Source: Xanthomonas hortorum (GTDB lineage Bacteria; Pseudomonadota; Gammaproteobacteria; Xanthomonadales; Xanthomonadaceae). From it: a stretch of 64,000 nucleotides of DNA. Shown piece after piece: positions 1-64,000 of the stretch (the first letter of the stretch is position 1; every line of letters begins with the position of its first letter). Location of the stretch: NCBI RefSeq assembly GCF_024339125.1, contig NZ_CP101417.1, positions 4,475,001 to 4,539,000 on the forward strand, read 5' to 3'. The position numbers and the translations under genes are program-made. The notes below the pieces were generated by a model, which was not told the DNA's origin, searched no databases, and saw only the letters and a program-made list of their open reading frames with translations.

Positions 1-1053
1 CGAACCGGCCACCCAGCTCAGACCGCCCAGCAGGGTCACCTGCGGGAAATAGCCGTTCAATGCCTCGCCGATCTGCGCGCTGGAGGCGGCCAGCTCGCGC
101 TCGGCCTTGCGCACGTCGGGGCGGCGACGGATCAAGGCACCGGCATCGTCCACACGCACCTGCGTGGGCAACATCGGCAACGGCTGCGCTGTGCTCAATT
201 GCGTATCCAGTGCACCGGGCTCGCGCCCGACCATCAACGCCAGCTGGTCCAATGCCTCCTGCGATTGCATGTCCAGCGGCAGGCGTTGCGCCTGTTGCTG
301 CTGCACTTGCGTGGCGATCTGCTCGACCTGCAGGTCCGAAGCAGCGCCTTGCTCGCGGCGCTGCTGGGTCAGCCGCAACGTCTGCCCGATCTTGTCGAGG
401 TTGGCGTCGGCAATGGCCAGACGCGCCTGCAGCCCGCGGTAGTTGAGATAGACCTGCCCGACTTCGGCAGCCAGTTGCACCTGCGCATCGGCCAGCTCGG
501 CCTCGGAGGCCTGCGCCTGTGCCAGCGCACCTTCGGCGGCGCGGCGGCGGCGGCCGAACAGATCCAGCTCCCAGCTGGCATCGAACCCGACGCTGTAGAT
601 CTGGGTCTTGTCCAGGCTCGCCTCTTCGCTGCCTGCGGCCGGCGGCTGGCTGTTCTGGCCATTCTGCAAGTTGCCGAGCGTATCGACGATGGTCTGCGGC
701 GGCTCGGCATACGCGTACAACGCGCTGGCATTGAGCTTGGGCAGACGCTCGGCGCGACGCTGCCGTGCCAGTGCGCGGTTAGCCAACAACCGCGCCTGCG
801 CGGCACGCAGATTGGGGCTGTCGGCCAACGCCTGGGTGACCAGTTGGGTGAGCATCGGATCGTGCAGCTCCTCCCACCAGTGATTCAACGGCGCAGCGGC
901 GACCACCTCGGCGCCACTGGCGCGATGCAATGCCGGCGCCTGTATGGCCGCATCGGCCACGACCGGCGCCTTGGTGTAGTTGGGGCCGAGCATGCAGCCG
1001 CCGAGCAGCACCGCGCTCAGCGCGGCTGCCAGCGGCATGCGGATCAGGCGCAT
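1..1053 (-). CDS. Outer-membrane efflux lipoprotein (OprM/NodT type), C-terminus cut by window edge
   Basis: Outer-membrane channel of a tripartite drug exporter. The frame runs leftwards from an ATG at 1053 and reaches position 1 without a stop, so the C-terminal part is missing. The N-terminus (MRLIRMPLAAALSAVLLGG, then Cys) is a lipoprotein signal with the acylated Cys near residue 20, followed by GPNYTKAP, typical of the OprM/NodT family. Further in come the family features NHWWEELHDP and WELDLFGRRR, and long Ala/Gln-rich helices as expected for the periplasmic barrel. The start lies 4 bp after the stop of the inner-membrane pump gene, so the two are almost certainly co-transcribed and translationally coupled. 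Family assignment is firm; the substrate is unknown. Confidence 0.9.
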   Translation of the reverse strand, partial: MRLIRMPLAAALSAVLLGGCMLGPNYTKAPVVADAAIQAPALHRASGAEVVAAAPLNHWWEELHDPMLTQLVTQALADSPNLRAAQARLLANRALARQRRAERLPKLNASALYAYAEPPQTIVDTLGNLQNGQNSQPPAAGSEEASLDKTQIYSVGFDASWELDLFGRRRRAAEGALAQAQASEAELADAQVQLAAEVGQVYLNYRGLQARLAIADANLDKIGQTLRLTQQRREQGAASDLQVEQIATQVQQQQAQRLPLDMQSQEALDQLALMVGREPGALDTQLSTAQPLPMLPTQVRVDDAGALIRRRPDVRKAERELAASSAQIGEALNGYFPQVTLLGGLSWVAGS

Positions 1054-1057
1054 GGAA

Positions 1058-2644
1058 TCAGTGCATTGCAAGGTGCGCCCCCTTGGGTAACGGCTTGAGC
1101 AAAAAGGCCAGCGGAATCGTGCAGACCACGATCACGCCGAAGATCCAGAACAGATCGCTATAGGTCATCACCAGCGCCTGCTGCTGCACCAGGCGCGCCA
1201 GCTGCGCGATCGAGCGGATCGCGCCCTCCGCACCGGCGCTGCCCTGCATCTGCGCGCCCAGACCGGCCAGGAACTCCTGCGCGCGCGAGGCGTTGGCGGT
1301 AATCGCGCTGCCGATGGTTTCGGTATGGAAGGTCATGCGGCGCTCCTGAAACGTGGAGATCAGCGCCAGGCCCACCGAGCCGCCCAGGTTGCGGCCGGCG
1401 TTGAACAAGCCCGATGCGTCGCCGGCCAGCTCGGGCGGCACCGACGAAATCGCGGCCTGATTCAACGACATCATCGCCAGCGCCAACCCGCAGCCCTGCA
1501 GCAACTGGCCGGCGACAAAATGCATGCCCACGGTGTCGGCAGTCAGCGACAGATTGACGAAACAGGCCGCGGCAAAACAGATCAGCCCGGCGATCACCAG
1601 AATGCGCACATCCACCACTTCCAGCAGCTTGGGCATCATCGGCATCAGCAGCACGGTCGGCAGACCGGACAGCAGCAGCACATAGCCTGCCTGCTCGGTG
1701 TTGTAGCCGGAGATCACCGCCAGAAACTGCGGAATCATGTACATGACCCCGAACAGGATCATGCCCACCGCCATGATCATGACGAACACCGCGCCGAAGC
1801 TGCGATGCAGCAACAACGACAAGTGGATCACCGGCGGACGGCGACGGAACTGGGTGATCACCAAGGCGATGAATCCGCTCAGGGAGATCAGGCTCAGCAT
1901 GTTGATCTCGCTGGATTCGAACCAGCGCTCGCGCTGGCCTTCTTCCAGCACCACGGTGAGCCCACCCAGGCCGGCGGTGAGGCCATAGATGCCCAACCAG
2001 TCGGCATCGAGCAGGCCGGCCCAATCGCCTTTTTCATGCTTCAACCCGAGCAGCAACAAGGCCACCAGGCCGACGCAGATCGGCACGTTGATGAAGAACG
2101 CGTAATGCCAGCTGACGTTTTCGGTGAGCCAGCCGCCCAATAGCGGGCCGATCACCGGGCCCATGATCACGGTCATGCCGAACAAGGCGGTGCCCATGGT
2201 CTGCTGGCTGGGCGGCAGGCGGGTGGCGACGATGGTCAGCGCGGTGGGAATCAACGCGCCGCCAGCCAGGCCCTGCCCGACGCGGCCGATGATCATCATC
2301 GTCAACGAGGTCGACAAGCCGCACACCACCGAAAACGCGGTGAACATCACCGCGCAGATCAGCAGGAAGTTGCGCAGGCCCAGCGTGCGCACGAACCAGC
2401 CTGTGAGCGGGATCATGATGATCTCGGCCACCAGATACGCAGTGGAAATCCAGGTGCCTTCGGTACCGCTGGCGCCGACCTCGCCCTGGATGGTGGGCAG
2501 CGCCGCGTTGACGATGGAGATATCCAGCGTCGCCATGAACGAGCCGATGGTGCCGGCCAGTACCGCCAGCCAGGCGCCCGGTTCGGCCTTCTCGCGTTGG
2601 GCGCTGCCGCCGGCACGCGGGCCGGTGGCTGCGGCTGCACTCAT
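1058..2644 (-). CDS. emrB: DHA2-family MFS multidrug exporter (EmrB/QacA type)
   Basis: Inner-membrane proton-driven drug exporter of 528 residues with about 14 predicted membrane segments, the usual size for EmrB. The early segment FMATLDISIVNAALPTI is the DHA2 signature, followed by TEGTWISTAYLVAEIIMIPLTGW and later GPVIGPLLGGWLTENVSWHYAFFINVPI, the motif C region characteristic of antiporters. Its ATG overlaps the stop of the upstream adaptor gene by 4 bp (ATGA at 2641-2644), and the outer-membrane lipoprotein gene follows after 4 bp. The three genes therefore form one operon for a complete EmrA-EmrB-OprM-like export channel. Substrates cannot be read from sequence; hydrophobic drugs, fatty acids or plant phenolics are all possible. 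Confidence 0.92.
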   Translation of the reverse strand: MSAAAATGPRAGGSAQREKAEPGAWLAVLAGTIGSFMATLDISIVNAALPTIQGEVGASGTEGTWISTAYLVAEIIMIPLTGWFVRTLGLRNFLLICAVMFTAFSVVCGLSTSLTMMIIGRVGQGLAGGALIPTALTIVATRLPPSQQTMGTALFGMTVIMGPVIGPLLGGWLTENVSWHYAFFINVPICVGLVALLLLGLKHEKGDWAGLLDADWLGIYGLTAGLGGLTVVLEEGQRERWFESSEINMLSLISLSGFIALVITQFRRRPPVIHLSLLLHRSFGAVFVMIMAVGMILFGVMYMIPQFLAVISGYNTEQAGYVLLLSGLPTVLLMPMMPKLLEVVDVRILVIAGLICFAAACFVNLSLTADTVGMHFVAGQLLQGCGLALAMMSLNQAAISSVPPELAGDASGLFNAGRNLGGSVGLALISTFQERRMTFHTETIGSAITANASRAQEFLAGLGAQMQGSAGAEGAIRSIAQLARLVQQQALVMTYSDLFWIFGVIVVCTIPLAFLLKPLPKGAHLAMH

Positions 2645-3843
2645 CGCGCGCGCTCCTGCGCCTGCACGCGATCGGATTCCTCCTCGGCCCGTTGCTTGGC
2701 GTCCTTGGCCGAGCGCGTATCCACCGTCACTTCGACCGACATGCCCGGCACCAGCACCTTGCGCGCCTCGTCACCGGCCAGCACGCGGATCCGCACCGGA
2801 ATGCGCTGGACGACTTTGGTGAAGTTGCCGGTGGCGTTCTCCGGCGGCAGCAATGCGAATTGCGAACCGGTGCCCGGCGACAGACTTTCGATCTTGCCGT
2901 GCAGCTTCACGCCCGACAGCGCATCGACCTCGATCTCGGCCGGCTGGCCCGGACGCATCAGGCCGACCTGGGTTTCCTTGAAATTGGCGACCAGGTACAG
3001 CGATTGCTGCGGCACGATGGTCATGGTGCGGGTACCGGCGCCCAGGAACTGGCCCACCTGCACGGTCTTGTCGCCGACCCGGCCACGGATGCGGCTGGTG
3101 AGGAGGGTGTCTTCCACCGCCACGCGGGCCTGGTCGGCATCGGCGGTGGCCTGCTTCACGCCGGCCTGCGCCTGTTCCAGCTGTGCGTTGCTGGCCAGGA
3201 TCTGGCTCTGCGCGCCCTTGGCCTGGGCCTGCGCCGCGTCGTACTGGGCACGTGCGCGGGCCAGTTCGTGCTGCAGGCTTTCCTGATGTTCGTGGGTGTC
3301 TGCACCCGAGGCGGCCAACGGGGCGAAGCGCTTCACTTCGGCCTGGGCGAATTTCAGGCTTGCCGCCGCCGAGGTCACCTGGCTACGCGCCTGCACCAGC
3401 GACGACTCCTGCCCGGACACATTGGCGGTTGCCGCAGCGATATCGGCCTGGCGCGCGGCGATTGCGGCTTCGGCCTGCTGCAGGGTCGCCTGATAGGTGC
3501 GGTCGTCGATCTGCAGCAGCGGCTGGCCGGCCTCCACGATCTGGTTGTCGCCCACCATCACCTTGGTCACATAGCCGCTGACGCGCGGCGCAACCGCCAC
3601 CGAATCGGCCTGCAGATAGGCGTTATTGGTGCTCTGCATGTAGCGGCCCTTGATCAGGTAGTAGGCCAGCCACAGCGCCAGCAACACCACCACCAGCAGG
3701 CCGACCACGATCAGCGTCCACTTCACCTTGGGGTTCTTCAACGGCGAGGGCTTGGGCGGCTCCTGCTGATTGTGTGCAGCGTTGCCTTGGGCATCCTGGG
3801 CCGAAGCCTGGCCGTCGTTGGACTGGTGATCGTGGTTGCTCAA
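2641..3843 (-). CDS. emrA: HlyD/EmrA-family membrane fusion protein
   Basis: Periplasmic adaptor that joins the EmrB-like pump to the outer-membrane channel. After a polar, Gln/Asp-rich N-terminal tail there is one membrane anchor (TLIVVGLLVVVLLALWLAYYL), then the lipoyl half-motif (AYLQADSVAVAPRVSGYVTKV), a long Ala/Gln-rich coiled coil, and the second half-motif with QVGQFLGAGT. I chose the TTG at 3843 (protein begins SNHDHQSNDGQ, 400 residues), because an AGGACG-like site lies just upstream. The alternative ATG at 3927 adds 28 residues of atypical composition and has no ribosome site. It is the first gene of the emrA-emrB-oprM operon; no MarR-type regulator is visible next to it. Confidence 0.88.
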   Translation of the reverse strand: MSNHDHQSNDGQASAQDAQGNAAHNQQEPPKPSPLKNPKVKWTLIVVGLLVVVLLALWLAYYLIKGRYMQSTNNAYLQADSVAVAPRVSGYVTKVMVGDNQIVEAGQPLLQIDDRTYQATLQQAEAAIAARQADIAAATANVSGQESSLVQARSQVTSAAASLKFAQAEVKRFAPLAASGADTHEHQESLQHELARARAQYDAAQAQAKGAQSQILASNAQLEQAQAGVKQATADADQARVAVEDTLLTSRIRGRVGDKTVQVGQFLGAGTRTMTIVPQQSLYLVANFKETQVGLMRPGQPAEIEVDALSGVKLHGKIESLSPGTGSQFALLPPENATGNFTKVVQRIPVRIRVLAGDEARKVLVPGMSVEVTVDTRSAKDAKQRAEEESDRVQAQERAR

Positions 3844-4041
3844 AGTCAGGCGTCCTGTGTCGTGGGCGAGGCGCGCGCAACGACGTGCCGCAGCAGCGGT
3901 TCCGGCGAAGGCGGCGCAACCATACAATTATTTGAACCGCCCGGTACAGATTGCGTGACGAGCCTGGTCAGCTGCCGCTTGGACTGATTGGTTCTTTATG
4001 AAGACCTGGCTACGCGGCCGCGCCTTCAACCCGCCGCCGCC

Positions 4042-5157
4042 TCAACGACCGGTCTTGATCTCGGTCCACAGCCGTGTGTACAGCCGGTCCACTTCCGGCG
4101 GATTGATCGCATAGGTGAACATCTTGGCGGTCACCTCCGGCGGCGGGTAGATGGTGGAGTCGTTGCGGATCGCCGCATCCACCAGCGGGGTGGCGGTGCG
4201 CACCGGATTGGCGTAGTGGATGAAGTTGCTGTTGGCTGCGGCCACCTCCGGCTTCAACAGATAATTGATGAAGGCGTAAGCGTTGTCGGGGTGCTTGGCG
4301 TCCTTGGGAATGGCCAGCATGTCGAACCACTGCGGCGCGCCTTCCTTCGGGATCGAATAGGCCACCTTGACGGTGTTGCCGGCCTCCACTGCGCGGTCGC
4401 GCGCCTGGATGATGTCGCCCGACCAGCCAACTGCAAGACAGGTATTGCCGTTGGCCAGCGAAGTCACGTACTGGCTGGAGTGGAAGTTCTGCACATACGG
4501 GCGAATCGTCTTGATCAACGCGGCGGCTTTTTCGATCTCCGCCGGCACCGTGCTGTGCGGATCCAGACCCAGATAATTGAGCGCGATCGGAATCATGTCC
4601 GAGGGCGTGTCGAGAATGGTGACGCCGCAGTCCTTCAACTTCGACAGATTTTCCGGCTTGAATACCAGATCCCAGCTGTTGGCGACCTCGGTGCTGCCGA
4701 AGATGGCCTTGAGCTTGTCCACGTTGTAGCCGATGCCGGTGGTGCCGATCATGTACGGCACGCCAAAGGCATTGCCCGGATCCTGCGCGGCGATGCGGCG
4801 CATGATGTCCGGATCCAGATTGACCAGGTTGGGGATCTTGCTCTTGTCCAGCGGCAGGAACACCCCGGCCTGGATCTGCCGGCCGAAGAAGCTCAGCGTG
4901 GGCACCACCACGTCGTAATCGCTGCCGCCGGCGAGCAGTTTGGCTTCCACCATCTCGTCGCTGTCGAACACGTCGTAGGTGACCTTGATGCCGCTGCTCT
5001 TTTCGAACGCGGGAATGGTGTCTTCGGCGATGTAGTCCGAGTAGTTGTAGACGTTGAGCACCTTGGCCCGTGCGTCGGCATTACCTGGCGCAGTGCCGCC
5101 ACCGCAGGCGGCCAACAAGGTGGTGGACAGCGTCAGGGCGAGCAGTCGCAACGTCAT
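4042..5157 (-). CDS. potF: PotF-like polyamine-binding periplasmic lipoprotein
   Basis: Solute-binding component of a putrescine/spermidine ABC importer. The start ATG at 5157 is preceded at good spacing by GGAG, so the 4-residue upstream extension is rejected. The N-terminus MTLRLLALTLSTTLLAAC is a lipobox, then a polar linker and the PotD/PotF pattern: VLNVYNYSDYIAEDTIPAFEKSSGIKV, SDYDVVVPT, FGVPYMIGTTGIGYNVDKL, and VGWSGDIIQARD near the ligand pocket. Length (371 residues) is normal. No permease or ATPase genes (potGHI) adjoin it in this window, so the transporter parts must lie elsewhere or the protein serves another importer. It follows the putrescine aminotransferase gene on the same strand after 241 bp, in which I see no other gene. 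Confidence 0.88.
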   Translation of the reverse strand: MTLRLLALTLSTTLLAACGGGTAPGNADARAKVLNVYNYSDYIAEDTIPAFEKSSGIKVTYDVFDSDEMVEAKLLAGGSDYDVVVPTLSFFGRQIQAGVFLPLDKSKIPNLVNLDPDIMRRIAAQDPGNAFGVPYMIGTTGIGYNVDKLKAIFGSTEVANSWDLVFKPENLSKLKDCGVTILDTPSDMIPIALNYLGLDPHSTVPAEIEKAAALIKTIRPYVQNFHSSQYVTSLANGNTCLAVGWSGDIIQARDRAVEAGNTVKVAYSIPKEGAPQWFDMLAIPKDAKHPDNAYAFINYLLKPEVAAANSNFIHYANPVRTATPLVDAAIRNDSTIYPPPEVTAKMFTYAINPPEVDRLYTRLWTEIKTGR

Positions 5158-5398
5158 GTGGATCTCCAAAGCAGTGCGGTCATGGCGGGGCCGGCGGTGT
5201 GGCCGGTGAGCGTTCCAGCCTACGCATCGGGTTTCTGTTTGCCCAGCTTATTTCCCTGGCCTGTAGCAGCTATCAAAACGGCTGTGTTCAGCACCTGGCG
5301 GGCGCGGCCGTTGTGCGGGGCGGCTTGTCGCATTCGACCATTGCAGGTTCTACACGTTGTGCGCACCCGTCAGACGCGGCGCACTGCGTTGTGGCAAC

Positions 5399-6766
5399 TC
5401 ATCTGCCCAGCGCCTGCGCGGTGTCTTCCAGCGCCGCCCACGCCTTGTCGAACAGCTCATCGACCTGCTCGCAGGTGATGATCAACGGCGGCGACAGCAG
5501 CATGGCGTCGTAAGTCGCGCGCAGGATCAGCCCGCGCCGCAGCGCGAAGTCGCGGCACAGCGCCCCTACCCGGCCGCGCTCGGGAAAATACGTGCCGCGT
5601 TGGCGCTTGTCCGGCACCAGTTCCAGTGCGCCGACCAGCCCGGCGATGCGTGCCTCGCCCACCAGGCGATGTTCGCCCAGCTCGGCCCAGCGCTGTGCCA
5701 GATACGGCGCAATCCGGGTGCGTGCGGTCTCCACAATGCCCTCGTCCTGCAACAGGCGCACATTCTCCAACGCCACCGCCGCACACACCGGATGCCCGGA
5801 ATAGGTGCCGCCATGCGCCAGCTCGCCGCCGTGCGTCTTGAGCACACCGGCCACGCGATCGTTGAACATCGCTGCCGCCAACGGGATATAGCCGGAGGTG
5901 ATGCCCTTGGCGAGCGTCATCACATCGGGCTGGAAGCCGAAGTAATCCGCACCGAACCAGGCACCGGTGCGGCCGAAGCCGCAGATCACTTCGTCGGCGA
6001 CCAGCAGCACATCGTAGCGCCGGCAGATGCACTCGATTTCCGGCCAGTAACTGCGCGGCGGGATGTAGACCCCGATCGCGCCCATGATCGGCTCGCCGAT
6101 GAAGGCCGCCACGTGCTCGGGGCCGAGCTGCAGAATCTTTTCTTCCAAGCGGCGCGCTGCCAGCAACCCGTATTCTTCTGGATCGAGCTCGCCGCCATCG
6201 CCAAAGTGATACGGCGGCGCGATGTGATGAATATCCGGAATCGGCAAGCCGCCTTGCTTGTGCATGCCTTTCATGCCACCCAGGCTGGCACCGGCCATGG
6301 TGGTGCCGTGATAGCCGTCGTGGCGGCCGATAAAGATGCGTTTTTCCGGCTGCCCCTGCACCGCCCAGAAGTGCCGCACCAGCCGCAGGATGGTGTCGTT
6401 GGCCTCCGAGCCGGAGTTGGCGAAGAACGCATGGTTCAAATCGCCCGGCGTCAGCTCCGCCAGCTTGGCGGCGAGATGGATGGTGGGCTCGGTGGTGCAC
6501 TGAAAGAAGCTGTTGTAGTACGCCAACTGCTCCATCTGCCGCGCCGCTGCCTGTGCCAGCTCCTTGCGCCCGTAGCCGACATTCACGCACCACAAGCCGC
6601 CGAATGCATCCAGCAACTTGTTGCCGTCCGCATCCCAAACATACACGCCCTGCCCGCGCGTCAGGATGCGCGTGCCCTTGTCGGCCAATGCCGCGTTGTC
6701 GTTGAACGGGTGCAGGTGATGGGCGGCATCGAGTTGCTGCAAGGTCTTCAGTGCTTGCGGATCCAT
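5399..6766 (-). CDS. Class III PLP aminotransferase, probable putrescine/diamine-pyruvate transaminase (SpuC/YgjG-like)
   Basis: Fold-type I PLP enzyme of 455 residues. The start at ATG 6766 has a GGAG site about 8 bases upstream; the longer frame adds 17 residues without a site. Visible motifs are TRGQGVYVWDADGNKLLDAFGGLWCVNVGYG, the NSGSEANDT phosphate-binding turn, VADEVICGFGRTG with the PLP-contacting Asp, and MTLAKGITSGYIPL with the Schiff-base lysine at about residue 287. Class III enzymes of this type move the amino group of putrescine, or of other omega-amines, to pyruvate. Placement between the puuD-puuA pair and a PotF-like binding protein on the same strand supports a diamine substrate; beta-alanine or GABA are alternatives. 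Confidence 0.85.
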   Translation of the reverse strand: MDPQALKTLQQLDAAHHLHPFNDNAALADKGTRILTRGQGVYVWDADGNKLLDAFGGLWCVNVGYGRKELAQAAARQMEQLAYYNSFFQCTTEPTIHLAAKLAELTPGDLNHAFFANSGSEANDTILRLVRHFWAVQGQPEKRIFIGRHDGYHGTTMAGASLGGMKGMHKQGGLPIPDIHHIAPPYHFGDGGELDPEEYGLLAARRLEEKILQLGPEHVAAFIGEPIMGAIGVYIPPRSYWPEIECICRRYDVLLVADEVICGFGRTGAWFGADYFGFQPDVMTLAKGITSGYIPLAAAMFNDRVAGVLKTHGGELAHGGTYSGHPVCAAVALENVRLLQDEGIVETARTRIAPYLAQRWAELGEHRLVGEARIAGLVGALELVPDKRQRGTYFPERGRVGALCRDFALRRGLILRATYDAMLLSPPLIITCEQVDELFDKAWAALEDTAQALGR

Positions 6767-6908
6767 GGGCACTCCGGCTGCGGGGTACGTGCAGTCTACG
6801 GTCGATCGGCAGGGCACAAAATGCTTTCAGTGGCGCGCACCGAACAGGGCGTGAAAACGCGCGGTCGGGGCGGTGCGCAATGTCCAACGTGCGAGGCGTC
6901 AGGCATCC

Positions 6909-6963
6909 TTATACGCCGTACCCTCATCCGCCCTTCGGGCACCTTCTCCCGATGGGAGAAGGG
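6909..6963. repeat. Dual-hairpin CTTCTCCC repeat, copy 1
   Basis: Short intergenic repeat with two adjacent hairpins. One has 9-bp arms CCTTCTCCC and GGGAGAAGG around a GAT loop (6942-6962). The other is a small stem GCCC/GGGC at 6930-6940, preceded by TACCCTCATCC. It lies in the 231-bp gap between puuA and the aminotransferase gene. The same element, inverted, recurs at 31181-31228 and 31446-31492. It may act as a transcript stabiliser or attenuator inside the operon. Confidence 0.85.
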
Positions 6964-6997
6964 AATCGTGCGCGCCACACCGGGCGACTCGAACGCC

Positions 6998-8383
6998 TCA
7001 GACATTCAACAGCAAGAACTCCCGTTCCCACGAACTGATGACACGAAAGAACGTCTCGTATTCCTTCCGCTTCACCGAGATATAGGCACGCACAAAGCGC
7101 CGCCCCAGCATCTCCTGCAATGCATCGCAACCCTCCAATCCGTCTAGAGCTTCACCCAGCGAGCGCGGCAGATCGTATCCCTGCTCCTTGCCGTTGCTGC
7201 TGATCGGCGCGGTCGGTTCCAGCTTTTCGCGGATGCCCAATAACCCGCACGCCAAGGTCGCTGCCATCGCCAGATACGGATTGGCATCGGAGCCGGCAAA
7301 GCGGCTTTCCACACGCATGTTGTGCGGGGTGTCGATCGGTACGCGCAACCCGCAGGTGCGATTGTCGAACCCCCACAGCACATTGCTCGGCGACACCTCG
7401 CCGAACATCAGCCGCCGGTACGAATTGACGTTGGGCGCCAGCAACCCCATCGCCATCGGAATGTATTTCTGCAGGCCACCGAGATAATGCGCAAAGGTGT
7501 CGCTGAAGCCGCCTTCGCGCTTGCCGCTGAACACATTCTTGCCAGTGCCGGTATGCAACAGGCTCTGGTGGATATGCATCGCACTGCCCGGCTCGGTTTC
7601 CATGGGTTTGGCCAGAAACGTGGCGTACACGCCATGCCGCAACGCGGCCTCGCGCATGGTGCGCTTGAACATGAAGACCTGATCGGCGCGCGACAGCGCA
7701 TCGGCATGGGTGAAGTTGACCTCCAGCTGCGCCGCGCCGGATTCGTGGATCAAGGTATCCACGTCCAGTTCCATCGCATCGCAGTAGTCGTACATCAGAT
7801 CCAGGATCGGGTCGAACTCGTTGACCGCATCGATCGAATACGACTGCCGCGCGGTTTCCGGGCGGCCGGAGCGCCCCGCCGGCGGCAGCAACGGGAAATC
7901 CGGGTCGGTGTTCTTCTGCACCAGAAAGAATTCAAGCTCCGGCGCCACCATTGGTTGCAGCTTCACCTCGGCATAGGCGTCCAGCACGCGACGCAGCACG
8001 TTGCGTGGCGCCAGTTCGTGCGGCTGCCCATCTTTGGTGTAGCAATCGTGTATGACCTGCGCGGTGGGGTCGGCGGCCCACGGCACCATGCGCACGGTGG
8101 AGGCGTCCGGGCGCAGATGCATGTCCGAATCCGATGGCGAGGTCAGCTCGTAATAATCGTCGGGGAAGTCGCCGGTGACGGTGGTGGCGAAGATGCCTTC
8201 CGGCAGGCGGGTGCCGTAGTCGTGCGAGAACTTGTCGGCTGGGATGATCTTGCCGCGCGCGTTGCCGGTGATGTCCGGCACCAGGCACTCCACCTCGGTG
8301 ATGTTGCGCTCCTTGAGCCAGCGGCGCAGCGCGCTCTCCGGCTGCTTGGGCGTGGATTTGCGCGAACGTGTGCGGATGGACAT
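6998..8383 (-). CDS. puuA: Glutamine-synthetase-family gamma-glutamylputrescine synthetase (PuuA), paralogue 1
   Basis: ATP-dependent ligase joining glutamate to putrescine, the first step of the Puu pathway. The 461-residue protein has the GS fold: N-terminal beta-grasp with ECLVPDITGNARGKIIP and the loop LPEGIFATTVTG, then the catalytic barrel with PELEFFLVQKN, HESGAAQLEVNF, GSAMHIHQSL, the NSYRRLMFGEVSPSNVLWGFDNRTCGLRVP block, and ESRFAGSDANPYLAMAATLACG. The VPDITGNARGK pattern separates PuuA/GlnA3-like enzymes from true glutamine synthetase. It starts 6 bp after the puuD stop and is co-transcribed with it. A second, divergent paralogue lies at 9305-10684. Substrate preference between the two cannot be told from sequence. 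Confidence 0.9.
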   Translation of the reverse strand: MSIRTRSRKSTPKQPESALRRWLKERNITEVECLVPDITGNARGKIIPADKFSHDYGTRLPEGIFATTVTGDFPDDYYELTSPSDSDMHLRPDASTVRMVPWAADPTAQVIHDCYTKDGQPHELAPRNVLRRVLDAYAEVKLQPMVAPELEFFLVQKNTDPDFPLLPPAGRSGRPETARQSYSIDAVNEFDPILDLMYDYCDAMELDVDTLIHESGAAQLEVNFTHADALSRADQVFMFKRTMREAALRHGVYATFLAKPMETEPGSAMHIHQSLLHTGTGKNVFSGKREGGFSDTFAHYLGGLQKYIPMAMGLLAPNVNSYRRLMFGEVSPSNVLWGFDNRTCGLRVPIDTPHNMRVESRFAGSDANPYLAMAATLACGLLGIREKLEPTAPISSNGKEQGYDLPRSLGEALDGLEGCDALQEMLGRRFVRAYISVKRKEYETFFRVISSWEREFLLLNV

Positions 8384-8389
8384 GCAACC

Positions 8390-9142
8390 TCACTGACCGC
8401 GTTGAGCGGCGTATTGACGACAGGCCTCGCCGAAGGCCTGAAAGATGGCACGGTAGAACGGATGCTGTGTGACACGCCACTCCGGATGCCATTGCACCGC
8501 GAGCAAAAAGCCCGGCCCGGCGCCGCGAAAGGCTTCGATCAGGCCATCCGGTGCAGTGGCTTCGACCACCAGCCCATCGGCGAGCTTCGCAATACCCTGC
8601 CCGTGCAACGAATTCACCAACACCTGCGCGGTCTCGCTCATGCCAGCCAACCAGCCGCCGGGCTGCAGCTGCACCAGATGCGCAGGGCCGTACTGCGTGT
8701 CTAGCGGTGCGCTGCGGTCTTCGCGATGATCGGCCAGGCCGGGCACCTCATGCACGCGTTGATGCAAGCGCCCGCCCAGCGCCACGTTGACCTCCTGCAG
8801 GCCGCGGCAGATCGCCAGCACCGGCAGGCCACGTGCAAGCGCCTGCGGGATCAGGCCAAGGCTGGTGGCATCGCGTGCGGGATCATGCAGGTTGCCTTCC
8901 CAACTGGGCTCGTCGCTGTAGTGATGCGGCTCGACATTGCTCACCGCACCAGTGAGCAACAGGCCATCCAACCGATCCAGCCACACGTCTGCATCCAGCG
9001 TGGGCTGCAGGCTCGGCAGCAACACCGGCATCGCGCCCGCCGCCTCCACCACCGCGCGAATGTATTTTTCGCCAGCGGCCAGAAACGGATGCGGCCCTTG
9101 GATGCGATCGGTCGGCAACCCGACCAGTGGAACGACAGCCAT
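8390..9142 (-). CDS. puuD: Gamma-glutamyl-GABA hydrolase (PuuD), class I glutamine amidotransferase-like
   Basis: Hydrolyses gamma-glutamyl-GABA to GABA and glutamate, the last Puu step. The start ATG at 9142 (MAVVPLVGLPTDRIQG) matches family N-termini and has a GGGA-like site. The longer frame adds a Cys/Arg-rich stretch over the divergent promoter region and is rejected. The class I amidotransferase signature is complete: nucleophile in LAICRGLQEVNVALGG (Cys about 112) and the catalytic His-Glu in AVQWHPEW. Early motifs LLLTGAVSNVEPHHY and SYxD-like substrate loops agree with the Peptidase_C26 family. Length of 250 residues is normal. It leads the minus-strand puuD-puuA unit and diverges from the second puuA by 162 bp. 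Confidence 0.9.
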   Translation of the reverse strand: MAVVPLVGLPTDRIQGPHPFLAAGEKYIRAVVEAAGAMPVLLPSLQPTLDADVWLDRLDGLLLTGAVSNVEPHHYSDEPSWEGNLHDPARDATSLGLIPQALARGLPVLAICRGLQEVNVALGGRLHQRVHEVPGLADHREDRSAPLDTQYGPAHLVQLQPGGWLAGMSETAQVLVNSLHGQGIAKLADGLVVEATAPDGLIEAFRGAGPGFLLAVQWHPEWRVTQHPFYRAIFQAFGEACRQYAAQRGQ

Positions 9143-9304
9143 GCAGACATCCCGGTGTAGAGCGTTGAACGTCAGGTGCAATGCACTTGCGATGCAGCCG
9201 AACTTACCGCGCCGCCGCACGCATTGCCAAGCGCAACGCGACTGCGGTTGCGACTGCTCACGCAGGCTTTGCTAGGCTGGGCGGCGACTTCGCAGGTGGT
9301 GCCC
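9143..9304. promoter_or_regulatory. Divergent promoter region between puuD and second puuA
   Basis: 162 bp between two divergent Puu units must hold both promoters and any PuuR-like operator. A possible plus-strand promoter is TTGCGA near 9247 with TGCTAG-like sequence about 17 bases on; this is weak. No clear palindromic operator was found by eye, and no puuR-like regulator gene is present in the window. Confidence 0.4.
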
Positions 9305-10684
9305 ATGGCTTCCGAAAACTTCGCCGCGTCCTTGCCTGCTGCCGATGCCGCCACGCTGGCTCGCATCGATGGCTGCGAATCCGTCGACCTGCTGCTGCCC
9401 GACACCAACGGCGTACTGCGTGGCAAACGTGTGACAGGCGAAGCACTGAGCAAGATCTATCGCGATGGCGTGTGCCTGCCGATGTCGCTGATCGCCACCG
9501 ACATCACCGGCAATACCGTGGAAGAGACCGGGCTGGGCTACGCCATCGGCGATGCCGACCGCATCTGCCGGCCGATCGCAGGCTCGCTGCGCCCGGTGCC
9601 GTGGGCACCGCAGCCGATGGCGCAGCTGCTGCTGGCGATGCACAACCCCGATGGCAGCGTGTTCGAGGTCGCACCACGCGCGGTGCTGCAGCGTGTGTTG
9701 CGTGGCTTTGCCGCGCTCGGCCTGACCCCGGTGATCGCGGTGGAACTGGAGTTCTATCTGTTCGACGCGGTGGCCGATGCGCAGGGGCGTCCGCAGACCC
9801 CGCGCGACCCGGTCACCGGCGTGCGCAGCGACAGCACCCAGGTCTATTCGCTGCAGGACCTGGACGACCAGCGCGACTTCACCGATGCGGTGACCACCGC
9901 CTGCCGGCAACAAGGCATCCCCGCCGATACGGCGGTGGCCGAATACGCGCCCGGGCAGTTCGAAATCAACCTGCAGCATCGCGCCGACGCGGTGGCCGCC
10001 TGCGACGAGGCACTGCTGCTCAAGCGCACCATCAAGGCGATCGCGCAGCAGCAGGGCAAGCTCGCCAGCTTCATGGCCAAGCCCTTCCCCGGCCAGGCCG
10101 GCAGCGGGCTGCATCTGCACGTGAGCGTGCTCGATGCCGACGGTCGCAACGTGTTTGCCAGTCATGCCGATGCGCCGGCAGACAGTCTGCGCCACGCCAT
10201 CGCCGGGCTGCAGCGGCATGCGGATGCCTCGCTGCTGGTGTTCGCACCGCACGCCAATAGTTATCGACGCTTCGTCAGCAATGCCTTCGTGCCCTTGGAT
10301 GCGAGCTGGGGCTTCAACAATCGCACCGTGGCGCTGCGCATCCCGCATAGCGATGCACGCAATACCCGGATCGAACACCGCATCGCCGGCGCGGACGCCA
10401 ACCCGTATCTGGCCGCCGCCGCGGTGCTCGCCGCCATGCTGGATGGCCTGCAGCACCCCTGCGAGCCGACTGCGCCAGTCACCGGCAATGCCTATGCGCA
10501 AGCGGTGTTCCAGCCGCGCACCTGGCAAGGCGCAGTCGATGCATTTGGCGCCAGCCCTTTCATCGGCGAGCAGTTGGGCAGCCAGTTCCAGCATGTGTTC
10601 GGCCAGCAGAAACAACGCGAATTGCTCGACTACCAGGCGCTGGTGCCGGATCTGGATTACGCCCGGTATCTGCGGACCGTTTGA
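9305..10684 (+). CDS. Glutamine-synthetase-family gamma-glutamylpolyamine synthetase, paralogue 2
   Basis: Second PuuA/GlnA-like ligase, 459 residues from ATG 9305, which has an AGGTGG site. The 43-residue upstream extension crosses the promoter region and is rejected. GS motifs are present: DLLLPDTNGVLRGKRV, VELEFYLFDAV, EYAPGQFEINL, GSGLHLHVSV, ANSYRRFVSNAFVPLDASWGFNNRTVALRIP and EHRIAGADANPYLAAA. It is clearly diverged from the minus-strand copy, so this is not a recent duplication. The stop overlaps the start of the downstream FAD oxidase gene (TGATG), showing that ligase and oxidase are coupled. It may use another polyamine (spermidine, cadaverine) or ethanolamine-like amine. Confidence 0.88.
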   Translation: MASENFAASLPAADAATLARIDGCESVDLLLPDTNGVLRGKRVTGEALSKIYRDGVCLPMSLIATDITGNTVEETGLGYAIGDADRICRPIAGSLRPVPWAPQPMAQLLLAMHNPDGSVFEVAPRAVLQRVLRGFAALGLTPVIAVELEFYLFDAVADAQGRPQTPRDPVTGVRSDSTQVYSLQDLDDQRDFTDAVTTACRQQGIPADTAVAEYAPGQFEINLQHRADAVAACDEALLLKRTIKAIAQQQGKLASFMAKPFPGQAGSGLHLHVSVLDADGRNVFASHADAPADSLRHAIAGLQRHADASLLVFAPHANSYRRFVSNAFVPLDASWGFNNRTVALRIPHSDARNTRIEHRIAGADANPYLAAAAVLAAMLDGLQHPCEPTAPVTGNAYAQAVFQPRTWQGAVDAFGASPFIGEQLGSQFQHVFGQQKQRELLDYQALVPDLDYARYLRTV

Positions 10685-12000
10685 TGAGCCGCACGGCCAC
10701 ATCACTGCCAGACACCGACACGCCGGGCAACGGCTATCCCGACAGTTGGTACGCGCGCAGCACGCCCGCCTTGCCGGAGCAGCCGCGCCTGCAAGGCGTT
10801 GAACGCGCCGATGTCTGCATTCTCGGCGCCGGCTACACCGGCCTCACTGCGGCCCTGGCCCTGGCCGAGGCCGGCTACAAGGTCATCGTGCTGGAAGCCA
10901 GGCGCATCGGCTGGGGCGCGTCCGGGCGCAACGGCGGCCAGGCCATCGTGGGCTACGGCTGCGAGCAGGAAACGCTGGAAGCACTGGTCGGCAATGCCGA
11001 TGCGCGGCTGTTGTTCGACTTCTCACGCGACGGCATGCGCCTGCTGCGCGCGCGCATCGAGCGTCATGCCATCGCCTGCGACTGGCGCGACGGTCACGCC
11101 CACGTGCCGCTGAAACCGCGCCAGGTGCAGGCCTTGCAGCACGGCATCGTGCGCATGGCCGAGCGCTACGACTACCCACTGGAATGGTGGGACCGCACCC
11201 GCACCCGGCAGGTACTGGACAGCCCGCTGTATCTGGGCGCGATGTTCGACCCGGCCAGCGGCCATCTGCATCCGCTGGCCTACGCGCTCGGGCTGGCGCG
11301 TGCGGCGCTGGAGGCCGGCGTGCGCATCTACGAAGGCTCGGCGGTGACCCGGCTGCAACACGGCGACCGCGTGCTGATGCACACCGCCCAGGGCAGCGTC
11401 AGCGCCGACTTCGGCGTGATTGCAGGAAACGCCTTGCTGCACGGCATTTCCGCATCGTTGGAGCGCCACATCATGCCGGTAGGCACCTATGTCGGCGCGA
11501 CGCCGCCGCTGGGCGAAGCGCGCGCACGCGCCTTGATCGCCAACGACATGGCCGTGGCCGATACCAATTGGGCGCTGGACTATTACCGGCTCAGCGCCGA
11601 CCACCGGCTGCTGTTCGGCGGCCGCGCCAGTTATTCCTCGCGCCCGCCGCCCGGCTTGAACCGTTTGATGACGCAGCGCATGCACACGGTGTTCCCGCAG
11701 TTGCGCGATGTGCCGCTGGAAACGCTGTGGGGCGGCTACGTGGACATCTCGCGCAACCGCGCCCCGCACTGGGGCCGGCTGGCGGCCAATGTGTATTTCG
11801 CGCAGGGTTTCTCCGGCCATGGCGTGGCAGCCACCGGCCTTGCCGGTCATGTCATCGCCGAGGCCATCACCGGTCAAAGCCAGCGTCTGGACGTGTTCGA
11901 GCGCATCCCGCATCTGCCCTTCCCTGGCGGACGGCGGCTGCGCACCCCGCTACTGGTGGCGGCGATGAGCTGGTACCGGCTACGCGATGCGCTGTGGTGA
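10684..12000 (+). CDS. puuB: FAD-dependent gamma-glutamylputrescine oxidoreductase (PuuB, DAO family)
   Basis: Flavin oxidase of 438 residues that oxidises gamma-glutamylputrescine to the aldehyde. The ATG at 10684 overlaps the stop of the upstream ligase by one base. The Rossmann dinucleotide motif ADVCILGAGYTGLTAALALAEAGY sits near residues 38-60, preceded by the family hallmark SWYARSTPALPEQPRLQG. GASGRNGGQAIVGYG and the C-terminal GFSGHGVAATGLAGHVIAEAI motif are typical DAO/PuuB elements. PuuC, the aldehyde dehydrogenase needed next, is not in the window. The gene is followed by a composite A/B hairpin repeat and no recognisable intrinsic terminator. Confidence 0.88.
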   Translation: MSRTATSLPDTDTPGNGYPDSWYARSTPALPEQPRLQGVERADVCILGAGYTGLTAALALAEAGYKVIVLEARRIGWGASGRNGGQAIVGYGCEQETLEALVGNADARLLFDFSRDGMRLLRARIERHAIACDWRDGHAHVPLKPRQVQALQHGIVRMAERYDYPLEWWDRTRTRQVLDSPLYLGAMFDPASGHLHPLAYALGLARAALEAGVRIYEGSAVTRLQHGDRVLMHTAQGSVSADFGVIAGNALLHGISASLERHIMPVGTYVGATPPLGEARARALIANDMAVADTNWALDYYRLSADHRLLFGGRASYSSRPPPGLNRLMTQRMHTVFPQLRDVPLETLWGGYVDISRNRAPHWGRLAANVYFAQGFSGHGVAATGLAGHVIAEAITGQSQRLDVFERIPHLPFPGGRRLRTPLLVAAMSWYRLRDALW

Positions 12001-12077
12001 TCTGCGCCCAAGAGCGGCTGACCAAACTACTTCACGTTGTTCGATTGCAGAGCTGCTGAGCTGCGACTTGGCTGCAG

Positions 12078-12185
12078 GGCCCTTGCCCGCCCACCATCGC
12101 AGGACACGCTGCAAGTACGTCCTTGTAAGCTCTTACGCGGCATCCATGCCGCGTAAGGTCCCGCGACGGTGGGCGGGCAAGGACC
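12078..12185 (-). repeat. Composite hairpin element, A-type copy A1
   Basis: 108-bp element. Outer 28-bp arms at 12078-12105 and 12158-12185 pair with three exceptions, each of which is G-U in a minus-strand transcript. The inner hairpin 12132-12157 has perfect 12-bp arms (CTTACGCGGCAT). The segment 12106-12131 between arm and hairpin is the conserved core shared with B elements; here it has several changes. Confidence 0.9.
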
Positions 12186-12321
12186 AGTCAAGATGATCGG
12201 TGTGCATGGTGCAAGCAATGCCTTACGTGGGTTGCTTAGATAACGGCACGCCTGATTCATCTTCTCAATGTAAGCCGAGCGATGGACAAGCTTTAAGAAA
12301 GCAACCGACAAACTCTCTGGT

Positions 12322-12424
12322 GCGGTGTCCTCACCGCTTGCGGGACCGTGTGGCGGCATGGATGCCGCCACCGAGCCTACATGGACGTACTTGCGGCGTG
12401 TCCCGCGAGCGGTGAGGGCACCGC
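12322..12424 (+). repeat. Composite hairpin element, B-type copy B1
   Basis: 103-bp element. Outer 25-bp arms 12322-12346 and 12400-12424 pair with two exceptions, both U-G on the plus strand. The inner hairpin 12350-12371 has 10-bp arms (GTGGCGGCAT). The core at about 12372-12399 is the reverse complement of the A-type core, so A1 and B1 point away from each other. Confidence 0.9.
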
Positions 12425-12623
12425 GCCCTTGACCCACGCAGCGTTTGATCTGGACCTCATCCGCCAAGATGCGGCCGACAAAAACCACTGCACTCACTGA
12501 CAGGCGCTCGCTCGCTAGGTCTTGTTAGCCGCTCTTAGTCTTCGCCACTTTGAGACGAAGCGCTCAAGTTTTGGCGAGCAGAGCCGCTAGCTGGTATGAC
12601 GGTTCGATCCGCACGGCTAACCG

Positions 12624-13922
12624 ATGTCCCCAGGCACCTTACATCGCAATAGTGAAAGCGCAGTCTTGCCGCAACGCGTGTTGCTGGTGGAAAACTCGCG
12701 CACGTTCACCAGCATGCTGCGCGAAGCCATTGAGCAACGTGTGGAACTGCCCGTGACGGTTGTCTCGACCCTGGCCGAAGCGGCACGCGTACTCGACGAA
12801 GAAGATGGTTGGTTCCTGGTCCTGACCGGGCTGGTGCTGGTGGATGGCGACCGCGACAAGGTCGTGGAGTTTTTCCTTTCGCGCAAACTGCCCACCGTGG
12901 TGGTCAGCGGCGTCTACGACGAGGATCTGCGCCAGCGCGTGCTGCAGCAGCAGATCATCGATTACGTGCTCAAAAATGCGCCAGGTGCGATCGAGTATCT
13001 GGCCTGGCTGGTGCAGCGCCTGGAGCGCAATCGGCGTATCGCCGCATTGGTGGTGGACGACTCCTTGTCTGCGCGTACCTATGCCGGCGCATTGCTGTCG
13101 ATGTATGGTTATCGCGTGGTGCTCGCTGCCGATGGTGCCTCTGGCTTGCAGGCGATCGAGCGCGATCCCGGCATTCGCCTGACCATCGTCGATCAGGAAA
13201 TGCCCGGCATGGAAGGCGTGGAATTCACCCGCCGGCTGCGTGCGATCCGCTCACGCGACAAGGTTGCCGTGATCGGCATTTCCGGCAACAGCGATTCGTC
13301 GCTGATCCCGCGTTTTCTCAAGAACGGTGCCAACGATTTCCTGCGCAAACCCTTCTCACGCGAAGAATTCTTCTGCCGCGTGTCGCAGAACGTGGACCAG
13401 CTGGAACTGATCGGCACGCTGCAGGACCTGGCCACCCGCGACTTCCTCACCGGCCTGCCCAATCGGCGCTATTTTCTGGAACAGAGCCAGCGGGTGATCC
13501 CCACCTTGCTGTCGCAGGATCAGACGGTGACTGCGGCCATGGTGGATATCGACCACTTCAAACATATCAACGACACCTGGGGCCACGAAGCCGGGGACCA
13601 GGCATTGCGTGCGGTGGCCGCCTCGGTCTCCGGGCATGCGCGGCCGCAGGATCTGGTAGCGCGCTTCGGCGGCGAAGAATTCTGCCTGCTGGTACCGGGG
13701 CTGGATGTCGCCAACGCCAGCGACTATTTCGAAACCTTGCGTGAGCGCATCAGTGCCTTGCGCGTGCGCGTGGGCGACGAAACGCTGAGCATGACGGTCA
13801 GCATCGGCGTGTGCATCGCCAGCGAAGGCGACCAGTCGCTGCATCATCTGTTGAACGAGGCGGACAAGCACCTGTATCTGGCCAAGGCCGGCGGTCGCAA
13901 TCAGGTTCGTCTGGCAGTCTGA
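12624..13922 (+). CDS. Response regulator with two receiver domains and a GGDEF diguanylate cyclase
   Basis: Cytosolic c-di-GMP synthase of 432 residues. Residues about 17-130 form a receiver-like domain (RVLLVENSRTFTSMLREAI) whose expected phospho-Asp strand reads FLVLTGLVLV, so it looks degenerate. Residues about 135-260 form a full receiver (ALVVDDSLSARTYAGALL, phospho-acceptor Asp190 in IVDQEMPGMEG, Lys in FLRKPFS). The GGDEF domain follows, with active motif GGEEF at 349-353 and the inhibitory site RPQD at 340-343, exactly five residues before it, so product inhibition is expected. The architecture resembles PleD. No partner kinase is adjacent. The start ATG has no strong ribosome site but fits the domain boundary. 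Confidence 0.92.
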   Translation: MSPGTLHRNSESAVLPQRVLLVENSRTFTSMLREAIEQRVELPVTVVSTLAEAARVLDEEDGWFLVLTGLVLVDGDRDKVVEFFLSRKLPTVVVSGVYDEDLRQRVLQQQIIDYVLKNAPGAIEYLAWLVQRLERNRRIAALVVDDSLSARTYAGALLSMYGYRVVLAADGASGLQAIERDPGIRLTIVDQEMPGMEGVEFTRRLRAIRSRDKVAVIGISGNSDSSLIPRFLKNGANDFLRKPFSREEFFCRVSQNVDQLELIGTLQDLATRDFLTGLPNRRYFLEQSQRVIPTLLSQDQTVTAAMVDIDHFKHINDTWGHEAGDQALRAVAASVSGHARPQDLVARFGGEEFCLLVPGLDVANASDYFETLRERISALRVRVGDETLSMTVSIGVCIASEGDQSLHHLLNEADKHLYLAKAGGRNQVRLAV

Positions 13923-13988
13923 TCGAGGCCGGCTGAGCTGCTCAGCAAGCGCCTGCCGGCGCATGCAATCAAGCATGAGATAGCGCTT

Positions 13989-14012
13989 CATCGCGCGTCA
14001 GCGCGCTCCTAC
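13989..14012. repeat. Half REP palindrome overlapping a stop codon
   Basis: Sequence CATCGCGCG...GCGCGCTCCTAC is one end of the GTAG-type REP family seen in full at 24219-24410. Its terminal GTAG, on the minus strand, supplies the TAG stop of the transporter gene that ends at 14009. Confidence 0.8.
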
Positions 14013-15316
14013 ACGAACGGATGCGCTTCGCTGGAGCGGCGCCGCATCGCACGCGCCGCGATCAACGCCAACAGACTCAACACCGCAGCGCCCCCAAGAT
14101 ACTGCCCGACCGCCTGCACGCCATAACGTGCGGCCAGTTGCGTGGCCACATACGGCGCCGGCGCCGCACCCAGAATGCTGGCCAGATTGAACGACAACGA
14201 GGCGCCGGTGTAACGCACCTCGGTGGGATACAACTCGGCCAGCAGCGTGCCGCAGGGGCCGTAGGTCAATCCCATGAAGAAGAAGCCCAACCCCAGGAAG
14301 ATCAACACCTGCAACGGATGATTGGCCTGAAACAGCGGCGCAAATGCCAGCCCGAACACGATGATCGCAATGCTGGCCAGCATCATCGCCAACGGTGCAC
14401 CATGGCGATCACCAAACTTGGCCGAAAGCGGAATGCCGATCGCGAAAAAGACGATACCGGCCATCTGCAGCAGCAGAAACTGCTCCTTGTCGTAGCCCAG
14501 CGTCTTGGTGCCGTAACCCAGCGCGAACACCGTCATCAGATAGAACAGCACAAAGGTGGCGAACGCACCCAGCGTGCCGATGATCAAGGCCGGCCAGTGC
14601 TGGGTGATCACCGTGCCCAATGGCAGGCGTACGCGTGTTTTGTGGTCCAGGGTCTTCTGGAAATCGGGTGTCTCGGTGATGCTCAGGCGCACCCACAAGC
14701 CGGTCAGCACCAGCAATGCACTGGCCAGAAACGGCACCCGCCAGCCCCACTGCATGAACTGCGCATCGTCGAGCACTGCGCCCATGCCCAGGAAGGTGCC
14801 AGTGGACAATAGAAAGCCCAGCGGCGCGCCCAGCTGCGGAAACATGCCGTACCACACGCGTTTACCCGGCGGCGCGTTTTCGGTGGCAAGCAACACTGCC
14901 CCGCCCCATTCGCCGCCCAGACCCAGGCCCTGTCCGAAGCGGCACAACGCCAGCAGCGCGGGCGCAAACACGCCGATCTGCGCGTAGCTGGGCAGCAAGC
15001 CGATCGCCACCGTGGACAAGCCCATCGTCAGCAGCGCCGCCACCAACGTGGCCTTGCGCCCGACCCGATCGCCGAAGTGGCCGAACACGGCCGAGCCCAC
15101 CGGCCGCGCGACAAAGGCGACGGCAAATGTCGCAAGCGACTGCAGCATCGCGGCGCTGCCATCGCCGGCAGGAAAGAACAAGGTGGGGAACACCAGCACC
15201 GCGGCAGTGGCGTAAATATAGAAATCGAAGAACTCGATGGTGGTGCCGATCAAACTGGCGAACAGCACGCGCGCAGGCGAATTGATGGGCGAAGCAAGCG
15301 GCGCGGCAGCAGTCAT
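14009..15316 (-). CDS. MFS transporter, metabolite:H+ symporter (MHS) family
   Basis: Twelve-segment inner-membrane symporter, 435 residues from ATG 15316 (MTAAAPLASP); the upstream ATG at 15337 would add 7 residues. The opening ASLIGTTIEFFDFYIYATAAVLVFPTLFFP and the AVFGHFGDRVGRKATL loop are signature MHS features, as in ShiA, KgtP and ProP. GLGLGGEWGGAVLLATENAP between segments 4 and 5 is also diagnostic. Substrates in the family are organic acids, shikimate and osmolytes; nothing here narrows this. The gene is transcribed away from the repeat-rich region 15317-16307, which must contain its promoter. The last codon and stop fall within a REP half-site. Confidence 0.9.
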   Translation of the reverse strand: MTAAAPLASPINSPARVLFASLIGTTIEFFDFYIYATAAVLVFPTLFFPAGDGSAAMLQSLATFAVAFVARPVGSAVFGHFGDRVGRKATLVAALLTMGLSTVAIGLLPSYAQIGVFAPALLALCRFGQGLGLGGEWGGAVLLATENAPPGKRVWYGMFPQLGAPLGFLLSTGTFLGMGAVLDDAQFMQWGWRVPFLASALLVLTGLWVRLSITETPDFQKTLDHKTRVRLPLGTVITQHWPALIIGTLGAFATFVLFYLMTVFALGYGTKTLGYDKEQFLLLQMAGIVFFAIGIPLSAKFGDRHGAPLAMMLASIAIIVFGLAFAPLFQANHPLQVLIFLGLGFFFMGLTYGPCGTLLAELYPTEVRYTGASLSFNLASILGAAPAPYVATQLAARYGVQAVGQYLGGAAVLSLLALIAARAMRRRSSEAHPFV

Positions 15317-15471
15317 CGTTGATCGGCATCCAGACAAGACAAGATGGCCGATTCTGGCAGATTGCAGCAGCAGTTTGCGCGGACCAACCGGCCTGGGAAA
15401 AGTTACAGGCGTGACCGTCCTCTTTGTGGCAGCAGGGCTGTGAGATCTCGGTTGAAGCGGTGAAGGAGTGC

Positions 15472-15722
15472 GGATAGATCACTTGTAGAGCGGATGATCT
15501 TCGGCTTGGCTGCAGAGCCCTTGCCCGCCCACCATCGCGGGACACGCTGCAAGTAAGGGAGCGTTTGAACAATGCGGATAGATCGCTTGTAGAGCCGACG
15601 ATCTTCGGCTTGGCTGCAGGGCCCTTGCCCGCCCAGCATCGTGGGACACACGGAAAGTTAGGAGCGTTTGGACGATGCAGATAGATCGCTTGTAGAGCCG
15701 ATGATCTTTGGCCTGGCTGCAG
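15472..15722. repeat. Direct repeat array of truncated A-element left ends
   Basis: Two truncated copies precede complete copy A2. Each begins GGATAGATC (15472, 15576; a third, AGATAGATC, leads into A2 at about 15680), so the period is 104 bases. Each runs through CTTGTAGAGC, a GCTGCAG site and the left outer arm (GCCCTTGCCCGCCCA), then breaks off shortly after the GGGACACG core. The joint sequence GGAGCGTTTG...AATG/GATGC is itself shared by both truncated copies. Confidence 0.85.
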
Positions 15723-15830
15723 GGTCCTTGCCCGCCCACCGTCGCGGGACACGCCGCAAGTACGTCCATGTAGGCTCTTACGCGGCATCCATGCCGCGTA
15801 AGGTCCCGCGACGGTGGGCGGGCAAGGACC
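15723..15830 (-). repeat. Composite hairpin element, A-type copy A2
   Basis: 108 bp with perfectly complementary 28-bp outer arms (15723-15750 and 15803-15830) and the perfect inner hairpin with CTTACGCGGCAT arms. This is the best-preserved A copy and the reference for comparing the others. Confidence 0.92.
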
Positions 15831-15886
15831 AGTCGAGATGGTCGGTAGGCATGGCTTTCGACAGAGCAACCAGCAACCTATCTGGT

Positions 15887-15989
15887 GCGGTGTCCTCACC
15901 GATTGCGGGACCGTGTGGCGGCATGGATGCCGCCACCGAGCCTACATGGACGTACTTGCGGCGTGTCCCGCGAGCGGTGAGGGCACCGC
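15887..15989 (+). repeat. Composite hairpin element, B-type copy B2
   Basis: 103 bp. Outer arms 15887-15911 and 15965-15989 pair with two U-G wobbles and one A-G mismatch on the plus strand. The inner hairpin GTGGCGGCAT/ATGCCGCCAC is intact. It is separated from A2 by 56 bp, so the complete composite unit is 267 bp. Confidence 0.9.
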
Positions 15990-16128
15990 GCTCTCGACTA
16001 ACCAGGCTTTTGACGTAAGCATTTGACTGCATCGAACGACGAGACGACTCGAAATCTCGGTCGTCTTGAAGTATTTGCCCTTGCGGATAGATCAGTTCTA
16101 GAGCCGATGATCTTCAGCTTTGCTGCAG

Positions 16129-16236
16129 GGCCCTCGCCCGCCCACCGTCGCGGGACACGCCGCAAGTACGTCCGTGTAGGCTCTTACGCGGCATCCATGC
16201 CGCGTAAGGTCCCGCGACGGTGGGCGGGCAAGGGCC
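16129..16236 (-). repeat. Composite hairpin element, solitary A-type copy A3
   Basis: 108 bp. Outer arms 16129-16156 and 16209-16236 pair with one exception, a G-U on the minus strand. Compared with A2 the outermost pairs change from GGTCC/GGACC to GGCCC/GGGCC, a compensatory change. No B element follows; after the usual AGTCGAGATGGTCGG spacer start the sequence runs into the 3' end of the next gene. Confidence 0.9.
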
Positions 16237-16307
16237 AGTCGAGATGGTCGGTGTGCATGTTGAGAAAGTCGGTGTGCATGGTTGCATGCAAACAACCAGC
16301 AACTTTC

Positions 16308-16586
16308 TTAGTCAACGTGTGGCGCTTGCGCCGTTTCGCGCTGCGCATGCGCTGCCAACCCGGCAGGCGTCAGCAGCGCGAATTGCCGCTCGCCGCGGTC
16401 TTCCACCTGGATCCAACCCGGACCAGGTTGGCCATCAAGACTGGCGCTGCCCAGCCAGGCCAATGTGCGCAGCAGCACGCTCATGCGCACACCCAATTGC
16501 TTGCACAACCGCGCCAGCGACACGCCATCGGGTGCGTCGGCCAGCGCTGTGAGCAGCTGCGCGGTGAGCTGTGGATCAGCGGACAA
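16308..16586 (-). CDS. Small winged-helix-like protein downstream of the molybdoenzyme gene
   Basis: 92-residue protein without a recognised name. Residues about 5-55 (LTAQLLTALADAPDGVSLARLCKQLGVRMSVLLRTLAWLG) look like a winged helix-turn-helix, followed by a beta-wing ending in FALLTPAGLAAH. The start is a TTG at 16586, 11 bases inside the 3' end of the formate-dehydrogenase-like gene, with GGGG just before it, so translation is coupled. It could be a local regulator or, given its small size and constant company, an accessory of the enzyme. Composition matches its neighbours. Confidence 0.7.
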   Translation of the reverse strand: MSADPQLTAQLLTALADAPDGVSLARLCKQLGVRMSVLLRTLAWLGSASLDGQPGPGWIQVEDRGERQFALLTPAGLAAHAQRETAQAPHVD

Positions 16587-18924
16587 GCACGGCCCCGATA
16601 TCGCGTGATGCCGCGTCGGCCGTTTCGGCGCGATGCGGCAGCACGATCACCGGAATCGACTTGGAGGTCGGCGTGCGCGCTTCGTCGGCGAAGCTGGATA
16701 GCGGCACCAGCGCGTTGGTTTCCGGGTAGTAGGCCGCTAGACAGCCGCGCGGGATGTTGTAGTCCACCAGCAGGAAGCGGCGCGCCTCGCGGTGTACGCC
16801 GTCCTCGCACAGGCTTTCCAGGTCCACCCAGTCGCCGGCCTTCATGTTCAACGCTGCGATGTCGGCGCCGTTGATGAAGAGCACGCGGCGCTCGCCGAAT
16901 ACGCCGCGATAGCGATCGTCCAGGCCGTAGATGGTGGTGTTGTATTGATCGTGCGAGCGCGTGGTGGCCAGCGTAAACACCATCTGGTCGCTGTGGCTGC
17001 GACGTGCGCGATGGATCGGGTTGTCGGTGGGCACTGCGTGCGGCTTGAACACTGCGCGCTGTTCGGGCGTCACCCACTGGCGGTCGCGCGCAGTGTTGGA
17101 CAGACGAAATCCGCCCGGCGTGCGCACGCGCTGATTGAAGTCGGCAAAGTCCGGGAATACCTGCGCGATCAGATCGCGCACCCGGTCGTAGTCGCCTACC
17201 AACCAACGCCAGCGGATTGCACTGCGCGGACCCAAGGTGGCCTCGGCCAGGCGCGCCACGATCGCCGGCTCGGACAGCAGGTCCGGAGAGGCCGGCGGAT
17301 TGATGCCGGCCGACAGATGCACCATGCTCATCGAATCTTCCACCGTCACGCCTTGCGAGCCGGCATCCTGGATGTCGATTTCGGTACGGCCCAGGCACGG
17401 CAGGATCAACGCATCGCGGCCATGCACCAGGTGGCTGCGGTTGAGCTTGGTGGTGACATGCACGGTGAGTTCGCAATTGCGCAGCGCGCGATGCGTGGCA
17501 TCGGTATCCGGCGTGGCGGCGGCGAAGTTGCCACCCATCGCAAAGAACACCTTGCCGCGCCCGTCCAGCATCGCCTCGATCGCACCGACGGTGTCGAAGC
17601 CGTCTTCGCGCGGTGGCGCAAAGCCGAACACCGATTGCAGCTTGTCCAGGAATGCGGCCGGCGGTTTTTCGTAGATCATCATCGTGCGGTCACCCTGCAC
17701 GTTGCTGTGCCCGCGCACCGGGCATACGCCTGCGCCGGGGCGGCCCAGATGGCCGCGCAGCAACAGCAGGTTGGTGATCATGTGGATGGTGGCCACCGAG
17801 TGCTTGTGCTGGGTGATGCCCATCCCCCAGCAGGCGATCACGCGCTCGGCGTTGAGATAAATTTCGCCGGCCTTGCGCAGCGCCGTTTCGTCCAGGCCGG
17901 ACTCTTCGACGATGGTGTCCCAGGCTTCCGCATGCACGTCGGCAGCAAACGCGTCGAAGTTGGCGGTGTGTTCGGCGATGAACTCCAGATCCAGCAAACG
18001 CGGCGTGCCATCGCGCTGTGCCTGCGTATCGCGCTCGAGCACATGCTTGATGATGCCCTTCACCGCCGCCAGATCGCCGCCGATCTTGAGCTGGAAATAA
18101 TCCGAGGCGATGCGCGTGGAGCCGTTGTGCAGCATCTCCAGCTTGTCCTGCGGGTCGGCGAACTTCTCCAGCCCGCGCTCGCGCAGCGGATTGAACGCCG
18201 CAATCGCTGCGCCACGCTTGGAGGCCTGGCGCAATTCGCCAAGCATGCGCGGATGATTGGTGCCCGGGTTCTGGCCGAAGATGAAGATGGCATCGGCCAG
18301 TTCGAAGTCGTGCAGCGACACCGTGCCCTTGCCCACGCCGATCTGCGAACGCAGCGCGGTGCCGGAGGGCTCGTGGCACATGTTGGAACAGTCGGGGAAG
18401 TTGTTGGTGCCGAACTCGCGCACGAACAACTGATACAGAAACGCCGCCTCGTTGCTGGTGCGCCCGGAGGTGTAGAAGATCGCCTCGTCCGGCGACGCCA
18501 GGCCATTGAGGTGCCCGGCGATCTGCGCGAAGGCATCGTCCCAGCTCACCGGCACGTAGTGATCGGTGGCCGCGTCGTAGCGCATCGGGTGGGTCAGGCG
18601 GCCCTGCCCTTCCAGCCAGTAATCGCTGTATTGCGACAGCAGACTGACGCTGTGCGCGGCGAACAACTCGTTGCCGGCGCGACGCGCGGTGGATTCGGCC
18701 GCCACGGCCTTGGCGCCGTTCTCGCAGAATTCGAAGGTGGAGGTGTGATCGCGATCGGGCCAGGCGCAGCCGGGGCAGTCGAAGCCGTCCGGTTGGTTGG
18801 CGTGCAGCAGCGTCTTGGCGCCCTGCACCGCGATGTCCTGTTCCATCAGGTGCTTGGCTACCGAGCGCAATGCGCCCCAGCCGCCGGCGGGATTGTCGTA
18901 CTGCTGGATGGTTTTCTTGCTCAT
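16576..18924 (-). CDS. FdhF/YdeP-family molybdopterin oxidoreductase (formate dehydrogenase alpha-like)
   Basis: Molybdenum bis-MGD enzyme of 782 residues from ATG 18924, which has a GGGAGAG site; the frame extends 20 codons upstream inside fdhD and that part is rejected. The N-terminal block NPAGGWGALRSVAKHLMEQ, GFDCPGCAWPD and the molybdopterin contacts FYTSGRTSNEAAFLYQ, CSNMCHEPSG, FGQNPGTNHPRM and VRGHSNVQGDRTM match the YdeP subgroup. That subgroup lacks the long iron-sulphur-rich N-terminus of respiratory enzymes and in E. coli is linked to acid resistance. Its ATG overlaps the stop of fdhD by 4 bp, and FdhD is needed to sulphurate formate dehydrogenases, so formate is the favoured but unproven substrate. 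Confidence 0.87.
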   Translation of the reverse strand: MSKKTIQQYDNPAGGWGALRSVAKHLMEQDIAVQGAKTLLHANQPDGFDCPGCAWPDRDHTSTFEFCENGAKAVAAESTARRAGNELFAAHSVSLLSQYSDYWLEGQGRLTHPMRYDAATDHYVPVSWDDAFAQIAGHLNGLASPDEAIFYTSGRTSNEAAFLYQLFVREFGTNNFPDCSNMCHEPSGTALRSQIGVGKGTVSLHDFELADAIFIFGQNPGTNHPRMLGELRQASKRGAAIAAFNPLRERGLEKFADPQDKLEMLHNGSTRIASDYFQLKIGGDLAAVKGIIKHVLERDTQAQRDGTPRLLDLEFIAEHTANFDAFAADVHAEAWDTIVEESGLDETALRKAGEIYLNAERVIACWGMGITQHKHSVATIHMITNLLLLRGHLGRPGAGVCPVRGHSNVQGDRTMMIYEKPPAAFLDKLQSVFGFAPPREDGFDTVGAIEAMLDGRGKVFFAMGGNFAAATPDTDATHRALRNCELTVHVTTKLNRSHLVHGRDALILPCLGRTEIDIQDAGSQGVTVEDSMSMVHLSAGINPPASPDLLSEPAIVARLAEATLGPRSAIRWRWLVGDYDRVRDLIAQVFPDFADFNQRVRTPGGFRLSNTARDRQWVTPEQRAVFKPHAVPTDNPIHRARRSHSDQMVFTLATTRSHDQYNTTIYGLDDRYRGVFGERRVLFINGADIAALNMKAGDWVDLESLCEDGVHREARRFLLVDYNIPRGCLAAYYPETNALVPLSSFADEARTPTSKSIPVIVLPHRAETADAASRDIGAVLVR

Positions 18925-19766
18925 GCGGGCTCTCCCACGCCAACGCCCAGATCCAGGCGCTGCGGATGGCTGTAAACGACACAATCGTGATCGCGGGCAA
19001 ACCCGATAAGGGTCAGTCCCGCACTGTCGGCCAGGCTGATCGCCAGCGCGGTCGGTGCCGAAATCGCTGCAAGCAGCGGAATCCGGGCCTGCGCGGCTTT
19101 CATGGCCATTTCGTAACTGGCGCGGCTTGTGACAACCGCAAACCCTTGCGCTGCATCGATGCGGTCGCGCGCCAATGCACCAATCAACTTGTCCAGCGCG
19201 TTATGCCGGCCAACGTCTTCGCGCACGTAGCGCACAACCCCTTGCGCATCGGCCCAACCGGCGGCATGCACCGCGCCGGTCTGCGCGGCGATCGGCTGCT
19301 GCGCATGCAATGCATCCAACGCACGCGCCAATGCATCCACATCGATCTGCAGCGAGGATTGCAGCACCGGCGGCACACGCAACACCGCTTCGATGGATTC
19401 GTTGCCGCACACCCCGCAACCGCTGCGTCCATCCAGATTGCGCCGCCGCTGGTCCAACGCGGCGGCGCGCTCGGGTGGAATCTCGATCTGCAGCGAGGCG
19501 CCTTCCAGAAAGGTCTCCACTGCAATCACCCGCAAGTCTTGCGGGTGATCGACGATGCCTTCGCTCAACGAAAACCCAAGGGCGAAATCTTCCAGGTCCT
19601 CCGGCGTGGCCATCATCACCGCGAATGGCACGCCGTTGTAATTGAAGGCGACCGGCATTTCGGCCGCCACCATGTCCTGCACCGTGGCGCTGCGACCGCC
19701 GCGGTGGCGACGGACCGTGCGCACCACACTACCGGGGCGCACGGAGCGGGCAGACGAAGTGGTCAT
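18921..19766 (-). CDS. fdhD: FdhD, sulfurtransferase for formate dehydrogenase
   Basis: Transfers sulphur from a cysteine desulphurase to the molybdenum cofactor of formate dehydrogenase. The 281-residue protein shows PVAFNYNGVPFAVMMATPEDLEDFALGFSLSEGIV, the central SGCGVCGNESIE motif carrying the functional CxxC pair, VREDVGRHNALDKLIGAL and the SRASYEMAMKAAQARIPLLAAISAPTALAI block in two parts. These are the FdhD hallmarks in order. It precedes and overlaps the molybdoenzyme gene by 4 bp and follows the OFA transporter by 6 bp, so all are one transcription unit. The start at 19766 is the first ATG of the frame and matches the normal size. Confidence 0.95.
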   Translation of the reverse strand: MTTSSARSVRPGSVVRTVRRHRGGRSATVQDMVAAEMPVAFNYNGVPFAVMMATPEDLEDFALGFSLSEGIVDHPQDLRVIAVETFLEGASLQIEIPPERAAALDQRRRNLDGRSGCGVCGNESIEAVLRVPPVLQSSLQIDVDALARALDALHAQQPIAAQTGAVHAAGWADAQGVVRYVREDVGRHNALDKLIGALARDRIDAAQGFAVVTSRASYEMAMKAAQARIPLLAAISAPTALAISLADSAGLTLIGFARDHDCVVYSHPQRLDLGVGVGEPA

Positions 19767-19772
19767 CTCATC

Positions 19773-21449
19773 TCAATGAAACAGCACGAAGGCTTTTTGT
19801 AGCGTGACCCAGATACCGAACAGCATCGGGATACCGACCGCCAGCCACGCAAACGCCACCAGTGCAGGATTACCGCCGTGCCCGATGCGCGCCATTTGCT
19901 CGGGCGGCAACACGCCATGCCCGCTACGGTCCACTTTCTCGTGCGCCAGCTGCTTTTCGCGCGCCAACTCGTCGGGCGTCATGAAGTGGCGCGCGGCCAC
20001 CGGGCGCACCAACAGATTGCAGATCAGACCGAGCACCAACATGCCGGCGAGGATGTACATGGTGGTGTTGTAGACCTGTGACGGCGGGCTGCCGTGGGCC
20101 AGCTGGTACTCACGCATATAGCCGACGACCACCGGGCCGAGGATGCCGGCGGTGGCCCAGGCGGTCAGCAGGCGGCCGTGGATGGCACCGACCATCTGGG
20201 TACCGAACAGGTCGGCCAGATACGCCGGAATGGTGGCGAAGCCGCCGCCATACATCGACAGGATGATGCAGAAGATGCCGGCGAACAGCGCGATGCCGCC
20301 CACGTCACCGGCCGACGGCGCCGCCGCGTACAGGCAGATGCCGAGCACGAAGAACAGCGTGTAGGTGTTCTTGCGGCCGAGCTTGTCGGACATGCTGGCC
20401 CAGAAGAAGCGGCCACCGATATTGAACAGGCTCAACAGACCGGTAAACCCGGCAGCAATGGCGGCGATGCTGGCCAGCTGGGTCGGATCCAGGCTGCCGA
20501 AACCGACGTCCACGCCGATCAACCGGCCGCCGAACACTTCCTGCAACATCGGAGAGGACATGCCGATCACGCCGATACCGGCCGAGACGTTCAGGCACAG
20601 CACGCCCCACAGCAGCCAGAACTGCGGGATGCCCCAGACCTTGCTCACGTGCACGTGGTTGGCGGTGATCATGGCGTTGTTGCTGGCCACCGGTGCGGTC
20701 CAGCCGGCGGGCGTCCAGCCGCTCGGCGGGACGCGGTAGCCGAACGCACCGGCCATCATGAAGACGAAGTACAGCGCCGCCATCACCAGGAAGGTTTCCA
20801 TCACGCCCACCGAGGTCGGCGTGGCGAAGTGGCGCATCAGCGCATCGGCCAGCGGGCTGCCGATCATCGCGCCGCCGCCGAAGCCCATGATCGCCATGCC
20901 GGTCGCCATGCCGCGGCGGTCGGGGAACCACTTGATCAGGGTCGACACCGGGGAGATGTAGCCCAGGCCCAGACCAATCCCGCCGATCACGCCCGAGCCC
21001 AGCCACAGCATCCAGATCTGATGGAAGTGGATGCCGGCGGCCGAAATCACCAGGCCGCCGCACCAGCACAGCGCCGAGACCACACCGGCCTTGCGCGGGC
21101 CGGCGCGTTCCAGCCAACCGCCCCAGATCGCCGCCGAGCAGCCCAGCAGCACGAAGAACAGCGTGTACATCCACTGCAGCTCGCTGATCTTCCAGTCGCA
21201 GGTGGTGGCGACCATGCGCGCGAACAGGCCCATGTCGGCCGGGCACGCGATCGCCTCGGTGATGCCCAGCGCCTTGGACAACGGTAGCCAGAACACGCTG
21301 AAGCCGTAGGCCATGCCGATACACAGATGGATCGCCAGCGCTGCCGGCGGAACCAACCAACGATTGAACCCCGGACGCGCAATGATGCGCTCCTTGGACA
21401 GCAGACCGGCGTCTGCGCTGGCTGTCGCCACGGTGGACCCTTGTGTCAT
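19773..21449 (-). CDS. OFA-family MFS carrier (oxalate/formate antiporter type) with extra C-terminal segment
   Basis: Inner-membrane carrier of 558 residues. ATG 21449 has GGGGA six bases upstream, so the 4-residue extension is rejected. OFA features are GMAYGFSVFWLPLSKALG, the insert with two Cys (IACPADMG, ATTCDWK), GGIGLGLGYISPVSTLIKWFPDRRGMATGMAIMGFGGGA and FLADLFG-type loops. The last about 30 residues (ALVAFAWLAVGIPMLFGIWVTL) form an additional membrane helix after a charged linker. From memory, some related carriers have a separately encoded tiny subunit like this, so it may be a natural fusion. Linkage to fdhD and the molybdoenzyme suggests formate or oxalate exchange. Confidence 0.85.
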   Translation of the reverse strand: MTQGSTVATASADAGLLSKERIIARPGFNRWLVPPAALAIHLCIGMAYGFSVFWLPLSKALGITEAIACPADMGLFARMVATTCDWKISELQWMYTLFFVLLGCSAAIWGGWLERAGPRKAGVVSALCWCGGLVISAAGIHFHQIWMLWLGSGVIGGIGLGLGYISPVSTLIKWFPDRRGMATGMAIMGFGGGAMIGSPLADALMRHFATPTSVGVMETFLVMAALYFVFMMAGAFGYRVPPSGWTPAGWTAPVASNNAMITANHVHVSKVWGIPQFWLLWGVLCLNVSAGIGVIGMSSPMLQEVFGGRLIGVDVGFGSLDPTQLASIAAIAAGFTGLLSLFNIGGRFFWASMSDKLGRKNTYTLFFVLGICLYAAAPSAGDVGGIALFAGIFCIILSMYGGGFATIPAYLADLFGTQMVGAIHGRLLTAWATAGILGPVVVGYMREYQLAHGSPPSQVYNTTMYILAGMLVLGLICNLLVRPVAARHFMTPDELAREKQLAHEKVDRSGHGVLPPEQMARIGHGGNPALVAFAWLAVGIPMLFGIWVTLQKAFVLFH

Positions 21450-21857
21450 TCCGTTCCCCAAAAAATACGATGAGTGCGATGTAGAGCGACCGACAAACGA
21501 CTGCGCGAAGAGTGTGTCAGCGGCCCCGAATACGATTGATGGCTGCGATCGATTGGCGTGTTGCGATAAGGGCAGCAGCGACTACCAGGCCCAACAGGCA
21601 GTCGTCTGGCGCATCATCGGCGATCACTGGATCTTTGCAATGCTTCGACCCAGCCCCATCCCCTGCCCGCGTCCCGCCACAGCCCGCGCCACAAGGCATT
21701 CCCGGAGGTTAGCGGCCGACGCTGCGACTAATTGACTAGTCCGTGCAGGCCGCGCGACGCGTGTCGCGGAATCGGCGTCGCAATCGGGCATTCCCAGGGG
21801 TGACGGGCGACGCGACGCCTGCCGTACAGTCATGCCATCCCCGCGATGGAGCCTGCA
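21450..21857. other. Divergent intergenic region between carrier and aminotransferase genes, 408 bp
   Basis: No gene, repeat or RNA was recognised. It must contain the promoters of the minus-strand OFA-fdhD-molybdoenzyme operon and of the plus-strand aminotransferase. By eye I could not find a convincing pair of promoter boxes or an operator palindrome. Confidence 0.5.
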
Positions 21858-23210
21858 ATGCACGACCACCCGCTGAACGATCAGGCGCATGCGTTACAGG
21901 CACCCTCGCAATTGGACGCGTTCTGGATGCCGTTCACCGCCAACCGCCAGTTCAAGGCGCGCCCGCGCCTGCTGGCCTCGGCGGCCGGCATGTATTACCG
22001 CGATGTCGACGGCCGCCAGGTCCTGGATGGCGCCGCCGGCCTGTGGTGCTGCAATGCCGGCCATGGCCGCGAGCGCATCGTGGCGGCGATCCGCGCGCAA
22101 GCCGGCACGCTGGATTTTGCGCCGACCTTCCAGATGGGTTCGCCGCTGCCGTTCGTGCTGGCGCAGCGGCTGGCCGCGATCGCCCCGCCCGGGCTAGGCC
22201 ATGTGTTCTTCACCAACTCCGGCTCGGAGGCGGTGGATAGCGCGATGAAGATCGTGCTGGCCTATCACCGCCTGCGCGGCGAGGGCCAGCGCACCCGCTT
22301 CATCGGCCGCGAGAAGGCGTATCACGGGGTCGGCTTCGGCGGCATGTCGATCGGTGGGCTGCCCAACAACCGCAAATGGTTCGGCCCGCTGCTGGCCGGC
22401 ACCGACCATCTGCGGCACACGCTCGATATCGAACGCAATGCCTACTCACGTGGCCTGCCCGCGCACGGCGCCGAGCTGGCCGACGATCTGGAACGGCTGA
22501 TCACCTTGCACGACGCCTCCACCATCGCCGCGGTGTTCGTCGAACCGGTGTCCGGCTCGGCCGGCGTGATCCTGCCGCCGGAAGGCTATCTGCAACGGCT
22601 GCGCGCCATCTGCGACCGCCACGGCATCGTGCTGGTATTCGACGAAGTGATCACCGGCTTCGGGCGGGTCGGCGAGGCCTTTGCGGCGCAGCGCTTCGGC
22701 GTCACCCCGGACCTGATCACCGCCGCCAAGGGCCTGACCAGCGGCACCGTGCCGATGGGCGCAGTGGTGGTGGCCGATACGATCCACGCTGTCTTCATGC
22801 ACGGGCCGGAAGCGGCGATCGAACTCTTCCACGGCTACACCTATTCCGGCCACCCGCTGGCCTGCGCCGCGGCGATCGCCACGCTGGACGTCTACGCCGA
22901 AGAGGATCTGTTTTCGCGCGCGATCACGCTAGGCCCGCAGTGGGAAGACGCGCTGCACGGCCTGCGCGGGCTGCCGCACGTGATCGACATCCGCAACGTC
23001 GGCCTGATCGGCGCGATCGAGCTGGCACCGCGCGACGGTGCGCCGGGCGCACGTGGCTACGAGGTGTTCGAGCGCTGCTTCCATGACGGCGGCCTGCTGG
23101 TGCGCGTCACCGGCGATGTCATCGCGTTGTCGCCACCGCTGATCGTCACGCCCGAGCAGATCGGGCAGATCGTCGAAACGCTGGGCAGGATCCTGCGCAG
23201 CATTGCTTGA
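21858..23210 (+). CDS. Class III PLP aminotransferase, probable omega-amino acid:pyruvate transaminase
   Basis: Fold-type I PLP transaminase of 450 residues. I chose ATG 21858 because GGAG lies 8 bases upstream; ATG 21846 would add 4 residues. The N-terminus LDAFWMPFTANRQFKARPRLLASAAGMYYRDVDGRQVLDGAAGLWCCNAGHG is typical of beta-alanine:pyruvate transaminases (OapT). Further motifs are FFTNSGSEAVDSAMKI, KAYHGVGFGGMSIGG, VFDEVITGFGRVGEAF and TAAKGLTSGTVPMGAV with the PLP lysine at about 291. The product of beta-alanine transamination is malonate semialdehyde; no methylmalonate-semialdehyde dehydrogenase gene is next to it. It stands alone between a divergent carrier operon and the ParB-like gene. 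Confidence 0.88.
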   Translation: MHDHPLNDQAHALQAPSQLDAFWMPFTANRQFKARPRLLASAAGMYYRDVDGRQVLDGAAGLWCCNAGHGRERIVAAIRAQAGTLDFAPTFQMGSPLPFVLAQRLAAIAPPGLGHVFFTNSGSEAVDSAMKIVLAYHRLRGEGQRTRFIGREKAYHGVGFGGMSIGGLPNNRKWFGPLLAGTDHLRHTLDIERNAYSRGLPAHGAELADDLERLITLHDASTIAAVFVEPVSGSAGVILPPEGYLQRLRAICDRHGIVLVFDEVITGFGRVGEAFAAQRFGVTPDLITAAKGLTSGTVPMGAVVVADTIHAVFMHGPEAAIELFHGYTYSGHPLACAAAIATLDVYAEEDLFSRAITLGPQWEDALHGLRGLPHVIDIRNVGLIGAIELAPRDGAPGARGYEVFERCFHDGGLLVRVTGDVIALSPPLIVTPEQIGQIVETLGRILRSIA

Positions 23211-23335
23211 TGACAGCGGCTTGATGACGGCTGCGTAAGCGCCCGCGTGTAGCGCCCGGGCGCGTCGCGGTCAAGCGCGCAAAGCCGGAGCAGGCTCACT
23301 ACAATGCCGGCCCCGCACTTCCCCGCAGTTGCCGC

Positions 23336-24190
23336 ATGAACATCGTTGTCAAAGAAGAACTCAAGGCCTATATCGACCCGCTGACGCCCGACGAGCACGA
23401 GGCGCTGGAACGCAGCCTGCTGGCCGAGGGCTGCCGCGATGCGTTGGTGTTGTGGGGCGATGTGCTGGTGGATGGCCACAACCGCTACGGCATCTGCCAG
23501 AAGCACGATCTGCCGTTCCAGACCGTGCAGAACCCGCGTTTCCAGTCGATGCAGGACGTGCATCTGTGGATGATCGAGCAGCACCTGGGCCGGCGCAGCG
23601 TGTCGGACTTCCAGCGTGGCGTGCTGGCGCTGCGCAAGCGCGAGATCCTGGCTGCGCGCCAACGTACCCAGCGCGATGCCGACGCCGCTGCCGAAGCGCC
23701 GGTGGTCGGCGATGACCAGCCCGACACCGGCCTCGATGACAGCGCCGCACGCAGCACCGATGACAGCGACAGCCCACCGTGGGAAGAGACCTCCACCCCG
23801 GTCAGCCGCGCCGAGCTGGCGCGCGAGGCGCGCCTGAGCAACAACCAGGTGGTGATGATCGAGCGCATTCACAAACAGGCCGCCCCGGAAGTGGTGCAGG
23901 CCGTGCGGGCCGGCGAGATTTCGATCAGCGCCGCCGCCGCCGTGGCGACCTTGTCCGAGGACGAGCAACGCGCCGCCGCGCAGGCCGGCAAGGCCGAGCT
24001 CAAGCAGGCCGCCAAACGGGTGCGCGATGCCAAGCGCAAACCCAAATCCGAGGAAGCCGAAGGTGGCGAAGCCGAACGCCGCGATGTGAAAGCGCTGCAA
24101 CGCCGCGTCACCGAGCTGGAAACCGAAAACACCGCGCTGCTGGCCAAGGTAGCTGCGCTGCAGTCGCAGCTGGAGCGTCTGCGCGGCTGA
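23336..24190 (+). CDS. ParB-like nuclease-fold/partition-type protein with coiled-coil tail
   Basis: 284-residue cytosolic protein. The N-terminal domain (residues 1-100) resembles ParB/Spo0J N-termini with IDPLTPDEHEALERSLLAEGCRDALVLWGDVLVDGHNRY, where VDGHNRY corresponds to the nucleotide-binding region of the fold. An acidic Asp/Ser-rich linker (about 120-150) is followed by a helix-turn-helix-like part (RAELAREARLSNNQVVMIERI) and a C-terminal coiled coil (VTELETENTALLAKVAALQSQLERLRG). It is not the chromosomal ParB, since no parA adjoins it and the domain order is unusual. It may be a plasmid-derived or regulatory relative. No good ribosome site precedes the ATG, but the alignment to ParB domains begins at once. 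Confidence 0.75.
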   Translation: MNIVVKEELKAYIDPLTPDEHEALERSLLAEGCRDALVLWGDVLVDGHNRYGICQKHDLPFQTVQNPRFQSMQDVHLWMIEQHLGRRSVSDFQRGVLALRKREILAARQRTQRDADAAAEAPVVGDDQPDTGLDDSAARSTDDSDSPPWEETSTPVSRAELAREARLSNNQVVMIERIHKQAAPEVVQAVRAGEISISAAAAVATLSEDEQRAAAQAGKAELKQAAKRVRDAKRKPKSEEAEGGEAERRDVKALQRRVTELETENTALLAKVAALQSQLERLRG

Positions 24191-24218
24191 GTGCACGACA
24201 GACCGCAGCGCGTCACCC

Positions 24219-24283
24219 GTAGGAGCGCACCTGGGCGCGATGGGCTTTCCCGGTAACGCCATCGCGCGCAAGCGCGCTCCTAC
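24219..24283. repeat. REP palindrome pair 1 (GTAG type)
   Basis: 65-bp imperfect palindrome beginning GTAGGAGCGC and ending GCGCTCCTAC, with inner GCGCGATGG and CCATCGCGC. It belongs to the GTAG-motif REP family known in xanthomonads and Stenotrophomonas, mobilised by RAYT proteins; no RAYT gene is in the window. Confidence 0.88.
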
Positions 24284-24344
24284 CGAACCATCACGCCGCA
24301 ATCGCGAACGGCAACCCGCGCGCGACCGATCGGTGTAACCACCC

Positions 24345-24410
24345 GTAGGAGCGCCCTCGGGCGCGATGGCGTTACCGGGAAAGCCTCATCGCGCCCGAGG
24401 GCGCTCCTAC
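24345..24410. repeat. REP palindrome pair 2 (GTAG type)
   Basis: 66-bp palindrome with the same ends as the copy at 24219. Its central loop (GGCGTTACCGGGAAAG) is the reverse complement of the loop in the first copy, so the two are inverted relative to one another and could pair with each other across 61 bp. Confidence 0.88.
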
Positions 24411-24481
24411 GACCACGCCAGCAGCGTTGTCAGGCATCGCCGTGGACATGCCATCCGCACGCGACTGGGTACACTCAGGCC

Positions 24482-25786
24482 ATGGAACCAAGCGTCAGCA
24501 CTCCCCGCCCCATCGATCCCCGTCGTGCCCAGCTGCAGCGCATGAAGCTGTTGGCGGTGGCCCTGTTGGTGGCCATGTTTGCCGGCTTTGTCGTCAGTCA
24601 CCTGATGGGCGAGCAAGGCATCTGGGCCTGGGTGTCGGCCTTTTGCGAGGCGGCCACGGTCGGTGCGCTGGCCGACTGGTTTGCGGTGGTGGCCTTGTTC
24701 CGCCGCCCGATGGGGCTGCCGATTCCGCATACCGCCATCCTGCCGCGCGGCAAGGACCGCCTGGCCGACGGCCTGGCCGGTTTCGTGCGCGACCAGTTTC
24801 TCGCCCCCGATGCATTGATGGACAAGCTGCGCGTGTTCGACCCTGCCAGCCGGCTCGGCGAATGGCTGGCCAAACCCGAGCAGGCCCGCATGCTCGCGCA
24901 GATGGCGCGCGGCTGGATGCAGCAGGCGCTGGAGTTGCTGGACGAAGAAGCCGTGCGTGGCGCGATCCAACGCTTCGTCGTCGACCGCCTGCGCAAATGG
25001 AATGCCGCCGCAACCGCCGGCGATGTGATGGCGCTGCTCACCACCGACGGCCGCCATCAGAAGTTGCTGGATGAAGTCCTGCTGCGGCTGGGCGAATGGC
25101 TGGACCAGGAACAGGTCAAGACGCGTGCCTCGGCATTGATCGTGCGCTACGCACGCCGCGAGTGGCCCAAGCTGGTCGGCACGGTGAACTGGGTCAAGCC
25201 GATCGAAGAGATCGGCGACAGCCTGGCCGACCGCATGACACGTGCAGCGATCGAAGAACTGCAAGACATTCTCAAGACGCCCGAGCACCCAATCAGGCTC
25301 GACTACGAGGCGTGGCTGCAGCGCTACATTGCGCGCCTGCGCGACGAGCCGGAAATGGCCGTGCGCGTGGAAGAGCTCAAGCAGCGCGCGATCGAACATC
25401 CTGCGCTGCAGGAGTATGTGCAAGGCCTGTGGGGCGAGATTCGCGATGCGCTGCGCAACGACCTGGCACGTGAACAATCGTCGATGGCCGCGCATATGGA
25501 GCGCTCGATGCAATCGCTCGGCCAGGCGTTGTCGTCGGACCCCTCACTGCGTGAAGCACTCAATCAGCATATGTTGCAGGCTGCTGACAAACTCACCTCG
25601 CGCTTGCGTGTCTCGGTGACCGAACATATTGCATCGACGATGAAAAGTTGGGACGAACGTCACCTCGTCGAACAATTGGAATTGGGTGTCGGACGCGATC
25701 TGCAATACATTCGGTTCAATGGAACGCTGGTTGGTGGATTGATTGGCCTTGCTCTTCATGCGCTGTCGATCTGGCTTGCGTTCTGA
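24482..25786 (+). CDS. DUF445 (YjiN-family) inner-membrane protein
   Basis: 434-residue protein of the DUF445 family, whose function is not known. Two membrane segments at the N-terminus (LLAVALLVAMFAGFVVSHLMG and a second covering ADWFAVVALFRRP) and one at the extreme C-terminus (GTLVGGLIGLALHALSIWLAF) enclose a long helical, charged middle. The ALADWFAVVALFRRPMGLPIPHTAILPRGKDRLADGL block is the family signature. The helical region probably lies in the periplasm or cytoplasm as a tether. It is preceded by the REP pair and followed by a 207-bp gap with no recognised element. Confidence 0.88.
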   Translation: MEPSVSTPRPIDPRRAQLQRMKLLAVALLVAMFAGFVVSHLMGEQGIWAWVSAFCEAATVGALADWFAVVALFRRPMGLPIPHTAILPRGKDRLADGLAGFVRDQFLAPDALMDKLRVFDPASRLGEWLAKPEQARMLAQMARGWMQQALELLDEEAVRGAIQRFVVDRLRKWNAAATAGDVMALLTTDGRHQKLLDEVLLRLGEWLDQEQVKTRASALIVRYARREWPKLVGTVNWVKPIEEIGDSLADRMTRAAIEELQDILKTPEHPIRLDYEAWLQRYIARLRDEPEMAVRVEELKQRAIEHPALQEYVQGLWGEIRDALRNDLAREQSSMAAHMERSMQSLGQALSSDPSLREALNQHMLQAADKLTSRLRVSVTEHIASTMKSWDERHLVEQLELGVGRDLQYIRFNGTLVGGLIGLALHALSIWLAF

Positions 25787-25993
25787 TGCACTGGCAGTGA
25801 CGTGATCACTCACTGACAGCTGCCCAATCACGGCCAGCCGCTGACGGCCACCTATTATTTGCCGGCCACCAATGGCACGTTGCAGCACCAGGGGAGTGCT
25901 GCACGGACTGGATGATCTTCAAGCGGTACCACGAGGTCGACCTCGCCGTCGGCCAGGACACTGGGCACGCAACAGCAAGGCAAAGGAAACAAG

Positions 25994-28900
25994 ATGCCGA
26001 ATGGCCGCTGGGATCTGCGCAGGAAGTACGGGCGCCGTACCTCGATCGGTGCACTGCTGATTCTCACCGCAGGTTTGATCGCCGCCATCCTGACCGGGCT
26101 TGCGGTGCATCGGCATAACGAACTCGAGCGTGAGCAGCGTTTCAACGATGTGGTGCGCAACCTGTCGCGCAACATCAGCGAGCGCATGTATACCTTCGAA
26201 CATGGCTTGCGCGGCGCACGCGGCGCGGTGATCGGCGCAGGCAGCGGGCTCATCAGTCGCGATCGCTTCACCCAGTACAGCCGCTCGCGCGATTATTCGC
26301 GCGAGTTTCCCGGTGTGCTGGGTTACGGCTATATCCATCGCGTGGCGCCCGCCGACGAAGCGGCCTTTCTGCAGGCTGCGCGTGCCGACGGTGCGCCCGA
26401 TATCCATCGTCGCCCATTGGCGCCCTGGGATGGCGAACGTTTCATGGTGCTGTATTTTGAACCCGAGTCCTCGGGCAACCGGCCGCTCGGGTTGGACATC
26501 GCCTCCGAGCCGCGCCGGCGTGCCGCTGCCTTGCAGGCATCGCGCAGCGGTGAGCCAATCATGACCTCGCCGGTCTCGCTGTCGGGGTATCGCATTCCCA
26601 GCGAAAGCGGATTTCTGGTGCTGCTGGCGGTCTATCGCGAAGGCATGCCGCTGCAGACGCCGCAACAACGCATGCTTGCGACCACCGGCTGGGTCTACGC
26701 GCCTTTCAGCGTCGAACAGATGGTGCAAAGCACCCTGGGCGAACGCGACGACGTTGCGCTGGATCTGTCCGACAAGAACGAGCCGACCCACACGTTCTAT
26801 CGCAGCGGCACGCCGTCGAGCGACAGTGCGCGTCGTCCGCCGATTGTCCAGTTGCTGCCGATCTATGGGCGCACCTGGATCATCACCGCCCACCCCACTG
26901 CCAGCTTTCTCGCCTCGCTCCATCAGACCTCGCCGTGGTTGATGGGCAGCCTGGTGATGGGTGGCTCGGTGCTGTTCGCCGCGCTGCTCTGGCTGTATTT
27001 CAGCAACGGATTGCGCCGCGAAGAAGTGCTGCGCAAACAGATGGAACTGGCTGCACTGGTCAGCAACTCCAGCGAAGCGATCGTTGCCGAAACCCCGGAT
27101 GGACGCATCACGCACTGGAATCCGGCTGCCGAAACGATGTTCGGTTACAGCTCGGAAGAGGCGATCGGCCGCACCTTGGCAACGCTGTTGTTGCCGCAAC
27201 CGTATGCGGTCCCGGAAGTCGAGCACCCCGACGAGCCGCATCCGGTGATGACCTCTGCAGCGCAGATCATGCGCCACCGCGATAGCCACGCAGTCTATGT
27301 GCTGGCCAGCAAGGCGCCGATCCTCGAAGGCGACGACACCCTTACCGGGCATTCGCATTTCTTCCGCGACATCTCCGAGCGGGTGCGCTCGCACCAGCGC
27401 ATCGTCGAGCTCAATGCATCGCTCGAACACCAGGTGGCCGAGCGCACCAGCGAATTGGTGAAATTCTCCGCGCTGCAGCGCGCGATTCTGGCGCACGCCG
27501 GTTACGCCATCATCGCCACCGATTCCAGCGGCTTTGTCACGCTGTTCAACCCAGCTGCAGAAAAATTGCTGGGTTACAAGGCCGAAGAGGTGATCGGCCG
27601 GCGCAAGGCCAGCCAGTTCATCGAGCCGGAAGAACTGCAGGAGCGCGCGCACATGCTGGCCGACCAGACCGGCACACCGGTGGCGCACACCTTGGAAGCG
27701 GTGGCCGCGCTGACCAGCCTCGGCCGCAGCGACACCAGCGAATGGACCTACGTCAGTCACGAAGGCCGTCACCTACCGGTGTTGCTCACGCTGAGCACCT
27801 TGCGCGACGACAACGATCAGGTGATCGGCTACCTGGGCGTGGCGGTGGATCTCACCGAGCAGAAACTGCACGAAAAACAGCTGCGTCTGGCGATGGACGC
27901 GGCCAAGAGCGCCAACCAGTCCAAGTCCGATTTCCTGGCCAACATGAGCCACGAAATCCGCACCCCGATGAATGCCATCCTGGGCATGCTTTATCTGCTT
28001 CAACGCAGCGAGCTGCCTGTTGCGGCGCTGGACATGGTCGCCAAGATCGATCGGTCTGCACGCTCGCTGCTGGAGATCATCAACGACATCCTGGATTTTT
28101 CCAAGATCGAAGCCGGGCGCATCGATCTGGAACGCGCACCGTTCGACCTCAACCAGCTGTTCGACAATATCGCCGACCTGATGCGTTCTTCGCTCAGCGC
28201 CAAGCCGGTGGAAATGATTGTCGAACCCTTGCCGCGCGACAGCCGCTGGCTGCTCGGCGATGCACTGCGCATCAATCAGGTGCTGGTCAATCTGGTCGGC
28301 AATGCGATCAAGTTCACCGAACAGGGCGAGGTGGTGCTGTCGGTGCGGCGCTTCCCCAGTGGCGACCCGAACAAGCTCAAGCTGTTGTTCTCGGTACGCG
28401 ACACCGGCATCGGCATTTCCAAGGAAAAGCAGAGCCTGATCTTTTCGCCGTTTCTGCAAGCCGACACCTCCACCAGCCGGCGTTACGGCGGCAGCGGCCT
28501 GGGCCTGACCATCAGCCGACGCTTGATCGAATTGATGGGCGGCGAACTGGAAGTTGAAAGCGTGCCCGGCCGCGGCAGCGAATTCTATTTTGTGGTGACG
28601 CTGGAAAAATCCGCACCGCCGCAGGCACAGCGCGAGTTGCCGGCGTTGCCGTTGGAGTCGATGCCACGCGTCCTGATCGCCGACGACCACGATGCGGCGC
28701 TCAATAATCTGGTGCGTATCGCCACCGAACTCGGCTGGCGTGTGGATGCGGTGGCCAACGGCCAGGCCGCGTTGCAGGCGATCGAACAGGCCAGCGAGCC
28801 CTACGACATCTTCCTGCTCGACTGGCGCATGCCCGATATCGATGGCGTGGCGATCGCGCGCCAGATACGCGCACGTGCAACACCCGGCCCGCATCCGGTC

Positions 28901-30088
28901 ATCGTGATGGTCACCGCGTACGAGCGCCGCCTGCTGGAGCAACATCCCGAGCAACAGGGTCTGGACGCGGTGATGACCAAACCAGTGACCAGTGCAGCGC
29001 TGCATCGTCTAGTGGAACAACTGTTCGAAGGGCGCGCCGCTGCGCGCGCCGCCACACCCGCCTTCGTCGCACGCCGGCTGGAAGGCGCGCATTTATTGCT
29101 GGTGGACGACAGCGAGATCAACTGCGAAGTGGCACAACGCATTCTCGAAGGCGAAGGCGCCATGGTCACCGTGGCGCACGATGGCGAGCAGGCCATCAAC
29201 ACGCTCAAGCGCGCGCCGGATCTTTTTCATCTGGTGCTGATGGATGTGCAGATGCCGGTGGTGGACGGCTATGAAGCCACGCGACGGCTGCGGCAGATCC
29301 CTGCCCTGGCCAGTCTGCCGGTGATTGCGCTCACGGCCGGTGCGTTTCGTCCGCAACAGGAAAAAGCACTGGAAGCCGGCATGAACGGTTTCATCGCCAA
29401 GCCCTTCAACGTGGAGGAACTGATCGCTGCCATCCGCCATTTCCTGCAGCCTGCACTGCACCGCATTCCCGCGCTTGCCCCGCAGGCCGAGCTGCACGCC
29501 GGCCCTGAGTGGCAACACGCCGATTCGGAGCTATTGGATGCGGCGCGCGCACGCAGCCTGTGGCGCGAACGCGAGCCGTATGCGCGCTATCTGCTCAAAC
29601 TGCTACGCGACAATCCGGACCCGGCCGAAACCGCCGCCGAGCATCTGCGCAACAACGAACTGGCCGCCATCGGTGCGCTGGCGCACAAGCTGCGCGGCGC
29701 CGCAGGGTCGCTGGCATTACCAGCGCTGGCGGGTGCGGCCGGCGATCTGGAAAACCGCATCAATGAAGGCCACGACCTCACCTCTGCGTTGACTGCGCTC
29801 AAAGACACCATGCAGCGCACCGCCACCGCGATCCATGCCTTCCTGCAAGACAGCGAGGGCGACGAAGTCATTGTCGACGATGGTCTCGCGCTGGACGACG
29901 ACAGCGTGCAGATCCTGCAGGCGGCGTTTGCCAGCGACGATGCCGACAAGATCTACCACGCGTTGCTGATCTGCACGCCACAGTTGCCGGGTAACTTGCT
30001 GCAGGAACTGCAACGCGCCATCGAGGATTTCGACTTCCGTCGCGCCGAAGCCACGTTGCGCGACTGGCAGGCCACTCACTTCCGCTGA
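25994..30088 (+). CDS. CHASE-PAS-PAS hybrid sensor histidine kinase with two receivers and an HPt domain
   Basis: Membrane-bound hybrid kinase of 1,364 residues; ATG 25994 follows AAAGGAAAC. Order: membrane helix at about 16-38; periplasmic CHASE domain ([46 protein letters not shown]); second helix near 315-337; PAS at about 350-470 and 490-630; HisKA with phospho-His653 in [15 protein letters not shown]; HATPase with [13 protein letters not shown] and [13 protein letters not shown]; receiver 1 with Asp943 in [11 protein letters not shown]; receiver 2 with Asp1084 in [18 protein letters not shown]; HPt with His1231 in [11 protein letters not shown]. All phosphorelay residues are present. The HD-GYP regulator gene starts 33 bp downstream and is the likely output. 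CHASE ligands are usually small extracellular molecules such as cytokinin-like compounds. Confidence 0.93.
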
Positions 30089-30121
30089 CCGCCGCCCGCG
30101 CCGGTTCGCAAGGATCCATCC

Positions 30122-31114
30122 ATGCCGTCCCGTCCACTGCTCTGCGTCGACGACGAATCCAGCAACCTGGCGACCCTGCGCCAGCTGCTGCGAGACGATT
30201 TCCCGTTGGTCTTCGCCAAATCCGGCGGCGAGGCGCTGGATGCGGTCAGCCGCCACGCGCCGGCGCTGATCCTGCTGGATGTCGAATTGCCCGACATGGA
30301 TGGATATGCGGTGGCGCGCACGCTCAAGCAGCAACCTTCCAGCACCATCATCCCGATCCTGTTCGTGACCTCGCGCAGCAGCGAGCAGGACGAACGCGCG
30401 GGGCTGGAAGCGGGCGCGGCCGATTACGTCAGCAAGCCCTACTCGCCCGCGCTGCTCAAGGCGCGCATCGCCACCCAACTGAAGCTGGCAGAAAATGCGC
30501 GCCTGGCCCAGCAGTACCGCGATGCGATCCATCTGCTCGGCACCGCCGGCCAAGGACAGGACGCCGACACCGGCGCGCATATCTGGCGCATGGCTGTGTA
30601 TGCGCGCGTGCTGGCCGAAACAGTCGGTTGGTCCACACAACAGGCGCAGCTGCTGCAGGACGCCGCGCCCCTGCACGATGCCGGCAAGATCGCCGTGCCC
30701 GGCAGCATCCTGCACAAGCCCGATGCGCTGGACGAACACGAACGCTCGGTGGTGCGTCAGCATCCGCAGATCGGCCACGATTTGCTGCGCCACGGCCGCG
30801 GCCCGGTGTTTCAACTGGCCGCAGAAATCGCGCTGCATCATCACGAATGCTGGGACGGCAGCGGCTACCCCAAGGGGTTGGCCGGCGATGCCATTCCCGA
30901 ATCCGCGCGCATCGTGGCGGTGGCCGACGTCTTCGACGCACTGTGCGGGCGGCGCGCCTACAAGGCCCCATGGACGGTGGAAGACGCCGTGCGCAAGCTG
31001 GAAAGCATGGCCGGCAAACAACTGGAACCGCGCCTAGTGCAACATTTCCGCGAGGCCTTGCCGCAGATCCTGCAGATCAAGGACGCCTGGGACAGCCCGG
31101 CTGTACAGCGTTGA
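30122..31114 (+). CDS. HD-GYP-domain response regulator, probable c-di-GMP phosphodiesterase
   Basis: 330-residue RpfG-like regulator. Residues 1-120 are a receiver (LLCVDDESSNLATLRQLL, phospho-Asp53 in ILLDVELPDMDGYAVA, Lys in YVSKPYSP). Residues about 140-320 are an HD-GYP domain: HD pair at 185-186 in LHDAGKIAVPGSILHKPDALDEHE, HHHECWDGSGYPKGL with GYP at 248-250, and VAVADVFDALCGRRAYK. All metal ligands and the GYP motif are kept, so hydrolysis of c-di-GMP is expected. It lies 33 bp after the hybrid kinase gene, in a pairing like RpfC/RpfG but without an rpfF-type synthase nearby. Its ATG starts after a GGATCC-rich stretch with GGA near the right distance. Confidence 0.93.
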   Translation: MPSRPLLCVDDESSNLATLRQLLRDDFPLVFAKSGGEALDAVSRHAPALILLDVELPDMDGYAVARTLKQQPSSTIIPILFVTSRSSEQDERAGLEAGAADYVSKPYSPALLKARIATQLKLAENARLAQQYRDAIHLLGTAGQGQDADTGAHIWRMAVYARVLAETVGWSTQQAQLLQDAAPLHDAGKIAVPGSILHKPDALDEHERSVVRQHPQIGHDLLRHGRGPVFQLAAEIALHHHECWDGSGYPKGLAGDAIPESARIVAVADVFDALCGRRAYKAPWTVEDAVRKLESMAGKQLEPRLVQHFREALPQILQIKDAWDSPAVQR

Positions 31115-31180
31115 TTTGAAAGCGGTGACCCGAAAAGTGGATCTGGAAACGTTGATCTGAAACCTGGGCGCTGATGCTTC

Positions 31181-31228
31181 CCTTCTCCCATCGGGAGAAG
31201 GTGGCGCGCAGCGCCGGATGAGGGTACG
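31181..31228. repeat. Dual-hairpin CTTCTCCC repeat, copy 2
   Basis: Arms CCTTCTCCC/GGGAGAAGG (31181-31201) and a second stem GGCGC/GCGCC (31203-31215), then GGATGAGGGTAC. The second stem differs in sequence from copy 1 (GCCC/GGGC) but still pairs. Confidence 0.87.
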
Positions 31229-31324
31229 GAATACGCGCTGTGTTGGCGCGGAAGGTTTGAGTTGGTCAAGTGGTGATCCGGGCGATCTGAAGCGAGCGAT
31301 CAGAGTCGGCTGTCTCCCGCCGTA

Positions 31325-31437
31325 CCCTCACCCCAACCCCCGCTCCGCGCCCCGGCCCGCGCTAGCAGCGCGTGCGCACCAAGGCACGCGCGACAGTGTC
31401 GCGCAAGCAGTGCCTTGGTGCCCCGCAGGGAGAGGGG
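31325..31437. repeat. CCCTCACCCC/GAGAGGGGC repeat interrupted by a large palindrome
   Basis: The outer parts (CCCTCACCCCAACCCC at 31325 and GCAGGGAGAGGGGC ending 31437) are the ends of a common short repeat. Between them lies a hairpin with arms CACCAAGGCAC (31377-31387) and GTGCCTTGGTG (31410-31420) containing a second stem GCGCGAC/GTCGCGC. This appears to be one repeat nested in another. Confidence 0.65.
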
Positions 31438-31445
31438 CTCTGGAT

Positions 31446-31492
31446 CCTTCTCCCATCGGGAGAAGGTGACGCGTAGCGCCGGATGAGGGTAC
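31446..31492. repeat. Dual-hairpin CTTCTCCC repeat, copy 3
   Basis: Same orientation as copy 2. The first stem (31446-31466) is identical; the second stem GACGC/GCGCC (31468-31480) carries one A-C mismatch that would be G-U on the other strand. Confidence 0.85.
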
Positions 31493-31793
31493 AGGCAGCT
31501 CGGGGACGACCGGCCGACAATTCATCACTTCGCGCCTCCTACATCGCCATCGCGCGCTCCTACGTCACCATCAGCCGCCTTAGCCGCCAACCTCTGCATC
31601 AACGCCAACACCCGACACAACACCCAAACCACCACATCTACATCACCACACACGCACTGTTACCCACGTGCGCTTGAACCCCGCCCCACACCAGCCGACA
31701 ATACCCATGTTGCGCCGCACAACACCGTGCGACACGGGCCGATCTGGTTGCCGTCTGTGGCGCCAGCGATGCGACCCCGCAACCGAGAGTCCG

Positions 31794-33224
31794 ATGTCCT
31801 CCAGCGTGTCCGAGGCCGGCGCCATGCCGCCGCCGCGTTATCCCGATTACCGCATCATCTCGCTGATCCTGGCCTGCGCCATTTTCATGGAGCAGATGGA
31901 CGCCACCGTGCTGGCGACCGCGCTACCGACCCTGGCGCACGACTTCGGCGTCGCCGCGCCGGCCATGAGCATCGCCATGACCAGCTATCTGCTGGCGTTG
32001 GCGGTGCTGATTCCGGCCAGCGGCGCCATCGCCGACCGCTTCGGCCTGCGTCGCGTCTTCGGTGCATCGATCTGGGTGTTCGTCAGCGGCTCGATCCTGT
32101 GTTCGCTGGCCGACAGCCTGCCCACCATGGTCGCCGCGCGCGTGCTGCAAGGCGCCGGTGGCGCGATGATGGCCCCGCTCGGCCGGCTGATCCTGTTGCG
32201 CACGGTCGAACGCCGGCATCTGGTGTCGGCGATGGCCTGGACGCTGGTGCCGGCCTTTATCGGCCCGATGCTCGGCCCACCGCTGGGCGGATTTTTCGTC
32301 TCGTATCTGGATTGGCGCTGGATCTTCTACATCAACGTGCCGATCGGCATCGCCGGCTTTCTGCTGGTGCGCCGTTTCATCCCCGACATTCCCACCGAAT
32401 CGGCCCCCGCACGCTTCGACCTGAGCGGTTTCGTGCTGTGCGGCACCGCGTTGGGCTGCCTGTTGTTCGGCCTGGAAATGGTCAGCCAGGAAAACGGCAT
32501 CGGCAAAGCGAGCTGGCTGCTGGCGATCGGCGGCGGCGCGGCACTGGGATATCTGTGGCATGCGCGCCACCACCCTGCCCCGCTGCTGGATCTGAGCCTG
32601 TTGCGGATCGACTCGTTCCGGTTGTCGGTGATTGGCGGCGCACTGATGCGCATCACCCAGGGCGCGCATCCGTTCCTGCTGCCGCTGCTGTTCCAGATCG
32701 GCTTCGGCATGAGCGCCGCGCACAGCGGGCGCCTGATTCTGGCCACCGCGCTCGGCGCGTTGTTGATGCGCAGCATCACCCCGCAGTTGCTGCGCCGCTT
32801 CGGTTATCGCAACAGCCTGATCGGCAACGGCGTGCTCGCCAGCCTGGGCTATATGGTGTGTGCCTTTTTCCGGCCCGACTGGCCGCACGCCCTGATGTTC
32901 GGGCTCTTGCTGTGCTGCGGCGCCTTCATGTCGTTCCAGTTCGCCGCCTACAACACCATCGCCTACGAAAACGTCCCCGCGTCACGCATGAGCCGCGCCA
33001 GCAGCCTATACACCACCTTGCAGCAGCTGATGCTTTCGGTGGGCGTGTGCGCCGGCGCGATGATTCTGAAACTGGCGATGCTGGCTGGCGATCATATCCA
33101 GCCGCAGCAACGCGATTTCTCGCTGGCGTTCTGCGTGGTCAGCCTGATCTCGCTCAGCGCCACCTGGTGGCATCTGCGCTTCGACAAGCATGCCGGGCAG
33201 GAAATGAGCGGGCACCGCGCCTAG
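31794..33224 (+). CDS. DHA2-family MFS transporter (EmrB/QacA-like)
   Basis: Inner-membrane exporter of 476 residues. ATG 31794 (MSSSVSEAGAMPP) has GAGAG just upstream; the preceding 42 codons of open frame are Arg/Cys-rich and rejected. Membrane segments begin with ISLILACAIFMEQMDATVLATALPTLAHDFG, the DHA2 signature, and the motif C segment GPMLGPPLGGFFVSYLDWRWIFYINVPIG is clear. About 14 segments are predicted. Unlike the operon at the start of the window it has no fusion protein or outer-membrane partner, so it probably acts alone, moving drugs or metabolites into the periplasm. It ends in a convergent gap containing a strong hairpin. Confidence 0.88.
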   Translation: MSSSVSEAGAMPPPRYPDYRIISLILACAIFMEQMDATVLATALPTLAHDFGVAAPAMSIAMTSYLLALAVLIPASGAIADRFGLRRVFGASIWVFVSGSILCSLADSLPTMVAARVLQGAGGAMMAPLGRLILLRTVERRHLVSAMAWTLVPAFIGPMLGPPLGGFFVSYLDWRWIFYINVPIGIAGFLLVRRFIPDIPTESAPARFDLSGFVLCGTALGCLLFGLEMVSQENGIGKASWLLAIGGGAALGYLWHARHHPAPLLDLSLLRIDSFRLSVIGGALMRITQGAHPFLLPLLFQIGFGMSAAHSGRLILATALGALLMRSITPQLLRRFGYRNSLIGNGVLASLGYMVCAFFRPDWPHALMFGLLLCCGAFMSFQFAAYNTIAYENVPASRMSRASSLYTTLQQLMLSVGVCAGAMILKLAMLAGDHIQPQQRDFSLAFCVVSLISLSATWWHLRFDKHAGQEMSGHRA

Positions 33225-33246
33225 CGCGCATTATCAACGTGGATTC

Positions 33247-33276
33247 GCCTGACAACACCGCCGGGTGTTGTCAGGC
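33247..33276. terminator. Hairpin in convergent gap, probable bidirectional terminator
   Basis: Perfect 13-bp arms GCCTGACAACACC and GGTGTTGTCAGGC with a 4-base loop, between the stops of the convergent DHA2 gene (33224) and small membrane protein gene (33283). There is no U-tract on either side, so termination would be inefficient or Rho-assisted; it may instead protect mRNA 3' ends. Confidence 0.65.
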
Positions 33277-33282
33277 ATGCAC

Positions 33283-33705
33283 TCATCGCGCGTTCTTGTT
33301 TCGGCGCTGTGCGGCATCGGCACGTGTCACCAGCAGGAACGCCAGCGGAAAGCCGACTTCGATCGCGACCGCCGAAAAGATGCCTGCGTTGACGTGCCCG
33401 GCCCCCCACTCCGCAACGCCCAGCACTGCCAGCAGCAGGCACGCGGTGACGAAGCCTGCGATCACCGCCCGGCGGCCCGGCGACGGCGGCGCATTTCTCA
33501 CCAGGACCAGCATGACGCCGATGGCGGCATACAGCGGCGCGGCGCGGCGGCCGACCAGGCCCAGCGCATTGCTGTCGAACGCGACGCCCCAGTTGGCCAG
33601 CATGGTCGCAGGCGCAAGCAACCAGGCGGCGCCCAAGGCGAAAAGCAACAACGCCGATAACGTGGCCAGGAAGCGGAATGCACGTGACGCGGTGGGCGTG
33701 CTCAT
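33283..33705 (-). CDS. Small integral membrane protein, four predicted helices
   Basis: 140 residues from ATG 33705, which overlaps the stop of the upstream oxidoreductase gene by 4 bp (ATGA). The longer open frame reading back to 33846 is repeat-free but overlaps a conserved gene and is rejected. Four hydrophobic segments are visible: FLATLSALLLFALGAAWLLAP, APLYAAIGVMLVLV, AVIAGFVTACLLLAVLGV and GIFSAVAIEVGFPLAFLLV. I do not recognise a named family; similar small proteins often accompany TetR-regulated redox clusters. Coupled translation with the quinone oxidoreductase suggests a shared role, for example at the membrane quinone pool, but this is only positional inference. Confidence 0.75.
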   Translation of the reverse strand: MSTPTASRAFRFLATLSALLLFALGAAWLLAPATMLANWGVAFDSNALGLVGRRAAPLYAAIGVMLVLVRNAPPSPGRRAVIAGFVTACLLLAVLGVAEWGAGHVNAGIFSAVAIEVGFPLAFLLVTRADAAQRRNKNAR

Positions 33706-34688
33706 GCGTTCACGTCCACGACAGTGCGCCCCTGCACCTTGCCTTCCAATAGCTGGACGGCAATTTGCGGCACCTCGGCCAGGCCGATGGTGTGGGTTGT
33801 CGTTGCGAGCTTGCCCAGATCCAGATCGCGCGCCAAACGCGACCACGCCTGCACGCGCACGGCTTGCGGCGCGTTGACCGAGTCGATGCCGGCCAGCGTG
33901 ACATTGCGCAGGATGAAAGGCAGCACCGATGCCGGCAGTTGAACACCCTGCGCCATGCCGAAGGCGGTGACGACGCCGCGATACTGCGTCTGCGCCAGCG
34001 CGTTTGCCAGCGTGTGGCTGCCCACCGCATCCACCACACCGGCCCAGCGTTCCTTGCTGATCGGCGAACCGGGTTCGGACAAGCTGGCGCGGTCGATGAT
34101 CTCGGCGGCGCCCAGGCTGTGCAGATACTCGGCTTGCTCCAGGCGGCCGGTGGAGGCGACCACGCGATAGCCCAGGCCCGAGAGCAAGGCAATGGCGACC
34201 GAACCGGCACCGCCGTTTGCGCCGGTGACCAGGATGTCACCGCGTTCGGGTGTCAGCCCGCCGTGTTCCAGTGCCAGCACCGCCAGCATGGCGGTGTATC
34301 CGGCGGTACCGATCGCCATCGCATCGCGCGTGGAAAATGCGTCTGGAATCTTGACCAACCAATCGCCAGGCACCCGCGCCTTCTGCGCGAAGCCGCCATG
34401 GTGGGTCTGACTCAAGCCCCAGCCATTGGCCAGCACACGATCTCCAACCGCAATGCCCGGAAACGTGGACGCTTCGACCACACCGGCAAAGTCGATGCCC
34501 GGAATCAGCGGGAACTGACGAATGATCGGGCCCCGCCCGGTCACCGCCAGTGCGTCCTTGTAGTTGACGGTCGAGTAGTCGATGGCAACCGTGACATCGC
34601 CCGGCATCAGGTCGTCTTCGTTGAACTGGACCACGGTGGTAGCAACCATCTCGCTGGTTTGATTCGCCAGCAAAGCGTTGAAGGTCAT
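33702..34688 (-). CDS. MDR-family acrylyl-CoA reductase/quinone oxidoreductase (AcuI/YhdH-like)
   Basis: NADPH-dependent reductase of 328 residues; ATG 34688 follows GGAGAAGG. The YhdH/AcuI pattern is clear: LMPGDVTVAIDYSTVNYKDALAVTGRGPIIRQFPLIPGIDFAGVV, GDRVLANGWGLSQTHHGGFAQKARV, then the Rossmann motif VTGANGGAGSVAIALLSGLGY near residues 150-172. Zinc ligands of alcohol dehydrogenases are absent. Members reduce acrylyl-CoA or small quinones and enones. It is third in the tetR-SDR-reductase-membrane protein run on the minus strand, 111 bp after the SDR gene, fitting a role in electrophile detoxification. Confidence 0.9.
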   Translation of the reverse strand: MTFNALLANQTSEMVATTVVQFNEDDLMPGDVTVAIDYSTVNYKDALAVTGRGPIIRQFPLIPGIDFAGVVEASTFPGIAVGDRVLANGWGLSQTHHGGFAQKARVPGDWLVKIPDAFSTRDAMAIGTAGYTAMLAVLALEHGGLTPERGDILVTGANGGAGSVAIALLSGLGYRVVASTGRLEQAEYLHSLGAAEIIDRASLSEPGSPISKERWAGVVDAVGSHTLANALAQTQYRGVVTAFGMAQGVQLPASVLPFILRNVTLAGIDSVNAPQAVRVQAWSRLARDLDLGKLATTTHTIGLAEVPQIAVQLLEGKVQGRTVVDVNA

Positions 34689-34799
34689 TGCCTTCTCCTG
34701 TTCGGATTGAGGCCGCGCGCGTTATCGCGTCACGGCGGTGTATCGGCAACGGCAGTCGCTGCGACTGCCGCTGCTGGTCTCTGCAGCGTCTGACAAAAC

Positions 34800-35654
34800 T
34801 TATCTGGCGTGCGTGGGTGTCTTGGCATCAACAGGCGTGTTTGCATCCAAGTGCAGATTCTTGCGAATCAGCGACTGAAACACGCCTGCCGGTGCAAACC
34901 GCCGCAAGAACTGCAGTTGTCCGGCGATCTTGCCCGCGGTGTAGCGCACCTTGGGGTGCTCGGCGCGGGCCGCCTTCACCACCACGTCGGCCACCACGGA
35001 TGGCTCGTCTGCAATCGCCATTGCCTGCGCCACCACTTTTCCAACTTCCGCGCGAACCTGCCGATAGGTTTCCAGCGGCGCGTCGGGGGCCAGATTGTTC
35101 GCCTCGAACTGGGTCTTGGTGTAGGCCGGTTCGATGACTGTGACCCGGATCCCGTAGCTGCGCAGCTCGTGGTCCACCGCCTCGGAATACCCTTCCACCG
35201 CATGTTTGCTGGCGGCATACAGCGCCGCATACGGGGTGGGCACCAGACCGATGATCGAGCCGATGTTGATGATGCGGCCACTGCCCTGGCGGCGCATATG
35301 CGGCACCACCGCACGCGTCATCCGCACGACGCCGAGAAAGTTGGTGTCGAAAATGGCCTTGGCCTGCTCGATCGAGCTTTCTTCCGCCGCTGCGGGAGAC
35401 ACGCCGAAACCGGCATTGTTGACCAGCAGGTCGATGCGACCCTCCTGTCGCAACAGTTCCTGGATGGCCGCATCCACGGACTCATCGCTGGTCACATCCA
35501 GCGCCAGCAACTTGAAGGCGCGCTGCCCGGATTGCGCGCCGCGACGGCTGGTGCCGTACACCGTATAGCCGGCGGCGGCCAACGCTTCGGCACTAGCTTC
35601 GCCAATGCCGGAGGATGCGCCGGTCACCAGCGCAACAGGGGATGTGTTTGTCAT
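34800..35654 (-). CDS. Short-chain dehydrogenase/reductase (classical SDR)
   Basis: 284-residue NAD(P)-dependent oxidoreductase. The cofactor motif VTGASSGIGEASAEAL is at about 9-24, the NNAGFG structural motif follows near residue 84, and the catalytic YxxxK is Tyr146-Lys150 in LYAASKHAVEGYSEAV. IRVTVIEPAYTKTQF is the usual loop after the active site. The extended C-terminus (AGKIAGQLQFLRRFAPAGVFQSLIRKNLHL) is common in oxidoreductases of the YqjQ-type group. ATG 35654 follows AGGA. It lies between the TetR gene and the AcuI-like reductase on the same strand and is probably under that regulator. Substrate unknown. Confidence 0.88.
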   Translation of the reverse strand: MTNTSPVALVTGASSGIGEASAEALAAAGYTVYGTSRRGAQSGQRAFKLLALDVTSDESVDAAIQELLRQEGRIDLLVNNAGFGVSPAAAEESSIEQAKAIFDTNFLGVVRMTRAVVPHMRRQGSGRIINIGSIIGLVPTPYAALYAASKHAVEGYSEAVDHELRSYGIRVTVIEPAYTKTQFEANNLAPDAPLETYRQVRAEVGKVVAQAMAIADEPSVVADVVVKAARAEHPKVRYTAGKIAGQLQFLRRFAPAGVFQSLIRKNLHLDANTPVDAKTPTHAR

Positions 35655-35753
35655 AGGAATTCCTAAAGTGCAGTGAGTGACAGGCGCAGGTGTTTGACGA
35701 TCAAAAACCGCGCGGGATGCGGATACACGTGTGTCGGGATGCGCGTGTGTCGG

Positions 35754-36329
35754 TTAGTTGGATGGTTGCAACGACGACAGGATCTGGTCGCGAGACACCG
35801 CGATGATTTCGTCGGCCAGTGGCGAATCGTCCGGGCACGACCGCGACAGCACGATGGCGCCGATGGCGTGCGCCATCATGTCCAGGTTGCTGGCGCGCTC
35901 AGCCGCTGCCTCGGCAGTGCCGGGCGCAGCCCCGCTGCGGTCGAGCGCAGCCAGCAGGTTTTCGACCCCGGCCGCAAACGCTTCGCGCACTTCCTCAGGC
36001 TGACGCGCGGCATCGGCGCCCAGCGCAGCCATCGTGCAACCGGTGGCGGGGCTGTCGCGGTGTCCGCGCGACAGATAGAACTTCACGAAATCCGTCTTGT
36101 CCGCGTGCTCGGTCTGTGCGGCGATGTTGGCCAGCCCGCAGGCCGCCGATTCGGCCATCAGGTCCGCCTTGGAACGGAACTGCTTATAGAAGCCGCCGTG
36201 CGTGAAGCCTGCAGCGGTCATCAGATCGGCAATGCCGATCCCTTCGTAGCCACGTTCGCGAAACAGCACCGAGGCCGTTTCGACGACGTGCGCCCGGTTC
36301 GCTTGTGCCTGTGCCTTGGTCACTTTCAT
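35754..36329 (-). CDS. TetR/AcrR-family transcriptional regulator of the redox cluster
   Basis: 191-residue repressor from ATG 36329 (MKVTKAQAQANRAHVVETA). The longer frame to 36443 runs through the promoter and is rejected. The N-terminal helix-turn-helix reads ASVLFRERGYEGIGIADLMTAAGFTHGGFYKQFRSKADLMAE, a classical TetR motif. The C-terminal part contains CTMAALGADAARQPEEVREAFAAGVENLLAAL, typical of the TetR_C group with a conserved Cys that may sense electrophiles, by analogy with NemR-like regulators. It diverges from the old yellow enzyme gene; the 133 bp between them carries two overlapping promoters. It heads the minus-strand run of SDR, AcuI-like reductase and membrane protein. Confidence 0.9.
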   Translation of the reverse strand: MKVTKAQAQANRAHVVETASVLFRERGYEGIGIADLMTAAGFTHGGFYKQFRSKADLMAESAACGLANIAAQTEHADKTDFVKFYLSRGHRDSPATGCTMAALGADAARQPEEVREAFAAGVENLLAALDRSGAAPGTAEAAAERASNLDMMAHAIGAIVLSRSCPDDSPLADEIIAVSRDQILSSLQPSN

Positions 36330-36403
36330 CGTTGGGACACTCCGTGCTTGTGCGGGACTGGGGGAGAGCGGCAGCGTACATTGATGTTGTCCGTCATCAA
36401 AGT

Positions 36404-36440
36404 GTTGACATCTTAGATTTTGATCGTAATCTTTGTCAAC
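36404..36440. promoter_or_regulatory. Overlapping divergent promoters of tetR and the old yellow enzyme gene
   Basis: A 37-bp segment with inverted ends GTTGACA and TGTCAAC. Plus strand: TTGACA (36405-36410), 16-base spacer, TAATCT (36427-36432), reading toward 36463. Minus strand: TTGACA (36439-36434), 17-base spacer, CTAAGA (36416-36411), reading toward 36329. The two promoters occupy the same DNA, so one polymerase or one repressor dimer excludes the other. This is the natural site for TetR autoregulation. Confidence 0.75.
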
Positions 36441-36462
36441 CACTGATTTCTGAGCACCGCCA

Positions 36463-37544
36463 ATGACCCACTCTTCGCTGTTCGAGCCCTATGCCCTGGG
36501 CACCCTGACCCTGCCAATCGCATCGTCATGGCCCCGCTAACCCGCAACCGGGCCGGCGCCGGCCTGGCACCTACTGCCCTGACTGCGACCTATTACGCCC
36601 AGCGCGCCTCGGCCGGCCTGCTCATCACCGAGGCCACCCAGATATCGCCGCAGGCCCAGGGCTACCAGGACACTCCCGGCGTGTACACGCCCGAGCAGAT
36701 CGCCGGCTGGCGCGCCGTCACCGACGCCGTGCATGCCAAGGGCGGGCGCATCTTCGTGCAGCTCTGGCATGTGGGCCGCGTGTCGCATGTCGACCTTCAG
36801 CCGGGCGGCGCGGCACCGGTCGCGCCCTCGGCCATCCGTGCGGCGACCAAGGTGTTCGTCAACAACGGCTTTGCCGATGTCTCCGAGCCACGCGCGCTGG
36901 AGCTCGACGAACTGCCGGGCATCGTCAACGACTTCCGCCAGGCGGCGGCCAATGCGATTGCTGCCGGTTTCGACGGTGTCGAAATTCACGGTGCCAACGG
37001 CTATCTGCTGGAGCAGTTCATCAAGGACGGCGCCAATCAGCGCACCGATGCCTATGGTGGCTCGATCGAAAACCGCGCACGCCTGTTGCTGGAAGTGGTG
37101 GCCGCCGTAAGCAAGGAAATCGGCGCCGATCGCACTGGCGTGCGCATCTCGCCGGTGTCGCCGGCAAGCGGCATTTCCGGCAGCGATCCGCAGCCGCAAT
37201 ACGACTACATCGCCGAGCAGCTCGATGCGCTGGGCATCGTGTATCTGCATGTGGTGGAAGGTGCGACCGGTGGCCCGCGCGATGTTGCCCCGTTCGACTA
37301 TGCCGCGCTGCGCAGCAGGTTCAAACGCACTTACCTGGCCAACAACGGCTATGACCTTGAGCTGGCCACTACGCAACTGAGCGCAGGCAACACCGACCTG
37401 TTCGCATTCGGCCGCCCGTTCATCAGCAACCCGGATCTGGTCGAACGTCTGCAAACCGGCGCGGCGCTGGCGCCGTTGAATCCGGCCACGCTCTACGGCG
37501 GTGGCGCCGAGGGCTACATCGATTATCCGACGCTCACCGGCTGA
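36463..37544 (+). pseudogene. Old yellow enzyme (NemA/xenobiotic reductase family), frameshifted near the N-terminus
   Basis: FMN-dependent ene-reductase gene with one base missing. From ATG 36463 the frame gives MTHSSLFEPYALGTLTLP and then shifts at about 36514-36516, ending at TAA 36538. The other frame carries the rest of the enzyme: IVMAPLTRNRAGAGLAPTALTATYYAQRASAGLLITEATQIS in two blocks, VQLWHVGRVSH, FDGVEIHGANGYLLEQF, RTDAYGGSIENRARLLLEV and LFAFGRPFISNPDLVERL. Inserting one base after CC at 36515 restores LPNRIVMAPLTR, the expected family sequence. Restart at ATG 36528 would lose the first strand of the barrel and has no ribosome site. The rest is undamaged, so the change is recent or a sequencing error. 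Confidence 0.85.
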
Positions 37545-37594
37545 GGCTTTCGCGCCTTCGCACCTTTCGCACCTCTCTCATCAAGGAACGTTTC

Positions 37595-38383
37595 ATGACC
37601 ACACTTCCCGCTGTTCTCATCACTGGCGCTTCCACCGGTATCGGCGCTGTCTATGCCGAGCGCTTCGCACAACGCGGCCACAACCTTGTGCTTGTCGCAC
37701 GCGACAAGCCGCGCCTGGACACACTGGCGGCACGTCTGCGTGACACACATGGTGTCAACGTCGACGTGCTGCAGGCCGACCTGACCCAGCCCGCCGATCT
37801 GACCGCAGTGGAAACCCGCCTGCGCGACGATGCGCAGATCGGCATCCTGATCAACAACGCCGGCGTGGCGCAGTCCGGCGGTGTGTTGCAGCAAACCGCA
37901 GAGACGATCGAACGCCTGATCACCCTCAACATCACCGCGTTGACCCGGCTTGCCGCCGCTGTGGCGCCGCGCTTTGCGCAGTCCGGCAGCGGTGCCATCG
38001 TCAATCTCGGCTCGGTGGTGGGTCTGGCGCCCGAATTCGGCATGACCGTCTATGGCGCCACCAAGGCATTCGTGCTGTTCCTGTCGCAGGGTCTGCACCT
38101 TGAGCTGGGAGCCAAGGGTGTGTATGTGCAGGCAGTGCTGCCGGCAGGCACGCGTACCGAGATCTGGGAGCGTGCCGGTATCGACGTCAACACTCTCAAG
38201 GACTTGATGGACGTTAACGAACTGGTCGACGCCGCGCTGGTCGGCTTCGATCGCCGCGAACTGGTCACCATCCCGCCGCTGCACGTGGCCGAACGGTGGG
38301 ATGCACTGGATGGCGCGCGCCAGGGTTTGCTGTCGGACATTCGCCAGGCGAACGCGGCCGAGCGCTATCAGCCAAGCGCCTGA
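37595..38383 (+). CDS. Short-chain dehydrogenase/reductase (YqjQ-like SDR)
   Basis: 262-residue NAD(P)-dependent oxidoreductase; ATG 37595 follows AAGGAACG. Cofactor motif ITGASTGIGAVYAERFAQRGHNLVLVARD at the N-terminus, NNAGVAQSGG in the middle, and catalytic Tyr153-Lys157 in YGATKAFVLFLSQGL. The C-terminal VLPAGTRTEIWERAGID and a hydrophobic end complete the fold. It lies 50 bp after the old yellow enzyme gene and shares its strand, so both probably depend on the TetR-controlled promoter. A hairpin resembling an intrinsic terminator follows its stop. Confidence 0.9.
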   Translation: MTTLPAVLITGASTGIGAVYAERFAQRGHNLVLVARDKPRLDTLAARLRDTHGVNVDVLQADLTQPADLTAVETRLRDDAQIGILINNAGVAQSGGVLQQTAETIERLITLNITALTRLAAAVAPRFAQSGSGAIVNLGSVVGLAPEFGMTVYGATKAFVLFLSQGLHLELGAKGVYVQAVLPAGTRTEIWERAGIDVNTLKDLMDVNELVDAALVGFDRRELVTIPPLHVAERWDALDGARQGLLSDIRQANAAERYQPSA

Positions 38384-38400
38384 GGTTTCAGCTTGTGCCA

Positions 38401-38440
38401 TGCCTGCATTGGTCGCCATCGCGACCAGTGCGGGCATTTA
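38401..38440 (+). terminator. Terminator-like hairpin after the SDR gene
   Basis: 16-base arms TGCCTGCATTGGTCGC and GCGACCAGTGCGGGCA with a CATC loop, 17 bp after the stop. The two non-Watson-Crick positions are U-G in the plus-strand RNA. TTTA follows, a short U-tract. It should end the old yellow enzyme-SDR transcript, separating it from the next oxidoreductase gene. Confidence 0.7.
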
Positions 38441-38615
38441 GGTGAGGATTTACGCATCTGCGTTTGTTGGCACCACTCCACAGATTCAATCGATTCAACG
38501 GCTCACATCGCGGTCAAGCTGCACCCACCGATTTGCTAGTGCAACAGGTGAAGGCGGCCGGGACTCGCAGACGCCCGGCCACCCACACACAACGACAGCA
38601 TTGGACTCGAACCAC

Positions 38616-39617
38616 ATGAAAGCACTGACCTTCAAACGCTATGGCAAGTCTCCCGACATCGGCTTCAGCGAGTTGCCGCGTCCGACAGTGAAACCCAATG
38701 AGCTGCTGGTCGAGGTGCACGCCGCCGGCGTGAACCCGATCGACAACATGATTCCCACCGGGATCTTCAAGCCCGTGGTGAAGTTCGACTTGCCCGCCAC
38801 GCTGGGCAGCGACGTGGCCGGTATCGTCGTCGAGGTCGGCAGCCGCGTCACCCGCTTCAAGAAAGGCGATGCGATTTTTGCCAGCGTGTTCGATCTGGGC
38901 CGCGGAACGCTCGCCGACTACGTCGCGGTCCCGGAAAGCGCCGCAGCGCTGAAGCCGGCCAACCTGGATTTTGTGCAGGCAGCCTCGGTGCCGATGGTCG
39001 CACTCACGTCCTGGCAGGCCTTGCAAGAACGCGCTGCGCTGCAGCCAGGCCAGAAGGTCTTCATTCCTGCCGGCTCCGGCGGCATCGGCACCTTTGCGAT
39101 CCAGCTTGCAAAACACTTCGGCGCCAGCGTGGGCACCACCACCAGCACCGGCAACGTCGCACTGGTGAACAGCCTCGGCGCAGACGAGGTGGTCGACTAC
39201 AAGCAGCAGGAATTCGAGACCGTCCTGCGCGGCTACGACATCGTGCTTGGCACCATCCGGGGCGATACGATCGAAAAATCCCTCGGCATTCTCAAGCCAG
39301 GCGGCAAGATCGTGTCGCTGGTCGGGCCACTGGATGCAGCCTTCGCGCGCGCACGCCGGTTGAATGTCGTGCTGCAATTCGTCTTCGCCATGATGAGCCG
39401 CAAGATCATCCGACTAGCGAACAAGCACAACGTCGCCTACACCTTTCTGTTCGTGCGCCCCGATGGCACGCAACTGGCCAAGATCGGCGAATTGCTCGAA
39501 GCCGAACGCATCCGCCCGGTCATCGACAAGGTGTTTGCGTTCGCGCAAGCGAAGGACGCATTGGACTATCTTGCGCAGGGCCGTGCCAAGGGCAAGGTGG
39601 TCGTCAAGATCAAGTAA
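38616..39617 (+). CDS. MDR-family NADP-dependent quinone oxidoreductase/enone reductase
   Basis: 333-residue zinc-free medium-chain reductase. I chose ATG 38616 (MKALTFKRYGKSPDIGF), which matches the family N-terminus; the 58-codon upstream extension has no family similarity. Motifs are EVHAAGVNPIDNMIPTGIFKPVVKFDLPATLGSDVAGIVVEVG, the Rossmann block IPAGSGGIGTFAIQLAKHFGASV near residues 148-170 and LGADEVVDYKQQEFETVL. Such enzymes reduce quinones or alpha,beta-unsaturated ketones with NADPH. It belongs by content to the same redox cluster but is separated by a terminator-like hairpin and has its own leader of about 200 bp. Confidence 0.88.
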   Translation: MKALTFKRYGKSPDIGFSELPRPTVKPNELLVEVHAAGVNPIDNMIPTGIFKPVVKFDLPATLGSDVAGIVVEVGSRVTRFKKGDAIFASVFDLGRGTLADYVAVPESAAALKPANLDFVQAASVPMVALTSWQALQERAALQPGQKVFIPAGSGGIGTFAIQLAKHFGASVGTTTSTGNVALVNSLGADEVVDYKQQEFETVLRGYDIVLGTIRGDTIEKSLGILKPGGKIVSLVGPLDAAFARARRLNVVLQFVFAMMSRKIIRLANKHNVAYTFLFVRPDGTQLAKIGELLEAERIRPVIDKVFAFAQAKDALDYLAQGRAKGKVVVKIK

Positions 39618-39868
39618 GAAGCCGGATGCACATCCTTCGGCCAAGGTGCCGTACAGGAAAGCCCTACAACATAAGCCGGCCTTAGCACTGTTTCAGCGAT
39701 CGTGCGCAACACGTGCACATGCCGTCTCTGAGTACGGCCACACCTACCGTCTATTCTTCGCAACGATTTGCCAGTCACTTCAACACCGTGAGATCTCGGT
39801 GGTCTTGTCGTGATTGGTCGGAGCGGATGGATCAGGTGTAGGGCGGCTGGTCTTTGGTTTGGCTGCAG

Positions 39869-39976
39869 GGCCCTTGCCCGCCCACCATCGCGGGACACGC
39901 CGCAAGTACGTCCGTGTAGGCTCTTACGCGGCATCCATGCCGCGTAAGGTCCCGCGACGGTGGGCGGGCAAGGACC
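39869..39976 (-). repeat. Composite hairpin element, A-type copy A4
   Basis: 108 bp. Outer arms 39869-39896 and 39949-39976 pair with two exceptions, both G-U in a minus-strand RNA. The inner hairpin is identical to the other A copies. Confidence 0.92.
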
Positions 39977-40031
39977 AGTCAAGATGGTCGGTGTGCATGT
40001 TTTCAATAAAGCAGCCGACTAACTTTCTGGT

Positions 40032-40134
40032 GCGGTGTCCTCACCGCTTGCGGGACCGTGTGGCGGCATGGATGCCGCCACCGAGCCTACATGGACGTAC
40101 TTGCGGCGTGTCCTGCGAGCGGTGAGGGCACCGC
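40032..40134 (+). repeat. Composite hairpin element, B-type copy B3
   Basis: 103 bp, 55 bp after A4, so the composite unit is 266 bp like that at 15723. Arms 40032-40056 and 40110-40134 have three non-Watson-Crick positions, all G-U on the plus strand, including a private C-to-T change in GTCCTGCG. Confidence 0.92.
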
Positions 40135-40281
40135 GCCCTCGACTCACCAGGAAGCGCCATTTGAGGTGAAACAGCACTAAGCCCAAAGGCGGCTTTTTGG
40201 GGCAACACAACGACGTTGACGACTGATTCCAATGAGGATGATGACGAAGCAATCGCTCCGCCATCATCTCGCTGCACACCG

Positions 40282-43200
40282 TTACATCCCGTGCGCAGCC
40301 AACTGCCCCAACCGCTGCACTGCGACCGACACGGTCGGGTAGTCCAGGGTCTTCTGCTCCGCCACATCGGCCAGCATGGCCAGGGTGAAGCGCAGGCTGG
40401 AATCGTCGCGTGCCAGCCAGTTGGCCACCTTGTCCTCGGCAGTGCTGCCTGACATCGTCAGCACCTGGCCGACCAACGCGCGTTGGTGCGCAGCCAGCTC
40501 GTCGCGCAGCACGCCACGTGCCACGGCGTGCCAGCGGCCGTTGACCTCCAGCGCGTCGATCTGCTCGAACAACCACGGCAGGCGCAGCGCTTCGCCCAGG
40601 CGGAAATGCACCTTGGACACGTCCACCGGCTTGAGCTTGCGGGTGCGCGCAGTTTCGATGATGTCGAACGCCGGCTCCAGATAGCGCAGCTCGGACAACT
40701 GTTGCGCCAGTTGCGGCGGCAGGCCCTTCTCCTGCCACTCCTGCACGCTGCCTTCGTACTGCGGGCGCTGCGTATCGGAGAGCACACCGGAAGCGACACG
40801 GATGTCGTTGAACGGGCCGTGGTAACGCTCCACCGCCGCCGTGATGCCCGGCATCTGGCCAGGACGCAACAGCAACCAACGCACGAACGAGCGTTGCAGG
40901 CGCCAGATCACTTCCAGTGCATCGATCTGCACCGACTCGGGCACCTTGCCGTCCAGCGCATCGATCTGCGTCCACAGCGCGCGCGCATCCAGCGTTTCGC
41001 GGCTGATGGTGTAGGCCTTGGCGACCTCGCCGATGCTGCGGCCGGTGTCTTCCTGCATGCGCATCAGGAAGGTGGCGCCCATGCGGTTGATGGTGGTGTT
41101 GGTCACCGCAGTGGCGATGATTTCGCGCTTGAGGCGGTGACGCTCCATCGCATCGGCGTACTTCTTCTGCAGTGGCTGCGGGAAGTAACGCTGCAATTCC
41201 TTGGACAGGTACGGGTCTTCGGGAATATCCGATTCCAGCAACTGCTGGAACGCCACCAGCTTGGAATACGACAACAGCACCGACAGCTCCGGGCGCGACA
41301 AGCCCTGCCCGCGCGCCTTGCGTGCGGACAGTTCCGCATCCGAAGGCAGGAACTCGATCTGGCGATCGAGCAGGCCCTGCAGTTCCAGCGTGCGGATGAA
41401 GTGCTGCTTGGAGCCGAGGCGCTTGACGCTCATGCGCTCCATCAGGCTGATCGCCTGGTTCTGGCGATAGTTGTCCCACAGCACCAGGTCGGCCACTTCG
41501 TCGGTCATCGAGGCGAGCAGCGTATTGCGCGCGTCGTAGGTGAGCTTCTTGGCCTGCACCATGTCGTTGAGCAGGATCTTGATGTTCACCTCGTGATCGG
41601 AGGTGTCCACGCCGGCCGAGTTGTCGATGAAGTCGGTATTGAGCAGCACGCCGGTCTGCGCGGCCTCAATGCGGCCGAGCTGGGTCAGGCCCAGGTTGCC
41701 GCCCTCGCCCACCACCTTGCAGCGCAACTCGCCGCCATTGACGCGCAGCCCGTTGTTGGCGCGGTCGCCCACATCGGCGTGCGATTCGCTGGAGGCTTTG
41801 ACATAGGTACCGATACCGCCGTTCCAGAACAGATCCACCGGCGCCTTGAGAATGGCGTTCATCAGTTCGTTCGGCGAGAGCTGCTTGACGTTGGATTCCA
41901 GGCCCAAGGCTTCGCGCACCGGCGCGCTGATGTCGATCGACTTGAGCGTGCGCGGATAGATGCCACCACCGGCGCTGATCAGCTTGGCCTCGTAATCGGC
42001 CCAGCTGGAACGCGGCAGTTTGAACAAACGCTCGCGCTCGGCGAACGAGGCGGCTGCATCCGGATTGGGATCCAGGAAGATATGCCGATGGTCGAACGCG
42101 GCCAGCAGACGGATATGCCGCGACAACAGCATGCCGTTGCCGAACACGTCGCCGGACATGTCGCCGATGCCGACCACGCTGAACTCCTGGCTCTGGCAAT
42201 CGCGCCCCATCGCACGGAAGTGGCGCTTGACCGACTCCCACGCGCCGCGCGCGGTGATGCCCATACCCTTGTGGTCGTAACCGACCGAGCCGCCGGAGGC
42301 GAACGCATCGCCCATCCAGAACCCGTGATCCAGCGCCAGCCCGTTGGCGATGTCGGAGAACGTGGCAGTGCCCTTGTCGGCAGCGACCACCAGATACGGG
42401 TCGTCCTGGTCGTGACGCACCACCTGCGGCGGCGGCACGATCTTGCCGCCGACGATGTTGTCGGTGATGTCGAGCAGGCTCTGGATAAACAGCTTGTAGC
42501 AGGCGATGCCTTCGGCCTGCACGGCGTCGCGGTCGCCGCCCACCGGCGAGCGCTTGACGTAGAAACCGCCCTTGGCGCCGACCGGCACGATGACCGTGTT
42601 CTTGACCATCTGCGCCTTGACCAGCCCCAGCACCTCGGTGCGGAAATCTTCGCGACGGTCCGACCAGCGCAGGCCGCCACGCGCCACCGCGCCGAAGCGC
42701 AGGTGCACGCCTTCCACGCGCGGGCTGTAGACGAAGATTTCGCGGTACGGACGCGGCTTGGGCAGATCCGGCACGATCGCCGAATCCAGCTTGAAGCTGA
42801 TGCAATGGCCGTGCTTGCCGCTCTTGTCGGTCTGGTAATAGTTGGTGCGCAGCGTGGCATCGATCACGTCGATGAAGCTGCGCAGGATGCGGTCTTCGTC
42901 CAGGCTGGACACGCGGTCAATCAACTTCAGCAGCGTGGCACGCGTGGCCTCCTGCTGCGCGGCGCGGTCGCTGCCACGTGCCTGCAACACCGGCTCCAAG
43001 GCCTTGAGCGTGGCTTCGTCGCCGGCTGCGAACACCGACAGTTCCTCGCGCAGGCGTTCCTGGCCGGCGAAGATCTGCGCCTTGGTTTCCTTGCCGGTGG
43101 ATGGGTCGAAGCGCGCCTCGAACAATTCCACCAACAAGCGCGCCAGCAGCGGGTAACGGGTGAACGTCGCCTCGACATAAGCCTGCGAAAACGGCACCGC

Positions 43201-45291
43201 AGTCTGCAACAGATACTTGCAATAGCCGCGCAGCAGCGCGACCTGGCGCCAATGCAGGCCGGCGGCCAGAATCAGACGATTGAAGCCGTCGTTCTCGGCA
43301 TCGCCATTCCAGATACGTTCGAACGCTTCGCCAAAGCCGGCATCGGCGTGGGCCGCATTGATCTTGCCGGCGGTCGATTCGACCTCGAAATCCTGGATAT
43401 ACACCGGCGTGTCGCCGACCTGCAGCCGGTACGGCCGCTCGGAGATCACCCGCAGGCCCATGTTCTCCATCATCGGCATCGCATCGGACAACGGAATGTC
43501 GTCGAGCTGGCGATACAGCTTCAGGCGCAGGCCTTCGCCGGCATCCAGACGCATGCCGTCGTCGCGGCGGATTTCCTGCAGGCTCAGATGCAGGTCGTCC
43601 GGGCCGTCCAGCGTGGCCAGATGCTCGACGTCGGACACCGCCGATTCGATCGAGGAATCTTCGATATAGCCAGCCGGCAACGCACGGCCGAAGTTGGCCG
43701 CCATGCGCAAACCGTTGGCTTCGCCATGCCGCGCAACCAGCGCCTCGCGCAAGGCATCGCGCCAGTTGCGCAGCAGATGCGCCAGCCGCGATTCGAGTTC
43801 GGTGGTGTTGAATTCCAGCGCCTCGCCACTCTTGGGCCGCACGATCAGATGCAGCTGCGCCAGCGGCGACTCGCCCAGCACCACGCTGGAGTCGATGTAC
43901 TCGCCGTGCAGCGCATCTTTCAACAAGGCTTCGATACGCAGGCGCACATCGGTGTTGAAACGCTCGCGCGGGATGTAAACCAGCGCGGAAATAAAGCGGC
44001 TGTACTTGTCGCGGCGCAGGAACATGCGGCTACGCACGCGCTCCTGCAGACCGAGAATGCCGATCGCGGTGCGATACAGCTCTTCTTCGTTGGACTGGAA
44101 CAGCTCCTCGCGCGGCAGCGTCTCGAGGATGTGCCGCAGCGCCTTGCCGCTATGGCTGCTCGGGGTCAGCCCGGACTTGCTCATCACGTATTCGTGGCGC
44201 TGACGCACCAACGGAATTTCCCACGGGCGGCGGTTGTAGGCGCTGGAGGTGAACAGGCCCAGGAAGCGTTGCTCGCCGACGATGCGGCCCTTGGCATCGA
44301 ACTCCAGGACGCCGATGTAATCCATATAGCCAACCCGATGCACACGCGAGCGCGCATTGGTCTTGGTCAGAATCAGCGCGTCCTTGAGCTTGGAGGTGGT
44401 ATTCAAACCGTGCGCTGCCAGCGTGGTCACCGGGCGCGCCGGCGAGGTGTCGTGGCCGCGCATCAGGCCAAGCCCGGTCTCTTCCACCGGGGCCAGCACG
44501 TCCTGGCCATCCTGCTTTTCGACGCGGTATTCGCGATAGCCGAAGAAGGTGAAGTGGTCGGCCGAGGCCCAGCGCAGGAATTCCTGCGCCTCATGGCGGC
44601 TGATGTCGTCCATCGGCAAGCGCCGGGTGGCCAGGTCGTCGGCCAGCATCACCATCTTTTCGCGCATCGCGGCCCAGTCGTGCACGATCGCGCGCACTTC
44701 GGCCAGCACCTTGCGCACCGCCGCTTCCACCTTGGGCATTTCTTCGGCGGGCTGGCGGTCGATCTCCAGCACCATCAACGACTCGCTCTTGCCCTCGCCC
44801 ACCGCAGTCAGCTTGCCGGCCTTGTCGCGCGCGATGCGCAGCACCGGGTGGCCGAGCACGTGCACGCCGATGCCCAGGTCCGACAGCGTCATGCTCACCG
44901 AGTCCACCAGGAACGGCATGTCGTCGTTGACGATCTGCAACAGCGTGTGCGGCGACTCGTAACCGTGGCTCTTCAAGGTCGGGTTGAACACCCGCACGTT
45001 GACCGTGCCGGCCTTGCGCACGCGTGCAAATTCCAGCATGTCCGCCGCCAGCGCCGCCCACTGCTCGGGCGGATGGTTGGGGAACTCGTCCTCTTCCATG
45101 CGGCGATAGAAGCCGGCTGCGAACAGCTGCACTTCGGCCTGGCGGGCCGCCGGGTAGCGCTTGCGCAATGCGGCAAACACCGGCTCCAGAACGACCGCCT
45201 GCGGGGCGCCGGCAAGCACGGGGACGGCACGTTCGGCGACCGGCTTGGTCGGCGTCGTGGACGATTTCGAAGCGGCTTTCTTGGCTGTCAT
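40282..45291 (-). CDS. NAD-specific glutamate dehydrogenase, large (180-kDa) type
   Basis: Catabolic glutamate dehydrogenase of 1,669 residues, glutamate + NAD to 2-oxoglutarate + ammonium + NADH; called gdhB in Pseudomonas. I chose ATG 45291 (MTAKKAASKSS); the 25-codon extension lies in the promoter. The long N-terminal regulatory half includes DDMPFLVDSVSMTLSDLGIGVHVLGHPVLR and ACT-like parts. The catalytic core holds RGGLRWSDRREDFRTEVLGLVKAQMVKN and PVGAKGGFYVKR near residue 905, and the nucleotide fold VVGIGDMSGDVFGNGML near 1045 with HRHIFLDPNPD. All family motifs are intact. It is monocistronic, facing the redox cluster. Glutamate from the polyamine pathway of this window would be a substrate. 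Confidence 0.95.
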   Translation of the reverse strand: MTAKKAASKSSTTPTKPVAERAVPVLAGAPQAVVLEPVFAALRKRYPAARQAEVQLFAAGFYRRMEEDEFPNHPPEQWAALAADMLEFARVRKAGTVNVRVFNPTLKSHGYESPHTLLQIVNDDMPFLVDSVSMTLSDLGIGVHVLGHPVLRIARDKAGKLTAVGEGKSESLMVLEIDRQPAEEMPKVEAAVRKVLAEVRAIVHDWAAMREKMVMLADDLATRRLPMDDISRHEAQEFLRWASADHFTFFGYREYRVEKQDGQDVLAPVEETGLGLMRGHDTSPARPVTTLAAHGLNTTSKLKDALILTKTNARSRVHRVGYMDYIGVLEFDAKGRIVGEQRFLGLFTSSAYNRRPWEIPLVRQRHEYVMSKSGLTPSSHSGKALRHILETLPREELFQSNEEELYRTAIGILGLQERVRSRMFLRRDKYSRFISALVYIPRERFNTDVRLRIEALLKDALHGEYIDSSVVLGESPLAQLHLIVRPKSGEALEFNTTELESRLAHLLRNWRDALREALVARHGEANGLRMAANFGRALPAGYIEDSSIESAVSDVEHLATLDGPDDLHLSLQEIRRDDGMRLDAGEGLRLKLYRQLDDIPLSDAMPMMENMGLRVISERPYRLQVGDTPVYIQDFEVESTAGKINAAHADAGFGEAFERIWNGDAENDGFNRLILAAGLHWRQVALLRGYCKYLLQTAVPFSQAYVEATFTRYPLLARLLVELFEARFDPSTGKETKAQIFAGQERLREELSVFAAGDEATLKALEPVLQARGSDRAAQQEATRATLLKLIDRVSSLDEDRILRSFIDVIDATLRTNYYQTDKSGKHGHCISFKLDSAIVPDLPKPRPYREIFVYSPRVEGVHLRFGAVARGGLRWSDRREDFRTEVLGLVKAQMVKNTVIVPVGAKGGFYVKRSPVGGDRDAVQAEGIACYKLFIQSLLDITDNIVGGKIVPPPQVVRHDQDDPYLVVAADKGTATFSDIANGLALDHGFWMGDAFASGGSVGYDHKGMGITARGAWESVKRHFRAMGRDCQSQEFSVVGIGDMSGDVFGNGMLLSRHIRLLAAFDHRHIFLDPNPDAAASFAERERLFKLPRSSWADYEAKLISAGGGIYPRTLKSIDISAPVREALGLESNVKQLSPNELMNAILKAPVDLFWNGGIGTYVKASSESHADVGDRANNGLRVNGGELRCKVVGEGGNLGLTQLGRIEAAQTGVLLNTDFIDNSAGVDTSDHEVNIKILLNDMVQAKKLTYDARNTLLASMTDEVADLVLWDNYRQNQAISLMERMSVKRLGSKQHFIRTLELQGLLDRQIEFLPSDAELSARKARGQGLSRPELSVLLSYSKLVAFQQLLESDIPEDPYLSKELQRYFPQPLQKKYADAMERHRLKREIIATAVTNTTINRMGATFLMRMQEDTGRSIGEVAKAYTISRETLDARALWTQIDALDGKVPESVQIDALEVIWRLQRSFVRWLLLRPGQMPGITAAVERYHGPFNDIRVASGVLSDTQRPQYEGSVQEWQEKGLPPQLAQQLSELRYLEPAFDIIETARTRKLKPVDVSKVHFRLGEALRLPWLFEQIDALEVNGRWHAVARGVLRDELAAHQRALVGQVLTMSGSTAEDKVANWLARDDSSLRFTLAMLADVAEQKTLDYPTVSVAVQRLGQLAAHGM

Positions 45292-45541
45292 GAGAGAGCT
45301 GGGATGCTCGGTGGAAAACCTGAATTGTACCGATGCGCGATGACGACGCCTTGCTGCATAGCGCAAATCCTCAGCCGTCAGTCGGCGCGCGCAGGCTGCA
45401 AAAGCATTACCGCTGTGTAGTTTCCCCGTAGAGATACGATGCGCGCTGGCGCAGTGGCAGCTGGACCGCCAGATCCGGCAAAGTCCGGTCAGGTGCTTGT
45501 CGCATAAGGGCTTGCGCAGACCAAACTGCGACCGTCAAGTC

Positions 45542-45578
45542 TTTTTAAAAACTAAACTGGACGGTATAGTCTACCGCC
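45542..45578 (+). promoter_or_regulatory. Probable promoter/operator of the tetR-RND operon
   Basis: TTTTTA (45542-45547) and TATAGT (45565-45570) are 17 bases apart and AT-rich against the local background. The -10 box ends 8 bases before the ATG at 45579, so transcription would start at or within a few bases of the start codon. The flanking ACTGGAC...GTCTA has partial two-fold symmetry and is a candidate TetR operator lying on the -10 box. Confidence 0.6.
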
Positions 45579-46238
45579 ATGACCCCCCGTTCCCACCGTG
45601 CTGCCCGGCGCTCGGACTGCGATCGCCGCATCCATGCGGCTGTGCATGCGCTGCTCGCCGAGCGCGGCATGCGGCTGAGCATGGACGCGGTGGCCGAGCG
45701 CGCCGGCTGCTCCAAGCAGACGCTCTATAGTTATTACGGTTGTAAAGAAAACCTGCTGCGCGATGTCCTTCAGGACCATGTGCATCTGGCCACGGTGCCG
45801 CTGGGTACCGCCTCGGGCGAGTTGCGCGAGGATCTGCTGGCCTTCGCACTGGCCCATCTGGATCGCCTGAACCGCCCCGATGTGGTACAGACCTGTCGGT
45901 TGGTGGAAGCCGAGTCGCATCGGTTTCCCGATCAGTCGCAGCAGATCTTCCATGACGGGGTGGTCGGCATGCAGCAGCGCCTGGCGCATCGCTTCGAGCA
46001 GGCGATGGATGCCGGCCAGCTGCGCCATGACGATCCGCACTTCATGGCCGAACTGCTGTTGAGCATGATCGTCGGTCTGGATTTCGATCGGCAACGCTTT
46101 CAGGTTCCCCATCGCGCCGGCCTCCCCGCCAGGCAGCAGTGGGCGCAATTCGCTGTCGACACCTTCCTGCGCGCGTTCGCCGCGGCCGCTGCAACGCCTT
46201 CGCTGTCCCCGCTTTCCTTTCTCGCTTCAAGACCCTAA
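45579..46238 (+). CDS. TetR/AcrR-family regulator of the adjacent RND pump
   Basis: 219-residue repressor. The N-terminal DNA-binding domain reads CDRRIHAAVHALLAERGMRLSMDAVAERAGCSKQTLYSYYGCKENLLRDVLQ in two parts (helix-turn-helix at about 36-58). The C-terminal domain has DVVQTCRLVEAESHRFPDQSQQIFHDGVVG, as in AefR/AcrR-C type regulators. It is the first gene of the tetR-mfp-rnd run; the adaptor gene starts 14 bp downstream. The promoter appears to overlap its own start, so it probably represses itself and the pump together. No Shine-Dalgarno is visible upstream of its ATG, which suits a leaderless transcript. Confidence 0.9.
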   Translation: MTPRSHRAARRSDCDRRIHAAVHALLAERGMRLSMDAVAERAGCSKQTLYSYYGCKENLLRDVLQDHVHLATVPLGTASGELREDLLAFALAHLDRLNRPDVVQTCRLVEAESHRFPDQSQQIFHDGVVGMQQRLAHRFEQAMDAGQLRHDDPHFMAELLLSMIVGLDFDRQRFQVPHRAGLPARQQWAQFAVDTFLRAFAAAAATPSLSPLSFLASRP

Positions 46239-46252
46239 CGGAGTTCCTCCTG

Positions 46253-47560
46253 ATGATTGCCCCGCTCCGCACACTCGGCCTGGCCTGTGCCATCACCGTG
46301 GCGCTCGCTGCCTGCAGCAAGCCCGAACAACAACAGGCGCCGCCGCCGCCGGAAGTGTCGGTGCTGGAAATGCAGCCGCAGACCCTGCCGCTGGAACGCG
46401 ACCTGGTGGGCCGCCTGTCGGCGTACCGCTCGGCCGACGTGCGTGCGCGCGTGGACGGTGTGGTGCTCAAGCGCCTTTACACCGAAGGCACCGACGTCAA
46501 GGAAGGCCAGCGCTTGTTCGAAATCGACCCGATGCCGCTGCGCGCCACGCTGCTGCAGGCCCAGGGCCAGCTGGCCGCCGCCGAGGCGACCTATGCCAAC
46601 GCCCAGATCGCCGCCAAGCGCGCGCGCAGCCTGGCACCGCAGCAGTACGTCTCGCGTGCCGATATCGACAACGCCGAGGCCACCGAGCGCTCGGCCGGCG
46701 CCAGCGTGCAGCAGGCGCGCGGTCTGGTCGAGTCCGCCCGCATCCAGCTCAGCTTCGCCAGCGTCACCTCGCCAATCACCGGCCGCGCCGGCATTCAGCG
46801 CGTCACCGAAGGTGCGCTGGTCGGCTCCGGTGAAGCGACCTTGCTGACCACGGTCGACCAGATCGACCCGCTGTACGTGAACTTTGCGATGAGCAGCGAA
46901 GAACTGGCCGCACTGCGCCAGGCGCAGAGCAGCGGCAATGTGCAGCTCAGCGGCGATGGCAAATCCACCATCAATGTGGAACTGGGCAACGGCACGCAGT
47001 ATCCGCATCCGGGTACCTTGGACGTCTCGGCGGTCACGGTCGACCCGAGCACCGGTGCGGTGTCGCTGCGTGCGACCCTGCCCAACCCGGAGCAGGCACT
47101 GTTGCCGGGTGCGTTCGTGACCTTCAAGGCCAGCCTGGGCCAGCGCAACAACGCGTATCTGGTCCCGCAGCAGGGCTTGCAACGTGACGCCCTGGGCGCC
47201 TTCGTGCTGGTGCTGGGCAAGGACGGCAAGGTGGCGCGCAAGAACCTCACCGTCGATGGCCAGCAAAAGGGCCAGTGGATCGTCACCGGCGGCGTGGCCC
47301 CCGGCGACCAGGTCATCGTCGATGGCGTGCAGAAGGCGAAGGAAGGCCAGCCGGCCAAGGGCGTTGCGTGGAATCCGAACAAGCCGGCGCAAGGCGGCCA
47401 GCCAGGTGCGCCAGGCGCGGCTCCGGCCGCAGCGCAGGGCGGCGACGCACAGGCCGCACCGGCAGCCGACAAGGCCGATGCAGCCGCACCCGCGGCGCAG
47501 CAGCAGCCCAAGCCGGATGCGGCGGCGCAGCCGGCCGACTCCCAGTCAAAGCAGCAGTGA
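46253..47560 (+). CDS. RND efflux periplasmic adaptor (AcrA/MexA family) lipoprotein
   Basis: Membrane fusion protein of 435 residues; ATG 46253 follows GGAGTTCCTCC. The lipobox LACAITVALAAC gives an acylated Cys near residue 20. Then come the lipoyl domain (RVDGVVLKRLYTEGTDVKEGQRLFEIDP), a helical hairpin (YANAQIAAKRARSLAPQQYVSRADIDNAEATERSA), and the beta-barrel (ASVTSPITGRAGIQRVTEGALVGSG). The C-terminal 60 residues after the family end (about residue 375) are an Ala/Pro/Gln/Lys/Asp-rich tail, unusual for AcrA proteins and probably disordered. It is coupled to the pump gene 12 bp downstream. Confidence 0.93.
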   Translation: MIAPLRTLGLACAITVALAACSKPEQQQAPPPPEVSVLEMQPQTLPLERDLVGRLSAYRSADVRARVDGVVLKRLYTEGTDVKEGQRLFEIDPMPLRATLLQAQGQLAAAEATYANAQIAAKRARSLAPQQYVSRADIDNAEATERSAGASVQQARGLVESARIQLSFASVTSPITGRAGIQRVTEGALVGSGEATLLTTVDQIDPLYVNFAMSSEELAALRQAQSSGNVQLSGDGKSTINVELGNGTQYPHPGTLDVSAVTVDPSTGAVSLRATLPNPEQALLPGAFVTFKASLGQRNNAYLVPQQGLQRDALGAFVLVLGKDGKVARKNLTVDGQQKGQWIVTGGVAPGDQVIVDGVQKAKEGQPAKGVAWNPNKPAQGGQPGAPGAAPAAAQGGDAQAAPAADKADAAAPAAQQQPKPDAAAQPADSQSKQQ

Positions 47561-47572
47561 CGGAAACCGGAC

Positions 47573-50500
47573 ATGCCTAAGTTTTTTATTGAACACCCGA
47601 TCTTTGCCTGGGTGGTGGCGATCCTGATCTCGCTTGCGGGCGTGATCTCGATCCTGAATCTGGGTATCGAGTCGTACCCCACGATCGCCCCGCCGCAGGT
47701 CACCGTCACCGCCAACTTCCCCGGCGCCAGCGCCGATACCTCCGAGAAGGCGGTGACCCAGGTCATCGAGCAGCAGCTCACCGGTATCGACCACCTGCTG
47801 TACTTCAACTCGTCCTCGGCCGCCAACGGCCGCGTCACCATCACCCTGACCTTCGAAACCGGCACCGACCCGGATATCGCGCAGGTGCAGGTGCAGAACA
47901 AGGTGTCGCTGGCCACGCCGCGTCTGCCCTCGGAAGTCACCCAACAGGGTGTGGTGGTGGCCAAAGCCAACGCCGGCTTCCTGATGGTGGCCGCGTTGCG
48001 CTCGGACAACCCGTCGATCAACCGCGATGCGCTCAACGACATCGTCGGTTCGCGCGTGCTCGAGCAGATCTCGCGCGTGCCCGGCGTGGGCAGCACCAAC
48101 CAGTTCGGCGCCGAGTACGCGATGAACATCTGGTTGAACCCGGAGAAGCTGCAGGGCTACAACCTGTCGGCCACCCAGGTGCTGACCGCGGTGCGTAACC
48201 AGAACGTGCAGTTCGCTGCCGGTTCGGTCGGCGCCGACCCGACCCCGGAAGGCATCAGCTTCACCGCCACCGTCTCGGCCGAGGGCCGTTTCAGCTCGCC
48301 GGACCAGTTCGAAAACATCATCCTGCGCACCGACAACAACGGTGCCACGGTGCGCTTGAAGGATGTCGCGCGGGTCACCGTGGGGCCGAGCAACTACGGC
48401 TTCGACACCCAGTACAACGGCAAGCCCACCGGTGCGTTCGGTATCCAGCTGTTGCCGGGCGCCAACGCACTGAATGTGTCCGAGGCGGTCGGTGCCAAGC
48501 TCGACGAACTGCAGCCCACCTTTCCGCAGGGCGTGACCTGGTTTGCGCCTTACGAGTCGACCACCTTCGTGCGCATTTCCATCGAGGAAGTGATCCACAC
48601 GCTGGTGGAAGCCATCGTGCTGGTGTTCCTGGTGATGCTGCTGTTCCTGCAGAACTTCCGCGCCACCGTGATTCCCACGCTGGTGATTCCGGTCGCGTTG
48701 CTGGGCACGTTCTTCGGCATGTACATGATCGGCTTCACCATCAACCAGCTGACGCTGTTTGCGATGGTGCTGGCGATCGGCATCGTGGTGGATGACGCGA
48801 TCGTGGTGATCGAGAACGTCGAACGCATCATGAGCGAGGAGCATCTGGAGCCCAAGGCGGCCACCCAGAAGGCGATGACCCAGATCACCGGCGCGGTGGT
48901 GGCCATCACCGTGGTGCTGGCAGCGGTGTTCATTCCCTCCTCGCTGCAACCCGGCGCCTCGGGCGCGATCTACAAGCAGTTCGCGCTGACCATCGCCATG
49001 TCGATGGGGTTCTCCGCGTTCCTGGCGTTGAGCTTCACCCCGGCGCTGTGCGGCGCGTTCCTCAAGTCGACCCATTCGACCAAGAAGAACTGGATCTACC
49101 GCACCTTCGACAAGTACTACGACAAGCTGGCGCATCGCTATGTGGGCGTGGTCGGCAATACCCTGAAGCACTCGCCACCGTGGATGATCGTGTTCGTGGT
49201 GCTGGTGGTGCTGTGCGGCTTCCTGTTTACGCGCATGCCGGGCAGCTTCCTGCCGGAAGAAGATCAAGGCTTTGCGTTGGCCATCGTGCAGTTGCCGCCA
49301 GGCGCCACCAAGATCCGGACCAACGAGACCTTTGCGCAGATGCGTGCGGTACTGGAGAAGCAGCCGGCCGTGGAAGGCATGCTGCAGATCGCCGGCTTCA
49401 GCTTCCTGGGCTCGGGCGAAAACGTCGGTATGGGCTTTATCCGGCTCAAGCCGTGGGAAGAGCGCGATGTGACTGCAGAGGAGTTGATCAAGCAGCTCAA
49501 CGGCATGTTCTACGGCATCAAGGGCGCGCAGATCTTCGTGGTCAACCTGCCCACCGTGCAGGGCCTTGGCCAGTTCGGCGGCTTCGACATGTGGCTGCAG
49601 GACCGCTCCGGCGCAGGCCAGCAAGCCCTGACCCAGGCGCGCAACATCGTGCTGGGCAAGGCGGCGGAAAAGCAGGACACCATGGTAGGCGTGCGCCCGA
49701 ACGGGCTGGAAGACGCGCCGCAGCTGCAGCTGTCGGTGGACCGTGTGCAGGCGCAGTCGATGGGCCTGGAAGTCAGCGATATCTACAGCTCGATCCAGCT
49801 GATGCTGGCGCCTGTGTATATCAACGACTACTTCTCCGAAGGCCGCATCAAGCGCGTCAACATCCGTGCCGACGACCAGTTCCGTACCGGCCCCGAGTCG
49901 CTGCGCAGCTTCTTCAGCCCCAGTGCGACAGCCGTCGGTGCCGATGGGCAGCCGGGAATGATTCCGCTGAGCAATGTGGTCAAGGCCGATTGGACCTACG
50001 CCTCGCCGGCACTTAACCGCTACAACGGCTATTCGGCGGTAAACATCGTCGGCAACCCGGCTCCGGGCGGCAGTTCCGGCCAGGCGATGACCGCGATGGA
50101 GGAGATCGTCAACAACGATCTGCCGCCAGGCTTCGGCTTCGACTGGAGCGGCATGTCGTACCAGGAAATCATCGCCGGTAACGCGGCCACGCTGTTGCTC
50201 GCGTTGTCGGTGGTGGTGGTGTTCCTGTGCCTGGCCGCACTGTACGAAAGCTGGTCGATTCCGGTGGCGGTGCTAATGGTGGTGCCGATCGGTGTGCTGG
50301 GTGCGATCGTCTTCTCGATGCTGCGTGGCCTTCCGAACGATCTGTACTTCAAGATCGGCATGATCACGGTGATCGGTCTGGCGGCGAAGAACGCGATCCT
50401 GATCGTGGAGTTCGCAGTGGAGCAGCGTGCGGCGGGCAAGACCCTGCGCGATGCGACGATGGAAGCGGCACACCTGCGCTTCCGCCCGATTCTGATGACC

Positions 50501-50743
50501 TCGTTCGCCTTCATCCTGGGCGTGCTGCCGCTGGCCATCTCGACCGGTGCCGGCGCCAACTCGCGTCACTCCATCGGTACCGGCGTGATCGGCGGCATGG
50601 TGTTCGCCACCGTGCTCGGCGTGATCTTCATCCCGCTGTTCTTCGTGGTGGTGCGCCGCATGCTGGGCGACAAGCTGGACGAGCAGTCCAAGGAATACGT
50701 CGCGGCACAGGGCGATGCTGGATCGCATCGTCCGGATCGCTGA
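47573..50743 (+). CDS. RND-family multidrug efflux pump (AcrB/HAE1 type)
   Basis: Inner-membrane proton-driven trimeric pump of 1,056 residues, the usual HAE1 size. The N-terminus PKFFIEHPIFAWVVAILISLAGVISIL is canonical. Proton-relay aspartates Asp407-Asp408 lie in GIVVDDAIVVIENVERI, matching AcrB numbering. Porter-domain features VQVQNKVSLATPRLP and FGAEYAMNIWLNP and the C-terminal GLAAKNAILIVEFA with the relay lysine are all present. It needs an outer-membrane channel of TolC/OprM type, which is not encoded here; the pump probably borrows one. A strong intrinsic terminator follows 26 bp after the stop. Confidence 0.95.
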   Translation: MPKFFIEHPIFAWVVAILISLAGVISILNLGIESYPTIAPPQVTVTANFPGASADTSEKAVTQVIEQQLTGIDHLLYFNSSSAANGRVTITLTFETGTDPDIAQVQVQNKVSLATPRLPSEVTQQGVVVAKANAGFLMVAALRSDNPSINRDALNDIVGSRVLEQISRVPGVGSTNQFGAEYAMNIWLNPEKLQGYNLSATQVLTAVRNQNVQFAAGSVGADPTPEGISFTATVSAEGRFSSPDQFENIILRTDNNGATVRLKDVARVTVGPSNYGFDTQYNGKPTGAFGIQLLPGANALNVSEAVGAKLDELQPTFPQGVTWFAPYESTTFVRISIEEVIHTLVEAIVLVFLVMLLFLQNFRATVIPTLVIPVALLGTFFGMYMIGFTINQLTLFAMVLAIGIVVDDAIVVIENVERIMSEEHLEPKAATQKAMTQITGAVVAITVVLAAVFIPSSLQPGASGAIYKQFALTIAMSMGFSAFLALSFTPALCGAFLKSTHSTKKNWIYRTFDKYYDKLAHRYVGVVGNTLKHSPPWMIVFVVLVVLCGFLFTRMPGSFLPEEDQGFALAIVQLPPGATKIRTNETFAQMRAVLEKQPAVEGMLQIAGFSFLGSGENVGMGFIRLKPWEERDVTAEELIKQLNGMFYGIKGAQIFVVNLPTVQGLGQFGGFDMWLQDRSGAGQQALTQARNIVLGKAAEKQDTMVGVRPNGLEDAPQLQLSVDRVQAQSMGLEVSDIYSSIQLMLAPVYINDYFSEGRIKRVNIRADDQFRTGPESLRSFFSPSATAVGADGQPGMIPLSNVVKADWTYASPALNRYNGYSAVNIVGNPAPGGSSGQAMTAMEEIVNNDLPPGFGFDWSGMSYQEIIAGNAATLLLALSVVVVFLCLAALYESWSIPVAVLMVVPIGVLGAIVFSMLRGLPNDLYFKIGMITVIGLAAKNAILIVEFAVEQRAAGKTLRDATMEAAHLRFRPILMTSFAFILGVLPLAISTGAGANSRHSIGTGVIGGMVFATVLGVIFIPLFFVVVRRMLGDKLDEQSKEYVAAQGDAGSHRPDR

Positions 50744-50769
50744 GTCAGGCGTTCGCTGTAAACCAAAAA

Positions 50770-50797
50770 GCCCCGGCACTGCCGGGGCTTTTTTTTG
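50770..50797 (+). terminator. Intrinsic terminator of the tetR-RND operon
   Basis: Arms GCCCCGGC and GCCGGGGC around ACT, directly followed by a run of eight T. The A-run before the stem also makes it usable from the other strand. Confidence 0.93.
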
Positions 50798-50861
50798 TGT
50801 GCTGTAGCGACGAAACGCGATACCCCGTTTTTGTGTGCGCAGCAACGAAACGCGATGACCG

Positions 50862-50897
50862 GTAGGAGCGCACCTGGGCGCGATGGGGCTTTACCGG
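50862..50897. repeat. Half REP element (GTAG type)
   Basis: GTAGGAGCGCACCTGGGCGC followed by GATGGGGCTTTACCGG is the left half of the REP copy at 24219. The right half is absent. Confidence 0.8.
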
Positions 50898-50970
50898 CTC
50901 AGCGTATCGAAGCGGTTCGACAGTGCGAATAGGTCAGTTGTAGAGCTGCTGATCTGCGGCTTGGTTGCAG

Positions 50971-51078
50971 GGCCCTTGCCCGCCCACCATCGCGGGACAC
51001 GCCGCAAGTACGTCCGTGTAGGCTCTTACGCGGCATCCATGCCGCGTAAGGTCCCGCGATGGTGGGCGGGCAAGGACC
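50971..51078 (-). repeat. Composite hairpin element, A-type copy A5
   Basis: 108 bp. Outer arms 50971-50998 and 51051-51078 pair with one exception (G-U on the minus strand). At the position where A1 and A4 have an A-C clash, this copy has changed the right arm to GCGATGG and restored an A-T pair. Confidence 0.92.
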
Positions 51079-51180
51079 AGTCGGGATGGTCGGTGTGCGG
51101 CGTTTTCCAACAGAGCAACCGTTAACCGTGTGCTGCAGTGTCTTCGTTCTTCAAATAACGTCACCAGCCAACTGTCTGAT

Positions 51181-51244
51181 GCGGTGCCCTCGCCGATTGC
51201 GGGACCGTGTTCACGGCGTGTCCCGCGAGCGGTGAGGGCACCGC
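51181..51244 (+). repeat. Composite hairpin element, B-type copy B4, core deleted
   Basis: 64 bp. Both outer arms (51181-51205 and 51220-51244) remain, with two G-U positions and one A-G mismatch on the plus strand. The inner hairpin and most of the conserved core are gone, leaving a simple stem. It lies 102 bp after A5, in the convergent gap before fruR. Confidence 0.88.
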
Positions 51245-51296
51245 ACGCGCGACGAGCCAGGATTTTTGGCCGGCGCTGGGCGCTACTTCGGGACGG

Positions 51297-52289
51297 TTAG
51301 ATACCCGGCCTGCGGGCGCCGGTGGAGCCACGCACCACGCAACGGCCGGTCATCACCAGGCGGCGGATCGGCAGCTGCGGCGATTTGAGCCGTTCCAGCA
51401 GCAGCGACATCGCCGCGCGGCCCATGTCCTCGACCGGCTGCTCGACCACGGTGATGCCTGGCTCGACCAGATCGGTCCAGCGCTCGTTGTCGAAGCCGGC
51501 CAGGGCCAGATCATCGGGAATGCGCAGGCCGGCGGTGCGGGCGGCCTTGAGTGCGCCCATCAACAGCAGGCTGTTACTGGTGACGATGGCTTCGGGCCTG
51601 TCTGCGCTGGCCAGCCATTGGCCGACTTCGGCAATCGCCGCTTCGGCGGTGGGCGCCACTTCGCGGTACGCAGGCGTCAGCCCTTGCGCGCCCATCGCGG
51701 CCAGATAGCCGTTGCGGCGCTCGGCCGCAGTGGTGCTGGTGCCGAACAGCCCGCCGATACGTTCATAGCCCTGCGCCTGCAGATGCGCGACCAGTTCGCC
51801 CATCGCTGCTGCGTTATCCAGCACCACGCTGTCGTAGCGGCTGCCGGGGCCGGCGCGGTCCACCAGCACGGTCGGGTAATCCAGCGCGAGTTCGTGCATG
51901 CGCCCCACCGTGACCCGGGTCGGGGCGAAGATCAGCCCGGTGATGCGTTCTTCCTGCATCAGTTGCAGGTACAGCGCCTCGCGCTCGGGGTCTTCGTCGG
52001 TATTGCACAGGGTCACGCGCATGCCGGCGCGATAGGCGACCTCTTCCACCGCGCGGATCAGCGCGGTGAAGTACGGGTTGCGGATATCGGCCACGATCAC
52101 GCCCAGGATGCCGGACTGCTGGGAGCGCAAGCGCCGCGCCATCAGGTTGGGCCGGTAACCGGTCTGGCGCACGGCCGCCTCGACCTTGGCACGCACCTCC
52201 TCGCTCACCGGGCCGGTGCCCAGCGCGCGCGAGACGGTGGATTTGGACACTCCGGCCACCCGGGCCACGTCATTGATGCTGATGCTCAC
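51297..52289 (-). CDS. fruR: LacI/GalR-family fructose-operon repressor FruR
   Basis: 330-residue repressor. The N-terminal helix-turn-helix SINDVARVAGVSKSTVSRALGTGPVSEEVRAKVEAAV is textbook LacI family, followed by the hinge QTGYRPNLMARRLRSQQS and a periplasmic-binding-protein-like effector domain (GILGVIVADIRNPYFTALIRAVEE, VLVDRAGPG, DLALAGFDNERWTDLVEPGITVVEQP). It diverges from fruB. The effector is probably fructose 1-phosphate, by analogy with FruR/Cra. Perfect and near-perfect GGGA-N-TCCC palindromes in the gap are its likely operators, one almost at its own start, pointing to autoregulation. Confidence 0.92.
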   Translation of the reverse strand: MSISINDVARVAGVSKSTVSRALGTGPVSEEVRAKVEAAVRQTGYRPNLMARRLRSQQSGILGVIVADIRNPYFTALIRAVEEVAYRAGMRVTLCNTDEDPEREALYLQLMQEERITGLIFAPTRVTVGRMHELALDYPTVLVDRAGPGSRYDSVVLDNAAAMGELVAHLQAQGYERIGGLFGTSTTAAERRNGYLAAMGAQGLTPAYREVAPTAEAAIAEVGQWLASADRPEAIVTSNSLLLMGALKAARTAGLRIPDDLALAGFDNERWTDLVEPGITVVEQPVEDMGRAAMSLLLERLKSPQLPIRRLVMTGRCVVRGSTGARRPGI

Positions 52290-52304
52290 TGGGACATACT
52301 CACT

Positions 52305-52316
52305 GGGACCGTTCCC
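52305..52316. promoter_or_regulatory. Candidate FruR operator near fruR start
   Basis: GGGACCGTTCCC, 16 bp upstream of the fruR start codon. It shares the GGGA...TCCC half-sites of the perfect operator at 52411 and would let FruR limit its own synthesis. Confidence 0.6.
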
Positions 52317-52410
52317 GCTCCATTTGGCGCACCTTGACCCAGGCGCTGCGTCGGATTCGATGCTAACCCGAAAGCACTACAGCGCTTTTGTGCAGTGCAC
52401 ATTGACCTGA

Positions 52411-52430
52411 GTGTGGGAACGTTCCCACAC
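52411..52430. promoter_or_regulatory. FruR operator upstream of fruB
   Basis: Perfect 20-bp palindrome GTGTGGGAACGTTCCCACAC, centred 46 bp upstream of the fruB start. Perfect symmetry and a central CG are normal for LacI-family operators, and its position suits repression of the fruBKA operon. Confidence 0.85.
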
Positions 52431-52466
52431 TACTGCCCAGCCCGTTCCTACTCCCCGGAGTCCGTC

Positions 52467-54986
52467 TTGTCCTCTCCGTCGCCTGTCGCTCCCGTCACTC
52501 CCGAACTCGTACGCCTGCGTGCGCATGCCCGCGACAAGGATGACGCCATCGCCCAGGCCACCCAGCTACTGGTCGCAGCCGGCTGCGTTGCGCCGGGCTA
52601 CGACGCCAGCATGCGGCGCCGAGAAGGCTTGGCGAATACCTTCCTCGGCCACGGACTGGCGATCCCGCACGGCGTGGGCGAAGACCGCCATCTGGTGCGC
52701 CGCGACGGTATCGCGGTGCTGCAGTTGCCCGAGGGTGTGGAATGGAACCCCGGCCAGATCACCCGGCTGGTGGTGGGCATTGCTGCCCAGTCCGATACCC
52801 ACATCACCCTGCTGCGCCGCCTGACCCGCCTGATCCAGGACCCGGCGCAGCTGGAAGCGCTGTTCACCACCGACGACCCCGGCGTGATCGTGGCCGCGCT
52901 TACCGGCGACCGCGCGCCCGACACCAGCGCCGCGCCGGCCACCGATCTGGCCGAAAAATTTGACTGGACCATCGCCTACCCCAGCGGCCTGCACGCACGC
53001 CCGGCGACGCGTTGGGCCGAGACCGCACGCGGCTTCTCTGCGCGTGCGCAAGTGCGCGCCGGCGAGCAGGCGGCCGATGCCAAGAGCCTGGTCGGCCTGT
53101 TGCAGCTCGGTCTGCGTGCCGGCGACAGCATCACCGTCTCGGCCGAAGGCAGCGATGCCGCCGCGCTGCTCAAGCGCCTGCGTGCGGTGATGGACAGCCT
53201 GACCGCGCAGGAAAAGGCCGATGCCGAACGCGCCGCGCAACGCCGCGCCGCCCCGGTCATCGGCTGGACCCCGCCACAGGCGCAGCCGGCCATCGTCGGC
53301 ATCGGCGCCAGCCCGGGCGTGGCGATCGGCATCGTGCATCGCCTGCGTGCCGCGCAGACCGAGGTGGCCGATCAACCGGTCGGCCTGGGCGATGGCGGCG
53401 CATTGCTGCACGACGCCCTCACCCGCACCCGCCAGCAACTGGCGGCGATCCAGGACGACACCCAGCGCCGTCTCGGCGCCTCGGATGCGGCCATCTTCAA
53501 GGCCCAGGCCGAGCTGCTCAACGACACCGACCTGATCACCCGCACCTGCCAGCTGATGGTCGAAGGCCATGGCGTGGCGTGGTCGTGGCATCAGGCGGTG
53601 GAACAGATCGCCTCGGGCCTGGCCGCACTCGGCAACCCGGTGCTGGCCGGCCGCGCCGCCGACCTGCGCGACGTCGGCCGCCGCGTGCTGGCCCAGCTCG
53701 ACCCGGCCGCCGCCGGCGCCGGCCTCACCGACCTGCCCGACCAGCCCTGCATCCTGCTCGCCAGCGACCTGTCGCCGTCGGACACCGCCAACCTGGACAC
53801 CGAGCGCGTGCTCGGTCTGGCCACCGCGCAAGGCGGGCCGACCTCGCATACCGCGATCCTGTCGCGCACGCTTGGCCTGCCGGCGCTGGTCGCAGCTGGC
53901 GGCCAGTTGCTGGATATCGAAGACGGCGTCACCGCCATCATCGACGGCAGCAGCGGCCGGCTGTACATCAACCCGTCCGAGCTGGATCTGGACGCCGCCC
54001 GTACGCATATCGCCGAGCAGCAAGCCATCCGCGAGCGCGAGGCCGCGCAACGCGCATTGCCGGCCGAAACCACCGACGGCCACCACATCGACATCGGCGC
54101 CAACGTTAATCTGCCCGACCAGGTCGCGATGGCGCTGGCCCAGGGCGCCGAAGGCGTCGGCCTGATGCGCACCGAGTTCCTGTTTCTGGAAAGCGGCCGC
54201 ACCCCCAGCGAAGACGAGCAGCACGCTACCTACCTGGCGATGGCGCAGGCACTGGATGGCCGCCCGCTGATCGTGCGTGCGCTGGACATCGGCGGCGATA
54301 AACAAGTGGCGCATCTGGAACTGCCGCACGAAGAAAACCCGTTCCTGGGCGTGCGCGGTGCGCGCCTGCTGCTGCGTCGCCCCGACCTGCTCGAACCGCA
54401 ACTGCGTGCGCTTTATCGCGCTGCAAAAGACGGTGCGCGGCTGTCGATCATGTTCCCGATGATCACCTCGGTACCGGAGCTGATCACCTTGCGCGAAATC
54501 TGCGCACGCATCCGCGCCGAGCTGGACGCACCGGAAGTGCCGATCGGCATCATGATCGAAGTGCCCGCCGCCGCTGCGCAGGCAGACGTGCTGGCGCGGT
54601 ATGCGGATTTCTTCTCGATCGGCACCAATGACCTCACCCAATACGTGCTGGCAATCGACCGCCAGAACCCCGAGCTCGCCGCCGAAGCCGACAGCCTGCA
54701 TCCGGCGGTGCTGCGCATGATCCGCAGCACCATCGAAGGTGCGCGCAAACACGATCGCTGGGTCGGCGTGTGCGGCGGTCTGGCCGGCGATCCGTTCGGC
54801 GCCAGCCTGCTGGCCGGGTTGGGCGTGCAAGAACTGTCGATGACGCCCAACGACATCCCGGCGGTCAAGGCACGCCTGCGCGGCACCGCGCTGAGCACCT
54901 TGCAGCAGCTGGCCGAGCAGGCGCTGGACTGCGAAACCGCAGAGCAAGTGCGCGCGCTTGAAGTCAAACGCGAGGACCAGGCATGA
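52467..54986 (+). CDS. fruB: Fructose PTS multiphosphoryl transfer protein FruB (IIA-HPr-EI)
   Basis: Cytosolic 839-residue fusion carrying phosphate from PEP to the fructose permease. I chose TTG 52467 (SSPSPVAPVTPELV), with GGAG 6 bases upstream; the longer frame runs through the operator. Domains: IIA-Fru (1-150) with His68 in GLAIPHGV; HPr (165-255) with His176 in SGLHARPATRW; enzyme I (270-839) with His461 in GGPTSHTAILSR, RTEFLFLESGRTPSEDEQ, ARLSIMFPMI and the PEP-site IGTNDLTQYVLAIDR plus VCGGLAGDPFGA. All phospho-sites are present, so the system is independent of a general PTS. fruK overlaps its stop by 4 bp. Confidence 0.96.
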   Translation: MSSPSPVAPVTPELVRLRAHARDKDDAIAQATQLLVAAGCVAPGYDASMRRREGLANTFLGHGLAIPHGVGEDRHLVRRDGIAVLQLPEGVEWNPGQITRLVVGIAAQSDTHITLLRRLTRLIQDPAQLEALFTTDDPGVIVAALTGDRAPDTSAAPATDLAEKFDWTIAYPSGLHARPATRWAETARGFSARAQVRAGEQAADAKSLVGLLQLGLRAGDSITVSAEGSDAAALLKRLRAVMDSLTAQEKADAERAAQRRAAPVIGWTPPQAQPAIVGIGASPGVAIGIVHRLRAAQTEVADQPVGLGDGGALLHDALTRTRQQLAAIQDDTQRRLGASDAAIFKAQAELLNDTDLITRTCQLMVEGHGVAWSWHQAVEQIASGLAALGNPVLAGRAADLRDVGRRVLAQLDPAAAGAGLTDLPDQPCILLASDLSPSDTANLDTERVLGLATAQGGPTSHTAILSRTLGLPALVAAGGQLLDIEDGVTAIIDGSSGRLYINPSELDLDAARTHIAEQQAIREREAAQRALPAETTDGHHIDIGANVNLPDQVAMALAQGAEGVGLMRTEFLFLESGRTPSEDEQHATYLAMAQALDGRPLIVRALDIGGDKQVAHLELPHEENPFLGVRGARLLLRRPDLLEPQLRALYRAAKDGARLSIMFPMITSVPELITLREICARIRAELDAPEVPIGIMIEVPAAAAQADVLARYADFFSIGTNDLTQYVLAIDRQNPELAAEADSLHPAVLRMIRSTIEGARKHDRWVGVCGGLAGDPFGASLLAGLGVQELSMTPNDIPAVKARLRGTALSTLQQLAEQALDCETAEQVRALEVKREDQA

Positions 54987-55939
54987 GCCTGCACGCCATC
55001 ACCGTCACGCTGAATCCGGCGATCGACCAGACCATCCAGCTCGAGCACTTGCAGCCGGGCGCGGTGCATCGCGCCAGCAGCGTGCGCAACGACGCCGGCG
55101 GCAAGGGCATCAACGTGGCCGCCTGCCTGGCCGACTGGGGCACTGAGGTCGCCGCGCTCGGCGTCCTCGGGGCAGGCAATGCCGGCGTGTTCGAGGCGCT
55201 GTTCCGCGAACGCGGCATTACCGATCACTGCCAACGCGTGGCCGGCGAGACCCGCACCAATCTCAAGCTGGTCGAAGCGCGCAGCAACGACACCACCGAC
55301 ATCAACCTGCCCGGCCTGCGCCTGGGCCAGCCGCATCTGCAGGGCGTTGCCGATCAGCTCGCCCCGCTGCTGCGCCCCGGCCTGCCGGTGGTGCTGTCCG
55401 GCAGCCTGCCGGCCGGCCTGCCGGACGACAGCTGGGCGCAGTTGCAGGCGCAGGCCAGCGCCGCTGGCGCACGCGTACTGCTGGATACCAGTGGTGCGCC
55501 ACTGGTGGCCGCACTCGGCGCCGCGCGCAGCGCGCTGCCTTACGCAGTCAAGCCGAACCGGCACGAACTCGAAGCCTGGACCGGCCGCCCGCTGAGCGAT
55601 CGCGCCGCGCTCAGCGCCGCCGCGCACGAACTGATCGCACGCGGTATCCAGCTGGTGGTCATCTCGATGGGCACCGACGGCGCCTTGTTCGTGCAGCGCG
55701 ACCAGCGCCTGATTGCGCGGCCGCCGCGGCTGGCACAGGGCAGCAGCGTGGGCGCCGGTGACGCGATGGTGGCCGGCCTGGCCGCCGCGCTGCTGGATGC
55801 GGCCACCGATCTGGAGCAGTGCGCGCGGCTGGCCACGGCATTTTCGATGTGCCGGCTGGAAAGCGGCGACGCGCGCAGACTCAGCGCCGACGGCGTGCGC
55901 CGTGCTGCGGCCGACGTCGTGATCGAGACGCTGTCGTGA
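54983..55939 (+). CDS. fruK: 1-Phosphofructokinase FruK
   Basis: PfkB-family sugar kinase of 318 residues phosphorylating fructose 1-phosphate to fructose 1,6-bisphosphate. Motifs: [28 protein letters not shown] with [18 protein letters not shown], the substrate-binding block, then [13 protein letters not shown], and the C-terminal ATP/anion-hole signature [17 protein letters not shown] with catalytic Asp. Its ATG overlaps the fruB stop (ATGA), giving coupled translation. The next gene fruA follows after 130 bp, where three short CGTCAT/CGTCAC-CCGGC-like repeats are seen. Confidence 0.95.
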
Positions 55940-56069
55940 GCGCTGCCTTGCACTTGCCGGCGACCGGCACGCAGGTCTGCGCGCGTCATTCCGGCTGGCG
56001 TCATCCCGGCAAGCGTCACCCGCACGCGTCCGGCCTCACCGGCGACCGCAATACAGCAGGAGTTTTGCC

Positions 56070-57812
56070 ATGTCCTCTTCCATCGTGGTCATCGCCGCCG
56101 GCGAACGCAGTACCGAAGCCGTTCTGGCGGCCGAAGCGCTGCGCCGTGCGGCCACCGCCGCCGGGCGCAGCGTGACGATCGAAATCCGCAGCGACCAGGG
56201 CGTGCTCGGCGTACTGCCGACCGAGCTGACCAACGGCGCCGCGCACGTCCTGATCGTCGGCGATGCCGATGCCGACACCGCGCGGTTCGGCGACGCGCAA
56301 CTGCTGCATCTGAGCCTGGGCGCGGTACTGGACGACCCGGCCGCCGCCGTCAGCCAGCTCGCTGCCACCACCGCACCAGCCAGTACATCGGCAACGACCG
56401 ACGCATCCGGCGCAGGCGGCAAGCGCATCGTTGCGATCACCTCCTGCCCCACCGGCATCGCGCACACCTTCATGGCCGCCGAAGGCCTGCAGCAGGCGGC
56501 CAAGAAACTCGGCTACCAGATGCGCGTGGAAACGCAGGGGTCGGTGGGCGCGCAGGACGCATTGACCGACGAGGAAATCCGCGCGGCCGACGTGGTCATC
56601 ATCGCTGCCGACCGCGAAGTGGACCTGGCCCGTTTCGGTGGCAAGCGGCTGTTCAAGAGCGGCACCAAGCCGGCGATCAACGATGGCCCGGCGCTCATCC
56701 AGAAAGCCCTGGCCGAGGCCGGCGTGCATGGCGGCGCAGCCCCGGTCGCAGGCGCCAGTGCCACATCCGACGCCAAGAGCAATGCCCGCACCGGTGCCTA
56801 CAAGCACCTGATGACCGGCGTCTCGTTCATGCTGCCGTTCGTCACCGCCGGCGGCCTGTTGATCGCGCTGGCCTTCGCGCTCGGCGGCATCTATGCCGGC
56901 GACGACGCGCACCAGGGCACGCTGGCCTGGTCGCTGTTCCAGATCGGCGCCAAGGCCGGCTTCACCTTGATGGTGCCTGCGCTGGCCGGCTATATCGCCT
57001 ACTCCATCGCCGACCGCCCCGGCATCGCACCGGGCATGATCGGCGGGCTGGTCGCGGCCAACCTCAATGCCGGCTTCCTCGGCGGGATTATTGCCGGCTT
57101 CATCGCCGGCTACGGCGTGGCCGCGCTCAACCGCTACATCCGCCTGCCGCGCAACCTGGAAGGGCTCAAGCCGGTGCTGATCCTGCCGGTGCTCGGCACG
57201 CTGCTGGTTGGCCTGGCGATGATGTATGTGTTCGGGCAACCTGTGGCCGATCTGCTGGCCTGGCTCACCGCCTGGCTGCGCGGAATGCAGGGCAGCAGCG
57301 CGCTGCTGCTGGGTCTGTTGCTCGGCGGCATGATGGCCTTCGACATGGGCGGGCCGGTCAACAAGGCCGCCTACGCGTTTTCCACCGGTCTGATCGCCAG
57401 CCAGGTCTACACCCCGATGGCTGCCGCCATGGTGGCCGGCATGACCCCGCCGCTGGGCATCGCGCTGGCCACCTGGGTGTTCCGCAACCGCTTCACCGTC
57501 GAAGAACGCGGCTCGGCCACTGCCGCCGGCGTGCTCGGGCTGGCCTTCGTCACCGAAGGCGCCATCCCGTATGCCGCACGCGACCCGCTGCGCACCATCC
57601 CGGCGCTGGTGATCGGCTCGGCCGTGGCCGGCGCCATTTCGATGACCGCCGGTGCCGAGTTGAAGGCACCGCATGGCGGCATCTTCGTGCTGCTGATTCC
57701 CAACGCCGTGACCCACCTGCTCAATTACGTACTGGCCCTGGTGGTCGGCGTGGTGGTCACCGCAGTGGCACTGCGCCTGCTCAAGAAGCCGGTGGCCGAC
57801 GTGATCGCCTGA
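56070..57812 (+). CDS. fruA: Fructose PTS permease FruA (IIB'-IIB-IIC)
   Basis: Inner-membrane fructose transporter of 580 residues; ATG 56070 follows AGGAG. The N-terminal region up to about residue 100 is a IIB-like duplicate without the active Cys. IIB proper has Cys126 in [22 protein letters not shown] starts near residue 245 ([30 protein letters not shown]) and contains about 9 membrane segments, with the substrate loop [15 protein letters not shown]. The protein takes up fructose as fructose 1-phosphate, using phosphate from FruB, and feeds FruK. An oprB-type porin gene follows after 185 bp. Confidence 0.95.
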
Positions 57813-59038
57813 CGTTCGGCCGCCCCGCCCCGACCAATTCCACACCGCGCATCCGGCGCATTTGATCGCTGATCTGCGTCACCCCTGACTGGTTTCACCG
57901 CTGCGCTGCGCACCTTCGTGCGCGGCCAGCGGCTTGCCCACCCCTTAGCTGTCGCGTTCGCCTTCTCGGCCACGCCCTCTTTGTTCGGAGTCCTGCCATG
58001 ACCGCCCTCGCCCCCCGCCATGCCCGTCCCCGCCTGCTGTGCCTGTCGCTGGCACTGGCGCTGACCCCGCTCGCCCACGCGCAGGATGCCGCCGATGCCT
58101 TCAAGCTCAAGCTGGGTTACACCGGCGAAGCCGCCTCGATGATCGACGGCGGCCGTAAGGGCGGCGACGCTTACGCCGGCCAGTTGATGGTCGGCACCGA
58201 CGTCGATCTGAACAGCCTGTTCGGCTGGCACGGCGCCACCGTCAAGGCCTACGTCACCAACCGTCACGGCACCAACCTGTCCAACAGCAGCATCGGCAAC
58301 AGCACCTCGGTGCAGGAAATCTACGGCGGCCAGGGCACGCGCCTGGCCAACCTCACGCTGGTGCAGAAACTGCTCGACGACCGCCTGGAACTGGAAGCCG
58401 GCCGCAGCGTGGCCAACATCCACTTCCTTGGCTCGGACCTGTGCCAGTACTTCCAGGGCAACTCGGCCTGCGGCAACCCCACCTTCGTGTTCCGCACCAG
58501 CAACTTCACCTACTGGCCGGTGTCCAGCTGGGCCGCGCATGCCACCGCCTGGGTCACGCCCAAGGTCTACGTGCATGTGGGCGCGTACGAAGTGAACCCG
58601 GTGCAGGCCCAGGACGGCCAGCACGGCCTGAAGTGGAGCACCGACGACACCACCGGCGTGGTGGTGCCCTACGCCATCGGCTACAAGAACAAGGGCGGCG
58701 ACGGCACGCTGGCGGCGATGTACGAACTCGGCGGCTGGCAGGACAACTCCGACTACACCGACCCGCTGCGCGACCGCAACGGCAACCCGGCCGTGCTCAG
58801 TGGCCTGGGCTATGAAAACAAGCAGGGCCGCTCCGGCTTGTTTGGCCGCTTCGAACAACAGGTCACCAACCCGGACCCGTCCGGCACCCAGGGCCTGACC
58901 GTCTTCGCCGCCATTCTCAAGAGCACCAGCGGCCAGGCCATCGAAGACCACTTCGTGCAACTGGGCCTGGCGACGTCCCCCCGATTTTGAGTAGCGCCTC
59001 AGTTTGGAGTCCAATTCCCTACCCCGAGGAGATTGGAC

Positions 59039-59302
59039 GTGAAGAAACGTTTTACTGACGAGCAGGTCATCGGCTTTCTGCGCGAAGCCGAAAGCGGCGT
59101 GGCGATCAAGGACCTGTGCCGGCGCCATGGCTTCAGCGAGGCCTCGTACTACCTGTGGCGCAGCAAATTCGGCGGGATGAGCGTGCCTGATGCCAAGCGG
59201 CTCAAGGACCTCGAGTCCGAGAACGCGCGGCTGAAGAAGTTGCTGGCCGAGCAATTGTTCGAGAACGACCTGATCAAGGATGCGCTGCGAAAAAAGTGGT
59301 AA
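59039..59302 (+). CDS. IS3-family transposase OrfA (DNA-binding part)
   Basis: 87-residue helix-turn-helix protein with leucine zipper. GTG 59039 follows AGGAG at 7 bases. Sequence [43 protein letters not shown] is the usual IS3 OrfA helix-turn-helix; [31 protein letters not shown] is the zipper. The frame ends at TAA 59302 just after an A6G slippery run (59290-59296) correctly phased as A AAA AAG, so ribosomes can shift -1 into orfB and make the fused transposase. Confidence 0.92.
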
Positions 59303-60141
59303 GCGCACCGGCGCGTCGTACGCTGGTGCGCGAGTGGATCGGGCGTGGCGCCAGCGAGCGTCGCGCCTTGGCAGCGATCGGCATGAGCGCCAGTGCGCTG
59401 CGCTATTGCCCACGCGAAGACCGCAATGGCGAACTGCGCGAGCGCATCGTTGCGTTGGCGCATCGCCATCGCCGCTATGGCGTGGGAATGATCTATCTCA
59501 AACTGCGACAGGAAGGGCGCATCGTGAACTACAAACGGGTGGAGCGGTTGTACCGCGAGCAGCAGCTACAGGTCCGACGGCGCAAACGCAAAAAGGTGCC
59601 AATAAGCGAGCGTCAGCCGCTGCTGCGGCCAGCGCAGGCCAATCAGGTGTGGTCGATGGACTTCGTGTTCGACCGCACTGCCGACGGTCGGGTGGTCAAG
59701 TGTCTGGTGATCGTGGACGATGCAACCCACGAAGCGGTCGCCATCGACGTGGAGCGCGCGATCTCGGGACATGGCGTTGCGCGCGTGCTGGATCGGTTGG
59801 CACACAGTCGCGGTTTGCCGAAGGTGATCCGCACTGACAACGGCAAGGAGTTTTGCGGCAGGGCGATGGTCGCCTGGGCACATGCCCGTGGTGTGCAGTT
59901 GCGGCTGATCCAACCCGGCAAACCGAACCAGAACGCCTACGTCGAATCGTTCAACGGCCGACTACGCGACGAATGCCTCAACGAGCACTGGTTCCCGACA
60001 CTGCTGCACGCGCGCACCGAAATCGAACGCTGGCGACGCGCGTACAACGAAGAGCGACCCAAGAATGCAATCGGCGGCATGACCCCGGCTGCTTATGCCC
60101 AACATCTGGCAAACACCGATATCATTACCCCCGGACTCTAA
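59296..60141 (+). CDS. IS3-family transposase OrfB (DDE catalytic domain)
   Basis: 281-residue retroviral-integrase-like domain, normally produced as the OrfAB fusion. HTH_21-like start ([29 protein letters not shown]), then the rve core with the DDE triad: Asp in [12 protein letters not shown], Asp in [12 protein letters not shown] and Glu in [21 protein letters not shown]. All three catalytic acids are present and the frame is open to TAA 60141, 32 bp before the right end. The frame starts inside orfA, one base back. Confidence 0.92.
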
Positions 60142-60721
60142 ACCAAGCCGCTACTCAGGGCGGGGGGACGTCGCTGGTGCAGAAAGGCACCTTCGCCAGC
60201 CGCCCGCAGGACAACATTGCCTTTGTGATCACCCAGCAGAAATACAGCGACGAAGCGATCGAAAACCTGCGCCTGGCCCGCGCCTCAGCCGGCGGCACCG
60301 GCACCCCGGCCGACAACCAGATCATGATGGAGCTCAGCTACGGCATCCAGGTCACCAAGCGCCTACGCATCGCCCCGAACCTGCATTACGTGATCAACCC
60401 GGACCAGTTCAACGAACCGACCCGCACCAACGATCTGAAGAATGCATTGATTGCGGGCATGCGGATCGACTGGAATCTGTGACCCGTCGAAAAGCTGCGC
60501 GCGTTGCGCGCATGCTTGGCGGGTACCACTGCTTGAAGTGAGTGGCGGGTGCGTTGCATCTGACTGCAGTGCAACGCATTACGTCGACTCGGTTGGCCTG
60601 GGCATTTGCCGGATATGGCCGACGAGTTTGATGAGCCGCGTCGGTGCGCGACCGCACGCGATGTGGCTTTTTCAGCCGCCGCTGTCGCGCGCTAGGCAGT
60701 CGCTGTAATGACGACGTCGCA

Positions 60722-61372
60722 TCATTGCGAATCTGATGTCGCACGCAGATTGATCGCTCTGTATTGCCTTTGGTTGCCGTAACGCGGCCCATTCTTCTCC
60801 AAGGTGGCACAGAGCCGGCCTTCGCCACAGGGAGCTAGGTCGGCACGCGACACGCGGTCCAGGTAGTCGATGGAAGCTCGAAGCTTTGCGAGTTCGGTTC
60901 GCTTTTCGTTGATGATGCCAACCGAGTAGGCCACCGCACCCAGCCCTAGCACGCCCGCCACGAGCATCGTAGCGGATGCGATTCCCATGCGGCGCGTGAT
61001 CCGTGTCTCCAACGTCTGCTGCGCTTGCGCGTAACGCCGGGTGGCCTGTTGCAACGTCTCGTCCGCCGTGGCCATTTCTTTGTTGAATCGCTTGGCGGCT
61101 GGCTCAAGAGTCTGCGTCAACGCCTGATTGGTCAACTGCGTCAGCCTCGGCAATGCATTCTCAAGCACCCGGTTGACCTTGGCATCGGCGCTGCTGGCCG
61201 CGCGTTGCAGCACTTGGAGTTGCTCGGCGACCACATCGCGCAACCGTTGTTCGCGCTGCTGCATGGATGCCATCAGCGTCGTCAGCACCGTAATGGTCTC
61301 TTGCAAAGACGCGTTGGATGCGTTCAACGTCGCCATCATTTCCGCCATTGCGGCAGCGTCTTGCCTGTCCAT
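60722..61372 (-). CDS. Coiled-coil membrane protein, unrecognised family
   Basis: 216 residues from ATG 61372, which has AGGAG six to seven bases upstream; a longer frame exists but runs back into the polyglycine codons of the preceding gene. Residues 1-110 are Gln/Ala/Thr-rich heptad-like helix (MMATLNASNASLQETITVLTTLMASMQQRE). Another helix follows, then one membrane segment at about residues 138-160 (GIASATMLVAGVLGLGAVAYSVG). A short soluble C-terminus contains two Cys (LAPCGEGRLCATLEKNG). I do not recognise it. The layout resembles small helical membrane proteins of mobilisation or secretion modules. It lies 40 bp after the large Gln-rich gene and must be co-transcribed with it. Confidence 0.75.
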   Translation of the reverse strand: MDRQDAAAMAEMMATLNASNASLQETITVLTTLMASMQQREQRLRDVVAEQLQVLQRAASSADAKVNRVLENALPRLTQLTNQALTQTLEPAAKRFNKEMATADETLQQATRRYAQAQQTLETRITRRMGIASATMLVAGVLGLGAVAYSVGIINEKRTELAKLRASIDYLDRVSRADLAPCGEGRLCATLEKNGPRYGNQRQYRAINLRATSDSQ

Positions 61373-61412
61373 GAGGTCTCCTAAGCTCGGCTGGTCACGG
61401 AAGAGATTCTGA

Positions 61413-64000
61413 CTAACCGCCGCCCCCTCCACCACCACCGCCTCCTCCACCGCCCCCACCGCCGTCTCCACCTCCGCCGCCGTCCCCTTGGGGACCGCTC
61501 TGCATCGGCCCCTTTGCAAACTCGGGCAAGGTCATCACCATCACCGGCCCGCGGCTGGTGTTGATTTCCGCTGAGACATCCATCCCAAGCGCCTGGCGTG
61601 TGGCGACGTGTTCCTGGGCCTCCTGCTGGGCCTGCGCCTCCAGGAAATCGTTGCCTTTTTTCAACAACGCCTGCGTGGCTGCGCTGTTGGCCACACGATT
61701 TAGCGCCTGCTCAATCGCCAACTCGTTCTTGCTGTCGAGCGCGTAGAGCACCTCGTCCACATCCGGGTCGCCAGTGATGGATTTCCGCTCGGTTTGCAAA
61801 GAATCATCTGGCCCATCCCCTACCCCTGGACCGTTAGAGCGCTGAGTTAGATGTGGGAAGGTATCGGTTTGCTCAGCAGCTTCACTGGGCGAGCGACGCG
61901 CTTGCTCGCGCTGCGGGAACTCGTCGAGGCTTGCGCCGTCCACGCTTTGGGTCTCGTCGCGAACGAAGGGATAGGGTTCTCCGCGCTCGCGATGCTCCTT
62001 CCATTCCTGGTGGAAGCGTTCGTCTTGCCGATCTGCCAGCTCAATTTCCTGTTGCAGCTGGCGTAGCGAGCGCATGGTCTCTTCCAGGAATAGGGCACCG
62101 CCCGGGTCTGCGACACTGCGGTCCTGCGCCTGAGTCGATTGGGCCTGCTGGTTTTCCGCGTCTGCTGGCTCCTTGGGAAAGCGATTCTCTGCGCTACCTC
62201 CTAACGATTGCCCGTGTGCCTGCGCGAGGTATGCAGGGGGTAGCGCTGGCGCGTCATGCTCAGCCAGAAACGTGTCCGAAGGATGGTTCTGCTCTGACGT
62301 CGTTTCTTGCTCAGGATTGGTAGACGCTGCGGACTGCGATGCACTCAACGGCTCTGCTGTCGCAGGCGTTGTTTGAGCTACGACGCGAACCAGCTCTGCC
62401 TCCTGCTCACGCGCCGTGTATTGCTGGCGGACCAACGCTTGCTCCATCTCCACCTGCTGCGTTAGCGCTGACGGCCTCGCATCGGCCTGCACACTCTGGG
62501 AAGGTAGGCTTCCCGGCTCCGGGCCTTTGGAGGAAGACACTTGGACGCGGGCGGCGGCGCGATTCTCCATCGCCGACATTTCCAGCGAGTGCTCTGCTTC
62601 TTGGGCTTGACGCGGCTGCGCGTCACCTGCCTCGGGCGTTTGTTTCAGTGCGTCATGTGCGTCAGGAGCAAGACGTTCGTTCGCTGGTTGATTCTGTGGT
62701 TCCAGCCGTGAGCGTGCATCCTCCTGCTGCGACTGAGGGAGCGTTTTTTTCTGAGTCGGCACGAGCTCTGGTGCGTGAAGCTGAGTGTCTGGTTGCTGCG
62801 AGGCTTGCTGACGTTGGTCCTTCGTCGGTTCGAGTGCTTGAGTTTGTTGCTGCTGATCCTGTGCCTGCTGATCCTGACGTTCCTGGACCTCAACTTGCCT
62901 GGTTTCTTGAGCCTGGCGGTCTTGCTGCTCCCTCTGCTGGTTGTCTTCGGCTTGGCGTTCATGCGCCTGCCGCTGCTGGGCGTCTCTCTCCTCACGCTCC
63001 TGCAGCTCGCGTTGCTGGCTGGTCTGTGCTTGCCGCTCCTGTAATTGGCGCTCTTCTAGTTCGCGCTGCTGCTCGGCTTGGCGTTGACCTTCCAGCATCG
63101 CGTGCGCCTGGATGGCCTGCTCGCTCGGCGACTGATCTTCGCGCTCTGGCTGTGCCTGCTGGAGGTGCTCGCGCACCTGTGCGGCATGCTTCTCCTGTGC
63201 AAGGCGATCTTGCTGTTCGCGCTCTTGCCGTGCCTGCGCCGCGACAGAGGCTTGCATGCGCGCCTGGATATCCAGCACCTGCTGCGGATTGGACGACTCG
63301 GAGGTCGAGGTGTCCGCGTCTGCCGTTCCCTCAAGCACGCGCCCAAGGGTTGGCGATTCTCGCCGATTGCCTTGCGTCTCACTCAGCGCCTGCCGAATGT
63401 CATCGCTGCTGGTCACAGCCACCACGCGTGTGATGCCATCGGGCCCTTGCTGCAGGTGTGCGATGGAGCTGTCATAGCCGTATTGCCCAGCCTCGTTGCG
63501 CTGCAACTGCTGCATGGTCGGCCCGGTGATGCCGTTGACCTCCATGGTCCGCTGCGAGGCCAGCTCCACGGCGTGCTGGGTCTGCGGGCTGACGTTCAAA
63601 TCAACGCCGGCGGCCCGGTAACGATGCAGCAGTTCGTTGTGCTCCATCCGCGCAGCCGTCGGCGCGGGAAGTGCCTGGATCGTCGCCAAGGTTTCCTGGG
63701 AGCGCTCGATTGAGGGCTGCCGCAGTCGGTCGGTCAGTTCCAGCTCCACCGCCAGGTTGCCACTGGCGACGCCATCCTTGCCCGCCCACTGTCCTGACTC
63801 GGTGCGCTGGTAAAGCTGAGCGTCCGAACCGAGCACCGCTCCAGGCTTGGCCTGGGCGGCTTGGACGGCCGCAGGCACTTCGACACCGTAAGCCTGGGCA
63901 CGTTGCGCGGCATGGTTTTCCAGGTAGGCGGCGGCGATGGCTTCGCGCCCGGTGGCGATATTGTGTTCGATACGGCCCAGGGCTTCTTGGTTGAGCTGTT
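61413..64000 (-). CDS. Large Gln/Glu-rich protein with polyglycine C-terminus, N-terminus beyond window
   Basis: At least 862 residues; the frame is open to the window end. The visible N-terminal part (RIEHNIATGREAIAAAYLE, NLAVELELTDRLRQP, MEHNELLHRYRAAGVDLNV) looks folded. Residues from about 230 to 460 of the visible part are an extreme Gln/Glu/Arg repeat region of QQREQQDRQAQE type, predicted as long coiled coil or disordered. A Ser/Gln/Glu-rich region follows, then a shorter folded part (VDEVLYALDSKNELAIEQALNRVANSAATQ). It ends in a run of about 20 Gly broken by two Asp. I cannot assign a family; a relaxase-like or type IV-secretion-related protein is possible. Composition differs from core genes nearby, suggesting transfer. 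Confidence 0.75.
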   Translation of the reverse strand, partial: QLNQEALGRIEHNIATGREAIAAAYLENHAAQRAQAYGVEVPAAVQAAQAKPGAVLGSDAQLYQRTESGQWAGKDGVASGNLAVELELTDRLRQPSIERSQETLATIQALPAPTAARMEHNELLHRYRAAGVDLNVSPQTQHAVELASQRTMEVNGITGPTMQQLQRNEAGQYGYDSSIAHLQQGPDGITRVVAVTSSDDIRQALSETQGNRRESPTLGRVLEGTADADTSTSESSNPQQVLDIQARMQASVAAQARQEREQQDRLAQEKHAAQVREHLQQAQPEREDQSPSEQAIQAHAMLEGQRQAEQQRELEERQLQERQAQTSQQRELQEREERDAQQRQAHERQAEDNQQREQQDRQAQETRQVEVQERQDQQAQDQQQQTQALEPTKDQRQQASQQPDTQLHAPELVPTQKKTLPQSQQEDARSRLEPQNQPANERLAPDAHDALKQTPEAGDAQPRQAQEAEHSLEMSAMENRAAARVQVSSSKGPEPGSLPSQSVQADARPSALTQQVEMEQALVRQQYTAREQEAELVRVVAQTTPATAEPLSASQSAASTNPEQETTSEQNHPSDTFLAEHDAPALPPAYLAQAHGQSLGGSAENRFPKEPADAENQQAQSTQAQDRSVADPGGALFLEETMRSLRQLQQEIELADRQDERFHQEWKEHRERGEPYPFVRDETQSVDGASLDEFPQREQARRSPSEAAEQTDTFPHLTQRSNGPGVGDGPDDSLQTERKSITGDPDVDEVLYALDSKNELAIEQALNRVANSAATQALLKKGNDFLEAQAQQEAQEHVATRQALGMDVSAEINTSRGPVMVMTLPEFAKGPMQSGPQGDGGGGGDGGGGGGGGGGGGGGGG

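Follow-up and report, generated by a model that had tools for sequence, protein, structure and literature searches.

What are the long palindromes scattered over this part of the Xanthomonas hortorum chromosome, and why should the imperfections in their arms favor one strand? Within the window, by which we mean the whole 64,000-nucleotide stretch that was analyzed, a preliminary description had distinguished two related hairpin elements, A and B. We located the following features, for which the strand given is the sense strand of the element.

12078..12185, minus strand: A1 hairpin element, loops ATGGAT (12142-12147) and AAGGAC (12119-12124)
12186..12318: A-B spacer of unit 1
12319..12427, plus strand: B1 hairpin element, loops ATGGAT (12358-12363) and ATGGAC (12381-12386)
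15454..15658, minus strand: two truncated A pieces in tandem, period about 104 bp, one arm each (15517-15543 and 15620-15647)
15723..15830, minus strand: A2 hairpin element, loops 15787-15792 and 15764-15769, arm pairing perfect
15831..15883: A-B spacer of unit 2
15884..15992, plus strand: B2 hairpin element, loops 15923-15928 and 15946-15951
16129..16236, minus strand: A3 hairpin element, loops 16193-16198 and 16170-16175, without a B partner
39869..39976, minus strand: A4 hairpin element, loops 39933-39938 and 39910-39915
39977..40028: A-B spacer of unit 3
40029..40137, plus strand: B3 hairpin element, loops 40068-40073 and 40091-40096
50971..51078, minus strand: A5 hairpin element, loops 51035-51040 and 51012-51017
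51079..51179: A-B spacer of unit 4
51180..51245, plus strand: B4, 66 bp, arms of B type, two-hairpin core deleted

The five A copies were found where they had been reported, all 108 bp long with 28-bp arms. Four B copies are likewise present, but the claim that all four share the full plan holds for three: in B4 an internal deletion has removed both the inner hairpin and the 26-nt segment. Over the 28 arm pairs of each of the nine copies we counted 228 Watson-Crick pairs, 20 G-U, no A-C, 2 A-G, 1 C-T, and 1 G-G, where 16 G-U and 2 A-G had been given before. As previously noted, A5 is better paired than its relatives, with one G-U against two in A4 and three in A1. All four A-B pairs in the window diverge, as described, but divergence is not a general rule: among neighboring copies less than 500 bp apart, in the window plus 49 fetched stretches, we counted 54 pairs, of which 40 were divergent, 10 convergent, and 4 tandem.

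The elements are not confined to this locus. The 5.44 Mb genome contains 300 exact sites of the core GCGGCATNNATGCCGC and none of the reversed control, from which it follows that A and B are dispersed repeats rather than products of chance. Of 274 genomes sampled across the class, 53 matched a covariance model of the structure, own genome included, and these represent 47 of 222 genera; the structure is thus far more widespread than one genus. Individual insertions turn over: when 30 loci orthologous to unit 1 were read, the five closest carried the unit and the other 25 did not. In a relative, G309, 27 of the 39 copies of subfamily a lie within a unit of fixed length (155-162 bp) with TA-ended termini, TATACC...GGTAT, and in the X. 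hortorum genome a GCGGCTAACAAAA-type motif, a candidate terminus, occurs in 9 of 50 stretches.

We then asked what is conserved in the fold. An outer stem, nearly free in sequence, encloses two hairpins, the first with the loop C-ANGGAN-G and the second of the form GCN-UAC-ANGGAC-GUA-5nt-N'GC; a GAGC...GCG segment is also conserved. In a 50-copy alignment 91.7% of cells are paired (shuffled mean, 62.8%), both partners have changed in 21 of the 25 pairs, and covariation scores 0.699, compared with 0.162 after shuffling and no more than 0.126 when the alignment is slid. The stems around the loops covary as well, UAC/GUA being replaced by UCC/GGA or GAC/GUC, and GCC/GGC by GGC/GCC. The alignment omits eight of the 52 distinct remote copies, whose cores are shifted or unusual (L062, L085, L093, L098, L101, L122, L124, and L146); among these, loop 1 lacks GGA in L062 and its A in L093, and is a five-base AGGAT in L098. 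The covariation, together with the G-U excess described below, strongly supports the earlier proposal of a structured family under strand-specific constraint. The loop motif and the wide distribution of the element had gone unnoticed.

The motif A-N-G-G-A-N is kept in both hairpin loops while the stems vary freely. In loop 1 of the 50-row alignment, A, G, G, and A occur in 49, 50, 49, and 50 of the rows, and each of the four bases is seen at N. The pattern used to retrieve the remote copies did not include loop 1. When rows are not selected, 59 of the 66 remote copies whose arms are paired have ANGGA in the region of loop 1, and four more have AGGA there. The other 22 of the 88 remote copies had been set aside below the arm score; most of them have no intact loop 1, and ANGGA was found in 7. 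Loop 2 reads NNGGAN in all 57 distinct rows from two further genomes, with A as first base in 56, although these copies were taken by the covariance model, which itself favors GGA. In the own genome, CANGGANG is retained in loop 2 of 105 of 109 copies, and the distance from GGA to GGA is 19 nt in 104 of 105.

These constraints resemble those on binding sites of the global regulator RsmA/CsrA. According to the available text of a review (PMC7652899), the hexaloop bound by RsmE is ANGGAN with N variable, the CsrA SELEX consensus is RUACARGGAUGU, and bridging by one dimer spans 10-63 nt with an optimum above 18. A point against the resemblance is the greater length of the outer stems and of hairpin 1 relative to the hairpins from SELEX. 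We favor, at slightly better than an even chance, the view that A and B are a mobile palindromic repeat, akin to MITEs or REPs, bearing an RsmA/CsrA-type two-hairpin module that would act as RNA upon transcription of its sense strand. The comparative structure presents ANGGA in two hairpin loops, as expected of RNA bound by CsrA/RsmA, but single-sequence folds fail to reproduce hairpin 2. In minimum-energy folds of A2 and B1 it does not form, and hairpin 1 closes down to a four-base loop. This failure weighs against a CsrA-type reading and in favor of a rival at the level of DNA.

That rival is a purely DNA-level mobile element, of the REP/REPIN or IS200/IS605-like kind, whose folded single-stranded loops would be read by a DNA-binding protein such as a transposase, the likeness to CsrA sites being coincidental. 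High copy number, mainly head-to-head pairing, random orientation, and turnover between species all fit this explanation, as does the antisense strand of A2, whose predicted fold is about as stable as that of the sense strand; folded single-stranded DNA would also be expected to tolerate G-T. Known REPs, too, form head-to-head dimers and lie between co-directional or convergent genes (PMC3733652, as far as its available text goes). We nevertheless consider it rather unlikely. The only PF01797 match in the X. hortorum genome, a RAYT-like gene at L001, is flanked on both sides by GTAGGAGCG repeats, and the element's motifs are absent from that 3.3-kb locus, which led us to reject a RAYT-associated REP; the REPs known from Xanthomonas differ in sequence (PMC2817692, available part). 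With respect to replication polarity, the matches listed for the G309 chromosome showed no clear strand preference when their positions were binned by eye. The TA-ended units resemble substrates of double-strand DDE transposases, which would impose no strand asymmetry, and it would be a large coincidence for fixed and variable loop positions to match CsrA sites in two hairpins.

The asymmetry itself holds at scale, as the preliminary description had anticipated. G-U exceeded A-C in paired arms by 214 to 5 in the own genome and by 66 to 11 in remote copies, far apart in both sets, while mismatches of other kinds were also common (50 and 47, respectively). Because these bulk counts draw on related, hence non-independent, copies, changes private to a single sequence at positions of Watson-Crick consensus give a fairer, if small, sample: 20 G-U versus 4 A-C (p=7.7e-4), or 21:7 (p=0.006) when private A-C and G-U pairs from non-Watson-Crick consensus are added, with 17 private mismatches of other kinds. 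Four of 65 A copies, with more than 14 differences from the consensus, were dropped. The further claim that this bias argues for selection on RNA is only partly sustained. The bias holds, but RNA as the selected molecule is unproven, since gene orientation looks random, the excess persists where both neighboring genes are antisense (15:4), and folded single-stranded DNA would be biased similarly. The lone contrary gene context in the two further genomes consists of two convergent copies in G149, with no G-U and two A-C.

To place the copies among genes we used a simple in-house ORF scorer rather than a published gene finder. In the own genome 20 placed copies, about one third, are antisense to both neighbors, 18 are sense to both, 16 lie between convergent genes, and 10 between divergent genes (28 edge copies and 6 inside ORFs were set aside). 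The same classes number 13, 9, 9, and 5 in two more genomes, where two loci overlap; here 32 edge copies and 8 inside ORFs were set aside, and 3 of the 79 copies were dropped. Orientation relative to neighboring genes thus looks random. A role in cis in 3' UTRs, as the sole explanation, is weakened by this randomness and by the one third of copies antisense to both neighbors.

E. coli REPs have been proposed as orientation-independent terminators or stabilizers of mRNA 3' ends, and any strong hairpin would suffice for such a function. Consistent with this, many placed copies begin some tens of bases from a stop codon, in either orientation, and convergent placement exceeds divergent, in the own genome as given above and by 25:15 combined (p=0.15). 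Yet neither the conserved ANGGAN loops nor the GAGC...GCG segment would be needed, the G-U excess lies on the element's own sense strand even where both neighbors read the other, a T-rich tail follows the 3' arm in just 1 of 66 remote copies, and a scan of window positions 11990-16500 gave no terminator-like site at the elements. We regard this explanation as improbable. It would be equally surprising if each copy were an independent sRNA gene driven by a promoter of its own and acting as a dispersed titrating RNA like CsrB or RsmZ. The sense-strand constraint is seen in most gene contexts, and longer relatives (L075 and L078), judged by eye, carry additional GGA hairpins, as such an RNA might. 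However, when the sequence upstream of copies was scored in two remote genomes (n=79), the best promoter score averaged 6.6 in the sense direction, no higher than the 6.5-7.1 of three control directions; the scan of 11990-16500 found no promoter-like site either, and T-rich tails are almost absent.

Does the element occur together with its putative ligand? The own genome has one rsmA/csrA gene. CsrA is present in 49 of 53 model-positive and 186 of 221 model-negative genomes (one-sided p=0.086), or in 41 of 42 and 171 of 194 when only good genomes are considered (one-sided p=0.048), the cross-table having been compiled by eye; the association is weak. Four of the 53 model-positive genomes have no CsrA match above the cut-off, three of them 67-88% complete and one 98% complete. 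One of the incomplete genomes without a match has 45 copies, and almost every loop is intact among the 16 rows that were read; one step of the checks on these genomes took in 28 of 30 loci.

Our preferred reading, the mobile repeat with an RsmA/CsrA-type module, would work as follows. A high-copy palindromic repeat spreads the conserved two-hairpin core; on transcripts of the sense strand, the two loops would bind one RsmA/CsrA dimer, and the copies could serve as decoys for the protein or as local 3'-UTR sites altering stability or termination. The divergent A-B arrangement, usual in the own genome, would provide one sense module per unit in either reading direction. Overall, the sequences suggest the spread of putative regulator-binding sites by a mobile repeat. 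A bolder version, possible but on the doubtful side, is that selfish palindromes across the class captured the module, so that the two-site hairpins, up to hundreds in a genome, act together as a distributed and evolvable sponge, rewiring 3' UTRs where they land and tying transposition to the global Csr/Rsm regulon. Independent lineages would have amplified the module, their arms unrelated and their loops kept. Should RsmA/CsrA indeed bind sense copies, several hundred potential sites would exist in some genomes beyond the known sRNAs, and models of Csr/Rsm titration would need to count these repeat-borne sites. There would also be a concrete selective reason for the strand-specific fold of some palindromic repeats, an open question for REP-like elements.

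Finally, we compared the element with known systems. The Rfam comparison proposed in the preliminary description gave no match to the element at gathering thresholds, either in the window or in 11 remote loci, where the only match was a 6S RNA outside it. Lax scans returned mostly miRNA-hairpin matches, which we took as chance. Over the first hairpin there were weak matches well below threshold: RsmW scored 12.5 bits, against a gathering score of 52, and RsmV 6.7 bits, against 100. Among the literature matches listed, from a search mostly outside subscription journals, there was no description of the element, and core oligonucleotides searched in paper text gave two listings, both on cancer. 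Like the CsrB/RsmX/Y/Z/V/W sRNAs, the element's predicted transcript has multiple GGA hairpins on one RNA; those sRNAs are discrete genes, unlike the dispersed element. TwoAYGGAY RNA (Rfam RF01731), listed from the human gut as well as from gamma-Proteobacteria and Clostridiales (PMC2864571, available text), was not among the weak matches when three stretches were scanned permissively (E of up to 5 or up to 10); the element differs from it in accepting any N in its ANGGAN loops, in its GAGC...GCG segment, and in copies that reach hundreds per genome and look mobile. RsmU of X. campestris is likewise a GGA-containing 3'-UTR-derived RNA in Xanthomonas; it binds RsmA, and the binding survived replacement of all four predicted GGAs, which counts against the CsrA-type reading of the present loops. 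The available text presents it as a novel sRNA from a single locus, and we compared it by description rather than by sequence (PMC7694677). REP/BIME and GTAG/CGTC repeats with RAYT are similarly palindromic and intergenic, with head-to-head pairs and G-T in their stems (PMC3733652, available text), but REPs are 20-40 bp long with a terminal GTAG or CGTC tag, whereas the element has 108 bp, a two-hairpin core, and 28-bp outer arms; a classical REP was rejected, as there is no 20-40 bp palindrome with an unpaired terminal GTAG/CGTC. MITEs and long palindromes such as ERIC are similar in general build. Like them, the element is non-coding, measures about 110-160 bp, has long inverted arms, lies in random orientation, and is present or absent depending on the species, and the TA-ended units in G309 add to the likeness; it differs from both in a covarying core that is conserved over many genera while the arms are unrelated.

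In the window (C1:4475001-4539000) there are five A elements, each 108 bp long, and four B elements, arranged as four A-B units (A1-B1, A2-B2, A4-B3 and A5-B4) with A3 unpaired. The preliminary description had placed all four B copies on a common plan and had A and B always diverging; four B copies are indeed present, but B4 is a deleted copy, and divergence is the usual arrangement (40 of 54 neighbours less than 500 bp apart) rather than a universal one. From core to core, such neighbours tend to lie about 136 or 216 bp apart. Across the host genome (5.44 Mb, single contig) there are 300 sites with the inner palindrome GCGGCATNNATGCCGC and none with its reversed control. We examined 109 host-genome copies, from the window and 49 fetched stretches. 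They comprise A type, B type and a second pair of arm types, which co-occur, for example, at L002, L008 and L040 among the fetched loci listed.

On the sense strand (A-minus/B-plus), the plan is a variable outer arm, a GACC-like segment, hairpin 1, GAGC, hairpin 2, GCG and the matching outer arm. Covariation, the check proposed in the preliminary description, supports this fold: across 50 distinct sequences, 91.7% of cells are paired versus 62.8% when shuffled, double-change cells number 354 versus 101, and the covariation score is 0.699 versus 0.162, with slid controls at or below 0.126. Fitting another 57-row set of distinct sequences to the covariance model gave 96.9% paired cells and a score of 0.670 versus 0.182 shuffled; these rows came from two genomes, one of them also represented in the first set. 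Hairpin 2 itself covaries, from UAC/GUA to UCC/GGA in the host genome and to GAC/GUC in another. Evidence against the fold comes from minimum-energy folds of the single sequences A2 and B1, in which hairpin 2 did not form in its comparative shape.

The arm scoring favoured neither G-U nor A-C, and strand-symmetric neutral decay is expected to produce the two in a 1:1 ratio. As first claimed from the window, G-U mismatches are strongly biased to one strand: among 105 distinct host elements, G-U:A-C is 214:5, with 50 other arm mismatches. Copies from remote genomes gave 66:11 and 47 others (66 of 88 elements). Changes private to one sequence gave 20:4, or 21:7 when pairs whose consensus is not Watson-Crick are counted too. 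When copies were sorted by gene context, the sense strand carried the bias in every class, even with both neighbours antisense (15:4). A separate analysis of G309 and G149, two other genomes carrying the element, gave pooled ratios of 95:13 and 20:4, with a small exception in one context, that of two convergent copies in G149 (0:2). We read the element as a mobile, MITE/REP-like palindrome whose conserved two-hairpin core is under sense-strand constraint.

The strongest-kept loop letters are A-N-G-G-A. In loop 1 of the 50-row alignment, A, G, G and A are present in 49, 50, 49 and 50 of 50 rows, and N varies over T, G, A and C. Because remote copies were located through hairpin 2 only, they are a fair sample for loop 1. 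Over all 88 distinct remote copies, the loop-1 region has ANGGA in 59, AGGA in 4 and neither in 3 of the 66 with paired arms, and ANGGA in 7 of the 22 without, which look degraded. Loop 2 of host copies located through loop 1 keeps CANGGANG in 105 of 109, its N position taking all four bases. In G129, an AT-rich genome, stems take on sequences such as UUUUC/GAAAA; of the 16 rows examined there, one has no loop 1 and one has a loop 2 reduced to AGGA.

We take binding of the RNA by RsmA/CsrA as the simplest account of these loops. According to a published review, RsmE contacts an ANGGAN hexaloop in which N varies, SELEX with CsrA yields the consensus RUACARGGAUGU, and a dimer can bridge sites 10-63 nt apart with an optimum above 18 (PMC7652899). 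Hairpin 2 (UACANGGACGUA) fits that consensus except for a U-to-C change and the free N. The GGA-GGA distance in the host genome is 19 nt. The divergent A-B layout of the host genome would provide one sense module per transcript from either side; the antisense partner, 93% complementary over 56 nt in unit 2, could pair with the sense module and so compete. Counted against RsmA/CsrA binding are the random-looking orientation of elements relative to neighbouring genes, the single-sequence folds, the failure to find a promoter signal, either ahead of copies in two remote genomes or in window 11990-16500, and a weak co-occurrence with CsrA (41/42 versus 171/194 in good-quality genomes, one-sided p=0.048; p=0.086 in all genomes). 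One 98%-complete genome positive for the covariance model had no CsrA match over the cut-off. The main rival explanation is that the loops are recognised in single-stranded DNA.

Of the 30 orthologous loci examined, the 5 closest have unit 1 and the other 25 lack it; in loci without it, the next gene starts 85-101 bp on. At L233, the unit 3 orthologue in one species, the order of B and A is reversed, and units have therefore been rebuilt at one intergenic site. In subfamily a of G309, 27 of 39 copies lie inside a 155-162 bp unit ending TATACC...GGTAT, whose inverted repeats run on into the outer arms. A second G309 subfamily (L267-L306) has arms like TCGACCGACAGGC/CCTGTCGGGCGA and conserved flanks; these flanks have no inverted-repeat look, so G309 carries the same core in two or more kinds of unit. 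A GCGGCTAACAAAA-type motif lies near units at window 12013 and in 8 other stretches of 50. At unit 1 it marks one edge of the stretch that relatives lack, with an inverted counterpart, seen by eye, near the opposite edge; these motifs are possibly the ends of a larger carrier element. Immediately upstream of a gene at window 12624-13922 lies unit 1; that gene encodes a response regulator containing a diguanylate cyclase (GGDEF) domain, and GGDEF-domain genes are often under RsmA/CsrA control.

Within the host's genus, probably Xanthomonas, 34 of 35 genomes carry the both-hairpin pattern, versus 1 of 26 sampled outside it. Class-wide, with the host counted in, the hairpin-2 pattern occurs in 8 of 274 sampled genomes, and the covariance model, built from 50 copies (44 remote, 6 host), matches 53 of 274 at E<=1e-4; one model-positive genome has at least 150 scored copies. 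Matches listed from a pattern scan of named genomes include Marinobacter, Stenotrophomonas, Rheinheimera, Methylomonas and Methylotuvimicrobium, as well as Cellvibrio, Idiomarina, Alteromonas, Pectobacterium and others.

We considered a link to a Y1 (RAYT-like) transposase and rejected it: within its 3.3-kb locus, the host's single such gene (L001:1408-1911) is bordered instead by GTAGGAGCG repeats, located as follows.

Locations of GTAGGAGCG REP-type repeats
Window 24219-24402, 14004, 31555 and 50862: GTAGGAGCG REP-type repeats
L001:1300-1966: GTAGGAGCG REP-type repeats on both sides of the Y1-transposase (RAYT-like) gene

Such repeats are reported for Xanthomonas RAYTs, and those beside the transposase gene resemble the known Xanthomonas REP. 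Rfam at its thresholds gave no match to the element in the window or in 11 remote loci, and our literature search found no account of it in the papers covered. Two loci, L075 and L078, hold longer relatives with extra GGA hairpins in a row, in the roughly 70 bases that precede the match (by eye; for example gtacatggatgtac, gcacaaggatgtgc and ggcaggatgcc); these would carry three or more candidate CsrA-type sites per element. Among described RNAs the closest is TwoAYGGAY, which has been proposed to bind CsrA, as we propose for the element here.
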